Part shown: piece by piece, positions 1 to 64,000 of the stretch
Layout: every line of letters begins with the position of its first letter
How positions within the stretch are numbered: position 1 is the first letter of the stretch
From: Gavia stellata
Lineage: Eukaryota > Chordata > Aves > Gaviiformes > Gaviidae
Reading direction: 5' to 3'
Assembly: GCF_030936135.1 (NCBI RefSeq)
Contig: NC_082636.1
Coordinates: forward strand, 78,770 to 142,769
Length of the DNA: 64,000 nt
Notes under the pieces: model-generated
Databases searched by the model: none
Told to the model about the DNA's origin: nothing
What the model saw: the letters and a program-made list of their open reading frames with translations, nothing else
Position numbers and translations under genes: made by a program

Positions 1-300
1 GTCTAACTCATGGTGGTCTGCCCCATGGTGGTCTGCCCCACGGCGGGGCCAGCAGGTCTGCCCCACGGTGACGTCAACAGGCCTACAGCAGTGGGGTCAA
101 CAGGTCTACCCCACGGTGGTCTGCCCCATGGTGGGGCCAACGGATCTGCCCCACGGTGACGTCAAGAGGCCTACGGCAGTGGGGTCAACAGGTCCACCCC
201 ACGGTGGAGTCAATGGGTCTACCCCATGACAGGGCCAACAGGTCTACCCCAAAGACGGTGACCTGGGTCTTCTCCTGCCCCTCTGAGACCTGGGGCAACT
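1..300. repeat. GC-rich minisatellite at left edge
   Basis: Imperfect tandem copies of a unit built on GGTCTRCCCCACGGTG and GGTCAACAGG run from the left edge to about 265. I see no gene here. The repeat lies just beyond the 3' end of the minus-strand protease gene. Confidence 0.6.
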
Positions 301-370
301 CGGGACACCTTCACCTGCCAGGGCCGGGCTCCACCCCTTAAAAACCTGGTGAAAAGCCACCTCGAAAAAC

Positions 371-376
371 TTTATT
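371..376 (-). terminator. poly(A) signal of the kallikrein-like gene
   Basis: The plus strand reads TTTATT, so the minus strand has a perfect AATAAA 185 bases downstream of the protease stop codon. Cleavage would fall near 350-360. Confidence 0.75.
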
Positions 377-560
377 CATCGACTTCTCAACGGGGCCCTG
401 CGCTCAAATCCCTGCCCGCCCCCTCCCTCCCCAGGGCACGTGCCCCAGCGCTCGGACCGGCCGGCTCTGGGGACCTTCATCAGGGAGGAGGAGGAGGAAG
501 AGGAGGAGTGGGGTCCATCCCATGGCCGTTGGGTCTGGGGATGGATTGGGGACGGGGGGC

Positions 561-3690
<3,130 letters not shown>

Positions 3691-3723
3691 GCCGGAGGGC
3701 CGGGAGCTGCGGGGAGATGGCGA

Positions 3724-5090
3724 GGGGGTGAGTCAGGGTGGGGGTCAGGGTGGGGGTCAGGGTGGGGGGTCAGGGTGGGGGTCAGGGTGGGGGTCAGGGT
3801 GGGGGGTCGGGGTGGGGACATGGACCTTTGGGGACAGGGGGTGTCGGGAGGACAGGAGGTAAATGAGGGTGGGGGGAAGGAGGGGAGGGAGGGTGGGAAA
3901 GGGGGGAGGGAGGATGGGAAAAGGGGGAAGGAAAAGGGGGAAGGGAGGTGGGAAAAGAGGGAAGGGAGGACAGGAAAGGGGTAAGAGAGGACGGGAAAGA
4001 GGGAAGGGAAAAGGGGGAAGGGAGGTGGGAAAAGGGGAAGGGAGGTAGGAAAAGAGGGAAGGAAGGACAGGAAAGGGGGAAGGGAAAAGGGGGAAGGGAG
4101 GATGGGAAAGGGGAAAGGGAAAAGGGGGAAGGGAGGATGGGAAAGGGGAAAGGGAGGACAGGAAAGAAGGAATGGAAAAGGGGGAAGGGAGGATGGGAAA
4201 AGAGGGAAGGGAAAAGAGGGGAGGGAGGTGGGAAAAGAGGGAAGGGAGGTGGGAAAAGAGGGAAGGGAGGACAGGAAAGGGGAAAGGGAGGATGAGAAAG
4301 AAGGAAGGGAAAAGGGGGAAGGGAGGACAGGAAAGGGGGCAAGGAAAAGGGGGAAGGGAGGATGGGAAAGAGGAAAGGGAAGGCAGGAAAGAAGGAATGG
4401 AAAAGGGGGAAGGGAGGATGGGAAAAGAGGGAAGGGAGGACAGGAAAGGGGAAAGGGAGGATGAGAAAGAAGGAAGGGAAAAGGGGGAAGGGAGGACAGG
4501 AAAGGGGGCAAGGAAAAGGGGGAAGGGAGGATGGGAAAAAAGGGAAGGGAAAAGAGGGAAGGCAGGACGGGAAAGAAGGAGGGGAAAAGGGGGAAGGGAG
4601 GATGGGAAAGGGGGAAGGGAGGACGGGAAAGGGGGAAGGAAAAAGGGGGAAGGGTGGATGGGAAAAGAGGGAAGGGAGAAGAGGGAAGGGAGGTGGGAAA
4701 AGAGGGAAGGGAGGACAGGAAAGGGGAAAGGGAGGATGAGAAAGAAGGAAGGGAAAAGGGGGAAGGGAGGACGGGAAAGGGGGAAAGGAAAAGGGGGAAG
4801 GGAGGATGGGAAAGAGGAAAGGGAAGGCAGGAAAGAAGGAATGGAAAAGGGGGAAGGGAGGATGGGAAAAGAGGGAAGGGAAAAGGGGGAAGGGAGGACG
4901 GGAAAGGGGGAAGGCAAAAGGGGGAAGGGAGGATGGGAAAAGAGGGAAGGGAAAAGGGAGGATGGGAAAGGGGGAAGGAGGACGGGAAAGGGGGAAGGGA
5001 AAAGGGAGGATGGGAAAGGGGGAAGGGAGGGGAGGGGAGGACAAGGGAGGACGAGAAAGCGGAGAGGGCGAGAGGGAGGGCAGGGGGAGG
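3724..5090. repeat. GTCAGGGTGGGG repeats and long polypurine tract in 5' intron
   Basis: A 12-bp GTCAGGGTGGGG repeat covers 3725-3815. A tract of more than 1 kb built from GGGAAGGGAGGAYGGGAAA follows and is almost purely purine on the plus strand, hence pyrimidine in the sense strand of the protease gene. It lies in the intron between the predicted non-coding first exon (donor at 5227) and the exon carrying the start codon (acceptor at 3707-3708). Confidence 0.9.
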
Positions 5091-5227
5091 GACGAGAGAA
5101 GCCGGGATGGCCGGAGCCGCCCTGACTCCCCCTCGGGGCACTCCAGGGACCCCCCACCCTCTCCCCCCACCCCAAAATGGGTGCCACCCCCCCCCCCCCC
5201 CCAACCCCCAGGGCCCCATCTTCCTAC

Positions 5228-5330
5228 CGAGGGCTGGCGTGGGGCCGGGAGGCCACGGGGAGGGGAGTTTCCACGGGAGCGCGGCCGCGGGCGCGTCTTC
5301 CTCCTGCCACGGCCAAGGCCGGGTTTTTAT
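5228..5330 (-). promoter_or_regulatory. TATA-like promoter and non-coding exon 1 of protease gene
   Basis: On the minus strand an AGATAAAAA sequence (ATAAAAA at 5324-5330) lies about 30 bases ahead of a plausible start site near 5297. The short exon that follows ends at a good donor, CTCG|GTAGGAAG, at 5228. The acceptor CCCGCAG at 3707 then joins 16 bases ahead of the ATG. The AGATAA core also fits a GATA-factor site. This is inferred from spacing and splice motifs only. Confidence 0.5.
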
Positions 5331-5459
5331 CTGGGGCCGGAGGAGGAAACGGCTTCCTCCGCCTTCTCCTCTAATCCGGCACCTTCCGCCAGGCTCCGGG
5401 AAACCCGTGGCGTGGGGTGGCCCCACGGGGTGGGTGGGTGGGGGAAAGGGGTGGGAGGA

Positions 5460-7320
5460 GGATGGTGGAGAGGGCACCGGGATGTGGCTCTGGTGGGGGT
5501 CGAGCCCAAAACGTGGCTCCTTGACGGGTGTCGGAACCTGGAGCTGGAGGAGGATGGTTGAGGGGACACCGGGACACATCTCCAGTGGGATCGAGCCCAA
5601 AACGTGGCTCCTCACCGGAGACGGGACCTTCATTGGGCAGTTGAGGGGACACCGGGACACATCTCCAGGGAGTTGACCCCAAAACGTGGCTCCTCACCAG
5701 AGATGGGACCTTCGTTGGGCAGTTGAGGGGACACCGGGACACGTCTCCGTGAGGACCTCGACAAAACGTGGCTCCTCACCGGAGACGGGACCTTCGTTGG
5801 GCAGATGAGGGGACACCGGGACTCATCTCCAGGGGTTCGACCACAAAATGTGGCTCCTTGACGGGTGTCGGAACCTGGAGCTGGAGGAGGATGGTTGAGG
5901 GGACACCGGGACACATCTCCAGTGGGATCGAGCCCAAAACGTGGCTCCTCACTGGAGACGGGACCTTCGTTGGGCAGTTTGAGGGGACACCGGGACACAT
6001 CTCCAGGGAGTTGACCCCAAAACGTGGCTCCTCACCGGACACGGGACCTTCGTTGGGCAGTTTGAGGGGACACCGGGACACATCTCCAGTGGGATCGAGC
6101 CCAAAACGTGGCTCCTCCACCGGACACTGGGACCTTCGTTGGGCAGTTGAGGGGACACCGGGGACACATCTCCAGGGGGTCAATCCCAAAACGTGGCTCC
6201 TTGATGGGTGTCGGAACCTGGAGCTGGAGGAGGATGGTTGAGGGGACACCAGGACACGTCTCCAGTGGGATCGAGCCCAAAACGTGGCTCCTCACCAGAC
6301 ACGGGTTGGGCAGTTGAGGGGACACCGGGACATGTCTCCAGGGGGGTCAATCCCAAAACGTGGCTCCTTGACGGGTGTCGGAACCTGGAGCTGGAGGAGG
6401 ATGGTTGAGGGGACACCAGGACACGTCTCCAGTGGGATCGAGCCCAAAACGTGGCTTCCTCACTGGAGACGGGACCTTCGTTGGGCAGTTGAGGGGACAC
6501 CGGGACACATCTCCGGAGGGTCAATCCCCAAAACGTGGCTCCTCACCGGACATGGGACAAGGGTTGGGCAGTTGAGGGGACACCAGGACACATCTCCAGG
6601 AGGTTCGACCCCAAAACGTGGCTCCTCACTGGAGACGGGACCTTCGTTGGGCAGTTGAGGGGACACTGGGACTCATCTCCAGGGCATCAATCCCAAAACG
6701 TGGCTCCTTGACGGGTGTCGGAACCTGGAGCTGGAGGAGGATGGTTGAGGGGACACCGGGACACGTCTCCAGTGGGATCGAGCCCAAAACGTGGCTCCTC
6801 ACCGGAGACGGGACCTTCGTTGGGCAGTTGAGGGGACACCGGGACACTCTCCAGGGGGTCAATCCCAAAACGTGGCTCCTTGACGGGTGTCAGAACCTGG
6901 AGCTGGAGGAGGATGGTTGAGGGGACACCGGGACACGTCTCCAGTGGGATCGAGCCCAAAACGTGGCTCCTCACCGGACACAGGACAAGGGTTGGGCAGT
7001 TGAGGGGACACCGGGACATGTCTCCAGTGGGATCGAGCCCCAAAACGTGGCTCCTCACCGGAGATGGGACCTTCGTTGGGCAGTTGAGGGGACACCGGGG
7101 ACACATCTCCGGAGGGTCAATCCCAAAACGTGGCTCCTCACCGGACACGGGACAAGGGTTGGGCAGTTGATGGGACACCGGGGACACATCTCCGGAGGGT
7201 CAATCCAAAACGTGGCTCCTCACCGGACACAGGCCCAGGATTGGGCCGAGAGGTGCTGGGGCGTGGCTCTGGTGGGGGTCAACCCCAAAACCGTGGCTCC
7301 TCATTGGACGCAGGACCGGG
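5460..7320. repeat. intergenic minisatellite, about 83-bp unit
   Basis: About 22 imperfect copies, each carrying AAAACGTGGCTCCT, GGACCTTCGTTGGGCAG and GGGGACACCGGGACA. Some copies swap in a variant half, TGTCGGAACCTGGAGCTGG. There is no convincing gene. The unit lies between the two divergently transcribed secreted-protein genes. Confidence 0.85.
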
Positions 7321-7740
7321 GTCAGCTGAGGACAGGCCACGACGTGGCTCGCCCTTTGCCCCGCCCCTTTTTGCCCCGTCTCCCCGCCCCCCCCCCCCCG
7401 GCCTCTCTCCATCCTCCCCTCCCCCCCCCTCCCCAGTTGCTCCCAGTTCAACCCACAGCACCTTGGTGGACCCGCCCAGTTGGCCACGCCCGGCCCCGCC
7501 CGGCCCCCGCCCGGGATCCACCGGCTGGAGCGAGTCTACCAGTTCTCCCACCATCCCAGTTGAACCCCGTCACTGGGTTGAACTGGGCGGGGCCGGGTGG
7601 ACGCAACCCCGCCGGATTAGTCGGGACTCGCCCTGGGCCCCCCCACGGCGGCCAATCAGCTTTGAGCTCATTAAGAGGCGCCGTAACGAGCTCAGGGGTT
7701 AATTGAGCTCCGGGCTGTGATTAACGTGGGCCGGCAGGGA
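7321..7740. other. short non-repetitive GC-rich stretch with CCAAT and AT-rich motifs
   Basis: One of the few unique intergenic stretches. It holds GCCAATCA near 7651, then TTAAGAGGCG, GGTTAATTGAGC and GTGATTAAC, which loosely resemble homeodomain/HNF1-type half sites. No coding potential is seen. It may be a regulatory remnant between the divergent genes, but nothing here proves that. Confidence 0.3.
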
Positions 7741-7743
7741 GCC

Positions 7744-8334
7744 CCCCCAACTCTGCCCCATATGTGGGGGGGCCCCGCCCCGAACTCTGCCCCCAACAAG
7801 GGGTGACCCCGAACTCTGCCCCCCAACAAGAGACCCTTAACTCTGCCCCACAACCAGGAGCCCCCCAACTCTGCCCCACACATGTAGGTGCACCCCGAAC
7901 TCTGCCCCCCAACAAGGACACAACCTTATCTCTGCCCCCCAACAAGGAGACCCTGAACTCTGCCCCCCAACAAGACCCTTAACTCTGCCCCACAACCAGG
8001 AGCCCCGCAACTCTGCCCCACACATGTAGGTGCACCCCGAACTCTGCCCCCCAACAAGGACACAACCTTATCTCTGCCCCCCAACAAGGAGACCCTGAAC
8101 TCTGCCCCCCAACAAGACCCTTAACTCTGCCCCACAACCAGGAGCCCCCCAACTCTGCCCCACACATGTGGGTGCACCCCGAACTCTGCCCCCCAACAAG
8201 GACACAACCTTATCTCTGCCCCCCAACAAGGAGACCCTGAACCTCTGCCCCCAACAAGACCCTTAACTCTGCCCCACAACCAGGAGCCCCCCAACTCTGC
8301 CCCACACATGTGGGTGCACCCCAAAATCTGCCCA
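7744..8334. repeat. 142-bp higher-order repeat
   Basis: Sub-units of AACTCTGCCCCCCAACAAG are arranged in a 142-bp higher-order unit, which also carries CACACATGTRGGTGCACC and CCACAACCAGGAGCCCC. About four copies are seen before the sequence runs into the N gap. Confidence 0.9.
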
Positions 8335-8534
8335 NNNNNNNNNNNNNNNNNNNNNNNNNNNNNNNNNNNNNNNNNNNNNNNNNNNNNNNNNNNNNNNNNN
8401 NNNNNNNNNNNNNNNNNNNNNNNNNNNNNNNNNNNNNNNNNNNNNNNNNNNNNNNNNNNNNNNNNNNNNNNNNNNNNNNNNNNNNNNNNNNNNNNNNNNN
8501 NNNNNNNNNNNNNNNNNNNNNNNNNNNNNNNNNN
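8335..8534. other. assembly gap of exactly 200 N
   Basis: A run of 200 Ns separates the 142-bp repeat from a different GGATGGA-type repeat. The round length suggests a placeholder of unknown true size. Confidence 0.99.
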
Positions 8535-9570
8535 TGATGAATGGAGGGAGGGATGGACAGAGGGATGGTTGGAGGGATGGAGGGAGGGGGAGAGGGAGAG
8601 AGGGGTGGAGGGATGGGTGGAGGGAGGGATGGAGGGATGGGTGGAGGGATGGAGGGATCATTGGAGGGATGGTTGGAGGGATGGTTGGAGGGATGGAGGG
8701 TGGGGGAGAGGGAGAGAGGGGTGGAGGGATGGGTGGAGGGAGGGATGGAGGGGTGAACAGAGGGAGGGAGGGAGGAATGAGTTGAGGGATCATTGGAGGG
8801 AGGGAGGGAGGGAGGGATGGTCAGAGATGAATGATTGGAGGGATGGATGGACAGACAGACAGACGGAGGGAGGGAGGGATGGGTGGACAGATGGACGGAG
8901 GGATGGGTGGAAGGAGAGAGGGAGGGAGGGAGGGAGGGAGAGGTGGAGGGATGGACAGAGGGATGAATCACTGGAGGGACGGACGGTTGGAGGGAGCGTT
9001 GGGTGGATGGATGGAGCGGGGGTGGAGAGAAGGATGGACAGACGGACGGATGGACAGATGGATGGAGGGGTGGTTGGATGGAGAGAAGGATGGACAGACA
9101 GACGGATGGATGGAGGGGTGGTTGGGTGGAGATATGGACGGACAGATGGACAGATGGATGGAGAGGTGGTTGGATGGAGCTATGGATGGACAGACGGACG
9201 GATGGATGGAGGGGTGGTTGGACGGAGATATGGATGGACAGACAGACAGATGAATGGAGGGGTGGTTGGATGGAGATATGGACGGAAGGACAGACGGATG
9301 GATGGAGGGGTGGTTGGATGGAGCTATGGACGGACAGATGGACAGATGGATGGAGGGGTGGTTGGATGGAGATATGGACGGACAGATGGACAGATGGATG
9401 GAGGGGTGGTTGGATGGAGATATGGACAGACAGACGGATGGATGGAGGGGTGGCTGGGTGGAGATATGGATGGACAGACGGACAGATGGATGGCGGTATG
9501 GATGGACAGATGGATGGAGGGATGGAAGGATCATTGGCTGGACATACGGACGGACAGACGGACGGACAGC
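8535..9570. repeat. GGATGGA/GGACAGACGG repeat ahead of the giant gene
   Basis: Purine-rich (GGATGGAGG)n grades into a unit of about 57 bp with GGTTGGATGGAGATATGG and ACAGACGGATGGATGG. Nothing coding is supported. It ends about 200 bp upstream of the predicted promoter of the giant secreted-protein gene. Confidence 0.85.
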
Positions 9571-9786
9571 GGCACCCACGGGTGGACAGATGGACGGAGG
9601 GGGAGACCCCAGAGGACCCACCCCACCACCACCAGCCCCACCCGCCGCCCCACTGGCGCCAGCCTGGACCCAGAGCCGTCCAGCCCCAGATCTTATCTCT
9701 GCCCTGGGGCCAGGGTGCCCCCAGGCCCCGCCCCCTCCACAGGGACCAGTGGGGCGGCACTGGGAGGGGGGCGGAGCCAGCACGCC

Positions 9787-9864
9787 ATTGGTTGACGCCA
9801 CCCCATTGGCCCCTACAAAAACCCGGAGCCTTTGGAGGAGTCACAGCCCCGTGGCCCCGGGAAG
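9787..9864 (+). promoter_or_regulatory. promoter and non-coding exon 1 of the FOLN-array/VWD gene
   Basis: Two inverted CCAAT boxes (ATTGG at 9787 and 9805) precede a TATA-like TACAAAAA at 9814-9821. About 30 bases later transcription could begin near 9843, and the short exon ends at the strong donor GGGAAG|GTGAGT at 9864. The next exon starts exactly at the ATG after TGGGGCAG at 10438. TATA plus CCAAT suits a tissue-restricted gene. Inferred from motif order and spacing. Confidence 0.55.
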
Positions 9865-10438
9865 GTGAGTCCTGGACACCTGGGTCCCCTGTCCAGCTGT
9901 GGGGTCTATGGGGCAGGGTCTATGGGGTGGAGTGGGGCAGGGTGCGTTCCGGACGCCTGGGTCCTCTTTCCTTTCTGGGGGTCTATGGGGCAGGGTGGGT
10001 CCCCGGACACCTGGGTCCCCTGCCCTGCTATGGGGTCTATGGGGCAGGGTGGGTCCCTGGACACCTCGGTCCCCTGCTCTGCTATGGGGTCTATGGGGCA
10101 GGGTGGGTCCCTGGACGCCTGGGTCCCCTGTCCTGCTATGGGGTCTATGGGGCAGAGTGGGTCCCCGGACGCCTGGGTCCCCTGTCCTGCTATGGGGTCT
10201 ATGGGGCAGGGTGGGTCCCCAGACGCCTGGGTCCCCTGTCCAGCTGTGGGGTCTATGGGGCAGGGTGGGTCCCGAGCGCCGGGGTCCCCTGTCCAGCTGT
10301 GGGGTCTATGGGGCAGGGTGGGTCCCCGGATGCCTGGGTCCCCTGCCCTGCTATGGGGTCTGTGGGGCAGAGTGGGTCCCGGGCGCCTGGGTCCCCCCAC
10401 CCCCTTTCTCACGGTCCTCTCTCCAACGTGTGGGGCAG
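9865..10438. repeat. 54-bp minisatellite in intron 1
   Basis: About nine copies of a 54-bp unit (GGTCTATGGGGCAGGGTGGG, TCCCCGGACGCCTGGGTCC) fill the intron between the non-coding exon and the signal-peptide exon. The repeat begins within a few bases of the donor. Confidence 0.85.
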
Positions 10439-13400
10439 ATGGGGCCTCCTCGGACGTTCCTCCTCTGGGTTTGGTTCCTGCTCCAGTGCGGTGAGTCCCA
10501 TTTGGCCAAAATCCCCCTTTCTCCACCCAAATTCCACCTTTTCCATATCCGGCCCCAAATTCCGCATATCCGGCCCCAAATCCACCCACCCTTCCGTTCC
10601 ACCTCTCCCTTTGCATCTCCAGCCCCAAATTGGGCGTTTTCAGCCCCAAATCCACGCACCCTTTCACTCCACCTCTCCTTTTTCATCTCCGGCCCCAAAT
10701 TCGGCATTTCCAGCCCCAAATTCGGCATTTCTGGCCCCAAATCCACGTGCCCTTCCATTCCACCTCTCCCTTTGCATCTCCAGCCCCAAATTCGGCATTT
10801 CCGGCCCCAAATCCACACACCTTTCCATTCCACCTCTCCCTTTGCATCTCCAGCCCCAAATTTGGCATTTCCAGCCCCAAATCCATGCGCCCTTCCATTC
10901 CACCTCTCTTTTTCCATCTCCAACCCCATATTTGGCATTTGCAGCCCCAAATCCACACACATTTTCATTGCACCTCTCCATCTCCAACCCCAAATTCGGC
11001 ATTTCCGGCCCCAAAGCCACTCACGCTTTCATTCCACCTCTCCTCTTCCATCTCCGGCCCCAAATTCGGCATATCCGGCCCCAAATTCGGCATTTCCGGC
11101 CCCAAATCCATGCGCCCTTCCATTCCACCTCTCCTTTTCCATCTCCAACCCCATATTTGGCATTTGCAGCCCCAAATCCACACACATTTTCATTGCACCT
11201 CTCCATCTCCAGCCCCAAATTCGGCATTTCCGGCCCCAAATCCATGCGCCCTTCCATTCCACCTCTCCCTTTGCATCTCCAGCCCCAAATTTGGCATTTG
11301 CAGCCCCAAATCCACACACATTTTCATTGCACCTCTCCATCTCCAGCCCCAAATTCGGCATTTCTGGCCCCAAATCCACACGCCCTTCCATTCCACCTCT
11401 CCTCTTCCACCTCCAACCCCAAATTCGGCTTTTCCAGCCCCAGAGCCACTCTCGCTTTCATTCCACCTTTCCCTTTCCATCCCCAACCCCAAATTCGGCA
11501 TTTCCGGCCCCAAAGCCACTCACGCTTTCATTCCACCTCTCCTCTTCCATCTCCGGCCCCAAATTCGGCATATCCGGCCCCAAATTCGGCATTTCCGGCC
11601 CCAGAGCCACTCACGCTTTCATTCCACCTTTCCCTTTCCATCCCCAACCCCAAATTTGGCATTTCCAGCCCCAAATTCCCTTTAGAATGGGCAGCAGTGA
11701 GTGCTCAATCCCTACGCAAGCCCCTGGAGAGTCCCCACCCTTAAATCCCCCCATGACTGTAGACCGAAGGGAGGAAAGAGCGAGTTTGAGTGGGAGGAGA
11801 ACAAAAAACAATGGGGAATTCTGCCTCATTGGACAACAGAAGAAGCTTCACACACACACACACAGAGACGCAGTGGATTCTCTGCTGTCTGATAAGGGGT
11901 TGGGCTGTTGCTCACTGACCTCTGGGTTTTATTCCCCAGGTGCCGATCCACCGGCCCAGAGCGGAGCCAAACTCTGCCTTGGGGTGCGATGCGGACCGGG
12001 GAGCACGTGCAGAATGTCCGACGCCGGGCCCAAATGCGTCCCCTTGCCCTCATGCAAAAACTACCAGTGCAAGGAGGGGACGCAGTGCAAGATGGTGGAC
12101 GGGTGGCCAAAATGTGTCCCACTGCCTTCGTGCAAGAACGTCCGCTGTGGAGAAGGAACGGAGTGCAAAATGGTGGATGGGTGGCCCAAGTGCGTCCCGT
12201 TGCCTTCATGCAAGAACACCCGTTGTGAAGCCGGAACCCAGTGCAAGATGGTGGACGGGTGGCCCAAGTGTGTCCCACTGCCTTCGTGCAAGAACATCCG
12301 TTGTGAAGCCGGAACCCAGTGCAAGATGGTGGACGGGTGGCCAAAATGTGTCCCACTGCCTTCATGCAGGAACGTCCGTTGTGGAGCTGGAACCCAGTGC
12401 AAGATGGTGGACGGGTGGCCCAAATGTGTCCCGTTGCCTTCGTGCAAGAACATCCGTTGTGAAGCCGGAACGCAGTGCAAGATGGTGGACGGGTGGCCCA
12501 AGTGTGTCCCGTTACCATCGTGCAAGAACATCCGCTGTGGAGAAGGAACCCAGTGCAAGATGGTGGACGGGTGGCCAAAATGTGTCCCACTGCCTTCGTG
12601 CAAGAACGTCCGTTGTGGAGCCGGAACCCAGTGCAAGATGGTGGACGGGTGGCCCAAATGTGTCCCGTTGCCTTCATGCAAAAACGTCCGTTGTGGAGAA
12701 GGAACCCAGTGCAAGATGGTGGACGGGTGGCCAAAATGTGTCCCACTGCCATCGTGCAAGAACATCCGTTGTGGAGAAGGAACCCAGTGCAAGATGGTGG
12801 ACGGGTGGCCAAAATGTGTGCCACTGCCTTCGTGCAAGAACGTCCGTTGTGGAGCCGGAACCCAGTGCAAGATGGTGGACGGGTGGCCCAAATGTGTGCC
12901 ACTGCCATCGTGCAAGAACGTCCGTTGTGGAGCCGGAACCCAGTGCAAGATGGTGGACGGGTGGCCCAAGTGTGTCCCGTTACCATCGTGCAAGAACGTC
13001 CGTTGTGGAGCCGGAACCCAGTGCAAGATGGTGGACGGGTGGCCCAAGTGTGTCCCGTTGCCTTCATGCAAGAACGTCCGTTGTGGAGAAGGAACCCAGT
13101 GCAAGATGGTGGACGGGTGGCCCAAGTGCGTCCCATTACCATCATGCAAGAACGTCCGTTGTGGAGCCAGAACCCAGTGCAAGATGGTGGATGGGTGGCC
13201 CAAGTGCGTCCCATTACCATCGTGCAAGAACATCCGTTGTGAAGCTGGAACCCAGTGCAAGATGGTGGACGGGTGGCCCAAGTGTGTCCCACTGCCTTCG
13301 TGCAAGAACGTCCGCTGTGGAGAAGGAACGGAGTGCAAAATGGTGGATGGGTGGCCCAAGTGCGTCCCGTTGCCTTCATGCAAGAACACCCGTTGTGAAG

Positions 13401-16400
13401 CCGGAACCCAGTGCAAGATGGTGGACGGGTGGCCCAAGTGTGTCCCACTGCCTTCGTGCAAGAACGTCCGCTGTGGAGCCGGAACACAGTGCAAGATGGT
13501 GGACGGGTGGCCAAAATGTGTCCCGTTGCCTTCGTGCAAGAACGTCCGTTGTGAAGCCGGAACCCAGTGCAAGATGGTGGACGGGTGGCCCAAGTGCGTC
13601 CCCATCCCCTCGTGTCACCGATTCCGTTGCGGCGAGGGCATGCGGTGCAAGATGGTGGCTGGTTGGCCCAAATGCGTCCACCTCCCGCCCTCCTGCCGGC
13701 CCATTCGCTGCCCGAAGGGGACCCGTTGCAAGATGGTGGACGGTTGGCCCAAATGCGTGCGCAAGCAGCTCTTCCAGAGGGAAGCGCCACCGCCTCCGGC
13801 TCTTCACGTGTCACCCTCGTGCCACCATCATCCCTGTCCCGAAGAGTCCACGTGTAAGGTGGTAGATGGTTGGCCCCGGTGTGTCCCAACCAAGACGTCC
13901 CCAAGGCGACCTTCTTGCGGTGACATCCACTGTCCCAAAGAGACCACGTGCAAGATGACGGACGGGTGGCCCCACTGCGTCCAAACCGGTCCCTCCTGTC
14001 ACAACATCCAGTGCCAGAAGGGAACCGCGTGTCGGATGGTTGACGGTTGGCCACGGTGCGTCCCAACCAAGACGTCCTCAAGACAACCTTGCCGGGACGT
14101 CCCATGTCCCAAAGGGACCACGTGCGAGATGGTGGACGACCAACCACGCTGCGTCCCCAAACCCCCCTCCTGCGACGACGTCCAATGCCAGAAGGGAACC
14201 GTGTGTCACATGGTTGACGGGTGGCCTTGGTGTGGGCCAACAAAGACCTCCCACTTGCAACTGGTCCACAAAATCCCGACGTGTGAAGACATCCGTTGCC
14301 AAAAGGGGACGGTGTGTAAAATGCTGGACGGGTGGCCCAAATGCGTGGGTCCCCTGCCCTCCTGCAGTGACATCCAGTGTCCCCAAGGTACCACGTGCAA
14401 GATGATCAGCGGTTGGCCCAAATGCATCCACAACCCGCCCTCCTGCGGCAACTTTCCGTGTCCGAAGGGGACCGTGTGCCTCATGGCGCACGGTTGGCCC
14501 CGCTGTGTGCAGAGAGGGCCGTCCCGCCACCAACCAGCTTCTCCCGCTCGGGCGGGAACCGGGAAATATTCCGATTCCCATCCCAGCCCGAAACATCTGC
14601 CCAGCGCGCAACCGTCCTGCACCAACGTACGGTGTCAGCAAGGGACCACGTGCAAGATGACGGATGGACAACCACGGTGTGTCCACAACCCGCCCTCCTG
14701 CAGTGACATCCAGTGCCAGAAGGGAACCACGTGTCAGATGGTCGAAGGTTGGCCACGGTGTGTCCAAACCAAGATGTCCATCAGGAAACCTTCTTGTGAT
14801 GATGTCCACTGTCCCCAAGGGACGACGTGCAACTTGATCAACGGCCAACCACGGTGTGTCCACAACCCGCCCTCCTGCCAGGACATCCAGTGCCAGAAGG
14901 GAACCATGTGTCAGATGGTCGATGGTTGGCCACGGTGTGTCCAAGCCAAGATCTCCCACACACCACCCATCCCAAAAAGACCAACCTGTGAGGACATCCA
15001 CTGCGCAAAAGGAACCGTGTGCACCACAGTCGATGGTGGACCCAAGTGCGTGGCCCAACAGCCTTCCTGCAGTGACGTCCAGTGTCCAAAAGGGACCACG
15101 TGCACGATGACGGATGGTCAACCACGGTGCGTCCACAACTCGCCCTCCTGCAGTGACATCCAGTGCCAGAAGGGAACCACGTGTCAGATGGTCGATGGTT
15201 GGCCACGGTGTGTCCAAACCAAGATGTCCATCAGGAAACCTTCTTGCAATGAGGTCCGCTGTCCCCAACGGACCACGTGCAACTTGATCGACGGCCAACC
15301 ACGATGTGTCCACAACCCGCCCTCCTGCAGTGACGTCCAGTGCCAGAAGGGAACCACGTGCCAGATGGTGGATGGTTGGCCACGGTGTGTCCAAGCCAAG
15401 ATCTCCCACACACCACCCATCCCAAAAAGACCAACCTGTGAGGACATCCACTGCGCAAAAGGAACCGTGTGCACCACAGTCGATGGTGGACCCAAGTGCG
15501 TGGCCCAACAGCCTTCCTGCAGTGACGTCCAGTGTCCAAAAGGGACCACGTGCAGGATGACGGATGGACAACCACGGTGTGTCCACAACCCGCCCTCCTG
15601 CAGTGACATCCAGTGCCAGAAGGGAACCACGTGTCAGATGGTCGATGGTTGGCCACGGTGTGTCCAAACCAAGATGTCCATCAGGAAACCTTCTTGTGAT
15701 GATGTCCACTGTCCCCAAGGGACGACGTGCAACTTGATCAACAGCCAACCACGGTGTGTCCACAACCCGCCCTCCTGCCAGGACATCCAGTGCCAAAAGG
15801 GAACCACGTGTCAGATGGTCGATGGTTGGCCACGGTGCATCCAAACCAAGATGTCCATCAGAAAACCTTCTTGCAACGAGGTCCACTGTCCCCAAGGGAC
15901 AACGTGCAACTTGATCAACGGCCAACCACGGTGTGTCCACAACCCGCCCTCCTGCAGGATGACGGATGGACAACCACGGTGTGTCCTCAACCCGCCCTCC
16001 TGCAGTGACATCCAGTGCCAGAAGGGAACCACGTGTCAGATGGTCGATGGTTGGCCACGGTGTGTCCAAACCAAGACATCCTCAAGACCACCGTCTTGTC
16101 ATGACATCCAGTGTCCCCAAGGGACCACGTGCAAGATGACAGACGATTGGCCCCACTGTGTCCACAACGCACCCTCCTGCAGTGACATCCAGTGCCAGAA
16201 GGGAACCACGTGTCAGATGGTGGATGGTTGGCCACGGTGTGTCCAAGCCAAGATCTCCCACACACCACCCATCCCAAAAAGACCAACCTGTGAGGACATC
16301 CACTGCGCAAAAGGAACCGTGTGCACCACAGTCGATGGTGGACCCAAGTGCGTGGCCCAACAGCCTTCCTGCAGTGACGTCCAGTGTCCAAAAGGGACCA

Positions 16401-19400
16401 CATGCACGATGATGGATGGACAACCACGGTGTGTCCACAACCCGCCCTCCTGCAGTGACATCCAGTGCCAGAAGGGAACCACGTGTCAGATGGTCGATGG
16501 TTGGCCACGGTGTGTCCAAACCAAGATGTCCATCAGGAAACCTTCTTGTGATGATGTCCACTGTCCCCAAGGGACGACGTGCAACTTGATCGACGGCCAA
16601 CCACGGTGTGTCCACAACCCGCCCTCCTGCCAGGACATCCAGTGCCAGAAGGGAACCACGTGCCAGATGGTTGATGGTTGGCCACGGTGTGTCCAAACCA
16701 AGACATCCTCAAGACCACCGTCCTGTCATGACATCCAGTGTCCCCAAGGGACCACGTGCAAGATGACGGATGATTGGCCCCACTGTGTCCACAACGCACC
16801 ATCCTGCAGTGACATCCAGTGCCAGAAGGGAACCACGTGTCAGATGGTGGATGGTTGGCCACGGTGTGTCCAAGCCAAGATCTCCCACATGCCACCCACC
16901 CCGAAAAGACCAACCTGTGAGGACATCCACTGCGCAAAAGGAACCGTGTGCACCACAGTCGATGGTGGACCCAAGTGCGTGGCCCAACAGCCTTCCTGCA
17001 GTGACGTCCAGTGTCCAAAAGGGACCACGTGCACGATGACGGATGGTCAACCACAGTGTGTCCACAATCTACCCTCCTGCCAGGACATCCAGTGCCAGAA
17101 GGGAACCACGTGCCAGATGGTCGATGGTTGGCCACGGTGTGTCCAAACCAAGATGTCCATCAGGAAACCTTCTTGCAACGAGGTCCGCTGTCCCCAAGGG
17201 ACCACGTGCAACTTGATCGACGGCCAACCACGGTGTGTCCACAACCCGCCCTCCTGCAGTGACGTCCAGTGCCAGAAGGGAACCACGTGTCAGATGGTCG
17301 AAGGTTGGCCACGGTGTGTCCAAACCAAGATGTCCATCAGGAAACCTTCTTGTGATGATGTCCACTGTCCCCAAGGGACCACGTGCAACTTGATCGACGG
17401 CCAACCACGGTGTGTCCACAACCCGCCCTCCTGCCAGGACATCCAGTGCCAGAAGGGAACCACGTGTCAGATGGTCGAAGGTTGGCCACGGTGTGTCCAA
17501 ACCAAGATGTCCATCAGGAAACCTTCTTGCAACGAGGTCCGCTGTCCCCAAGGGACCACGTGCAACTTGAGCGACGGCCAACCACGGTGTGTCCACAACC
17601 CGCCCTCCTGCCAGGACATCCAGTGCCAGAAGGGAACCACGTGTCAGATGGTCGAAGGTTGGCCACGGTGTGTCCAAACCAAGATGTCCATCAGGAAACC
17701 TTCTTGTGATGATGTCCACTGTCCCCAAGGGACCACATGCAACTTGATCGACGGCCAACCACGGTGTGTCCACAACCCGCCCTCCTGCAGTGACATCCAG
17801 TGCCAGAAGGGAACCACGTGTCAGATGGTCAATGGTTGGCCACAGTGTGTCCAAACCAAGACATCCTCAAGACCACCGTCTTGTCACGACATCCAGTGTC
17901 CCCAAGGGACCACGTGCAGGATGACAGATAATTGGCCCCACTGTGTCCACAGCGCACCCTCCTGCAGTGACATCCAGTGCCAGAAGGGAACCACGTGCCA
18001 GATGGTCGATGGTTGGCCACGGTGTGTCCAAGCCAAGACCACCCTGAGGCAACCATCTTGCAGCGATGTCTACTGTCCCCAAGGGACCATGTGCAACATG
18101 GTCAATGGGTGGCCCCAGTGTGTCCAAAATCGTCCCTCCTGCAGTGACATCCAATGCCAGAAGGGAATCACGTGCCAGATGGTCGATGGTTGGCCACGGT
18201 GTGTCCAAACCAAGCTGTCCCCAAGGAGACCTTCTTGCAGGAACATCCAGTGTCCCAAAGGGACCACGTGCAAGATGACAGACGGTTGGCCCCGATGTGT
18301 CCAAAATCCACCCTCCTGCAGTGACATCCAATGCCAGAAGGGAACCACGTGCCAGATGGTCGATGGTTGGCCACAGTGCACCCAAACCAAGACCGTACTG
18401 AGGCAACCTTCTTGCAGGGACGTCCAATGTCCCAAAAGGACCACGTGTAAGATGCTGAAGGGGTGGCCTCAATGTGTCCACCACCAGCCCTCCTGCAGTG
18501 TCGTCCACTGTCCCGAAGGGACCACGTGTAAGATGACAGGTGGTTGGCCCCGATGTGTTCATATTCAACCTTCCTGCGAAGATGTCCAGTGCCAGAAGGG
18601 AACCACGTGCCAGATGGTCGATGGTTGGCCACGGTGTGTCCAAACAAAGACATCCCTCAGGAGACCTTCTTGTAGCAACATCCACTGTCCCAAAGGGACC
18701 ATGTGCAAGGTGACCAATGGGTGGCCTCAGTGTGTCCACAACCCGCCCTCCTGCCATGAGGTCCAGTGCCAGAAGGGAACCACGTGTCAGATGGTTGATG
18801 GTTGGCCACGGTGTGTCCAAGCCAAGACCACCTTGAGGCAACCATCTTGCAGCGATGTCCGCTGTCCCCAAGGGACGACGTGTAGTTTGATCGATGGCCA
18901 ACCACAGTGTGTCCCCAACCCGCCCTCCTGCAGCGACATCCAGTGTGAGAAAGGAACCACGTGTCAGATGGTCGATGGTTGGCCACGGTGCATCCAAACT
19001 AAGACCTTGCCAAGGCGACCTTCCTGCAGTGACGTCCACTGTCCCAAAGCAACCACATGCAAAATGCTGCAGGGTTGGCCACAGTGTGTCCACAACCAAC
19101 CCTCCTGTAACGACGTCCAATGCCAGAAGGGAACCACGTGTCAGATGGTTGATGGTTGGCCACGGTGTGTCCAAATCAAGACTTCCATTCGGAGACCTTC
19201 TTGCCGGGACGTCCAATGTCCCCAAGGGACCACGTGCAAGATGACAGACGGTTGGCCCCGATGTGTCCACAATCGTCCCTCCTGCAGTGACACCCAGTGC
19301 CAGAAGGGAACCACGTGCCAGATGGTTGATGGTTGGCCACGGTGTGTCCAAATCAAGACCTCCATTAGGAGACCTACTTGCAGTGATGTCCACTGTCCCA

Positions 19401-22400
19401 AAGGGACCACGTGCAAGATGCTACAGGGGTGGCCCCAGTGTGTCCACAGCCATCCCTCCTGTAATGACGTCCAATGCCAGAAGGGAACCACGTGTCAGAT
19501 GGTGGATGGTTGGCCACGGTGCGTCCAAACCAAGACCGTTCTGAGGCAACCGTCTTGTGGTGACATCCACTGTCCCAAAGGGACCACGTGCAAGATGCTG
19601 CAGGGGTGGCCTCAATGTGTCCACAGCCATCCCTCCTGCAGTGACATCCAGTGCCAGAAGGGAACCACGTGTCAAATGGTCGATGGTTGGCCACGGTGCG
19701 TCCAAACCAAGACCGTTCTGAGGCAACCATCTTGCAGTGACATCCACTGTCCCAAAGGGACCACGTGCAAGATGCTGCAGGGGTGGCCCCAGTGTGTCCA
19801 CAGCCAACCCTCCTGTAATGACATCCACATCCACTGCCAGAAGGGAACCACGTGTCAGATGGTTGATGGTTGGCCACAGTGCATCCAAATCAAGACCTCC
19901 ATTAGGAGACCTAGTTGCAGTGACGTCCACTGTCCCAAGGGGACCACGTGCAAGATGCTACAGGGGTGGCCCCAGTGTGTTCACATCCAACCCTCCTGCA
20001 GCGATGTCCACTGTCCCCAAGGGACCATGTGCAACATGGTCAACGGGTGGCCCCAGTGTGTCCAAAATCGTCCCTCCTGCAGTGACATCCACTGCCAGAA
20101 GGGAACCACGTGTCAGATGGTCGATGGTTGGCCACGGTGTGTCCAAACCAAGTTGTCCATCAGGAAACCTTCTTGCGATGATGTCCACTGTCCCCAAGGG
20201 ACCACGTGCAACTTGATCGACGGACAACCACGGTGTGTCCACAACCCGCCCTCCTGCAGTGACATCCAGTGCCAGAAACAAACCATGTGCCAGATGGTCG
20301 ATGGTTGGCCACGGTGCGTCCAAACTAAGACCTTGCCAAGGAGACCTTCCTGCCGTGACATCCACTGTCCCAAAGCAACCACGTGCAAGATGCTGCAGGG
20401 CTGGCCACAGTGTGTCCACACCCCACCCTCCTGCCAGGACATCCAGTGCCAGAAGGGAACCACGTGCCAGATGGTTGATGGTTGGCCACGGTGTGTCCAA
20501 AACAAGATGACCCCAACGAGACCTTCTTGCATGAATGTCCAATGTCCCCAAGGGACCACGTGCAAGATGAGAGACGGTTGGCCCCAATGTGTCCAAAATC
20601 GTCCCTCCTGCAGTGACACCCAGTGCCAGAAGGGAACCACGTGCCAGATGGTTGATGGTTGGCCACGGTGTGTCCAAATCAAGACCTCCATTAGGAGACC
20701 TTCTTGCAGTGATATCCACTGTTCCAAGGGGACCACGTGCAAGATGACCGATGGTTGGCCTCAGTGTGTCCACAACCCACCCTCCTGCCAGGACACCCAA
20801 TGCCAGAAGGGAACCACGTGCCGGATGGTTGATGGTTGGCCACAGTGCGTCCAAACCAAGACCGTTCTGAGGCAACCATCCTGCAACGATGTTCACTGTC
20901 CCCAAGGGACCACGTGCAACATGGTCAATGGGTGGCCCCAGTGTGTTCACAACCCACCCTCCTGCAGTGACCTCCAGTGCCAGAAGGGAACCACGTGCCA
21001 GATGGTTGATGGTTGGCCACGGTGTGTCCAAATCAAGACCTCCATTAGGAGACCTTCTTGCAGTGATATCCACTGTTCCAAGGGGACCACGTGCAAGATG
21101 ACCGATGGTTGGCCTCAGTGTGTCCATAACCCGCCCTCCTGCCAGGACACCCAATGCCAGAAGGGAACTACGTGCCGGATGGTTGATGGTTGGCCACGGT
21201 GTGTCCAAACCAAGACCGTTCTGAGGCAGCCATCCTGCAACGATGTTCACTGTCCCCAAGGGACCACGTGTAATATGGTCAATGGGTGGCCCCAGTGTGT
21301 TCACAACCCACCCTCCTGCAGTGACCTCCAATGCCAGAAGGGAACCATGTGCCAAATGGTTGATGGTTGGCCACGGTGTGTCCAAACCAAGACGTCCATT
21401 AGGACACCTTCTTGCAGTGATGTCCGCTGTCCCAAAGGGACCACCTGCAAGATGCTGCAGGGTTGGCCTCAGTGTGTCCACAGCCAACCCTCCTGTAACG
21501 ACGTCCAATGCCAGAAGGGAACCACGTGTCAGATGGTTGATGGTTGGCCACGGTGTGTGCAAAACAAGATGACCCCAACGAGACCTTCTTGCCGGGACGT
21601 CCAATGTCCCCAAGGGACCACGTGCAAGATGACAGACGGTTGGCCCCGATGTGTCCAAAATCGTCCCTCCTGCAGTGACATCCAGTGCCAGAAGGGAACC
21701 ACGTGCCAGATGGTTGATGGTTGGCCACGGTGTGTCCAAACCAAGACCTCCATTAGGAGACCTACTTGCAGAGACGTCCGATGTTCCAAGGGGACCACAT
21801 GCAAAATGCTACAGGGTTGGCCTCAGTGTGTCCACAGCCAACCCTCCTGTAACGACGTCCAATGCCAGAAGGGAACCACGTGCCAGTTGGTCAATGGTTG
21901 GCCACAGTGTGTCCAAACCAAGACGTTCATCAGGAAACCTTCTTGTAATGATGTCCACTGTCCCCAAGGAACCACGTGCAACTTGATCGATGGCCAACCA
22001 CGGTGTGTCCACAACCCGCCCTCCTGCAGTGACATCCAATGCCAGAAGGGAACCACGTGCCAGATCGTCGATGGTTGGCCACGGTGTCTACAAACCAAGA
22101 CCGTTCTGAGGCAACCGTCTTGCAGTGACGTCCACTGTCCCCAAGGGACCACGTGCAAGATGACAGACGGTTGGCCCCAATGTGTCCAAAATCGTCCCTC
22201 CTGCAGTGACATCCAGTGCCAGAAGGGAACCACGTGTCAGATGGTGGATGGTTGGCCACGGTGTGTCCAAACCAAGACCTCCATTAGGAGACCTTCCTGC
22301 AGTGACGTCCACTGTCCCAAAGGGACCACGTGCAAGATGCTGCAGGGGTGGCCCCAGTGTGTCCACAGCCAACCCTCCTGTAACGATGTCCACTGTCCCC

Positions 22401-25400
22401 AAGGGACCACGTGCAACATGGTCAATGGGTGGCCCCAGTGTGTCCAAAGTCGTCCCTCCTGCAGTGACATCCAGTGCCAGAAGGGTACCGCATGTCAGAT
22501 GGTCGATGGTTGGCCACGGTGTGTCCAAGCCAAGACCACCCTGAGGCAACCATCTTGCAGCGATGTCCACTGTCCCCAAGGGACCATGTGCAAGATGACA
22601 GATGGTTGGCCCCGATGTGTCCAAAACCGACCTTCCTGCAGTGACACCCAGTGCCAGGAGGGAACCACGTGCCAGATGGTCGATGGTTGGCCACGGTGTG
22701 TCCAAATCAAGACCTCCATTCGGAGACCTTCTTGCAGTGACGTCCACTGTCCCAAAGGGACCACGTGCAAGATGCTGCAGGGGTGGCCCCAGTGTGTCCA
22801 CAGCCATCCCTCCTGCAGTGACATCCAATGTCCCAAGGGTGCCACCTGCACCATGACAGATGGGTGGCCCCGCTGCCTTCCCAGCTATCCCCTCTTCAGA
22901 TCTGTCTCCTGGGGCCACCCCGCTTCCGTCCCTCCGTTTTCTCCTGGCCTCTCATCGCTTCCCTTGTCCTGCGTCGGCATCCACTGCGTCACCATCCCCG
23001 GCTCCTGCCAGCACGTGGCCTGCAAACCCGGCACTGCCTGCGTGGTAGTGCACGGTCATCCTGCCTGCGTCTCCCGACCCTCCTGCAAGAACCTCCGCTG
23101 CAAGGCGGGAATGGGCTGCAAGGTCCTCAACGGGTGGCCCCGCTGCGTCCGCGTCCCCTCCTGCGGTGACCTGCGGTGCCCACGCGAGACGACGTGCCGG
23201 GTGGCGCAAGGGTGGCCCAAATGCGTGCGGCTGACGAGGAACGCGCCCGCGACGTCTTGCGCCGACCTCTCCTGCAAGTCCGGCACCGTGTGTCGCGTGG
23301 CGGAGGGCGTCCCCCGCTGCGTCCCCCCTAAGCCCACCTGTGCCACGGTGCGCTGCTCGGAAGGTACCACGTGCCAGACGGTGGAGGGTTGGCCCAAATG
23401 CGTGCCAAATCAACCCACCTGCAGCACCGTCCGCTGCCCCGTGGGCACCGCCTGCCAGCCGGTGGGAGGTTGGCCCACGTGCGTACCCAACAAGCCCTCC
23501 TGCCGCACCGTCCGCTGCCCGGCTGGGACCACGTGCCAGATGGTGGAGGACTGGCCCAAATGCGTACCCAACAAGCCGTCTTGCACCGAGGTGCATTGCC
23601 CGGCGGGGACAACCTGCCAGACGGTGGAGGATTGGCCTACGTGCATGCCCAAGAAGCCATCGTGCCACGATATGAGTTGTCCGGCTGGAACAACCTGCCA
23701 GTTGGTGGAAGAGTGGCCCAAATGCGTGGCCAAGAAGCCCTCCTGCAACGACGTGCGTTGCCCGTCTGGAACGACGTGCCAGATGGTGGAAAGCTCCCCC
23801 AGCTGCGTCCCCAACAAGCCGTCGTGCAAAGACCTGCGTTGTCCAACCGGAACGAGGTGTAAGATGGCGGAAAGCTCCCCCAGCTGCGTCGCCATCAACC
23901 CATCGTGCAACGACGTGGATTGCCCGAAGGGGACGAGGTGTAAGATGGTGGAAAACTCCCCCAGATGCCTCCCCGTCTCGCAGCCCCCACTCATCTGCCA
24001 CGTTTTGGGGCGTTGGCGCTACCGGGCCTTCGACGGGAAGAACTACGGCTTGAGCGGAGCTTGCACCCAGACGTTGGCCACCACCTGCGGCACCCACTTG
24101 CCCACCCTGCAGGTGACGGCGGGTGGCCAGGTGGGCAGGGGACCCGCCGCCACCTTCGGCCACGTCACCCTCCGCGGGGACGGCTACGAGGTGGTCCTGC
24201 TCCGAGGAGAGGAGACGACGGCGAGGGTGAGGATACGGCTCTGGGCGGAGCACGGGGTGGGGTGGGTGGGTGGGTGGGTGGGTGCGGGATCTTCTCCAGG
24301 AGGGGACCCAGGCGTCCGGGTGTCCCAGCCGGTGTCCCCTCCCCGCAGGTGGCCGGGCGTCAGATCCGCCTGCCCCTCTCGCTGGCGGGGGGTCGGGTGC
24401 GGCTGGAACGTCGGGGGGGCCAGCGGCGGGTGACGACAGCCGCGGGATTGCGGGTGGCATTCGGCGGGGACGGCGCGGTGACGGTGACGGCGCCGGGGTG
24501 GCTACGGGGACAAGTCTGCGGGGTCTGCGGCCAGCCTGAGGAGGGGGACAGCGGGGGACAGGGGACGCGGTGCCGTGAGTGGGGCGGGGGGGTGGGGGAG
24601 GGGACACGGGGGATGGGGGGATGGAGGAGGAGGAGGTGAGGAGGGAGGGAGGGAGAAACAGTGGGAGAGGGATGGAGGGAAGGAGGAAGAGTGGGAGGAT
24701 GATGATGGGATGGAGAAGTGGGTGAAGAGGGATGGAGAAACAGTGGAGGAAGGATGGAGGGATGAAGGGAGAGAGGGATCAAGGAATGGGTGAAGAAGGA
24801 GGGAGGGAGGGAGTATCAGTGGGAGAGGGATGGAGGGATGATGGGATGGAGGGAGAGAGGGATGACGAAGGGTGTGAAGAAGGATGGAGGGATGGAAGGA
24901 GGGATGGAGAAAGAGTGGGAGAGGGATGGAGGGATGGAGAAGTGGGTGAAGGAGGATGGAGGCGTGAAGGGAGGGAGGGAGGGATGGAGAAAGATGGAAG
25001 AGGGATGGAGGAAGAGTGGGAGGATGATGATGGGATGGAGAAGTGGGTGAAGAGGGATGGAGAAACAGTGGAGGAAGGATGGAGGGATGAAGGGAGAGAG
25101 GGATCAAGAAATGGGTGAAGAAGGAGGGAGGGAGGGAGAAACAGTGGGAGAGGGATGGAGGGATGATGGGATGGAGGGAGAGAGGGATGACGAAGGGTGT
25201 GAAGAAGGATGGAGGGATGGAAGGAGGGATGGAGAAAGAGTGGGAGAGGGATGGAGGGATGGAGAAGTGGGTGAAGGAGGATGGAGGCGTGAAGGGAGGG
25301 AGGGAGGGATGGAGAAAGATGGAAGAGGGATGGAGGAAGAGTGGGAGGATGATGATGGGATGGAGAAGTGGGTGAAGAGGGATGGAGAAACAGTGGAGGA

Positions 25401-28400
25401 AGGATGGAGGGATGAAGGGAGAGAGGGATCAAGAAATGGGTGAAGAAGGAGGGAGGGAGGGAGAAACAGTGGGAGAGGGATGGAGGGATGATGGGATGAA
25501 GGGAGAGGGGGATGACGAAGGGTGTGAAGAAGGATGGAGGGATGGAAGGAGGGATGGAGAAAGAGTGGGAGAGGGATGGAGGGATGGAGGAAGAGCGGGA
25601 GGATGATGACGGGATGCAGAAGTGGGTGAAGAGGGATGGAGAAACAGTGGAGGAAGGATGGAGGGATGAAGGGAGAGAGGGATCAAGGAATGGGTGAAGA
25701 AGGAGGGAGGGAGGGAGTATCAGTGGGAGAGGGATGGAGGGATGATGGGATGGAGGGAGAGAGGGATGACGAAGGGTGTGAAGAAGGATGGAGGGATGGA
25801 AGGAGGGATGGAGAAAGAGTGGGAGAGGGATGGAGGGATGGAGAAGTGGGTGAAGGAGGATGGAGGCGTGAAGGGAGGGAGGGAGGGAGGGAGAAAGATG
25901 GAAGAGGGATGGAGGAAGAGTGGGAGGATGATGATGGGATGGAGAAGTGGGTGAAAAGGGATGGAGAAACAGTGGAGGAAGGATGGAGGGATGAAGGGAG
26001 AGAGGGATCAAGAAATGGGTGAAGAAGGAGGAGGGAGGGAGAAATAGTGGGAGAGGGATGGAGGGATGATGGGATGAAGGGAGAGAGGGATGACGAAGGG
26101 TGTGAAGAAGGATGGAAGGAGGGATGGAGAAAGAGTGGAAGAGGGATGGAGGGACGGAGGAAGAGTGGGAGGATGATGACGGGATGGAGAAGTGGGTGAA
26201 GAGGGAGGGAGGGATGGAGAACCAGTGGGAGAGGGATGGAGGGATGGATGGAGGGACCAAAAAACAGTGGGAGAAGGACGGAGGGATGATGGGATGAAGG
26301 GAGAGAGGGATGACGAAGGGTGTGAAGAAGGAGGGAGGGACGGAAGGAGGGATGGAGAAGTGGGTGAAGGAGGATGGAGGCATGAAGGGAGGGATGGAGA
26401 AAGATGGAAGAGGGATGGAGGGATTGAGAAATGGTGGAAGAAGGATGGAGGGAGGGATGGAGAAAGAGTGGGAGAGGGTCGGAGGGATGGACGGAGGGAC
26501 CAAAGAGCAGTGGAAGAGGGATGGAGAAGGATGGAGGGAGAGAGGGATCACGAAATGGCTGAAGAAGGAGGGAGGGATGGAGGAAGAGTGGGAGGATGAC
26601 GGCGGGATGGAGAAGTGGGTGAAGAGGGATGGAGGGATGGAGAAACGGGAAGAGGGATGGAGAAGTGGGTGAAGAGGGATGGAGAAACGGGAAGAGGGAT
26701 GGAGAAACGGGAAGAGGGATGGAGGGATGGAGAAGTGGGTGAAGAGGGATGGAGAAACGGGAAGAGGGATGGAGAAGTGGGTGAAGAGGGATGGAGAAAC
26801 GGGAAGAGGGATGGAGAAACTGGAAGAGGGATGGAGGGATGGAGAAGTGGGTGAAGAGGGATGGAGAAACGGGAAGAGGGATGGAGAAACGGGAAGAGGG
26901 ATGGAGGGATGGAGAAGTGGGTGAAGAGGGATGGAGAAACGGGAAGAGGGATGGAGAAACGGGAAGAGGGATGGAGGGATGGAGAAGTGGGTGAAGAGGG
27001 ATAGAGAAACGGGAAGAGGGATGGAGAAACGGGAAGAGGGATGGAGAAACGGGAAGAGGGATGGAGGGATGGAGAAATGGGAAGAGGGATGGAGAAGTGG
27101 GTGAAGAGGGATAGAGAAATGGGAAGAGGGATGGAGAAACGGGAAGAGGGATGGAGGGATGGAGAAGTGGGATGGAGGGAGAAACAGTGGGAGAGGGATG
27201 GAGAAGTGGGTGAAGTGGGATGGAGAGAGGGTGACGGTGGGGTGGAGGGAGGGAGGGATCATCGGATGGAAGGAGGGAGGATCCCGGGCTGGATCCCAGG
27301 CCGGATCCTGGGCCGGAGGAAGGGATGGAGGGAGGGATGAAGAACCCTTCCAAGAAGGACGACCGGACTAACCAGCGCTCCTCCTGACCCCACAGCGCCC
27401 CTCTGCTCCCCCAAACACCCCCCGGAGCCCTGTGCCCCCGTCCCCGTCCCCAACCCCGTCCCTGTCCCCAACCCCGTCCCCGTCCCCAACTCCGTCCCCG
27501 CCACCTGCTCCGCCCTGGGCATGGGTCACCTCCGCACCTTCGACCGGCTCCATCGGGATTTTCCCGTCTCCTGTTTCTACCTCCTGGCGGGACTCTGCCC
27601 CGGCGCCGGGGGGGCAGAGCCTTTCCGCGTCCTCCTACGGGGCGGCCCCAGCGGCATCGAGGGCGCCGAGGTCCTGGCGCGCGGGACGCGCGTGGGGCTG
27701 GAGGCCGGGCGGGTCACGGTGAGTAGCTGTGGTGAGTAAAGCAGGAGTAAGGGATGAGTATGGCAGCGGGAGGCTGGGGGGGGGTGCGAGGAGGGAGGGG
27801 TGAGGATGGAGTAACCCTGGAGGCTGCTGAGTAGCGCCTTCTCCCCGTGGTGGTAGTAAGCGGCGAGGCGGTTGTTGGCCAGGTGATGAGTAGCGAGCGA
27901 GTAGAGGGCGCACAGAGCGTTTTAGCTGGGCCGCGTGGTCCAAGGAGGGAGTAGTAAGCGAGTAACGAGTGAGGAGTGAGCAATGAGTGAGTAGCGAGTG
28001 AGGAACGCTGAGCAAGCTGCGAGGACGTAGCGAATGTAGAGTTGCCCGCGGATGTGTAGTGAGTTAAGAGTGAGTAGCGAGTGAGTAAGGAGGGAGTAAG
28101 AGGGGAAATGTGGTAAGCTGGAAGTTCAGCGTTGAGTAGTGAGTGAGTAAAGCCTGAGTAGTGAGTAAGTAAGGCCTAAGTAGTGAGTAAGAGGGCTTGT
28201 TCCCATCCGGTCCCCACCGCAAGCTGCCTTGGAGGGCTGATACCGAGGGGTGAGCAGGGAGCGAGTAGCTTGTGAGTAAATGGTGAGTGGTGAGTGAGTA
28301 AACGGTGAGTGGCGAGTGAGTAAATGACAAGTAGCAAGTGAGTAAATGACGAGGGGCGAGCGAGAACATTATCAGTGGCAAGCGAGAAAATTACGAGTAG

Positions 28401-31400
28401 CTTGTGAGTAAACCAGGAGTAACGAGTGAGTAAACCGGGAGTAACGAGTGAGTAAACCACGAGTAGCAAAGAAACAGGCTCCAGGAGGGCTGAACGCAGA
28501 TTCCGCCCCCTCCTGACCCCCATCTAACCCCTGCGGTCCCCCACCTCCTTCGCCCCCCAGGTGAACGGCGTGCCCACCCGCCTGCCCCACACGGTGGGGA
28601 CCTCGGCGGTGACCCTGGAGCCCCGGGGGTGGGAGGTGACGGTGAGGACCCCCGGGGGGGTGACGGTGGCCTTCGACGGGCGCCACGGCCGGGTGAGCGT
28701 CCGGGTGGCGGAGGTTTACGGCGGGCGGCTCTGCGGGCTCTGCGGGGACTGGGACGGGGACCCCCGCAACGAGGCGGCGCCGGCGGGGGGGTGGCGGGTG
28801 AGGGGGGTGGGGGAGGAGGGGTGCGGTGAGGTTTTGGGGTGCGGGGGGGAGGGGAAGGGACAGTCAGAGGGTGGGGGAGAGTGTGGGGTGCTGCTGAGGA
28901 AGGAAGGACCTTTCCGGCTCTGCCACGGGAGCGTTCACCCTGAAACCTACTACCGGGATTGCGTCGCCGACCGGTGTCACCGCGAGGGCGTCTGCCGCGT
29001 CATCGCTGCCTACGCCGCCGCCTGCCAGGAGGCCGGGAAGAGGGTGCTGGAGTGGCGCTCCGAGGGCTTCTGCCGTAAGTACACCCACACAACACCCAGG
29101 GACCCAGGCGTCTGGGTGGGACCAGCCCCATAGAGCACCCAGGGACCCAGGCGTCCGGGTGGGACCAGCCCCACAGAGCACCCAAGGACCCAGGCGTCCG
29201 GGTGGGACCAGCCCCATAGAGCACCCAGAAAGGACCTGGGCACCCTGAAGAGCACCCAGGCACCCAGGCGTCCGGGTGGGACCAGCCCCATAGAGCACCC
29301 AGGGACCCAGGCGTCCGGGTGGGACCAGCCCCATAGAGCACCCAGGGACCCAGGCGTCCGGGTGGGACCAGCCCCACACAGCACCCAGGGACCCAGGCGT
29401 CCGGGTGGGACCAGCCCCATAGAGCACCCAGGGACCCAGGCGTCTGGGTGGGACCAGCCCCACACAGCACCCAGGGACCCAGGCGTCCGGGTGGGACCAG
29501 CCCCATAGAGCACCCAGGGACCCAGGCGTCCGGGTGGGACCAGCCCCATAGAGCACCCAAGGACCCAGGCGTCCGGGTGGGACCAGCCCCACAGAGCACC
29601 CAGGCGTCAGGGTGGGACCAGCCCCATAGAGCAACCAGGCACCCAGGCGTCCGGGTGGGACCAGCCCCATAGAGCACCCAGGGACCCAGGCGTCAGGGTG
29701 GGACCAGCCCCACACAGCACCCAGGGACCCAGGCGTCCGGGTGGGACCAGCCCCACACAGCACCCAGGGACCCAGGCGTCAGGGTGGGACCAGCCCCATA
29801 GAGCACCCAGGGACCCAGGCGTCCGGGTGGGACCAGCCCCATAGAGCACCCAGGGACCCAGGCGTCCGGGTGGGACCAGCCCCATAGAGCACCCAGGGAC
29901 CCAGGCGTCCGGGTGGGACCAGCCCCATAGAGCACCCAGGCACCCAGGCGTCCAGGTGGGACCAGCCCCACGGAGCACCCAGGGACCCAGGCGTCCGGGT
30001 GGGACTAGCCCCATAGAGCACCCAGGCACCCAGGTGTCCGGGTGGGACCAGCCCCACAGAGCACCCAGGGACCCAGGCGTCCCGGTGGGACCAGCCCCAC
30101 ACAGCACCCAGGGACCCAGGCGTCCGGGTGGGACCAGCCCCATAGAGCACCCAGGCACCCAGGCGTCCGGGTGGGGCCAGCCCCATAGAGCACCCAGGCA
30201 CCCAGGCGTCCGGGTGGGACCAGCCCCACACAGCACCCAGGGACCCAGGCGTCCGGGTGGGACCAGCCCCATAGAGCACCCAGGCACCCAGGCGTCCGGG
30301 TGGGACCAGCCCCACAGAGCACCCAGGGACCCAGGCGTCCGGGTGGGACCAGCCCCATAGAGCACCCAGGCACCCAGGCATCAGGGTGGGACCAGCCCCA
30401 TAGAGCACCCAGGGACCCAGGCGTCCGGGTGGGACCAGCCCCATAGAGCACCCAGGGACCCAGGCGTCCGGGTGGGACCAGCCCCATAGAGCACCCAGGC
30501 ACTCAGGCGTCTGGGTGGGACCAGCCCCATAGAGCACCCAGGGACCCAGGCGTCCGGGTGGGACCAGCCCCATAGAGCACCCAGGGACCCAGGCGTCAGG
30601 GTGGGACCAGCCCCATAGAGCACCCAAGGACCCAGGCGTCCGGGTGGGACCAGCCCCACAGAGCACCCAGGCGTCAGGGTGGGACCAGCCCCATAGAGCA
30701 CCCAGGGACCCAGGCGTCCGGGTGGGACCAGCCCCACACAGCACCCAGGGACCCAGGCGTCCGGGTGGGACCAGCCCCATAGAGCACCCAAGGACCCAGG
30801 CGTCCGGGTGGGGCCAGCCCCACAGAGCACCCAGGGACCCAGGCGTCCGGGTGGGACCAGCCCCATAGAGCACCCAAGGACCCAGGCGTCCGGGTGGGAC
30901 CAGCCCCATAGAGCACCCAGGCACCCAGGCGTCTGGGTGGGACCAGCCCCATAGAGCACCCAGGGACCCAGGTGTCCGGGTGGGACCAGCCCCATAGAGC
31001 ACCCAGGCACCCAGGCGTCCGGGTGGGACCAGCCCCACAGAGCACCCAGGCGTCCGGGTGGGACCAGCCCCATAGAGCACCCAGGCGTCAGGGTGGGACT
31101 AGCCCCATAGAGCACCCAGGGACCCAGGCGTCTGGGTGGGACCAGCCCCATAGAGCACCCAGGGACCCAGGCGTCCGGGTGGGACCAGCCCCACACAGCA
31201 CCCAGGGACCCAGGCGTCCGGGTGGGACCAGCCCCATAGAGCACCCAGGCACCCAGGCGTCCGGGTGGGGCCAGCCCCATAGAGCACCCAGGGACCCAGG
31301 CGTCTGGGTGGGACCAGCCCCATAGAGCACCCAGGGACCCAGGTGTCCGGGTGGGACCAGCCCCATAGAGCACCCAGGAAGGACCTGGGCACCCTGAAGA

Positions 31401-34400
31401 GCACCCAGGGACCCAGGCGTCCGGGTGGGACCAGCCCCATAGAGCACCCAGGGACCCAGGCGTCCGGGTGGGACCAGCCCCATAGAGCACCCAGGCACCC
31501 AGGCGTCCGGGTGGGACCAGCCCCATAGAGCACCCAGGGACCCAGGCGTCCGGGTGGGACCAGCCCCATAGAGCACCCAGGCACCCAGGCGTCCGGGTGG
31601 GACCAGCCCCATAGAGCACCCAGGCACCCAGGCGTCTGGGTGGGACCAGCCCCATAGAGCACCCAGGGACCCAGGTGTCCGGGTGGGACCAGCCCCATAG
31701 AGCACCCAGGGACCCAGGCGTCCGGGTGGGACCAGCCCCATAGAGCACCCAAGGACCCAGGCGTCCGGGTGGGACCAGCCCCATAGAGCACCCAGACACC
31801 CAGGCGTCCGGGTGGGACCAGCCCCATAGAGCACCCAGGGACCCAGGCGTCAGGGTGGGACCAGCCCCATAGAGCACCCAGGGACCCAGGCGTCTGGGTG
31901 GGACCAGCCCCATAGAGCACCCAGGCACCCAGGCGTCCGGGTGGGACCAGCCCCACACAGCACCCAGGGACCCAGGCGTCAGGGTGGGACCAGCCCCATA
32001 GAGCACCCAGGGACCCAGGCGTCCGGGTGGGACCAGCCCCATAGAGCACCCAGGGACCCAGGCGTCTGGGTGGGACCAGCCCCATAGAGCACCCAGGCAC
32101 CCAGGCGTCCGGGTGGGACCAGCCCCATAGAGCACCCAAGGACCCAGGCGTCCGGGTGGGGCCAGCCCCACAGAGCACCCAGGGACCCAGGCGTCCGGGT
32201 GGGACCAGCCCCATAGAGCACCCAAGGACCCAGGCGTCCGGGTGGGACCAGCCCCACAGAGCACCCAGGCGTCAGGGTGGGACCAGCCCCATAGAGCACC
32301 CAGGCGTCAGGGTGGGACCAGCCCCATAGAGCACCCAGGGACCCAGGCGTCCGGGTGGGACCAGCCCCATAGAGCACCCAAGGACCCAGGCGTCCGGGTG
32401 GGGCCAGCCCCACAGAGCACCCAGGGACCCAGGCGTCCGGGTGGGACCAGCCCCATAGAGCACCCAAGGACCCAGGCGTCCGGGTGGGACCAGCCCCATA
32501 GAGCACCCAGGCACCCAGGCGTCTGGGTGGGACCAGCCCCATAGAGCACCCAGGGACCCAGGTGTCCGGGTGGGACCAGCCCCATAGAGCACCCAGGCAC
32601 CCAGGCGTCCGGGTGGGACCAGCCCCATAGAGCACCCAGGCGTCAGGGTGGGACTAGCCCCATAGAGCACCCAGGGACCCAGGCGTCTGGGTGGGACCAG
32701 CCCCATAGAGCACCCAGGGACCCAGGTGTCCGGGTGGGACCAGCCCCATAGAGCACCCAGGAAGGACCTGGGCACCCTGAAGAGCACCCAGGGACCCAGG
32801 CGTCCGGGTGGGACCAGCCCCATAGAGCACCCAGGGACCCAGGCGTCCGGGTGGGACCAGCCCCATAGAGCACCCAGGGACCCAGGCGTCCGGGTGGGAC
32901 CAGCCCCATAGAGCACCCAGGCACCCAGGCGTCCGGGTGGGACCAGCCCCATAGAGCACCCAGGCACCCAGGCGTCTGGGTGGGACCAGCCCCATAGAGC
33001 ACCCAGGGACCCAGGTGTCCGGGTGGGACCAGCCCCATAGAGCACCCAGGGACCCAGGCGTCCGGGTGGGACCAGCCCCATAGAGCACCCAAGGACCCAG
33101 GCGTCCGGGTGGGACCAGCCCCATAGAGCACCCAGACACCCAGGCGTCCGGGTGGGACCAGCCCCATAGAGCACCCAGGGACCCAGGCGTCAGGGTGGGA
33201 CCAGCCCCATAGAGCACCCAGGGACCCAGGCGTCCGGGTGGGACCAGCCCCATAGAGCACCCAGGGACCCAGGCGTCAGGGTGGGACCAGCCCCATAGAG
33301 CACCCAGGGACCCAGGCGTCCGGGTGGGACCAGCCCCATAGAGCACCCAGGGACCCAGGCGTCTGGGTGGGACCAGCCCCATAGAGCACCCAGGCACCCA
33401 GGCGTCCGGGTGGGACCAGCCCCATAGAGCACCCAAGGACCCAGGCGTCCGGGTGGGGCCAGCCCCACAGAGCACCCAGGGACCCAGGCGTCCGGGTGGG
33501 ACCAGCCCCATAGAGCACCCAAGGACCCAGGCGTCCGGGTGGGACCAGCCCCACAGAGCACCCAGGCGTCAGGGTGGGACCAGCCCCATAGAGCACCCAG
33601 GCACCCAGGCGTCAGGGTGGGACCAGCCCCATAGAGCACCCAGGCACCCAGGCGTCAGGGTGGGACCAGCCCCATAGAGCACCCAGGCACCCAGGCGTCC
33701 GGGTGGGACCAGCCCCACAGAGCACCCAGGGACCCAGGCGTCCGGGTGGGACCAGCCCCATAGAGCACCCAGGCACCCAGGCGTCTGGGTGGGACCAGCC
33801 CCATAGAGCACCCAGGGACCCAGGTGTCCGGGTGGGACCAGCCCCATAGAGCACCCAGGAAGGACCTGGGCACCCTGAAGAGCACCCAGGGACCCAGGCG
33901 TCCGGGTGGGACCAGCCCCATAGAGCACCCAGGGACCCAGGCGTCTGGGTGGGACCAGCCCCACGGAGCACCCAGGCACCCAGGCGTCCGGGTGGGACCA
34001 GCCCCATAGAGCACCCAGGGACCCAGGCGTCCGGGTGGGACCAGCCCCATAGAGCACCCAGGCACCCAGGTGTCCGGGTGGGACCAGCCCCATAGAGCAC
34101 CCAGGCACCCAGGCGTCCGGGTGGGACCAGCCCCATTGAGCACCCAGGGACCCAGGCGTCCGGGTGGGGCCAGCCCCACAGAGCACCCAGGAAGGACCTG
34201 GGCACCCTGAAGAGCACCCAGGGACCCAGGCGTCTGGGTGGGACCAGCCCCATAGAGCACCCAGGGACCCAGGCGTCTGGGTGGGACCAGCCCCACACAG
34301 CACCCAGGGACCCAGGCGTCTGGGTGGGACCAGCCCCATAGAGCTCCCAGGGACCCAGGCGTCCGGGTGGGACCAGCCCCATAGAGCACCCAGGCACCCA

Positions 34401-37400
34401 GGCGTCTGGGTGGGACCAGCCCCATAGAGCACCCAGGGACCCAGGCGTCCGGGTGGGACCAGCCCCATAGAGCACCCAGGGACCCAGGCGTCTGGGTGGG
34501 ACCAGCCCCACGGAGCACCCAGGGACCCAGGCGTCCGGGTGGGACCAGCCCCATAGAGCACCCAGGGACCCAGGCGTCCGGGTGGGACCAGCCCCATAGA
34601 GCACCCAGGCACTCAGGCGTCTGGGTGGGACCAGCCCCATAGAGCACCCAGGGACCCAGGCGTCCGGGTGGGACCAGCCCCATAGAGCACCCAGGGACCC
34701 AGGCGTCAGGGTGGGACCAGCCCCATAGAGCACCCAAGGACCCAGGCGTCCGGGTGGGACCAGCCCCACAGAGCACCCAGGCGTCAGGGTGGGACCAGCC
34801 CCATAGAGCACCCAGGGACCCAGGCGTCCGGGTGGGACCAGCCCCACACAGCACCCAGGGACCCAGGCGTCCGGGTGGGACCAGCCCCATAGAGCACCCA
34901 GGGACCCAGGCGTCCCGGTGGGACCAGCCCCACGGAGCACCCAGGGACCCAGGCGTCTGGGTGGGACCAGCCCCATGGAGCACCCAAGGACCCAGGCGTC
35001 CGGGTGGGACCAGCCCCACAGAGCACCCAGGGACCCAGGCGTCTGGGTGGGACCAGCCCCATAGAGCACCCAGGCACCCAGGCGTCAGGGTGGGACCAGC
35101 CCCATAGAGCACCCAGGCACCCAGGCGTCCGGGTGGGACCAGCCCCACACAGCACCCAGGGACCCAGGTGTCCGGGTGGGACCAGCCCCATAGAGCACCC
35201 AGGGACCCAGGCGTCCGGGTGGGACCAGCCCCATAGAGCACCCAGGGACCCAGGCGTCCGGGTGGGACCAGCCCCATAGAGCACCCAGGGACCCAGGCGT
35301 CCGGGTGGGACCAGCCCCACAGAGCACCCAGGGACCCAGGTGTCCGGGTGGGACCAGCCCCACACAGCACCCAGGGACCCAGGCGTCCGGGTGGGACCAG
35401 CCCCATAGAGCACCCAGGGACCCAGGCGTCCGGGTGGGACCAGCCCCACAGAGCACCCAGGGACCCAGGCGTCCGGGTGGGACCAGCCCCATAGAGCACC
35501 CAGGCACCCAGGCGTCTGGGTGGGACCAGCCCCATAGAGCACCCAAGGACCCAGGCGTCCGGGTGGGGCCAGCCCCATAGAGCACCCAGGAAGGACCTGG
35601 GCACCCTGAAGAGCACCCAGGCACCCTGGAGGGCACCCAGGCAGGACCCCACCCCCAATATCTTTCTCCCCCCCCCCCCAGCACCCAACTGCCCAGCGGG
35701 CACCCGCTACGCCACCTGCACCCCTAGCTGCACCCAAGGGTGCCGGGAGGGCTGCGTCTCCCCCCCCGGTGCCGGGGGCACCCAGGGGTGCTCGGCGGCG
35801 TGGGAGAGGGCGTGGGGTGCCGGCGGCACCCCGGGGACCTGCCGGGCGGTGGGGACCCGGCACTACAGGACCTTCGACGGAGCGGCGGTGGCGGCGGGTG
35901 GGGACAACTGCTCCTACGTGGTGACGCGGAGCTGCGGCGGCGGTGGCGTCCAACCCGCCTTCGCCGTCACCGTCACCGAGGCACCCCGGGGTGGCCCCGA
36001 GAGGCGGAAGGTGACCGTCAGCGTGGAGCAGCGGAGTTGGGTGCTGCGGGGAGGGCGCCCCGGTGTGGTGGAGGTGAGGGGGTTGGGGGGAGGAAGGGGG
36101 CGATGGGTGGAGAAGGATGGGATGGAGAAGGATGGGATGGGGTGGAGAAGGATGGGGTGGAGAAGGATGGGATGGGGTGGAGAAGGATGGGATGGGGTGG
36201 AGAAGGATGGGGTGGAGAAGGATGGGGTGGAGAAGGATGGGGTGGAGAAGGATGGGATGGGGTGGAGAAGGATGGGGTGGAGAAGGATGGGGTGGAGAGG
36301 ATGGGATGGAGAAGGATGGGATGGGGTGGAGAAGGATGGGATGGAGAAGGATGGGATGGGGTGGAGAAGGATGGGGTGGAGAAGGATGGGGTGGAGAGGA
36401 TGGGATGGAGAAGGATGGGATGGAGAAGGATGGGATGGGGTGGAGAAGGATGGGGTGGAGAAGGATGGGATGGAGAAGGATGGGATGGGGTGGAGAAGGA
36501 TGGGGTGGAGAAGGATGGGATGGGGTGGAGAAGGATGGGGTGGAGAAGGATGGGGTGGAGAGGATGGGATGGAGAAGGATGGGATGGGGTGGAGAAGGAT
36601 GGGATGGAGAAGGATGGGATGGGGTGGAGAAGGATGGGGTGGAGAAGGATGGGGTGGAGAGGATGGGATGGAGAAGGATGGGATGGAGAAGGATGGGATG
36701 GGGTGGAGAAGGATGGGGTGGAGAAGGATGGGATGGAGAAGGATGGGATGGGGTGGAGAAGGATGGGGTGGAGAAGGATGGGATGGGGTGGAGAAGGATG
36801 GGGTGGAGAAGGATGGGGTGGAGAGGATGGGATGGAGAAGGATGGGATGGAGAAGGATGGGATGGGGTGGAGAAGGATGGGATGGGGTGGAGAAGGATGG
36901 GGTGGAGAGGATGGGATGGAGAAGGATGGGATGGAGAAGGATGGGATGGGGTGGAGAAGGATGGGATGGGATGGAGAAGGATGGGGTGGGGTGGAGAAGG
37001 ATGGGGTGGAGAAGGATGGGGTGGAGAAGGATGGGATGGAGAAGGAAGGGGTGGAGAGGATGGGATGGAGAAGGATGGGATGGGGTGGAGAAGGATGGGG
37101 TGGAGAAGGATGGGATGGAGAAGGATGGGATGGAGAAGGATGGGATGGAGAAGGATGGGATGGAGAAGGATGGGATGGGTGGAGAAGGATGGGATGGAGA
37201 AGGATGGGATGGAGAAGGATGGGATGGGTGGAGAAGGAAGGGATGGGGTGGAGAAGGAAGGGATGGGGTGGAGAAGGAAGGGATGGGATGGGATGGAGAA
37301 GGATGGGGTGGGGTGGAGAAGGATGGGGTGGAGAAGGAAGGGATGGGGTGAAGGATGGGGTGGGGTGAAGGATGGGGTGGGGTGGAGAAGGATGGGGTGG

Positions 37401-40400
37401 GGTGGAGAAGGATGGGATGGAGAAGGATGGGATGGAGAAGGATGGGGTGGGATGGAGAAGGATGGGATGGAGAAGGATGGGGTGGAGAAGGATGGGGTGG
37501 AGAAGGATGGGGTGGAGAAGGATGGGGTGGAGAAGGATGGGGTGGGATGGAGAAGGATGGGATGGGGTGGAGAAGGATGGGATGGGGTGGAGAAGGATGG
37601 GATGGGGTGGAGAAGGATGGGGTGGAGAAGGATGGGGTGGGGTGGAGAAGGATGGGGTGGAGAAGGATGGGATGGAGAAGGATGGGGTGGAGAAGGATGG
37701 GGTGGAGAAGGATGGGGTGGAGAAGGATGGGGTGGAGAAGGATGGGGTGGAGAAGGATGGGGTGGGATGGAGAAGGATGGGATGGGGTGGAGAAGGATGG
37801 GGTGGAGAAGGATGGGGTGGGGTGGAGAAGGATGGGGTGGAGAAGGATGGGATGGAGAAGGATGGGATGGAGAAGGATGGGATGGGTGGAGAAGGATGGG
37901 ATGGGTGGAGAAGGATGGGGTGGAGAAGGATGGGGTGGAGAAGGATGGGATGGGGCGGAGAAGGAAGGGATGGGGCGGAGAAGGAAGGGATGGGGCGGAG
38001 AAGGATGGGGTGGAGAAGGATGGGATGGGATGGAGAAGGATGGGGTGGAGAAGGATGGGATGGGATGGAGAAGGATGGGGTGGAGAAGGATGGGATGGGG
38101 TGGAGAAGGATGGGATGGGGTGGAGAAGGATGGGATGGGATGGAGAAGGATGGGATGGAGAAGGATGGGATGGGGTGGAGAAGGATGGGATGGGATGGAG
38201 AAGGATGGGATGGGGTGGAGAAGGATGGGATGGGGTGGAGAAGGATGGGATGGGGTGGAGAAGGATGGGATGGGGTGGAGAAGGATGGGATGGGGTGGAG
38301 AAGGATGGGGTGGAGAAGGATGGGGTGGGATGGAGAAGGATGGGATGGGGTGGAGAAGGATGGGGTGGAGAAGGATGGGGTGGGGTGGAGAAGGATGGGG
38401 TGGAGAAGGATGGGATGGAGAAGGATGGGATGGGTGGAGAAGGATGGGATGGGTGGAGAAGGATGGGATGGGTGGAGAAGGATGGGATGGGGCGGAGAAG
38501 GAAGGGATGGGGCGGAGAAGGAAGGGATGGGGCGGAGAAGGAAGGGATGGAGAAGGATGGGATGGGGTGGAGAAGGATGGGATGGGATGGAGAAGGATGG
38601 GATGGAGAAGGATGGGATGGGGTGGAGAAGGATGGGATGGGATGGAGAAGGATGGGATGGGATGGAGAAGGATGGGATGGGGTGGAGAAGGATGGGATGG
38701 GGTGGAGAAGGATGGGATGGGGTGGAGAAGGATGGGATGGGGTGGAGAAGGATGGGGTGGAGAAGGATGGGGTGGAGAAGGATGGGGTGGGGTGGAGAAG
38801 GATGGGGTGGAGAAGGATGGGATGGAGAAGGATGGGATGGAGAAGGATGGGGTGGGGTGGAGAAGGATGGGATGGGGTGGAGAGGGATGGGATGGGGTGG
38901 AGAGGGATGGGAGGGAGAAGGATGGGATGGGGTGGAGAGGGATGGGAGGGAGAAGGATGGGATGGGGTGGAGAGGGATGGGATGGGGTGGAGAGGGATGG
39001 GATGGAGAAGGATGGGATGGGGTGGAGAGGGATGGGATGGAGAAGGATGGGATGGGGTGGAGAAGGATGGGATGGAGAAGGATGGGGTGGGGTGGAGAAG
39101 GATGGGATGGGGTGGAGAGGGATGGGAGGGAGAAGGATGGGATGGGGTGGAGAAGGATGGGATGGAGAAGGATGGGATGGGGTGGAGAGGGATGGGATGG
39201 GGTGGAGAGGGATGGGATGGAGAAGGATGGGATGGGGTGGAGAAGGATGGGGTGGGGTGGAGAAGGATGGGGTGGGGTGGAGAAGGATGGGGTGGGGTGG
39301 AGAAGGATGGGGTGGAGAAGGATGGGATGGGGTGGAGAAGGATGGGGTGGAGAAGGATGGGGTGGAGAAGGATGGGGTGGAGAAGGATGGGGTGGAGAAG
39401 GATGGGGTGGAGAAGGATGGGGTGGGGTGGAGAAGGATGGGGTGGGTGGAGAAGGATGGGATGGGATGGAGAAGGATGGGATGGGGTGGAGAAGGATGGG
39501 ATGGGGTGGAGAAGGATGGGATGGGATGGAGAAGGAAGGGGTGGGATGGAGAAGGAAGGGGTGGAGAGGATGGGATGGAGAAGGATGGGATGGGGTGGAG
39601 AAGGATGGGGTGGAGAAGGATGGGGTGGAGAAGGATGGGATGGAGAAGGATGGGATGGAGAAGGATGGGATGGAGAAGGATGGGATGGAGAAGAATGGGA
39701 TGGGATGGAGAAGGATGGGATGGAGAAGGATGGGATGGAGAAGGATGGGATGGAGAAGGATGGGATGGAGAAGGATGGGATGGGTGGAGAAGGAAGGGAT
39801 GGGGTGGAGAAGGAAGGGATGGGGTGGAGAAGGAAGGGATGGGGTGGGGTGGAGAAGGATGGGGTGGAGAAGGAAGGGATGGGGTGAAGGATGGGGTGGG
39901 GTGAAGGATGGGGTGGGGTGAAGGATGGTGTGGGGTGGAGAAGGATGGGGTGGAGAAGGAAGGGATGGGGTGGAGAAGGAAGGGGGGATGGAGAAGGAAG
40001 GGGGGATGGATGGATGGAGGGGACGGAGAAGGACGGATGAGATGGAGAAAGATGGATGGAGAAGGACGGATGAGATGGAGAAGGACGGATGAGATGGATG
40101 GAGAAGGACGAGATGGGGAAGGACGGATGAGATGGAGGATGGATGGAGAAGGAGGGATGGAGAAGGATGGACAGACGAGATGGGGAAGGACGGACAGAGG
40201 ACAGATAGAGAAGATGGATGGAGAAGGACGGAGGGGATGGAGAAGGACGAGATGGAGAAGGACGGAGAAGGATGGGATGGAGGAGGACGAATGAGATGGA
40301 GGAGGACGAATGAGATGGAGGATGGACGGAGAAGGACGGATGAGATGGGGAAGGACGGATGAGATGGGGAAGGATGGATGGAGAAGGATGGGGGAGATGG

Positions 40401-43400
40401 AGAAGATGGATGGGTGGGTAGATGGGGAAGGACGGATGAGATGGGGAAGGACGGATGAGATGGGGAAGGACGGATGGAGAAGGATGGGGGAGATGGAGAA
40501 GATGGATGGGTGGATAGATGGAGAAGGATGGAGGGGATGGAGAAGGACGGATGAGATGGAGAACGATGAGATGGAGAAAGATGGATGAGATGGAGAAAGA
40601 TGGATGGAGAAGGACGGGATGGAGAAGGACGGATGAGATGGATGGAGAAGGACAAGATGGGGAAGGACGGATGGAGAAGGATGGACGAGATGGAGGATGG
40701 ATGGAGAAGGATGGACAAGATGGAGGATGGATGGATGAGATGGACAAGGACAGATGAGACGGAGGACATACGAGACGGGGAAGGATGGATGGAGAAGGAT
40801 GGATGGAGGATGGATGGAGAAGAATGGATGAGACGGAGAAGGATGGATGGAGAAGGACGGATGAGACGGAGAAGGATGGATGGAGAAGGACGGATGAGAC
40901 GGAGAAGGATGGATGGAGAAGACGACTGGCTGGATGAATGGGAAGGATGGATGGATGAAGGATGTAGGATGGAGATGGATGGAGATGGATGGAGATGGAT
41001 GGACAGACAGAAGGATGGAAGGATGGACAGATGGCTGGAGAAGGTCGGAAGGATGGAGGGATGGAGAAGGTTGGACGGATGAATGGATGGATGGAGAAGG
41101 TTGGAAGGACAGATGGCTGGAGAAGGTCGGAAGGATGGAGAAGGTTGGATGGCTGGATGGACGGACGGATGGCTGGAGGACAAACGGACTGCTGGCCAGA
41201 AGGAACCGGGTGGAGGACCAGGCGGAGCAGCCAACCAGGTCCCCCCGCTCACCCCACCCCACCCCACGCAGGTGGACGGCGCCGAGGTGCCGCTGCCCTT
41301 CTGCCCGCGGGGCGGGGCCGCCTGCGTGACACCCCAAGGTGCCACCACCCTCCTCCTCCTCCTCGACTCGGGCCTCCGCGTGGCCGTCGGCCCCGGGGCC
41401 GCGGTGGCCGTCACCGTCTCCCCCCGTTACCGCAACGTCACCTGCGGCCTCTGCGGCAACTTCGACGGCCACCCCTATAACGACCACCTCCACAAGGCCA
41501 CCGCCGGCACCACGTGTCATCGGCCCTGCCCCGGACCCGCGTGTCCCCCTTGTCACCAGCCCCCCAAGAGGGCCTTCGTCCACACCAAGCTCTGTGGTCT
41601 CCTCCGAGCCCCCCGAGGTCCCTTTGGGGACTGTCACACCGTGGTCCATCCCGGAATCTTCTTCGACATCTGCCTCTGGGAGCTCTGCGAGGCCCCCGGG
41701 GACAAAGAGGTCCTCAAGGAGGTCCTGGGTGCCTACGAGGCCGCCTGCCACCAGGCCGGGGCTCGGGTGGGACCCTGGAGCACCCCCAACGTCTGCCGTG
41801 AGTTGGGGACCAGGGGGTGGGAGGTGGATGTGGGGCCGTGGGGCCTCTGGAGGGGCTGTGTCCATCCCTGATGTTCTCCAGCTCTCTGTCCATGACATCC
41901 CTACATGTCCATGGTGACCTCTGTGTCCATCCCTGATGTTCTCCACCTGTCCATCCGTGACGTCCCTACGTGTCCATGGTGACCTGTGTCCATCCCTGAC
42001 GTTCTCCAGCTCTCTGTCCCTCCATGACATCCCTACGTGTCCATGGTGACCTCTCTGTGTCCATCCCTGATGTTCTCCAGCTCTCTGTCCATCCATGACA
42101 TCCCTACATGTCCATGGTGACCTCTCTGCGTCCATCCCTGATGTTCTCCAGCTCTCTGTCCATCCATGACATCCCTACATGTCCATGGTGACCTCTCTGC
42201 GTCCATCCCTGATGTTCTCCAGCTCTCTGTCCATCCCTGACGTCCCTACGTGTCCATGGGGACCTCTCTGTGTCCATCCCTGATGTTCTCCAGCTCTCTG
42301 TCCATCCCTGACATCCCTACGTGTCCATGGTGACCTCTCTGTGTCCATCCCTGATGTTCTCCAGCTCTCTGTCCATCCCTGACGTCTCTACATGTCCATG
42401 GTGACCTCTCTGTGTCCATCCCTGATGTTCTCCAGCTCTCTGTCCATCCCTGACGTCCCTACGTGTCCATGGGGACCTCTCTGTGTCCATCCCTGATGTT
42501 CTCCAGCTCTCTGTCCATCCATGACATCCCTACGTGTCCACGATGACCTCTCTGTGTCCATCCCTGATGTCCTCCAGCTCTCTGTCCCTCCATGACATCC
42601 CTACGTGTCCATGGTGACCTCTCTGTCCATCCCTGATGTTCTCCAGCTCTCTGTCCATCCATGACATCCCTACGTGTCCACGATGACCTCTCTGTGTCCA
42701 TCCCTGATGTCCTCCAGCTCTCTGTCCATCCCTGACGTCCCTACGTGTCCATGGTGACCTGTGTCCATCCCTGATGTTCTCCAGCTCTCTGTCCATCCCT
42801 GACATCCCTACATGTCCATGGTGACCTGTGTCCATCCCTGATGTTCTCCAGCTCTCTGTCCATCCCTGACATCCCTACGTGTCCATGGTGACCTCTCTGT
42901 GTCCATCCCTGATGTTCTCCAGCTCTCTCTCCATCCCTGACTTCTCTACCCGTCCCCTCCATGATGTCCCCCGTGGTCTGTCCCTCCCCGACCTGTCACG
43001 TGTCCCCACGTCCCCACCCAATCCCTCTATCACCTACAGCCCCGTGGTGCCCCGAGGACTCTCGCTGCCGCCCCGGTGACAACTGTGTCCCCCACCGAAC
43101 GCTGCTGCCACGGGACCTGCTTGGAGGTGAGGGGACACCATGGGGACGAGGGATGGGGGGACCTCCAGGTGAGGGGACACGGGATGGGGGGACCTCCAGG
43201 TGAAGGAACGCAACGGGGATGGGGAGACGGGGACGGGGAGACGGGGACGGAGGAAGCGTGACTAGAGGAGGAATGGAAGGTAGAGGGGATGGGTGGACGG
43301 CCGAGGAGATGAAGAAGCCACTGGAGAAGGACAGCTGGGTGGTTGGGTGGATGGAACCCCAGAAGAAGGATGAACGGACGGATGGACAACTGAAGGAGCT

Positions 43401-44829
43401 TCTTCAACGGCTTCTCCATCCATCCGTTCCTGGAAATATGGCTGGAAAAGCACTGAGGATGATGGATGGATGAAGAAACTATTGAAGACGGATAGCTGAA
43501 GAAACCATCGAAGATGGACGGATAGATGGAGAGATGATGGATGGAGAAACCATGTAGATGGACAGATGGATGGAGAAACCAAGGTGGAGGGATGGATGGA
43601 AAAACGAATGGAGAAACCATGAAGATGGACAGATGAATGAAGAAATGGATGGAGAAACCACTGAAGATGGATGGATGGAGAAACCATCAAAGATGGATGG
43701 ATGGAGAAACCATGAAGATGGACAGATGGAAGATGGATGGAGAAACCATGAAGATGGACGGAAAGATGGATGGAGAAACCATGAAGATGGACGGAAAGAT
43801 GGATGGAGAAACCATGAAGACGGACGGATGGAAAGATGGATGGAGAAACCATAAAGATGGACGGAAAGATGGATGGAGAAACCATCGAAGATGGACAGAT
43901 GGAAGATGGATGGAGAAACCATGAAGATGGACGGAAAGATGGATGGAGAAACCATCAAAGATGGATGGATGGAGAAACCATCGAAGATGGATAGACAGAA
44001 AGATGGATGGAGAAACCATGAAGATGGACGGAAAGATGGATGGAGAAACCATGAAGATGGACGGATGGAAAGATGGATGGAGAAACCATCAAAGATGGAT
44101 GGATGGAGAAACCATCGAAGATGGATAGACGGAAAGATGGATGGAGAAACCATGAAGATGGACGGATGGATGGAGAGATGGGAGAAGCCATGAAGATGGA
44201 TGGAGAAGCCATGACGATGGATGGATGGATGGAAAAATGGATAGAGAAACCACTGAAGATAGATGGAGAAACCATCAAAGATGGATGGATGGATGGAGAG
44301 ATGGATGGAAAAACCCTGGAGATGGATGGACGGACAAACCATTGAAGATGGATGGATGGAGAGATGGATGGAGAAACTATAAAGATGGATGGATGGAGAG
44401 ATGGATGGAAAAACCACTGAAGATGGAGTGATGGAAAAACCAAAGATGGACGGATGGATGGAGGAATAGATGGAGAAACCATCAAAGATGGATGGACGGA
44501 GAGACGGATGGAGAAATCACGAAGATGGATGGATGGATGGAAACAGAAATGAAGATACGGATAAAGAAACGGGATAACGGATGGAGAGAAGGGATGGGGA
44601 GATGGATGGAGGGATGGGGAGATGGATGGAGGGATGGGGAGATGGATGGAGGGATGGAGGGACGGAGAAGACACCCTGACCCCATCTCCCCCCCCCAGGC
44701 CAGCTGCTGGGAGCGCTGCCGCTGCGAGGCCTCGGCCAGACCCTGGTGGCCCCGGGGGACGCCGTGGGCCAGATCCTGGGGTGGCCCCTGGGCCTCCGAC
44801 CCCTCCAGGGTGTCCCCTTGGTCCCATAG
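10439..44829 (+). CDS. giant secreted FOLN-array / von Willebrand D protein (FCGBP-like), about 4,845 aa
   Basis: Nine coding exons join without a frame break: 10439-10490, 11940-24226, 24349-24574, 27396-27718, 28561-29074, 35682-36073, 41272-41797, 43040-43126 and 44699-44829. Exon 1 encodes a signal peptide ([17 protein letters not shown]). About 136 four-cysteine modules follow (residues ~30-4030), all from the second coding exon. Then come VWD1 (~4035-4188), VWD2 with C8 (~4190-4467), a TIL-like linker, VWD3 with C8 (~4467-4773) and a short tail. The VWD part resembles FCGBP, zonadhesin and tectorin; the array modules match the follistatin-N-like (FOLN) pattern. It is probably a large disulfide-rich secreted or gel-type protein. 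The human FBL-FCGBP adjacency supports the FCGBP-like label, but human FCGBP is built from repeated VWD-C8-TIL units, so strict orthology is unproven. The start was chosen because the ATG follows a good acceptor and opens a signal peptide in the right phase. Confidence 0.9.
10491..11939. repeat. intron 2: about 70-bp minisatellite, then unique sequence with a CA run
   Basis: From about 10500 to 11690, tandem 70-bp units carry CCATTCCACCTCTCC and CCCCAAATTCGGCATTTCC. The last 250 bases are unique, with a short CA dinucleotide run near 11852 and a pyrimidine tract leading to the acceptor TTATTCCCCAG at 11939. The open frame through this intron is incidental. Confidence 0.85.
11940..24226 (+). 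CDS. 12.3-kb single exon encoding about 136 FOLN-like modules plus start of VWD1
   Basis: This one exon supplies about 85% of the protein. The repeating module is C-x4-C-x5-C-x8-C, for example [12 protein letters not shown] followed by KMVDGWPKC. It almost always has G-T before the third cysteine and G-[WQ]-P before the fourth. That spacing matches the FOLN half-domain of follistatin, SPARC and agrin. By hand I count about 136 modules (about 540 cysteines). The exon enters in phase 1 after ATTCCCCAG and leaves in phase 0 at GCGAGG|GTGAGG (24226). The last ~190 bases encode the N-terminal half of the first VWD domain (RAFDGKNYG). No stop or frameshift interrupts 12,287 bases, which argues for selection on the protein. 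Confidence 0.9.
11975..13760 (+). repeat. array block A: about 23 monomer modules of 26 aa (78 bp)
   Basis: Near-identical 78-bp units encode [14 protein letters not shown] and [12 protein letters not shown]. Variation is confined to a few positions (NV/NI/NT; GA/GE/EA). The last two modules diverge and lead into a proline-rich linker ([10 protein letters not shown]) near 13780. This is a coding minisatellite. Confidence 0.92.
13815..22880 (+). repeat. array block B: about 100 modules as 59-aa (177-bp) dimers with basic linkers
   Basis: Two module types alternate. One is [14 protein letters not shown] with [11 protein letters not shown] plus a basic linker such as TKTSIRRP; the other is [14 protein letters not shown] with [11 protein letters not shown] plus a short linker. 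Together they give a 177-bp higher-order unit. Larger copies occur too: an unusual [13 protein letters not shown] linker recurs near 14955, 15410, 16255 and 16885, and a stretch of about 354 bp near 20700 recurs at 21055. A spacer ([12 protein letters not shown]) breaks the array near 14550. Confidence 0.9.
22995..23975 (+). repeat. array block C: about 12 diverged 26-aa modules
   Basis: Modules such as [24 protein letters not shown] and [12 protein letters not shown] keep the four-cysteine spacing but differ clearly from each other in DNA, unlike blocks A and B. The last three replace GWP with a serine-proline motif (ESSPSC, ENSPRC). They connect directly to VWD1 and are preceded by a non-module spacer (about 22885-22990) that reads through in frame. 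Confidence 0.85.
24349..24574 (+). CDS. exon encoding C-terminal half of VWD1
   Basis: Enters in phase 0 after CTCCCCGCAG and leaves in phase 1 at CGGTGCC|GTGAGT. It begins with [12 protein letters not shown], the typical second half of a VWD domain, and includes [15 protein letters not shown]. The CxxC is kept, but the usual N-x-D calcium-loop residues after it are lost. No C8 domain follows, so this VWD is degenerate. Confidence 0.85.
24575..27395. repeat. intron 4: purine-rich higher-order repeat, about 325 bp
   Basis: Sense-strand polypurine made of GGATGGAGGGATGGAGAA and GTGGGTGAAGAGG. A 325-bp higher-order unit is visible at 24732, 25057 and 25382, with variants to about 26600. A simpler GGAGAAACGGGAAGAGGGAT repeat follows to about 27200. 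The tandem BamHI-like GGATCC elements near 27280-27310 are unique. Confidence 0.85.
27396..27718 (+). CDS. exon encoding linker and N-terminal half of VWD2
   Basis: Enters in phase 1 after CCCCACAG and leaves in phase 0 at GTCACG|GTGAGT. It starts [13 protein letters not shown], followed by a short VPVPNP repeat, then [19 protein letters not shown], the start of VWD2. The usual GDPHY is reduced to MGHLR, while H and TFD remain. The proline repeat is encoded by GTCCCCGTCCCCAACCCC-like DNA, a small coding microsatellite. Confidence 0.85.
27719..28560. repeat. intron 5: degenerate GTGAGTAG/GAGTAA repeat
   Basis: From the donor onward the intron consists of GTGAGTAGCGAGTGAGTAA-like segments, so GTGAGT (a strong donor consensus) recurs many times on the sense strand, mainly 27719-28450. 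The real acceptor is CTTCGCCCCCCAG at 28560. No gene is inside. Confidence 0.8.
28561..29074 (+). CDS. exon encoding VWD2 second half and C8
   Basis: Phase 0 in, phase 1 out at TTCTGCC|GTAAGT. It begins [15 protein letters not shown], and the VWD core reads [19 protein letters not shown], with the calcium-loop Asp/Asn residues present. The region from [17 protein letters not shown] to SEGFC has the spaced cysteines of a C8 domain. A glycine-rich insert (about 28800-28890) separates the two. Confidence 0.88.
29075..35681. repeat. intron 6: about 150 copies of a 43-bp minisatellite
   Basis: A 6.5-kb array of a 43-bp unit, GGACCCAGGCGTCCGGGTGG + GACCAGCCCCATAGAGCACC + CAG. Variants differ at GGGACC/GGCACC/AGGACC, TCC/TCT/TCA and ATAGAG/ACAGAG/ACACAG. 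A longer variant (GGAAGGACCTGGGCACCCTG) recurs near 29230, 31380, 32760, 33860, 34190 and 35590. The repeat starts about 15 bases after the donor and ends just before the polypyrimidine tract. Confidence 0.95.
35682..36073 (+). CDS. exon encoding TIL-like linker and N-terminal half of VWD3
   Basis: Phase 1 in after the C-run and CAG, phase 0 out at GTGGAG|GTGAGG. It opens with [20 protein letters not shown], the cysteine pattern of a trypsin-inhibitor-like (TIL) domain. VWD3 then starts as [18 protein letters not shown] potential N-glycosylation site lies in DNCSY. Confidence 0.88.
36074..41271. repeat. intron 7: 5-kb polypurine GGATGGGGTGGAGAA array
   Basis: About 36,110-40,020 is an almost unbroken purine/T repeat of GGATGGGATGGAGAA and GGATGGGGTGGAGAA on the sense strand. 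It is followed to about 41,200 by diverged GGACGGATGAGATGGAGAA units. Very long open frames on both strands (up to about 2,070 codons) are artefacts of the stop-free repeat. Confidence 0.95.
41272..41797 (+). CDS. exon encoding VWD3 second half and intact C8
   Basis: Phase 0 in after CCCCACGCAG, phase 1 out at GTCTGCC|GTGAGT. It starts [11 protein letters not shown]. The VWD core [19 protein letters not shown] is the best preserved in the protein, with CGLC, N-F-D and N-D residues and a potential N-glycosylation site (NVT). The C8 domain runs from [16 protein letters not shown] through [14 protein letters not shown] to TPNVC, with all expected cysteines. Confidence 0.93.
41798..43039. repeat. 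intron 8: 71-bp minisatellite
   Basis: About 15 copies of a 71-bp unit (GTGTCCATCCCTGATGTTC, TCCAGCTCTCTGTCCATCC, TGACATCCCTACGTGTCCA, TGGTGACCTCTCT) between about 41,880 and 42,960. Some copies lose the CTCTCT segment. Confidence 0.92.
43040..43126 (+). CDS. small exon encoding degenerate cysteine-rich linker
   Basis: Phase 1 in after CACCTACAG, phase 1 out at TTGGAG|GTGAGG. The frame continued from the C8 exon gives [18 protein letters not shown], a shortened TIL-like remnant. The 87 bases are also open in a second frame rich in cysteine (CCHGTCLE), but that frame is not in phase with the upstream exon. Confidence 0.75.
43127..44698. repeat. intron 9: GGATGGATGGAGAAACCATGAAGAT repeats
   Basis: Short unit of roughly 35 bp with GGATGGAGAAACCATGAAG and ATGGACGGAAAGAT, from about 43,500 to 44,560. 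The first 350 bases (43,130-43,480) are less repetitive. Confidence 0.85.
44699..44829 (+). CDS. last coding exon of the FOLN/VWD gene
   Basis: Phase 1 in after a C-run and CAG. It encodes a cysteine-free tail, from [20 protein letters not shown] to PLQGVPLVP, ending at TAG (44827-44829). The tail has no VWD-type domain and no GPI or transmembrane signal, so the product should be secreted. Confidence 0.8.
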
Positions 44830-44926
44830 CGCCTCTGTCACCCCCAGGAGCACCCGGGGGGGAGCGGGTGTTCGGGGTGGGGGGGTTGTCCCCCTCCCCC
44901 GACCGTCCCACCCCTCCCTTTTAACG

Positions 44927-44932
44927 AATAAA
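44927..44932 (+). terminator. poly(A) signal of the FOLN/VWD gene
   Basis: AATAAA lies 98 bases after the stop codon. Cleavage near 44,950 gives a short 3' UTR. It converges with the COX6B1 poly(A) signal about 140 bases away. Confidence 0.85.
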
Positions 44933-45073
44933 AACCTTCTGGCTCCAAATCCGGGCGGGGTCTCCCATCTGTCCCCTCCCCCCACCAGGGGACACGGGTG
45001 TCCCCACCCCCACCCCACCTTGGGGACCCACCCCCCCCCCCAGCAAAACCCACACCCAGGCCCAGTTCAACCC

Positions 45074-45079
45074 TTTATT
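45074..45079 (-). terminator. COX6B1: poly(A) signal of COX6B1
   Basis: TTTATT on the plus strand is AATAAA on the minus strand, 146 bases beyond the COX6B1 stop codon. The 3' ends of the two convergent genes nearly touch. Confidence 0.85.
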
Positions 45080-45224
45080 GGCTGTGCCACCACCCAGGTG
45101 ACAGCGGTGTCCCCTCACGGTGTCCCCTCCCTGGGTGACAGCCCCCGTGTCACCTCCCACCCCCCCCCCGCGGTGACACGGATGTCCCCTCCCCGGGGCG
45201 GGGCAGGGCGGGGTCGGGTGAGGC

Positions 45225-47717
45225 TCAGATCTTGCCAGGGAAGGTCCCCTCCTCGCGGTACTCGTCCCACGTTGTCACCTGCGGGGTGAGACGGTGACAG
45301 CGTGAGTGACGGGAGGGCGGTGGGGAGCTCGCGGGGACGGCGGTGACATCGTGGGGGACGCGGTGGCACCACGGGGGGACACAGGGACCGCAGTGACATC
45401 GTGGGGGAGGCAGTGACACCATGGGAAACACAGTAAAGCCACGGGGGGCACAGGGACTATGGTGATGTCACGGGGGACTTGGTGACACCATGGGTGGCAC
45501 AGGGACCACGGTGACATCGTTGCAGACACGGTGACACCATGGGGGACACGGGGACTGTGGTGACATCATGGGAGACATGGTGACACCATGGGTGGCGCAG
45601 GGACCATGGTGACATTGTGGGGGACATGGTGACACCATGAGGGACACAAGGACCACGCTGACATCACGGGGGACACGGTGACACCATGGGGCACACAGGG
45701 ACCGCGGTGACATCATGGGGGACATGGTGACACCATGGGGCACACAGGGACCACAGTGACATCATGGGGGACACGGTGACACCATAGGGGTCCCAGGGAC
45801 CACGGTGACATCATGGGGGACATGGTGACACCATGGGGCACACAGGGACTGCGGTGACATCACGGGGGACACGGTGACACCATGGGGCACACAGGGACCC
45901 TGGTGACATCATGGGGGACACGGTGACACCTGGAGACCCTGAGGAATGTGGGGGACGCTGTGGGGACACTGTGGGGGTCCTCAGGGCCATGGGGACACCG
46001 TGGGGACACTGTGAGGACTCTGAGAGTCATGGGGACACCACGGGGGACCCAAGAGGGACACAATGACCATGGGGACACTGTGGGGACACTGTGGGGACTT
46101 TGAGGGGGACCTGAGGGCCATGGGGACACCCTGGGGACACTGTGGGGACCTGAAAACACGAGGGGGACACCATGGGGGACCCTGAGGGCCATGAGGACAC
46201 TGTGGGGACCTCGAGGGGGACCTGAGGGCCACGGGGACACCGTGGGGACAGTGTGGGGACCTCGAGGAGGACCTGAGGGCCACGGGGACACCCTGGGGAC
46301 ACTGTGGAGACCTCGAGGGGGACCTGAGGGCCATGGGGACACCGTGGGGACCTTGAGGGGGATGTGAGGGCCACAGGGACACCCTGCGGACACTGTGGGG
46401 ACCTCGAGGGGGACCTGAGGGCCATGGGGACACCGTGGGGACCTTGAGGGGGACCTGAGGGCCACGGGGACATCGTGAGGACAGTGTGGGGACCTCGAGG
46501 AGGACCTGAGGGCCATGGGGACACCCTGGGGACACTGTGGAGACCTCGAGGGAGACCTGAGAGCCATGGGGACAACCTGGGGACACTGTGGGGACCTCGA
46601 GGGGGACCTGAGGGCCATGAGGACACCGTGGGGACCTCGAGGGGGACGTGAGGGCCATGGGGACACCGTGGGGACACTGTGGGGACCTCGAGGGGGACGT
46701 GAGGGCCATGGGGACACCGTGGGGACCTTAAGGGGGACCTGAGGGCCATGGGGACACCGTGGGGACCTCGAGGGGGACCTGAGGGCCACGGGGACACCGT
46801 GGGGACCTCGAGGGGGACCTGAGGGCCACGGGGACACCGTGGGGACAGTGTGGGGACCTCGAGGAGGACCTGAGGGCCACGGGGACACCCTGGGGACACT
46901 GTGGAGACCTCGAGGGGGACCTGAGGGCCATGGGGACACCGTGGGGACCTTGAGGGGGATGTGAGGGCCACAGGGACACCCTGCGGACACTGTGGGGACC
47001 TCGAGGGGGACCTGAGGGCCATGGGGACACCGTGGGGACCTTGAGGAGGACCTGAGGGCCACGGGGACACCGTGGGGACCTCGAGGGGGACCTTGAGGGG
47101 GACCTGAGGGCCACGGGGACATCGTGAGGACAGTGTGGGGACCTCGAGGGGGACCTGAGGGCCACAGGAACACCGTGAGGACCTCGAGGGGGACCTGAGG
47201 GCCACGGGGACACCGTGGGGACAGTGTGGGGACCTCGAGGAGGACCTGAGGGCCACGGGAACACCCTGGGGACACTGTGGGGACCTGAGGGCCCTGGGGA
47301 CACCCTGGGGACCCTGAGGACCGCGGGGACCCCCCCTGAGGACACCGTGGGGACCCCGCGGTGACACTCACCCAGGCGGTGGGACAGATGGACTTGTAGA
47401 CGCGGTAATACCACTGGCAGGGACTGGCGTCCGCCCCCTTGGCCGCCATCGCCTTCTCGCAGCGGTGGAAATCTGGGGACGGGGACACGGCGGGTGAGGA
47501 GGGGAGGGGACACGAGGGCACCCAGGGGTCGGGGGGGGCACCCAGGGGTCTGGGGGGGGCACCCAGGGGTCGGGGGGGGGCACCCAGGGGTCGGGGGGGG
47601 GGACACGGTACCCAGGTAGTTCTGCCAACAGTTCTTGGTCTGGTTCTGGTTGGGGAAGCGGCTGTCGAAGGGCGCCGTCTTGTAACGCTCCAGCTTGGCC
47701 TTGATGTCCTCTGCCAT
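45225..47717 (-). CDS. COX6B1: cytochrome c oxidase subunit 6B1
   Basis: Complete 86-residue protein, the usual family length. Coding exons on the minus strand are 47612-47717, 47372-47472 and 45225-45278, with phases 1 and 0. It starts [18 protein letters not shown] and ends EEGTFPGKI, both typical of COX6B. The CHCH fold is intact: C30-x9-C40 and C54-x10-C65, the paired motif oxidised by the Mia40 pathway in the intermembrane space. COX6B1 lies on the intermembrane face of complex IV, contacts the partner monomer and supports dimer stability. No substrate chemistry of its own is known. The start codon follows the acceptor CCCCCCCAG by two bases, so a non-coding exon must lie upstream; one with an ETS-rich promoter is found near 49,060. 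It is convergent with the FOLN/VWD gene. Confidence 0.98.
45279..47371. repeat. COX6B1 last intron: two minisatellites
   Basis: From about 45,330 to 45,930, units of about 48 bp carry GGTGACACCATGGGG and GGTGACATCATGGGGGACA. From about 46,080 to 47,300, units carry GGGGACCTCGAGGGGGACCT and GAGGGCCACGGGGACACC. Nothing else is encoded; the long minus-strand frames are repeat artefacts. Confidence 0.9.
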
Positions 47718-49058
47718 GGCTGGGGGGGGAATTAACGAGGTAATTAATTCCCCCCGGCACTAATTAATCCCCCCGGGAGTAATTAATACCCCCCAGGGAC
47801 TAATTAATCCCCCCCAGGCACCAATTAATCAGCTCTGGGAATAACGAGAGGGATGGTAACGGGGAGAAAAATAATACAAGAAGAGTATTGGAGGCGAAAA
47901 GCACCTCAGGGGGATTAATTACCCTATTAATTAATAGGGTAATTAATCCCCCTGGGGACTAATTAATTCACCTGAGAATAATTAATCCCCCTGTGAATAA
48001 TTAATTCTGTCTGGGAACGATGACAGGGATGGTAACGGGGAAGACGGCAATGCAGGGGGAGTGTTGGGGGGGAAAAGCAGCTCGGAGGGGTTAATTACTG
48101 GGCTAATTAACCCCCCGGCACTAATTAATCCCCCCAGGGACTAATTAATTCTCCCAGAAACTAATTAATCTTCTCTGGGAATGATAAAAGGGATGGTAAC
48201 GGGGACAACAGTAATACAAGGAGAGTGTTGGGGGGAAAAGCACCTCAGAGGGTTTAATTACTGGGCTAATTAACCCCCCCAGTGACTAATTAATCACCCC
48301 AGGGACTAATTAATTCTTCCAGGAATAATAAATCCTCCCCAGGAATAATTAATTTTTTCTGGGAATGATGAAAGAGATGGTAACGGGGAGGACAGCAATA
48401 CAGGGGGAGTGTTGGGGGGGAAAAGCAGCTCCGAGGGTTTAATTACCCCAGTAATTAACCCCCCCAGTGACTAATTAATCACGCCAGGGACTAATTGATC
48501 CCCCTGGGAATAATTAATCCTCCCCAGGAATAATTAATTCTGTCTGGGAACAACGAAAGGGATGGTAACGGAGAGGACGGTAATGCAGGGGAAGTGTTGG
48601 GGGGGAAAAGCACCTCGGAGAAAGCACCTCGGAGGGGTTAATTACTGGGCTAATTAACCCCCCCAGCGACTAATTAATCCCCCCGGGGACTAATTAATCA
48701 CCCCGGGGACTAATTAATCCCCTCTGGGAGCAACGAGAGGGATGGTAGTGGGGAGAACGGTAACGCAGGGGGGAGTGTTGGGGGGGAGACACCTCGGTGG
48801 GGTAATTAATGGGGTAATTAACCCCCCCGGGGACTAATTAACCCCCCCGGTAATGAGGGGGCGGAGCTAAGAGGGTTGAGAAGGCCCCGGGGTGAGGGGA
48901 GGCCGCCAGAGCCCTCCCAGTGCTCCCAGTAACCCCCCCCACTGCTCCCAGTAACCCCCCCAGCGCCCCCCCCAGCGCTCCCAGTAACCCCCCGCCCTCC
49001 CAGTAACCCCCCCCGAGTCCTCCCAGTGCTCCCAGTAACCTCCCAGTCCCGTCCTCAC
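47718..49058. repeat. COX6B1 first intron: about 180-bp repeat rich in TAATTAAT
   Basis: Six units of about 160-185 bp are marked by GGATGGTAACGGGGA near 47,852, 48,031, 48,191, 48,376, 48,559 and 48,739. Each also has several TAATTAAT/TTAATTA motifs between C-runs. This is the only AT-containing repeat in the window. A short CTCCCAGTAACCCCCC repeat (48,910-49,040) lies next to the first exon. Confidence 0.88.
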
Positions 49059-49145
49059 CGGTAACGCCGCCGACTCCCCTCAAAGTGACTTTCACCACTT
49101 CCGCCTCGCAGCGGAAGTGCAGCGCGTCGCCGGAAGTGACGTAGC
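49059..49145 (-). promoter_or_regulatory. COX6B1: COX6B1 non-coding exon 1 and ETS/GABP-rich promoter
   Basis: On the minus strand a donor GTTACCG|GTGAGG ends a GC-rich leader at 49059. Around and upstream are three ETS cores (ACTTCCG near 49097, CGGAAGTG at 49112, CGGAAGTG at 49131), the last followed by ACGTA to make a CRE-like GTGACGTA. Clustered GABP (NRF-2) sites in place of a TATA box are a known feature of nuclear cytochrome oxidase genes. The start site is inferred to lie within or just upstream of this cluster. Confidence 0.65.
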
Positions 49146-49300
49146 CTCTCCCCGCCCCTTCCGCCCCGCGGGGGAACCAAAGGGAAGAGCCGTAGCGGGG
49201 CGGGGGGCGGGGCTGGAGGACCGCGGCGGCCATAGAGAGGGAGTGGGAGGACTGAGCGTCGTCAGCGGCGGGAAAATGGCGGCGGGAGGACCGCGAAACG
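49146..49300. promoter_or_regulatory. CpG-rich segment with YY1-like AAAATGGCGGC
   Basis: Unique GC-rich DNA continuing the COX6B1 CpG island. AAAATGGCGGC at 49273-49283 matches the YY1 element often found just inside 5' ends, oriented toward the plus strand. GGCGGCCAT near 49225 gives a second YY1-like core on the minus strand. A plus-strand transcript from here is possible but unsupported by any coding exon. Confidence 0.35.
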
Positions 49301-51660
49301 GCCTTAAAAAGACCCCGAAACGGCCCCAAAATACCCCGAAACGGCCCCAAAATGGGCCCCAAATATCCCCGGGAGCCCAAATTTGGCATTAACAGTCTTT
49401 ATTACCCCAAAACCCCCTCAGTCCCCCCCAAAACCAATGGGTTTGCCCCAAAAGATCCCTCAGGGACCCCCAAAATGGCCCCAAATACCCCCCCAGGACC
49501 CCCAAAATGGCCACCGGGACCCCCAAATACCCCCCAGGACGCCAAAAGCCCCATCTCTATCCCCAAATACCCCTCAGGACCCCCAAATACCCCCCAGGAC
49601 CCCCCAAAATGCCATTTCTGTCCCCAAATCCTCCCCCAGGACCCCCAAATCCCCTTCAGGACCCCCCAAATCCCCCATCCCTGTCCCCGAATACCCCCCC
49701 GGACCCCAAATACCCCCCCAGAACCCCAAATACCCCCAGGACCCCCCAAATCCCCCTCCCTGTCCCACAAATACCTCCCAGAACCCCAAATCCCCCTCAG
49801 GACCCCCCAAATCCCCATCCCTGTCCCCAAAATACACCCCAGAACCCCCAAACACCCCCAGGACCCCCAAAAGCCCCATTTCTGTCCCCAAATACCCCCC
49901 AGGACCCCCAAATCCCCTCAGGATCCCCCAAATCCCCATCCCTGTCCCCGAATACCCCCCAGGACCCCCCAAATCCCCATCCCTGTCCCCAAATACCCCC
50001 CAGGACCCCCAAAATGGCCACCAGAACCCCCAAACACCCCCAGGACCCCCCGCAAAGCCCCATTTCTGCCCCCAAATACGCCCCCCCGGACCCCAAATCC
50101 CCTCAGGACCCCCCAAGACCCCCTCCCTGTCCCCGAATACCCCCAGAACCCCCAAACACCCCCCAGGACTCCCCCAAATCCCCCTCCCTGTCCCCAAAAT
50201 ACACCCCAGAACCCCCAAACACCCCCCAGAACCCCCAAAACCCCCATTTCTGTCCCCGAAATACCCCCCAGGACCACCTAATCCCCCTTTAGGACCCCCC
50301 CAAATCCCCTTCCCTGTCCCCAATACCCCCCGGGAACCCCCAAAAGCCCCATTTCTGTCCCCAAATACCCCCCCGGACCCCCAAATCCCCCTCAGGACCC
50401 CCCAAATCCCCATCCCTGTCCCCAAATACCCCCCAGGACCCCCAAATCCCCCTCAGGGCCCCCCCAAATCCCCATCCTTGTCCCCAAATACCCCCCAGGA
50501 CACCCCAAAAGCCCCATTTCTGTCCCCAAAATACCCCCCAGCACCCCCAAATACCCCTCAGGACCCCCAAATACCCCCCAGGACCCCCCCCAAAACCCCC
50601 ATCCCTGTACCCAAATACCCCCCAGAACCCCCAAATACCCCTCAGGACCCCCAAATACCCCCCAGGACCCCCCCAAAACCCCCATCCCTGTCCCCAAATA
50701 CCCCCCAGAACCCCCAAATACCCCTCAGGACCCCCAAATACCCCCCAGGACCCCCCCAAAAGCCCCATTTCTGTCCCCAAAATACCCCCCAGAACCCCCT
50801 AATACCCCCCAGGACCCCCAAATACCCCCAGGACCCCCAAAACCCCCATTTCTGTCCCCAAAATACCCCCAGAACCCCCTAATACCCCTCAGGACCCCCC
50901 CAAAACCCCCATCCCTGTCCCCAAATACCCCCCAGCACCCCCAAATACCCTCAGGACCCCCAAATACCCCCAGGACCCCCCCCAAAACCCCCATCCCTGT
51001 CCCCAAATACCCCCCAGAACCCCCAAATACCCCTCAGGACCCCCAAATACCCCCCAGGACCCCCCCAAAACCCCCATTTCTGTCCCCAAATACCCCCCAG
51101 AACCCCCAAATACCCCTCAGGACCCCCAAATACCCCCCAGGACCCCCCAAAACCCCCATTTCTGTCCCCAAAATACCCCCCAGCACCCCCAAATACCCCT
51201 CAGGACCCCCAAATACCCCCCAGGACCCCCCCAAAACCCCCATTTCTGTCCCCAAATACCCCCCAGAACCCCCTAATACCCCTCAGGACCCCCAAATACC
51301 CCCCAGGACCCCCCCAAAACCCCAATTTCTGTCCCCAAAATACCCCCAGAACCCCCAAATACCCCCCAGGACCCCCAAATACCCCCCAGGACCCCCCCAA
51401 AACCCCCATCCCTGTCCCCAAATACCCCCCAGAACCCCAAATACCCCCCAGGACCCCCAAATACCCCCCAGGACGCCCCAAAACCCCCCTCCCTGTCCCC
51501 AAATACCCCCCCGGACCCCCAAATCCCCCTCAGGACCCCCAAAAAATGTCCCCAGTCACCCTCAGGACGTCCCTAAGTGCCCCGCCCCCGTCCCCAAATC
51601 CCTCCAGGACCCCCAAAACCCCCATTTCTGTCCCCAAATACCCCTCAGGACCCCCCTTTT
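49300..51660. repeat. 2.3-kb C-rich minisatellite, CCCCCAAATACCCCCCAGGA
   Basis: Units of about 20-30 bp combine CCCCCAAATACCCCCCAGGA with CCCCATTTCTGTCCCCAAA or CCCATCCCTGTCCCC. The plus strand is extremely C-rich, so the minus strand carries regular G-runs. No gene is supported between COX6B1 and FBL. Confidence 0.92.
49398..49403 (-). terminator. orphan minus-strand poly(A) signal
   Basis: AATAAA on the minus strand, in GGTAATAAAGACTGTTAATG, stands just outside the C-rich minisatellite, with no recognisable minus-strand coding exon upstream (49,400-51,800). It may end a non-coding antisense transcript from the FBL side, or be chance. Confidence 0.3.
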
Positions 51661-51779
51661 TTTCTTGGGGGGTCCCCAGGGGCCGTTTGGGTGGGGGGCA
51701 CCGTCGGGCGCTAGGACCCGGGGGAGCCCCATCCCGCTCCACCTTTCCCAGGGCACTTCCGCCCGGCCTGGGGCGGGGG

Positions 51780-51903
51780 CGGTAACGTCGGGTGAGTGGA
51801 AGCGCATGCGCGGTGCCCGGGAAGGGGCGGGACCGGTGGGTGGTGCTTCCGGTTCCGGGGTTGGGAGCGCGAAGCGTGTGGTCCCGCGTGGAGCAGCGGC
51901 GGG
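51780..51903 (+). promoter_or_regulatory. FBL: FBL promoter and 5' UTR with NRF1 and ETS sites
   Basis: GCGCATGCGC at 51802-51811 is the core NRF1 palindrome, and CTTCCGG at 51846-51852 is an ETS core. There is no TATA box. The region is unique, CpG-rich and ends at the ATG at 51904. NRF1/ETS promoters are common for ribosome-biogenesis and mitochondrial genes. Assignment rests on motifs and position. Confidence 0.6.
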
Positions 51904-54900
51904 ATGAGGCCAGGTGGGAACTGGGATGTACTGGGATGTACTGGGAGGGACTGGGGGGGGCTGGGAGGGGCTGGGGGGTAACTGGGGAGGGGCTGGGGGG
52001 CACTGGGTTTGAACTGGGACGGAACTGGGGGGGACTGGGACATACTGGGAGGGACTGGGGGGTAACTGGGAGGGACTGGATGTACTGGGAGGGACTGGGA
52101 TGTACTGGGAGGGGACTGGGGGGTAACTGGGATATACTGAGATGTACTGGGAGGGGCTGGGGGGCACTGGGGAGGGCTGGAAGGCACTGGGTTTGAACTG
52201 GGATGGAACTGGGGGGGACTGGGACATACTGGGATATACTGGGAGGTAACTGGGAGGGATTGGGATATACTGGGATATATTGGGAGGGGCTGGGGGGTAA
52301 CTGGGGGGGACTGGGGGGCACTGGGTTTGAACTGGGATGGAACTGGGGGGGACTGGGACATACTGGGAGGGGACTGGGGGGTAACTGGGAGGGACTGGGA
52401 TGTACTGGGAGGGACTGGGGGGTAACTGGGATATACTGGGAGGGGCTGAGGGGCACTGGGGAGGGGCTGGAAGGCACTGGGTTTTGAACTGGGACGGAAC
52501 TGGGGGGGACTGGGACATACTGGGATATACTGGGGGGTAACTGGGAGGGATTGGGATATACTGGGAGGGGCTGGGGGTAACTGGGAGGGACTGGGGGGCA
52601 ACTGGGAGGGGCTGGGATGGGACTGGGGGGGACTGGGAGGGACTGGGTTTGAACTGGGATGGAACTGGGGGGGACTGGGACATACTGGGAGGGGCTGGGG
52701 GGTAACTGGGAGGGACTGGGATGTACTGGGAGGGACTGGGGGGTAACTGGGATATACTGGGATGTACTGGGAGGGGCTGGGGGGCAACTGGGAGGGACTG
52801 GGGGGCAGTGGGGAGGGGCTGGAAAGCAGTGGGTTTGAACTGGGATGGAACTGGGAGGGACTGGGACATACTGGGGGGTAACTGGGATATACTGGGATGT
52901 ACTGGGAGGGGCTGGGGGGTAACTGGGAGGGACTGGGGGGCACTGGGTTTGAATTGGGATGGAACTGGGGGGGACTGGGATATACTGGAAAGGACTGGGA
53001 GGTACTGGCATATATTGGGGGGTAACTGGGAGGCACTGGGATATACTGGGGGAGGCAGGGGGGTAACTGGGAGGGACTGGGGGGCACTGGGTTTGAACTG
53101 GGATGGAACTGGGGGGGACTGGGACATACTGGGAGGGGCTGGGGGGTAACTGGGAGGGATGTTGGGGGGGGTGGTTGGGCCAAACTGGGAATACTGGGAG
53201 CCTGGAGGGGGGGGGGTAACTGGGAGCCTGGCGGGGGGTTACTGGGCGGGAACTGGGAGCCTACTGCAGCCCTCCCAGTTTGCCCCAGTGCTCCCAGTTG
53301 CCCCAGTTTGACGGGGGCTCCCGCAGGTTTCAGCCCCCGGGGGGGGGCGCGGCGGCCGAGGCGGCTTCCGGGGGGGGCGAGGTGAGCGTGGCCCTCCCAG
53401 TGCTCCCAGTAAGGCCAGTCCCGCCTGTACTGGGAGCCCCCCCTTCCCCCCCAGTCTGCCCAGTTACCCCCTGTCCCCTCCCCAGTCTGCCCAGTTACCC
53501 CTTATCCCCTCCCCAGTCTGCCCAGTTACCCCTTATCCCCTCCCAGTCTGCCCAGTTATCCCCTATCCCCTCCCAGTTTGCCCAGTTGCCCTCTGTCCCG
53601 CCCCCCAGTCTGCCCAGTCCCCTCCCCAGTCTGCCCAGTTACCCCTTATCCCCTTCCAGTCTGCCCAGTTACCCCTTATCCCCTTCCCAGTTTTGCCCAG
53701 TTGCCCTCTGTCCCCCCCCCCCAGTCTGCCCAGTTACCCCCTATCCCCTCCCCAGTTTGCCCAGTTACCCCCCTATTCCCCTTCCCCAGTCTGCCCAGTT
53801 ACCCCTTATCCCCTTCCCAGTCTGCCCAGTTACCCCCTGTCCCCTCCCCAGTCTGCCCAGTTACCCCCTGTCTCCCCCCCAGTATGCCCAGTTCCCCTCC
53901 CAGTTTCCCTCCCAGTCCCCCCCAGCATTCCCAGTCCCCCCCAGTAAGCCCAGTTCCCCCTCCCACTCCCCCGCAGTGTTCCCAGTCCCTCCCAATAAGC
54001 CCAGTTCCCTCCCAGTTCCCTCCCAGTCCCTCGCAGTAAGCCCAGTTCCCTCTCCCACTCCCCCGCAGTGTTCCCAGTCCCTCCCAGTAAGCCCAGTTCC
54101 CCCTCCCAGTCCCCTCCCAGTCCCCTCCCAGTAAGCCCAGTTCCCTCCAGTCCCTCCCAGTAAGCCCAGTGTCCCCTCCCAGTCCCCTCCCAGTCCCTCC
54201 CAGTCCTTCCAGTAAGCCCAGTTCCCTCCCAGTTCCCTCCCAGTCCCTCCCAGTAAGCCCAGTTCCCTCCCAGTTCCCTCCCAGTCCCTCCAGTAAGCCC
54301 AGTTCCCCCTCCCACTCCCTCCCCAGCGTTCCCGTTCCCTCCCAGTTCCCTCCCAGTTCCCTCCCAGTAAGCCCAGTTCCCTCCAGTTCCCTCCCAGTCC
54401 CTCCCAGTAAGCCCAGTTCCCCTCTCCCCGCAGGCGCTGGTTTCCCGCCCCGGGGGGGCCCCCGGGGGGGCGGGTTCGGGGCGCGGGGGAGGGGCGGCCC
54501 CGCCCGGGGGGGGAGGGCGGCCGAGGGGGCTCCCGCGGCGGCTTCAAAGGGGGGAAGAAGGTGACGGTGGAGCCGCATCGGCACGAAGGTATGGGGCAGC
54601 TTGGGGGGCCCGTGGGGCAGTTGGGGGTCCCATGGGGCAGGTTGGGGGGCTGTGGGGTGGGTTGGGGGTCCCGTGGGGCAGATTAGAGGGCAGTTGGGGG
54701 TCCCATGGGGCAGGTTGTGGGGCTGTGGGGTGGGTTGGGGGTCCCGTGGGGCAGATTAGAGGGCAGTTGGGGGTCTTGGGGGGCAGTTGGGGGTCCCATG
54801 GGGCAGGTTGTGGGGCTGTGGAGTGGGTTGGGGGTCCTGTGGGGCAGATTAGAGGGCAGTTGGGGGTCCCATGGGGCAGGTTGGGGGGCTGTGGAGTGGG

Positions 54901-57900
54901 TTGGGGGTCCCGTGGGGCAGATTAGAGGGCAGTTGGGGGTCTTGGGGGGCAGTTGTGGGTCACATGGGGCAGTTGTGGGTCTGGAGGGGCAGTGGGGGGG
55001 TAGTTGTGGGGTAGCTCTGGGTCGCATGGGGCAGTTGTGGGTCTGGGGGGGCAGTTGTGGGTCGCATGGGGCAGTTGTGGGTCTGGGGAGGGCAGTGGGG
55101 GGGCAGTTGTGGGTCGCGTGGGGCAGTTGCGGGGTAGCTGTGGGTCTGGGGGGACAGCGGGGGGGGCAGCTGTGGGGCAGCTCTGGGTCGCATGGAGCAG
55201 TTGTGGGTCGCGTGGGGCAGTTGTGGGGCAGTTGTGGGTCGGGGGGGGGGGGGGGCAGATGTGGGGCAGCCGTGGGGGCACGAGGGTCCCTGAGCCGCGG
55301 CCCCCCCCAGGGGGTGTTCATCTGCCGGGGAAGGAGGACGCATTGGTCACCCGCAACCTGGTCCCGGGGGAGTCGGTCTATGGGGAGAAGAGGATCTCCG
55401 TCGAGGTACTGGGAGGCACTGGGAGGCACTGGGAAAGGACTGGGAGGCACTGGGAGGGACTGGGAGGGACTGGGAAAGGACTGGGAGGCACTGGGGGTAA
55501 CTGGGAGGACTGGAGGGGAATTGGGAGGTGATAAGGAGGCAACTGGGAGCAACTGGGAGAGGTGGAGTAGACCACCAGGACCTTCTCAAGCTCCATACTG
55601 GGAGCACTGGGAGGTGGCACTGGTGGCACTGGGCGGCTGTGGGTGCCCCGTGGGGGTGTCACGGCTGGCGGGTGACATGTCCCCAGATGTCCCCACATGT
55701 CCCCATGTGTCCCCACGTGTCCCATCCCCATGACGGTGCCACCAAAGTTGAGGGCATCACCAGAACCTTCTCAAGCTCTATACTGGGAGCACTGGGAGGT
55801 GGCACTGGTGGCACTGGGTGGCTGTGGGCACCCACGGGGTGTCACGGCTGGTGGGTGACATGTCCCCACGTGTCCCCCCATGTCCCCATGTGTCCCCACG
55901 TGTCCCCATCCCCATGACGGTGCCACCAAAGTTGAGGGCATCACCAGAACCTTCTCAAGCTCCATACTGGGAGCACTGGGAGGTGGCACTGGTGGCACTG
56001 GGTGGCTGTGGGTGCCCGTTGGGGGTGTCACGTCTTGTGGGTGACATGTCCCCACGTGTCCCTGTGTGTCCCCAGATGTCCCCGGGTGTCCCCATCCCCA
56101 TGACGGTGCCACCAAAGTTGAGGGCATCACCAGAACCTTCTCAAGCTCTATACTGGGAGCACTGGAGGTGGCACTGGTGGCACTGGGTGGCTGTGGGCAC
56201 CCACGGGGTGTCACGGCTGGTGGGTGACATGTCCCCACGTGTCCCTGGTTGTCCCCACATGTCCCCAGATGTCCCCCACATGTGCCCATCCCCATGATGG
56301 TGCCACCAAAGTTGAGGCATCACCAGAACCTTCTCAAGCTCCATACTGGGAGCACTGGGAGGTGGCACTGGTGGCACTGGGTGGCTGTGGGTGCCTGTGG
56401 GGTGTCACGGCTGGCAGGTGACATGTCCCCACGTGTCCCTGGTTGTCCCCACGTGTCCCCGGCTGTCCCCAGATGTCCCCACATGTCCCCATCCCCATGA
56501 CGGTGCCACCAAAGTTGAGGGCATCACCAGAACCTTCTCAAGCTCCATACTGGGAGCACTGGGAGGTGGCACTGGTGGCACTGGGTGGCTGTGGGTGCCC
56601 GTGGGGTGTCACGTCTTGTGGGTGACATGTCCCCACGTGTCCCTGTGTGTCCCCAGATGTCCCCGGGTGTCCCCATCCCCATGACGGTGCCACCAAAGTT
56701 GAGGGCATCACCAGAACCTTCTCAAACTCCATACTGGGAGGTGGCACTGGTGGCACTGGGCGGCTGTGGGCACCCACGGGGTGTCACGGCTGGCGGGTGA
56801 CATGTCCCCCCGTGTCCCTGTCCCCAGGACGGTGACACCAAGGTGGAGTACCGCGCCTGGAACCCCTTCCGCTCCAAACTGGCGGCCGCCATCCTGGGTG
56901 GCATCGACCAGATCCACATCCGACCGGGGACGAAGGTCCTCTATTTGGGCGCCGCTTCGGGGACAACGGTGTCCCACGTCTCCGACATCGTGGGACCGGT
57001 GAGGACACGGGGCCACCGCGCCCTCGGGGACGTCACCATGGGGTGGGGGGGACACGGGGACGGGGTCGGCCACCTCTTGGGGACAGCACGGAGGTGGCAT
57101 CTCCATGTGCTTGGGGACGTCGTTGAGGTCCTTTGGGGACATCGCCGTGGGGTGGTGGGACATGGGGCCCTTGGGGACGTCACCATGGGGTGGTGGGACA
57201 CGGGGCCACCGCGCCCTCGGGGACGTCACTGTGGGGTGGGGGGACACGGGGACGGGGTCGGCCACCTCTTGGGGACAGCACGGAGGTGGCATCTCCCATC
57301 TGCTTGGGGACGTCGTTGAGGTCCTTTGGGGACATCGCCGTGGGGTGATGGGACACGGTGTCACCAAGTCGTTGGGGACGTCACCGTGGGGTGGGGGGAC
57401 ACGGGGACGGGGTCGGCCACCTCTTGGGGACAGCACAGAGGTGGCATCTCCATCTGCTTGGGGACACCGTTGAGGTCCTCTGGGGACGTTGGTATTGGGT
57501 GGTGGGACATGGGGACATGGGGCCCTCGGGGACGTCACCGTGGGGTGGTGGGACACGGGGCCACCGCGCCCTCGGGGACATCACCGTGGGGCAGGGGGGA
57601 CACGGGGACGGGGTTGGCCACCTCCTTGGGGACAGCATGGAGGTGGCATCTCCATGTGCTTGGGGACATCGTTGAGGTCCTTTGGGGACATCACCGTGGG
57701 GTGATGGGACGCGGCGTCACCAAGTCCTTGGGGACGTCACCGTGGGGTGGTGGGGACACGGGGCCACCGCGCCCTCGGGGGACGTCACCCTGGGAAGGGG
57801 GGACACGGGGACGGGGTCGGCCACCTTCTTGGGACAGAACGGAGGTGGCATCTGCATCTGCTTGGGGACATCGTTGAGGTCCTCTGGGGACGTTGGCATT

Positions 57901-60900
57901 GGGTGGTGGGACATGGGGACATGGGGCCCTCGGGGACGTCACCGTGGGGGTGGTGGGACACGGGGACGGGGTCGGCCACCTCCTTGGGACAGCATGGAGG
58001 TGGCATCTCCATGTGCTTGGGGACGTCGTTGAGGTCCTTTGGGGACATCACCGTGGGGGTGATGGGACGCGGCGTCACCAAGTCCTTGGGGACGTCACCG
58101 TGGGGTGGTGGGACACGGGGCCACCGCGCCCTCGGGGACGTCACCGTGGGGTGGGGGACACGGGGACGGGGTCGGCCACCTCTTGGGGACAGCACAGAGG
58201 TGGCATCTCCATCTGCTTGGGGACACCGTTGAGGTCCTCTGGGGACGTTGGTATTGGGTGGTGGGACATGGGGACATGGGGCCCTCGGGGACGTCACCAT
58301 GGGGTGGTGGGACACGGCGCCACCGTGCCCTCTGGGGACGTCACCATGGGGCAGGGGGACACGGGGATGGGGGTCGACCACCCCTTGGGAACAGCACGGA
58401 GGTGGCATCTCCATCTGCTTGGGGACATCGTTGAGGTCCTTTGGGGACATCACCATGGGGTGATGGGACGCGGGCGTCACCAAGTCCTTGGGGACGTCAC
58501 CGTGGGGGTGGTGGGACACGGGGCCACCGCGCCCTTCGGGGACGTCACCGTGGGGAAGGGGGGACACGGGGGACGGGGTCGGCCACCTCTTGGGGACAGC
58601 ACAGAGGTCGGCATCTTCGTGTGCTTGGGGACATCGTTGAGGTCCTCTGGGGACGTTGGCATTGGGTGGTGGGACATGGGGCCCTCGGGGACGTCACCGT
58701 GGGGCAGGGGGACACGGGGCCACCGCGCCCTTGGGGACGTCACCGTGGGGTGGGGGACACGGGGACGGGGTTGGCCACCTCCTTGGGACAGCCTGGAGGT
58801 GGCATCTCCATGTGCTTGGGGACGTCGTTGAGGTCCTTTGGGGACATCGCCGTGGGTGGTGTGACACGGGGCCCTTGGGGATGTCACCGTGGGGTGGTGG
58901 GACACGGGGCCACCGCGCCCTCGGGGACGTCACCATGGGGTGGGGGACACAGGGACGGGGTCGGCCACCTCTTGGGGACAGCACGGAGGTGGCATCTCCA
59001 TCTGCTTGGGGACACCGTTGAGGTCCTTTGGGGACATCGCCATGGGGTGGTGTGACATGGGGCCCTTGGGGACGTCACCATGGGGTGGTGGGACACGGCG
59101 CCACCGCGCCCTTGGGGACGTCACCGTGGGGGTGGGGGGACACGGGGACGGGGTCGGCCACCTCTTGGGGGACAGCACAGAGGTGGCATCTCCATCTGCT
59201 TGGGGACACCGTTGAGGTCCTCTGGGGACGTTGGTATTGGGTGGTGGGACATGGGGACATGGGGCCCTCGGGGACGTCACCATGGGGTGGTGGGACACGG
59301 CGCCACCCGTGCCCTCGGGGACGTCACCATGGGGCAGGGGGACACGGGGATGGGGTCGGCCACCCCTTGGGAACAGCACGGAGGTGGCATCTCCGTCTGC
59401 TTGGGGACATCGTTGAGGTCCTTTGGGGACATCACCGTGGGGTGATGGGACGCGGCGTCACCAAGTCCTTGGGGACGTCACCGTGGGGTGGTGGGACCAC
59501 GGGGACGGGGTCGGCCACCTTCTTGGGACAGAACGGAGGTGGCATCTCCATCTGCTTGGGGACATCGTTGAGGTCCTCTGGGGACGTTGGCATTGGGTGG
59601 TGGGACATGAGGACATGGGGCCCTCGGGGACGTCACCGTGGGGTGGTGGGACACGGGGACGGGGTCGGCCACCTTCTTGGGACAGAACGGAGGTGGCATC
59701 TGCATCTGCTTGGGGACATCACCGTGGGGTGATGGGACGCGGTGTCACCAAGTCCTTGGGGACATTGCCGTGGGGTGGTGGGACACAGGGCCACCGCGCC
59801 CTCTGGGGACGTCACCCTGGGAAGGGGGGACACGGGGACGGGGTCGGCCACCTCTTGGGGACAGCACGGAGGTGGCATCTCCGTCTGCTTGGGGGACATC
59901 GTTGAGGTCCTTTGGGGGACATCACCGTGGGGTGGTGGGACACGGGGGACACGGTGGTGGCACCGTGAGCTCCTCGGGGACATCACTGTGGGGTCCTGGG
60001 CTGAGGGGACATGTCCCCAAGGGAGGCAGGTCTTTGTCACCAGAGCTGTTCTCCATCCTGGGGACACCAGAGATGTCCCCATGGGTGGTGGCTCTGTGTC
60101 CCCCAGAGCTCTTCTCCATTTGGGGACCTCAGGATGTCCCCATGGGTGGTGGCTTCGTGTCCCCAGAGCTCTCCTCCATCTTGGGGACACCAACAATGTC
60201 CCCATGGGTGGTGGCTTCATGTCCCCAGCGCTCTCCTCCACGTTGGGGACCTCAGGATGTCCCCATGGGTGGTGGCTTTGTGCCCCCAGAGCTCTCCTCC
60301 ATCTTGGGGACCTCAGGATGTCCCCATGGGTGGTGGCTCCGTGTCCCCAGAGCTCTCCTCCATCTTGGGGACCTCAAGATGTCCCCATGGGTGGTGGCTC
60401 CGTGTCCCCAGACCTCTCCTCCACCTTGGGGACACCAGAGATGTCCCCATGGGTGGTGGCTCCGTGTCCTCAGAGCTGTCCCCCCCCCTCGGTGTCCCCA
60501 CTCCTGTGTCCCCCCCCCACCCCCCGGCGATGAGGTGACATCCCTGTCCCCGTCCCCAGGAGGGACTGGTTTACGCCGTGGAGTTCTCCCACCGCTCCGG
60601 CCGTGACCTCATCAACGTGGCCAAGAAACGCACCAACGTCATCCCCGTCATCGAGGACGCCCGTCACCCCCACAAGTACCCGCATGCTCATCGGTGAGTG
60701 GCTCCCGGGGGGATTTGGGGGGTCCGGGGAGGAACTTGGGGGTCACAGAGGGTCCCGGAGAAGGTTTGGGGCGTCCTCGGGGTGGGTGAGGAGCTCTGGA
60801 GAAGGTCTTGAGGTCCTTCAAGATGTCCAAGAGAGGTTTTTGGGGTGCTGTGGGGTGTTTTGGGGGGTCTTGGGTGGGTCTTGAGGTGGTTTTGGGGTCC

Positions 60901-63458
60901 TAGATTGGGTCTTGGGGGTGATTTGGGGGTCCCGGAGAAGGTTTGGGGGGTCCTCAGGGTGGTGAGGAGCTCTGGAGAAGGTCTTGAGGTCCTTCAAGAT
61001 GTCCAAGAGAAGTTTTTAGGGTGCTGTGGGGTGTTTTGGGGGGTCTTGGGTGGGTCTTGAGGTGGTTTTGGGGTCCTAGATTGGGTCTTGGGGTGATTTG
61101 GGGGTCCTGGAGAAGGTTTGGGGGGTCCTCGGGGTGGTGAGGACCTCTGGAGAAGGTCTTGAGGTCCTTCAAGATGTCCAAGAGAGGTTTTTGGGGTGCT
61201 GTGGGGTGATGGGGGGGGTCAGGGGTGGGTCTTGAGGTGGATTTGGGGTCCTAGATTGGGTCTTGGGGTGATTTGGGGGTCCCGGAGAAGGTTTGGGGGG
61301 TCCTCAGGGTGGTGAGGACCTCTGGAGAAGGTCTTGAGGTCCTTCAGGATGTCCAAGAGAAGTTTTTGGGGTGCTGTGGGGGTGTTTTGGGGGGTCTGGG
61401 GTGGGTCTTGAGGTGTTTTTGGGGTCCTAGATTGGGTCTTGGGGTGATTTGGGGGTCCCAGAGAAGGTTTTGGGGGGTCCTCGGGGTGGTGAGGACCTCT
61501 GGAGAAGGTCTTGAGGTCCTTCAAGATGTCCAAGAGAGTTTTTGGGGTGCTATGGGGTGTTTGGGGGGTCTGGGGTGGGTCTTGAGGTGGTTTTGGGGTC
61601 CTAGATTGGGTCTTGGGGTGATTTGGGGGTCCCAGAGAAGGTTTGGGGGGTCCTCGGGGTGGTGAGGAGCTCTGGAGAAGGTCTTGAGGTCCTTCAAGAT
61701 GTCCAAGAGAGGTTTTTGGGGTGCTGTGTGGGGTGATGGGGGGGGTCTTGGGTGGGTCTTGAGGTTTTTTGGGGTTCTAGAGTGGGTCTTGGGGTGATTT
61801 GGGGGTCGCAGGGAGGAACTTGGGGGTCACAGAGGGTCCCGGAGAAGGTTTGGGGCGTCCTCGGGGTGGTGAGGACCTCTGGAGAAAGTCTTGAGGTCCT
61901 TCAAGATGTCCAAGAGAGGTTTTTGGGGTGCTGTGGGGTGTTTTGGGGGGTCTGGGGTGGGTTTTGGGGGGATTTTGGGGTGCTGGGATGGGGGTCAGGG
62001 GGATTTTGGGGTGCCCCGAGGGGGGGTCAGGAGGATTTTGGGGTGCTGGGAGGGGGTCAGGGGGATTTTGGGGTGCCCTGGGAGGGGGTCAGGGTGATTT
62101 TGGGGTGCTGGGGGGGGGGTCAGGGTGGTTTTGGGGTGCCCTGGGGGGGGGTCAGGGTGATTTTGGGGTGCTGGGGGGGGTCAGGGGGGTTTTGGGGTGC
62201 CCTGGGGGGTGTCAGGGTGATTTTGGGGTGCTGGGGGGGGTCAGGGTGGTTTTGGGGTGCCCCGGGGAGGTCAGGGTGATTTTGGGGTGCTGGGGGGGGT
62301 CAGGGGGGTTTCGGGGCACCCCGGCGGGGGTCAGGGTGATTTTGGGGTGCTGGAGGGGGTCAGGGGGGTTTTGGGGTGCCCTGGGGGGGGTCAGGGTGAT
62401 TTTGGGGTACTGGGGGGGGGTCAGGGGGGTTTTGGGGTGCCCTGGGGGGTGTCAGGGTGATTTTGGGGTGCTGGGGGGGGTCAGGGTGGTTTTGGGGTGC
62501 CCTGGGAGGGGGTCAGGGTGATTTTGGGGTGCTGGGGGGGGGTCAGGGGGGTTTTGGGGTGCCCTGGGGGGGGTCAGGCAGATTTTGGGGTGCTGGGGGG
62601 GGTCAGGGTGGTTTTGGGGTGCTGGAGGGGGGGTCAGGGTGATTTTGGGGTGCTGGGGGGGGTCAGGGTGGTTTTGGGGTGCCCTGGGGGGGTGTCTGGC
62701 AGATTTTGGGGTGCTGGGGGGGGTCAGGGTGGTTTTGGGGTGCCCTGGGAGGGGGTCAGGGTGATTTTGGGGTGCTGGGGGGGGTCAGGGTGATTTTGGG
62801 GTGCTGGGGGGGGTCAGGGGGGTTTTTGGGGTGCCCTGGGGGGGGTCAGGGTGATTTTGGGGTGCTGGGGGGGGGGTCAGGGGGGTTTTGGGGTGCCCTG
62901 GGGGGTGTCAGGGTGATTTTGGGGTGCTGGGGGGGGTCAGGGTGGTTTTGGGGTGCCCTGGGAGGGGGTCAGGGTGATTTTGGGGTGCTGGGGGGGGTCA
63001 GGGTGGTTTTGGGGCACTCCCGGGGGGGTCAGGGTGATTTTGGGGTGCTGGGGGGGGTCAGGGGGCGGGGTTTTGGGGTGCCCGGGGGGGGTCAGGGTGA
63101 TTTTGGGGTGCTGGAGGGGGTCAGGGGGATTTTGGGGGTGCCCCAGGGTGTCAGGCAGATTTTGGGGTGCTGGGAGGGGGTCAGGGGGGTTTTGGGGCAC
63201 CCCGGGGGGGTCAGGGTGATTTTGGGGTGCTGGGGGGGGTCAGGGTGATTTTGGGGTGCTGGGGGGGTCAGGGGGGTTTTGGGGTGCCCCGGGGGGGGGT
63301 CAGGGTGATTTTGGGGTGCCCCTGAATTTTGGGGTGCCCCCCCAGGCATGGTGGACGTGATCTTCGCGGACGTGGCGCAGCCGGACCAGACGCGGATCGT
63401 GGCCCTCAACGCCCACAACTTCCTGCGCAACGGCGGCCACTTCGTCATCTCCATCAAG
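51904..63458 (+). CDS. FBL: fibrillarin, rRNA 2'-O-methyltransferase (3' end beyond window)
   Basis: Seven coding exons: 51904-51913, 53327-53381, 54434-54588, 55311-55405, 56828-56998, 60560-60693 and 63346-63458. The last 60 or so residues lie past the right edge. Fibrillarin is the SAM-dependent methyltransferase of box C/D snoRNPs in the nucleolus. Exons 1-3 encode the Gly/Arg-rich N-terminus (MRPGFSPRGG). Exon 4 encodes the N-terminal beta domain ([20 protein letters not shown]). Exon 5 carries the SAM motif ([20 protein letters not shown]), exon 6 [14 protein letters not shown], and exon 7 [20 protein letters not shown]. Family identity is certain. The assembled sequence has several one-base anomalies in G or C runs: a compensated pair in exons 2/3, a compensated pair in exon 4, and one extra C in exon 6 (TACCCGCATG for the expected Tyr-Arg-Met) that breaks the frame before exon 7. 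These look like consensus errors rather than gene decay. Confidence 0.96.
51914..53326. repeat. FBL intron 1: ACTGGGAGGGACTGGG repeats
   Basis: From the donor onward, short units of ACTGGGATGTACTGGGAGGG, GGGGTAACTGGGA and GCACTGGGTTTGAACTGGGA form a loose higher-order pattern of roughly 300 bp. The repeat starts within six bases of the splice donor. Confidence 0.9.
53382..54433. repeat. FBL intron 2: CCCAGTCTGCCCAGTTACCCC repeats
   Basis: Pyrimidine-rich units of CCCAGTYTGCCCAGTTACCC give way to CCCTCCCAGTAAGCCCAGTT up to the acceptor CTCCCCGCAG at 54433. Nothing else is encoded. Confidence 0.9.
54589..55310. repeat. FBL intron 3: GGGGCAGTTGGGGGTCCCATG repeats
   Basis: G-rich units of GGGGCAGTTGGGGGTCCC and GGGGCTGTGGGGTGGGTTG fill the intron up to about 55,260, followed by a G-run and the acceptor after a C-run at 55310. 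Confidence 0.9.
55406..56827. repeat. FBL intron 4: about 185-bp repeat containing copies of the exon 5 start
   Basis: After a short (ACTGGGAGGC)n stretch come about six units, each carrying CCCCATGACGGTGCCACCAA + AGTTGAGGGCATCACC and ACCTTCTCAAGCTCCATACT. They lie near 55,733, 55,914, 56,100, 56,294, 56,496 and 56,680. The first part mirrors the true exon 5 start (CCCCAGGACGGTGACACCAA), with CAG changed to CAT, so the copies are not spliceable at that point. Confidence 0.88.
56999..60559. repeat. FBL intron 5: about 190-bp repeat, then 61-bp repeat
   Basis: About 16 units of roughly 150-205 bp span 57,000-59,940, each with GAGGTGGCATCTCCATCTGC, GGGGACGTCACCGTGGGG and GGGACGGGGTCGGCCACC. From 60,060 to 60,480 a 61-bp unit follows (GATGTCCCCATGGGTGGTGG, CCAGAGCTCTCCTCCATC). 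No snoRNA or coding exon is recognised inside. Confidence 0.9.
60694..63345. repeat. FBL intron 6: 175-bp repeat and (GGTCAGGGTGATTTTGGGGTG)n
   Basis: Seven units of about 175 bp (60,770-61,960) share GTCCTTCAAGATGTCCAAGA and TGATTTGGGGGTCCC. From about 61,960 to 63,330, 28-bp units of GGTCAGGGTGATTTTGGGGT + GCTGGGGG alternate with a GCCCTGGGG variant, giving regular G-runs on the sense strand. Confidence 0.9.
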
Positions 63459-64000
63459 GTAAACCCCCCCAGTAAGGACCAGTGCCTCCCAGTAAGGACC
63501 AGTAAGGACCAGTGCCCCCCAGGAAGGACCAGTAAGGGCCAGTGCCCACTGGGAACTGGCGCTGGGAGCCAGCACTGAGCAGTAACGGGGCGCTGGGAAC
63601 CAGTAAGGACCAGTCACGGGGCGCTGGGAACCAGTAAGGACCAGTAACGGGGCGCTGGGAGCCAGTAAGGACCAGTAACGGGGCGCTGGGAACCAGTAAG
63701 GACCAACAGGGCGCTGGGAACCAGTAGTGGGGCGCTGGGAACCAGTAAGGACCAGTAACGGGGTACTGGGAACCAGTAAGGACCAGTCATGGGGTGCGGG
63801 GAACCAGTAAGGACCAGTAACGGGGTGCGGGGAGCCAGTAAGGACCAGTAACGGGGCGCTGGGAGCCAGTAAGGACCAGTAACGGGGTGCTGGAAACCAG
63901 TAAAGACCAGTAACGGGGCGCCTGGGAACCAGTAAGGACCAGTAGCGGGGTGCTGGGAACCAGTAAAGACCAGTAACGGGGCGCTGGGAACCAGTAAGGA
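63459..64000. repeat. FBL intron 7 (incomplete): about 31-bp GGGAACCAGTAAGGACCAGTA repeat
   Basis: Tandem units of AACCAGTAAGGACCAGTAAC + GGGGCGCTGG run from the donor to the window edge. The remaining FBL exon or exons must lie beyond. Confidence 0.9.

Follow-up and report, generated by a model that had tools for sequence, protein, structure and literature searches.

A probable complete CREMP gene with a tail of VWD domains in the genome of Gavia stellata

Results

Organization of the locus

The stretch of DNA analysed (the window, 64,000 bp) corresponds to bases 78770–142769 of contig C43 (142,769 bp), in a genome of 1.32 Gb. A globin exon of this genome is closest to bird chains: ten of its 12 best PDB matches are avian, the other two (3wr1, 9h0m) less surely so, and a human and a tortoise chain come 13th and 14th. 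It hosts a large gene of nine exons, called CREMP below, followed by a convergent COX6B gene and by fibrillarin (FBL) exons. A trypsin-family serine protease gene resides at about 900–2440 on the minus strand; its closest PDB matches are trypsins, and kallikreins 7, 8 and 5 score lower. The features are as follows.

10439–10490, plus strand: exon 1 with the start codon, encoding a putative signal peptide (hydrophobic core read from the sequence; phase-1 GT donor fitting the exon 2 acceptor)
11940–24226, plus strand: exon 2, a single open exon (12,287 nt) that runs through the full module array into the first half of VWD1 (ORF; Pfam VWD match in the same ORF)
11975–13612, plus strand: array block I, 21 modules almost identical to one another, joined by 5-residue (x5) linkers (pN/pS 0.17–0.19; TILa and FOLN matches)
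13613–23005, plus strand: array blocks II–III, mixed a, b and x16 modules, then a long alternation of a (x6) and b (x11) modules (PDB 9pgb, E 3.8e-58 to 20165–22900)
23006–23968, plus strand: array block IV, 12 diverged modules adjoining the VWD tail, eight consecutive ones with x6 linkers (PDB 9pgb, E 5.6e-33 to 23048–23983)
23996–24226, plus strand: first half of VWD1, inside the array exon (Pfam PF00094, positions 1–73)
24349–24574, plus strand: exon 3, second half of VWD1, no C8 after it (PF00094, positions 81–141; splice sites)
27396–27718, plus strand: exon 4, a spacer rich in Pro and Val, then the beginning of VWD2 (Pfam VWD 1–32, below cut-off at 19.2 versus 22.9 bits; splice sites)
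28561–29074, plus strand: exon 5, second half of VWD2 and C8 (Pfam; best single FCGBP domain 90.9 bits)
35682–36073, plus strand: exon 6, short segment TIL-like by eye, without Pfam TIL match, and first half of VWD3 (Pfam VWD 1–66)
41272–41797, plus strand: exon 7, second half of VWD3 and C8 (Pfam; best single FCGBP domain 83.6 bits)
43040–43126, plus strand: exon 8 (putative), short cysteine-containing segment, TIL-like by eye (splice sites and phase only)
44699–44829, plus strand: exon 9 (putative), C-terminus and stop codon (splice acceptor, phase and stop only)
44927–44932, plus strand: poly(A) signal AATAAA, roughly 100 bp past the stop (read from the sequence)
47366–47473, minus strand: COX6B exon of the convergent neighbour gene (Pfam PF02297, 3.1e-6)
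56840–63464, plus strand: three FBL exons (sequence matches), with a weaker match at 55331–55432; the contig ends at 64000

The gene model is gap-free, the sole run of N in the window (8335–8534) falling outside the gene. All 8 introns are of the GT-AG type and phase-matched, as checked by script. The coding sequence of 14,538 nt ends at a single stop at 44829 and encodes 4,845 residues, 597 of which are cysteines. An earlier note, made from the sequence alone, had read here a signal peptide, about 136 modules and three VWD regions in one frame of about 4,845 residues, with about 540 cysteines in the array. The nine-exon model bears out this plan, the length being exact and the array cysteines amounting to 548. 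Exons 1, 8 and 9 and the signal peptide, all set from splice consensus and frame, are putative.

On the plus strand, a frame of 4,854 codons is open from 9869 to 24433. Exon 2 has no in-frame stops, versus 22 to 120 in the five other frames, and its longest six-frame ORF measures 4,095 codons, versus a mean of 220 and a maximum of 368 in 50 mononucleotide shuffles of the exon. This open exon leads from the array straight into VWD1, so that no splicing is needed at their junction. Introns inside the array were considered and set aside: the long spacers noticed by eye at 13757, 14507 and 22877 stay in the open frame, and a short in-frame intron is possible. The length of the array could be off by a few units, since repeat arrays can be misassembled. 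Two introns of the downstream region are filled by repeats, the one between exons 5 and 6 by about 154 copies of a 43-bp tandem repeat (29093–35590), the one between exons 6 and 7 by a purine-rich array of 15, 20 and 35 bp periods (GATGGGATGGAGAAG; 36102–40989), with GC skew near 1.

The module array

The array spans residues 30–4027 and consists of 13.7% cysteine and 6.5% lysine. Strict C-x4-C-x5-C-x8-C modules number 135 (mean 0.14 and maximum 2 in 200 residue shuffles), and one module with a first loop 2 residues longer brings the total to 136; two module fragments are also present. The longer module is found at residues 2643–2665 of the protein, and the fragments, likewise encoded in exon 2, at residues 1356–1365 (last cysteine pair only) and 3695–3700 (first cysteine pair only). 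The 134 linkers between strict modules measure 6 residues in 61 cases, 11 in 39, 5 in 23 and 16 in 5, and are irregular in 6. A tandem period of 177 bp corresponds to the 59-residue a-b repeat.

Block I is clearly under purifying selection, block IV only weakly so. The pN/pS ratio of block I is 0.19 in 19 pairs of neighbours and 0.17 in all 190 pairs. Modules two apart give 0.38 (102 pairs), and block IV gives 0.57 (66 pairs), its synonymous sites being near saturation. Once cysteine codons are removed, the ratios for block I, the middle and block IV are 0.24, 0.50 and 0.75. Concerted evolution may influence all these values. Chance or a pseudogene as the source of the array was rejected on the shuffles, the open frame and the pN/pS of block I.

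The earlier note had called the modules FOLN-like. FOLN (PF09289) is indeed matched, and so is the C-terminal half of TILa, to which the modules align at positions 33–54 of 55. In the scan of 11942–13900 (block I) TILa is far ahead (1.1e-40 versus 1.4e-5), which sets aside FOLN as the sole description of the modules; at 20165–22900 FOLN is slightly ahead (3.5e-39 versus 4e-35). In two AlphaFold models the single modules fold, each with a beta hairpin (mean pLDDT 75 and 87), while the overall shape is unreliable (pTM 0.29 and 0.40). The top Foldseek match of both models is PDB entry 9pgb, with TM-scores of only 0.16–0.21, so that the overall shapes disagree.

Identity of the gene

In a PDB sequence search the array matched 9pgb, a "4-module Cysteine Rich Eggshell Membrane Protein", with 87 of 119 residues identical (73%). 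Kodali et al. 2011 (PMC3068167) describe two types of chicken CREMP modules, type a, C-X4-C-X5-C-X8-C-X6, and type b, which ends in X11, arranged as all-a, a-b and a-b-b patterns on different fragments. The 61 x6 and 39 x11 modules found here follow this end rule. One exon carries all-a and a-b runs, plus further mixed patterns; judged by linker length, the a-b-b pattern is absent from the array. The signatures of the two types are near-exclusive, not absolute: P26 is found in all 61 a modules and in none of the 39 b modules, P7 in 49 of 61 and 2 of 39, K25 in 38 of 39 b and 6 of 61 a modules. Among the sites that Kodali et al. call invariant, P19 is conserved in all 100 x6 and x11 modules, G9 in 92, G17 in 90, D3 in 85, and K8 in 61, lysine being present at the latter in only 25 of the 61 a modules.

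The same authors state that the number and length of CREMPs were not known, and that the fragments may belong to one protein of thousands of residues. When the 1.32 Gb genome was searched, all 26 matches to a block IV query (36 candidates scored) and all 12 matches to a block I query (23 candidates scored) fell in this array; no second CREMP array was found elsewhere with the two queries. Within the reach of the search, the single-protein option thus holds in this genome.

Chicken CREMP resembles the array in the spacing of its modules, their division into types a and b and the P26 and K25 signatures, and is 73% identical to it over four modules. Chicken CREMP is known in the cited papers as fragments only, while here the chain is whole, with a putative signal peptide, a four-block order and a VWD tail. 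In chicken, LOC107049904 is named CREMP in PMC13074765. Taken as a whole, the data are best explained if this is the avian CREMP gene in full length, which codes for the cysteine-rich protein of eggshell-membrane fibres; confidence in this identification is high. The array, proposed in the earlier note as a novel polymer, is hence known and already named (PMC3068167; PDB 9pgb); egg, one of the sites of secretion guessed there, fits the CREMP identity.

Other proteins share the cysteine spacing. The spore coat protein SP75 of Dictyostelium features a C-X4-C-X5-C-X6-10-C motif (PMC3068167), in repeats more variable than CREMP modules. The FOLN half-domain of follistatin, SPARC and agrin has the cysteine spacing of the modules, which are matched by the same Pfam family, and Foldseek aligned the FS1 fold of follistatin over 40 columns (rmsd 3.3, E 0.22). 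FOLN half-domains are single in these proteins and lie beside Kazal domains. CREMP half-modules, in contrast, are in tandem, ahead of a VWD domain.

The VWD tail

The tail includes three VWD and two C8 domains. VWD1 is encoded by the end of exon 2 and exon 3, VWD2 by exons 4–5, VWD3 by exons 6–7. C8 domains follow VWD2 and VWD3; none was found by Pfam after VWD1 and before exon 5 in the three forward frames. Pfam gave no TIL match in the tail, and CTCK was not found in the frames that exons 7–9 use (two of three forward frames scanned). MAM domains, featured by zonadhesin, were found neither in 2300–11939 (plus strand), 11942–13900 and 20165–24259 nor in the tail, 13901–20164 being left out. 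Upstream, the plus-strand Pfam scan of 2300–11939 in three frames yielded no IgGFc_binding domain, and nothing beyond a borderline APC repeat match.

The GDPH motif is absent from all three VWDs of CREMP, which carry GRWR, GMGH and GTRH at the corresponding sites. It is present in 15 of 22 other VWD starts, taken from three loci of the same genome. In the D10 domain of FCGBP, changes of either the Asp or the His of GDPH are reported to abolish cleavage (PMC10880436). As the motif is missing and such mutants are uncleaved, the CREMP chain would remain uncut. R-x-[RK]-R sites were looked for as well, and none was seen that lacks a Pro directly after it. CGxC motifs are kept in all three VWDs.

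Whole-chain E-values of FCGBP (6e-128, 2.1e-110) sum several repeats and inflate its margin, and single-domain scores were used to compare FCGBP with mucins. Among the FCGBP and mucin domains of the PDB, the best single one for VWD2-C8 is from FCGBP (90.9 bits, versus 33.6 for mucin-2), as it is for VWD3-C8 (83.6 bits, versus 50.6 for mucin-5AC). Within the FCGBP chain 8rde, the best places of VWD2 and VWD3 are neighbouring D domains in the same order (1751–1913, then 2092–2295).

Origin of the gene

Like the CREMP tail, FCGBP features VWD and C8 domains in D1-D2-D3 order, a TILa half-module before VWD, the same exon plan and a location near FBL. The two differ as CREMP has no IgGFc_binding domain, lacks GDPH in its three VWDs and C8 after VWD1, and has 136 half-modules instead of one. 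As for the VWD-C8-TIL-E assemblies of FCGBP, three VWDs and two C8s, with no Pfam TIL match, were seen in the CREMP tail. The comparison suggests that CREMP is a reworked FCGBP-type gene, which may have originated by amplification of a TILa half-module ahead of VWD1.

Half-modules precede VWDs elsewhere in the genome. Among the 22 VWD starts mentioned above (first-half VWD matches in the stretches taken, minus four further copies on contig C11; VWD loci on C4, C6, C10, C17, C18 and C21 were left out), 16 follow a strict half-module, one a loose one, and five none. The two IgGFc_binding matches found in the genome both lie on contig C578, none at the CREMP locus. All three D1-type exons of the FCGBP-like genes on C578 start at an apparent phase-1 acceptor, followed by one half-module (not strict in one of the three, the middle loop being shortened) and then by VWD. 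CREMP exon 2 shares this plan, its phase included, but holds 136 modules where these exons hold one.

A tree was made with 19 D domains, the three of CREMP and 16 of the 22 others; six with a short or missing second half were dropped, and no mucin or VWF rows were included. CREMP D2 groups with three FCGBP D2s (90/99), CREMP D1 with one FCGBP D1 (97/83); CREMP D3 is not placed in any clade, and the branches of the CREMP tail are very long (3.3–4.1). In topology tests, p-AU was 0.39 for CREMP D1 with all three D1s, and 0.03 for swapped placements. A tree holding the three tail domains of CREMP together is not rejected (p-AU 0.12). Support from the tree for an origin from FCGBP is moderate only, since the clades were named with the tree already in view, the branches of CREMP are very long and mucin and VWF rows are missing.

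Gene order also bears on the origin. The CREMP gene is followed by COX6B, in convergent orientation, and then by FBL on the CREMP strand. Human FCGBP and FBL are presumably on the same strand. The human order is DYRK1B, FBL, FCGBP, PSMC4 in a table of PMC4243240 and, likewise, in a list of PMC3728203; in the cattle list of PMC5070821 PSMC4 is ahead of FCGBP (DYRK1B, FBL, PSMC4, FCGBP). The FBL exons downstream thus favour an FCGBP origin, and the intervening COX6B and the cattle order weigh against it. The PSMC4 marker PF16450 has matches in this genome on C7 and C150 only, which did not place the other human neighbour of FCGBP.

It is conceivable that the tail derives from another VWD gene, zonadhesin-like or tectorin-like, and that its likeness to FCGBP reflects poor sampling. 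The long branches and the unplaced D3 agree with such an origin; the PDB matches weighed were limited to FCGBP, mucins and VWF, and reptiles have zonadhesin-like genes (PMC9275260). The single-domain scores topped by FCGBP, the FCGBP order followed by D1 and D2 with swapped placements at p-AU 0.03, and the nearby FBL speak against it, as does the statement in the same paper that birds have neither Zan nor ZanL. On balance, this origin is considered unlikely. The FCGBP origin is favoured with slightly better than even confidence, in the following form: an FCGBP-type gene near FBL would have lost IgGFc_binding and GDPH, amplified the half-module of D1 to about 136 copies, and kept D1-D2-D3 as an assembly end; the "FCGBP-like" transcript that is reported to be over-expressed in the white isthmus of the chicken may represent the tail part of the CREMP mRNA.

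Secretion and assembly

Background for a working model is provided by papers reporting CREMP in eggshell membranes, CREMP expression in the white isthmus, QSOX as oxidant and lysine-derived cross-links. The chain would enter the secretory pathway of isthmus gland cells of the oviduct by its N-terminal putative signal peptide, whose presence argues for classical secretion. Du et al. 2015 (PMC4608100) regarded it as doubtful that the 5′ sequence of CREMP was known, and predicted that their own fragment exits by an unconventional route. The 136 or so modules, each with four cysteines and therefore probably two internal disulfides, may form a stiff, elongated rod. Three FCGBP-type VWD domains would remain attached to it as the C-terminal tail, without self-cleavage at GDPH, and could act as an assembly or packing end aligning the chains. 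Lysine-derived cross-links and further disulfides would then fix the rods into fibres. A scan for oestrogen response elements found 1 site, versus 5.9 expected, and therefore lends no support to oviduct regulation.

The tail had been viewed in the earlier note as of the multimerisation type. Covalent multimerisation as in VWF could be hinted at by the CGxC motifs persisting in all three VWDs, by the insoluble, disulfide-rich nature of the fibres (PMC3068167), and by the PDB title of 8r0t, which names an FCGBP dimer. Gel-forming mucins and VWF, however, have complete D assemblies and a C-terminal CTCK; CREMP has a VWD1 without C8 and no CTCK match in the two frames scanned over exons 7–9. FCGBP itself, which outscores mucins domain by domain, is reported not to form disulfide polymers (PMC10880436). 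A VWF-like polymer was rejected on the missing C8 and CTCK and on the single-domain scores, and a tail driving such multimerisation is regarded as improbable.

It may also be argued that the tail belongs to a separate, neighbouring FCGBP-like gene, wrongly fused to the array by the model. In the chicken white isthmus, CREMP and "IgGFc-binding protein-like" were counted as two different genes, and an eggshell-membrane protein table gives each its own entry (PMC6811977). The first half of VWD1 lies, however, within the open exon of the array, with neither stop nor splice in between, and all downstream junctions of the model are in phase; two genes are thus very improbable. The earlier note is upheld in reading array and VWD as parts of a single frame and a single gene, the product being a structural protein that is secreted and rich in disulfides. 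The FCGBP-like signal in eggshell-membrane and isthmus data may in turn be the CREMP tail. The 2019 table lists CREMP, CREMP1 to CREMP6 and a protein "similar to IgGFc-binding protein-like of wild turkey" (PMC6811977), entries which may be mergeable.

That the locus is a pseudogene or an assembly artefact, as the small contig (142,769 bp), rich in GC and in repeats, and the introns packed with tandem repeats could suggest, has next to no likelihood against 4,845 codons without internal stop, intact splice phases, pN/pS far below 1 in block I, and modules following the grammar of chicken CREMP.

What the gene adds

A CREMP-VWD protein was not found described in the open-access literature searched, in line with the claim of the earlier note that a FOLN-type array joined to VWD domains is undescribed; subscription papers, preprints and database gene models may show one. 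The terms "CREMP" and "von Willebrand" occurred together in that literature only in the context of peroxidasin. Apparently new are the putative signal peptide, the complete order of the modules, and the tail of three FCGBP-type VWD domains. Full-length CREMP was considered a major step for understanding eggshell-membrane fibres by Kodali et al. 2011 (PMC3068167), and a 2015 paper describes the CREMP gene as not yet cloned and its N-terminus as uncertain. A gap-free gene makes the number of CREMPs, the secretion route and the end directing assembly testable, and peptides of the tail are targets in existing data sets. The analysis offers an origin of an egg material from a mucus protein: if true, the main fibre protein of avian eggshell membranes would be a rebuilt mucus protein.

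Other VWD genes in the genome

Two FCGBP-like genes with IgGFc_binding domains reside on contig C578 in divergent orientation (38938–39804, minus strand; 65835–66704, plus strand). Six D domains come next on the minus strand, apparently in two D1-D2-D3 rounds. On contig C11, at 16.376–16.445 Mb (L004–L008, L019–L023), VWD exons with identical scores are mostly about 8.4 kb apart, suggesting a recent tandem duplication of D-domain units in this VWD gene, which has no IgGFc_binding match.
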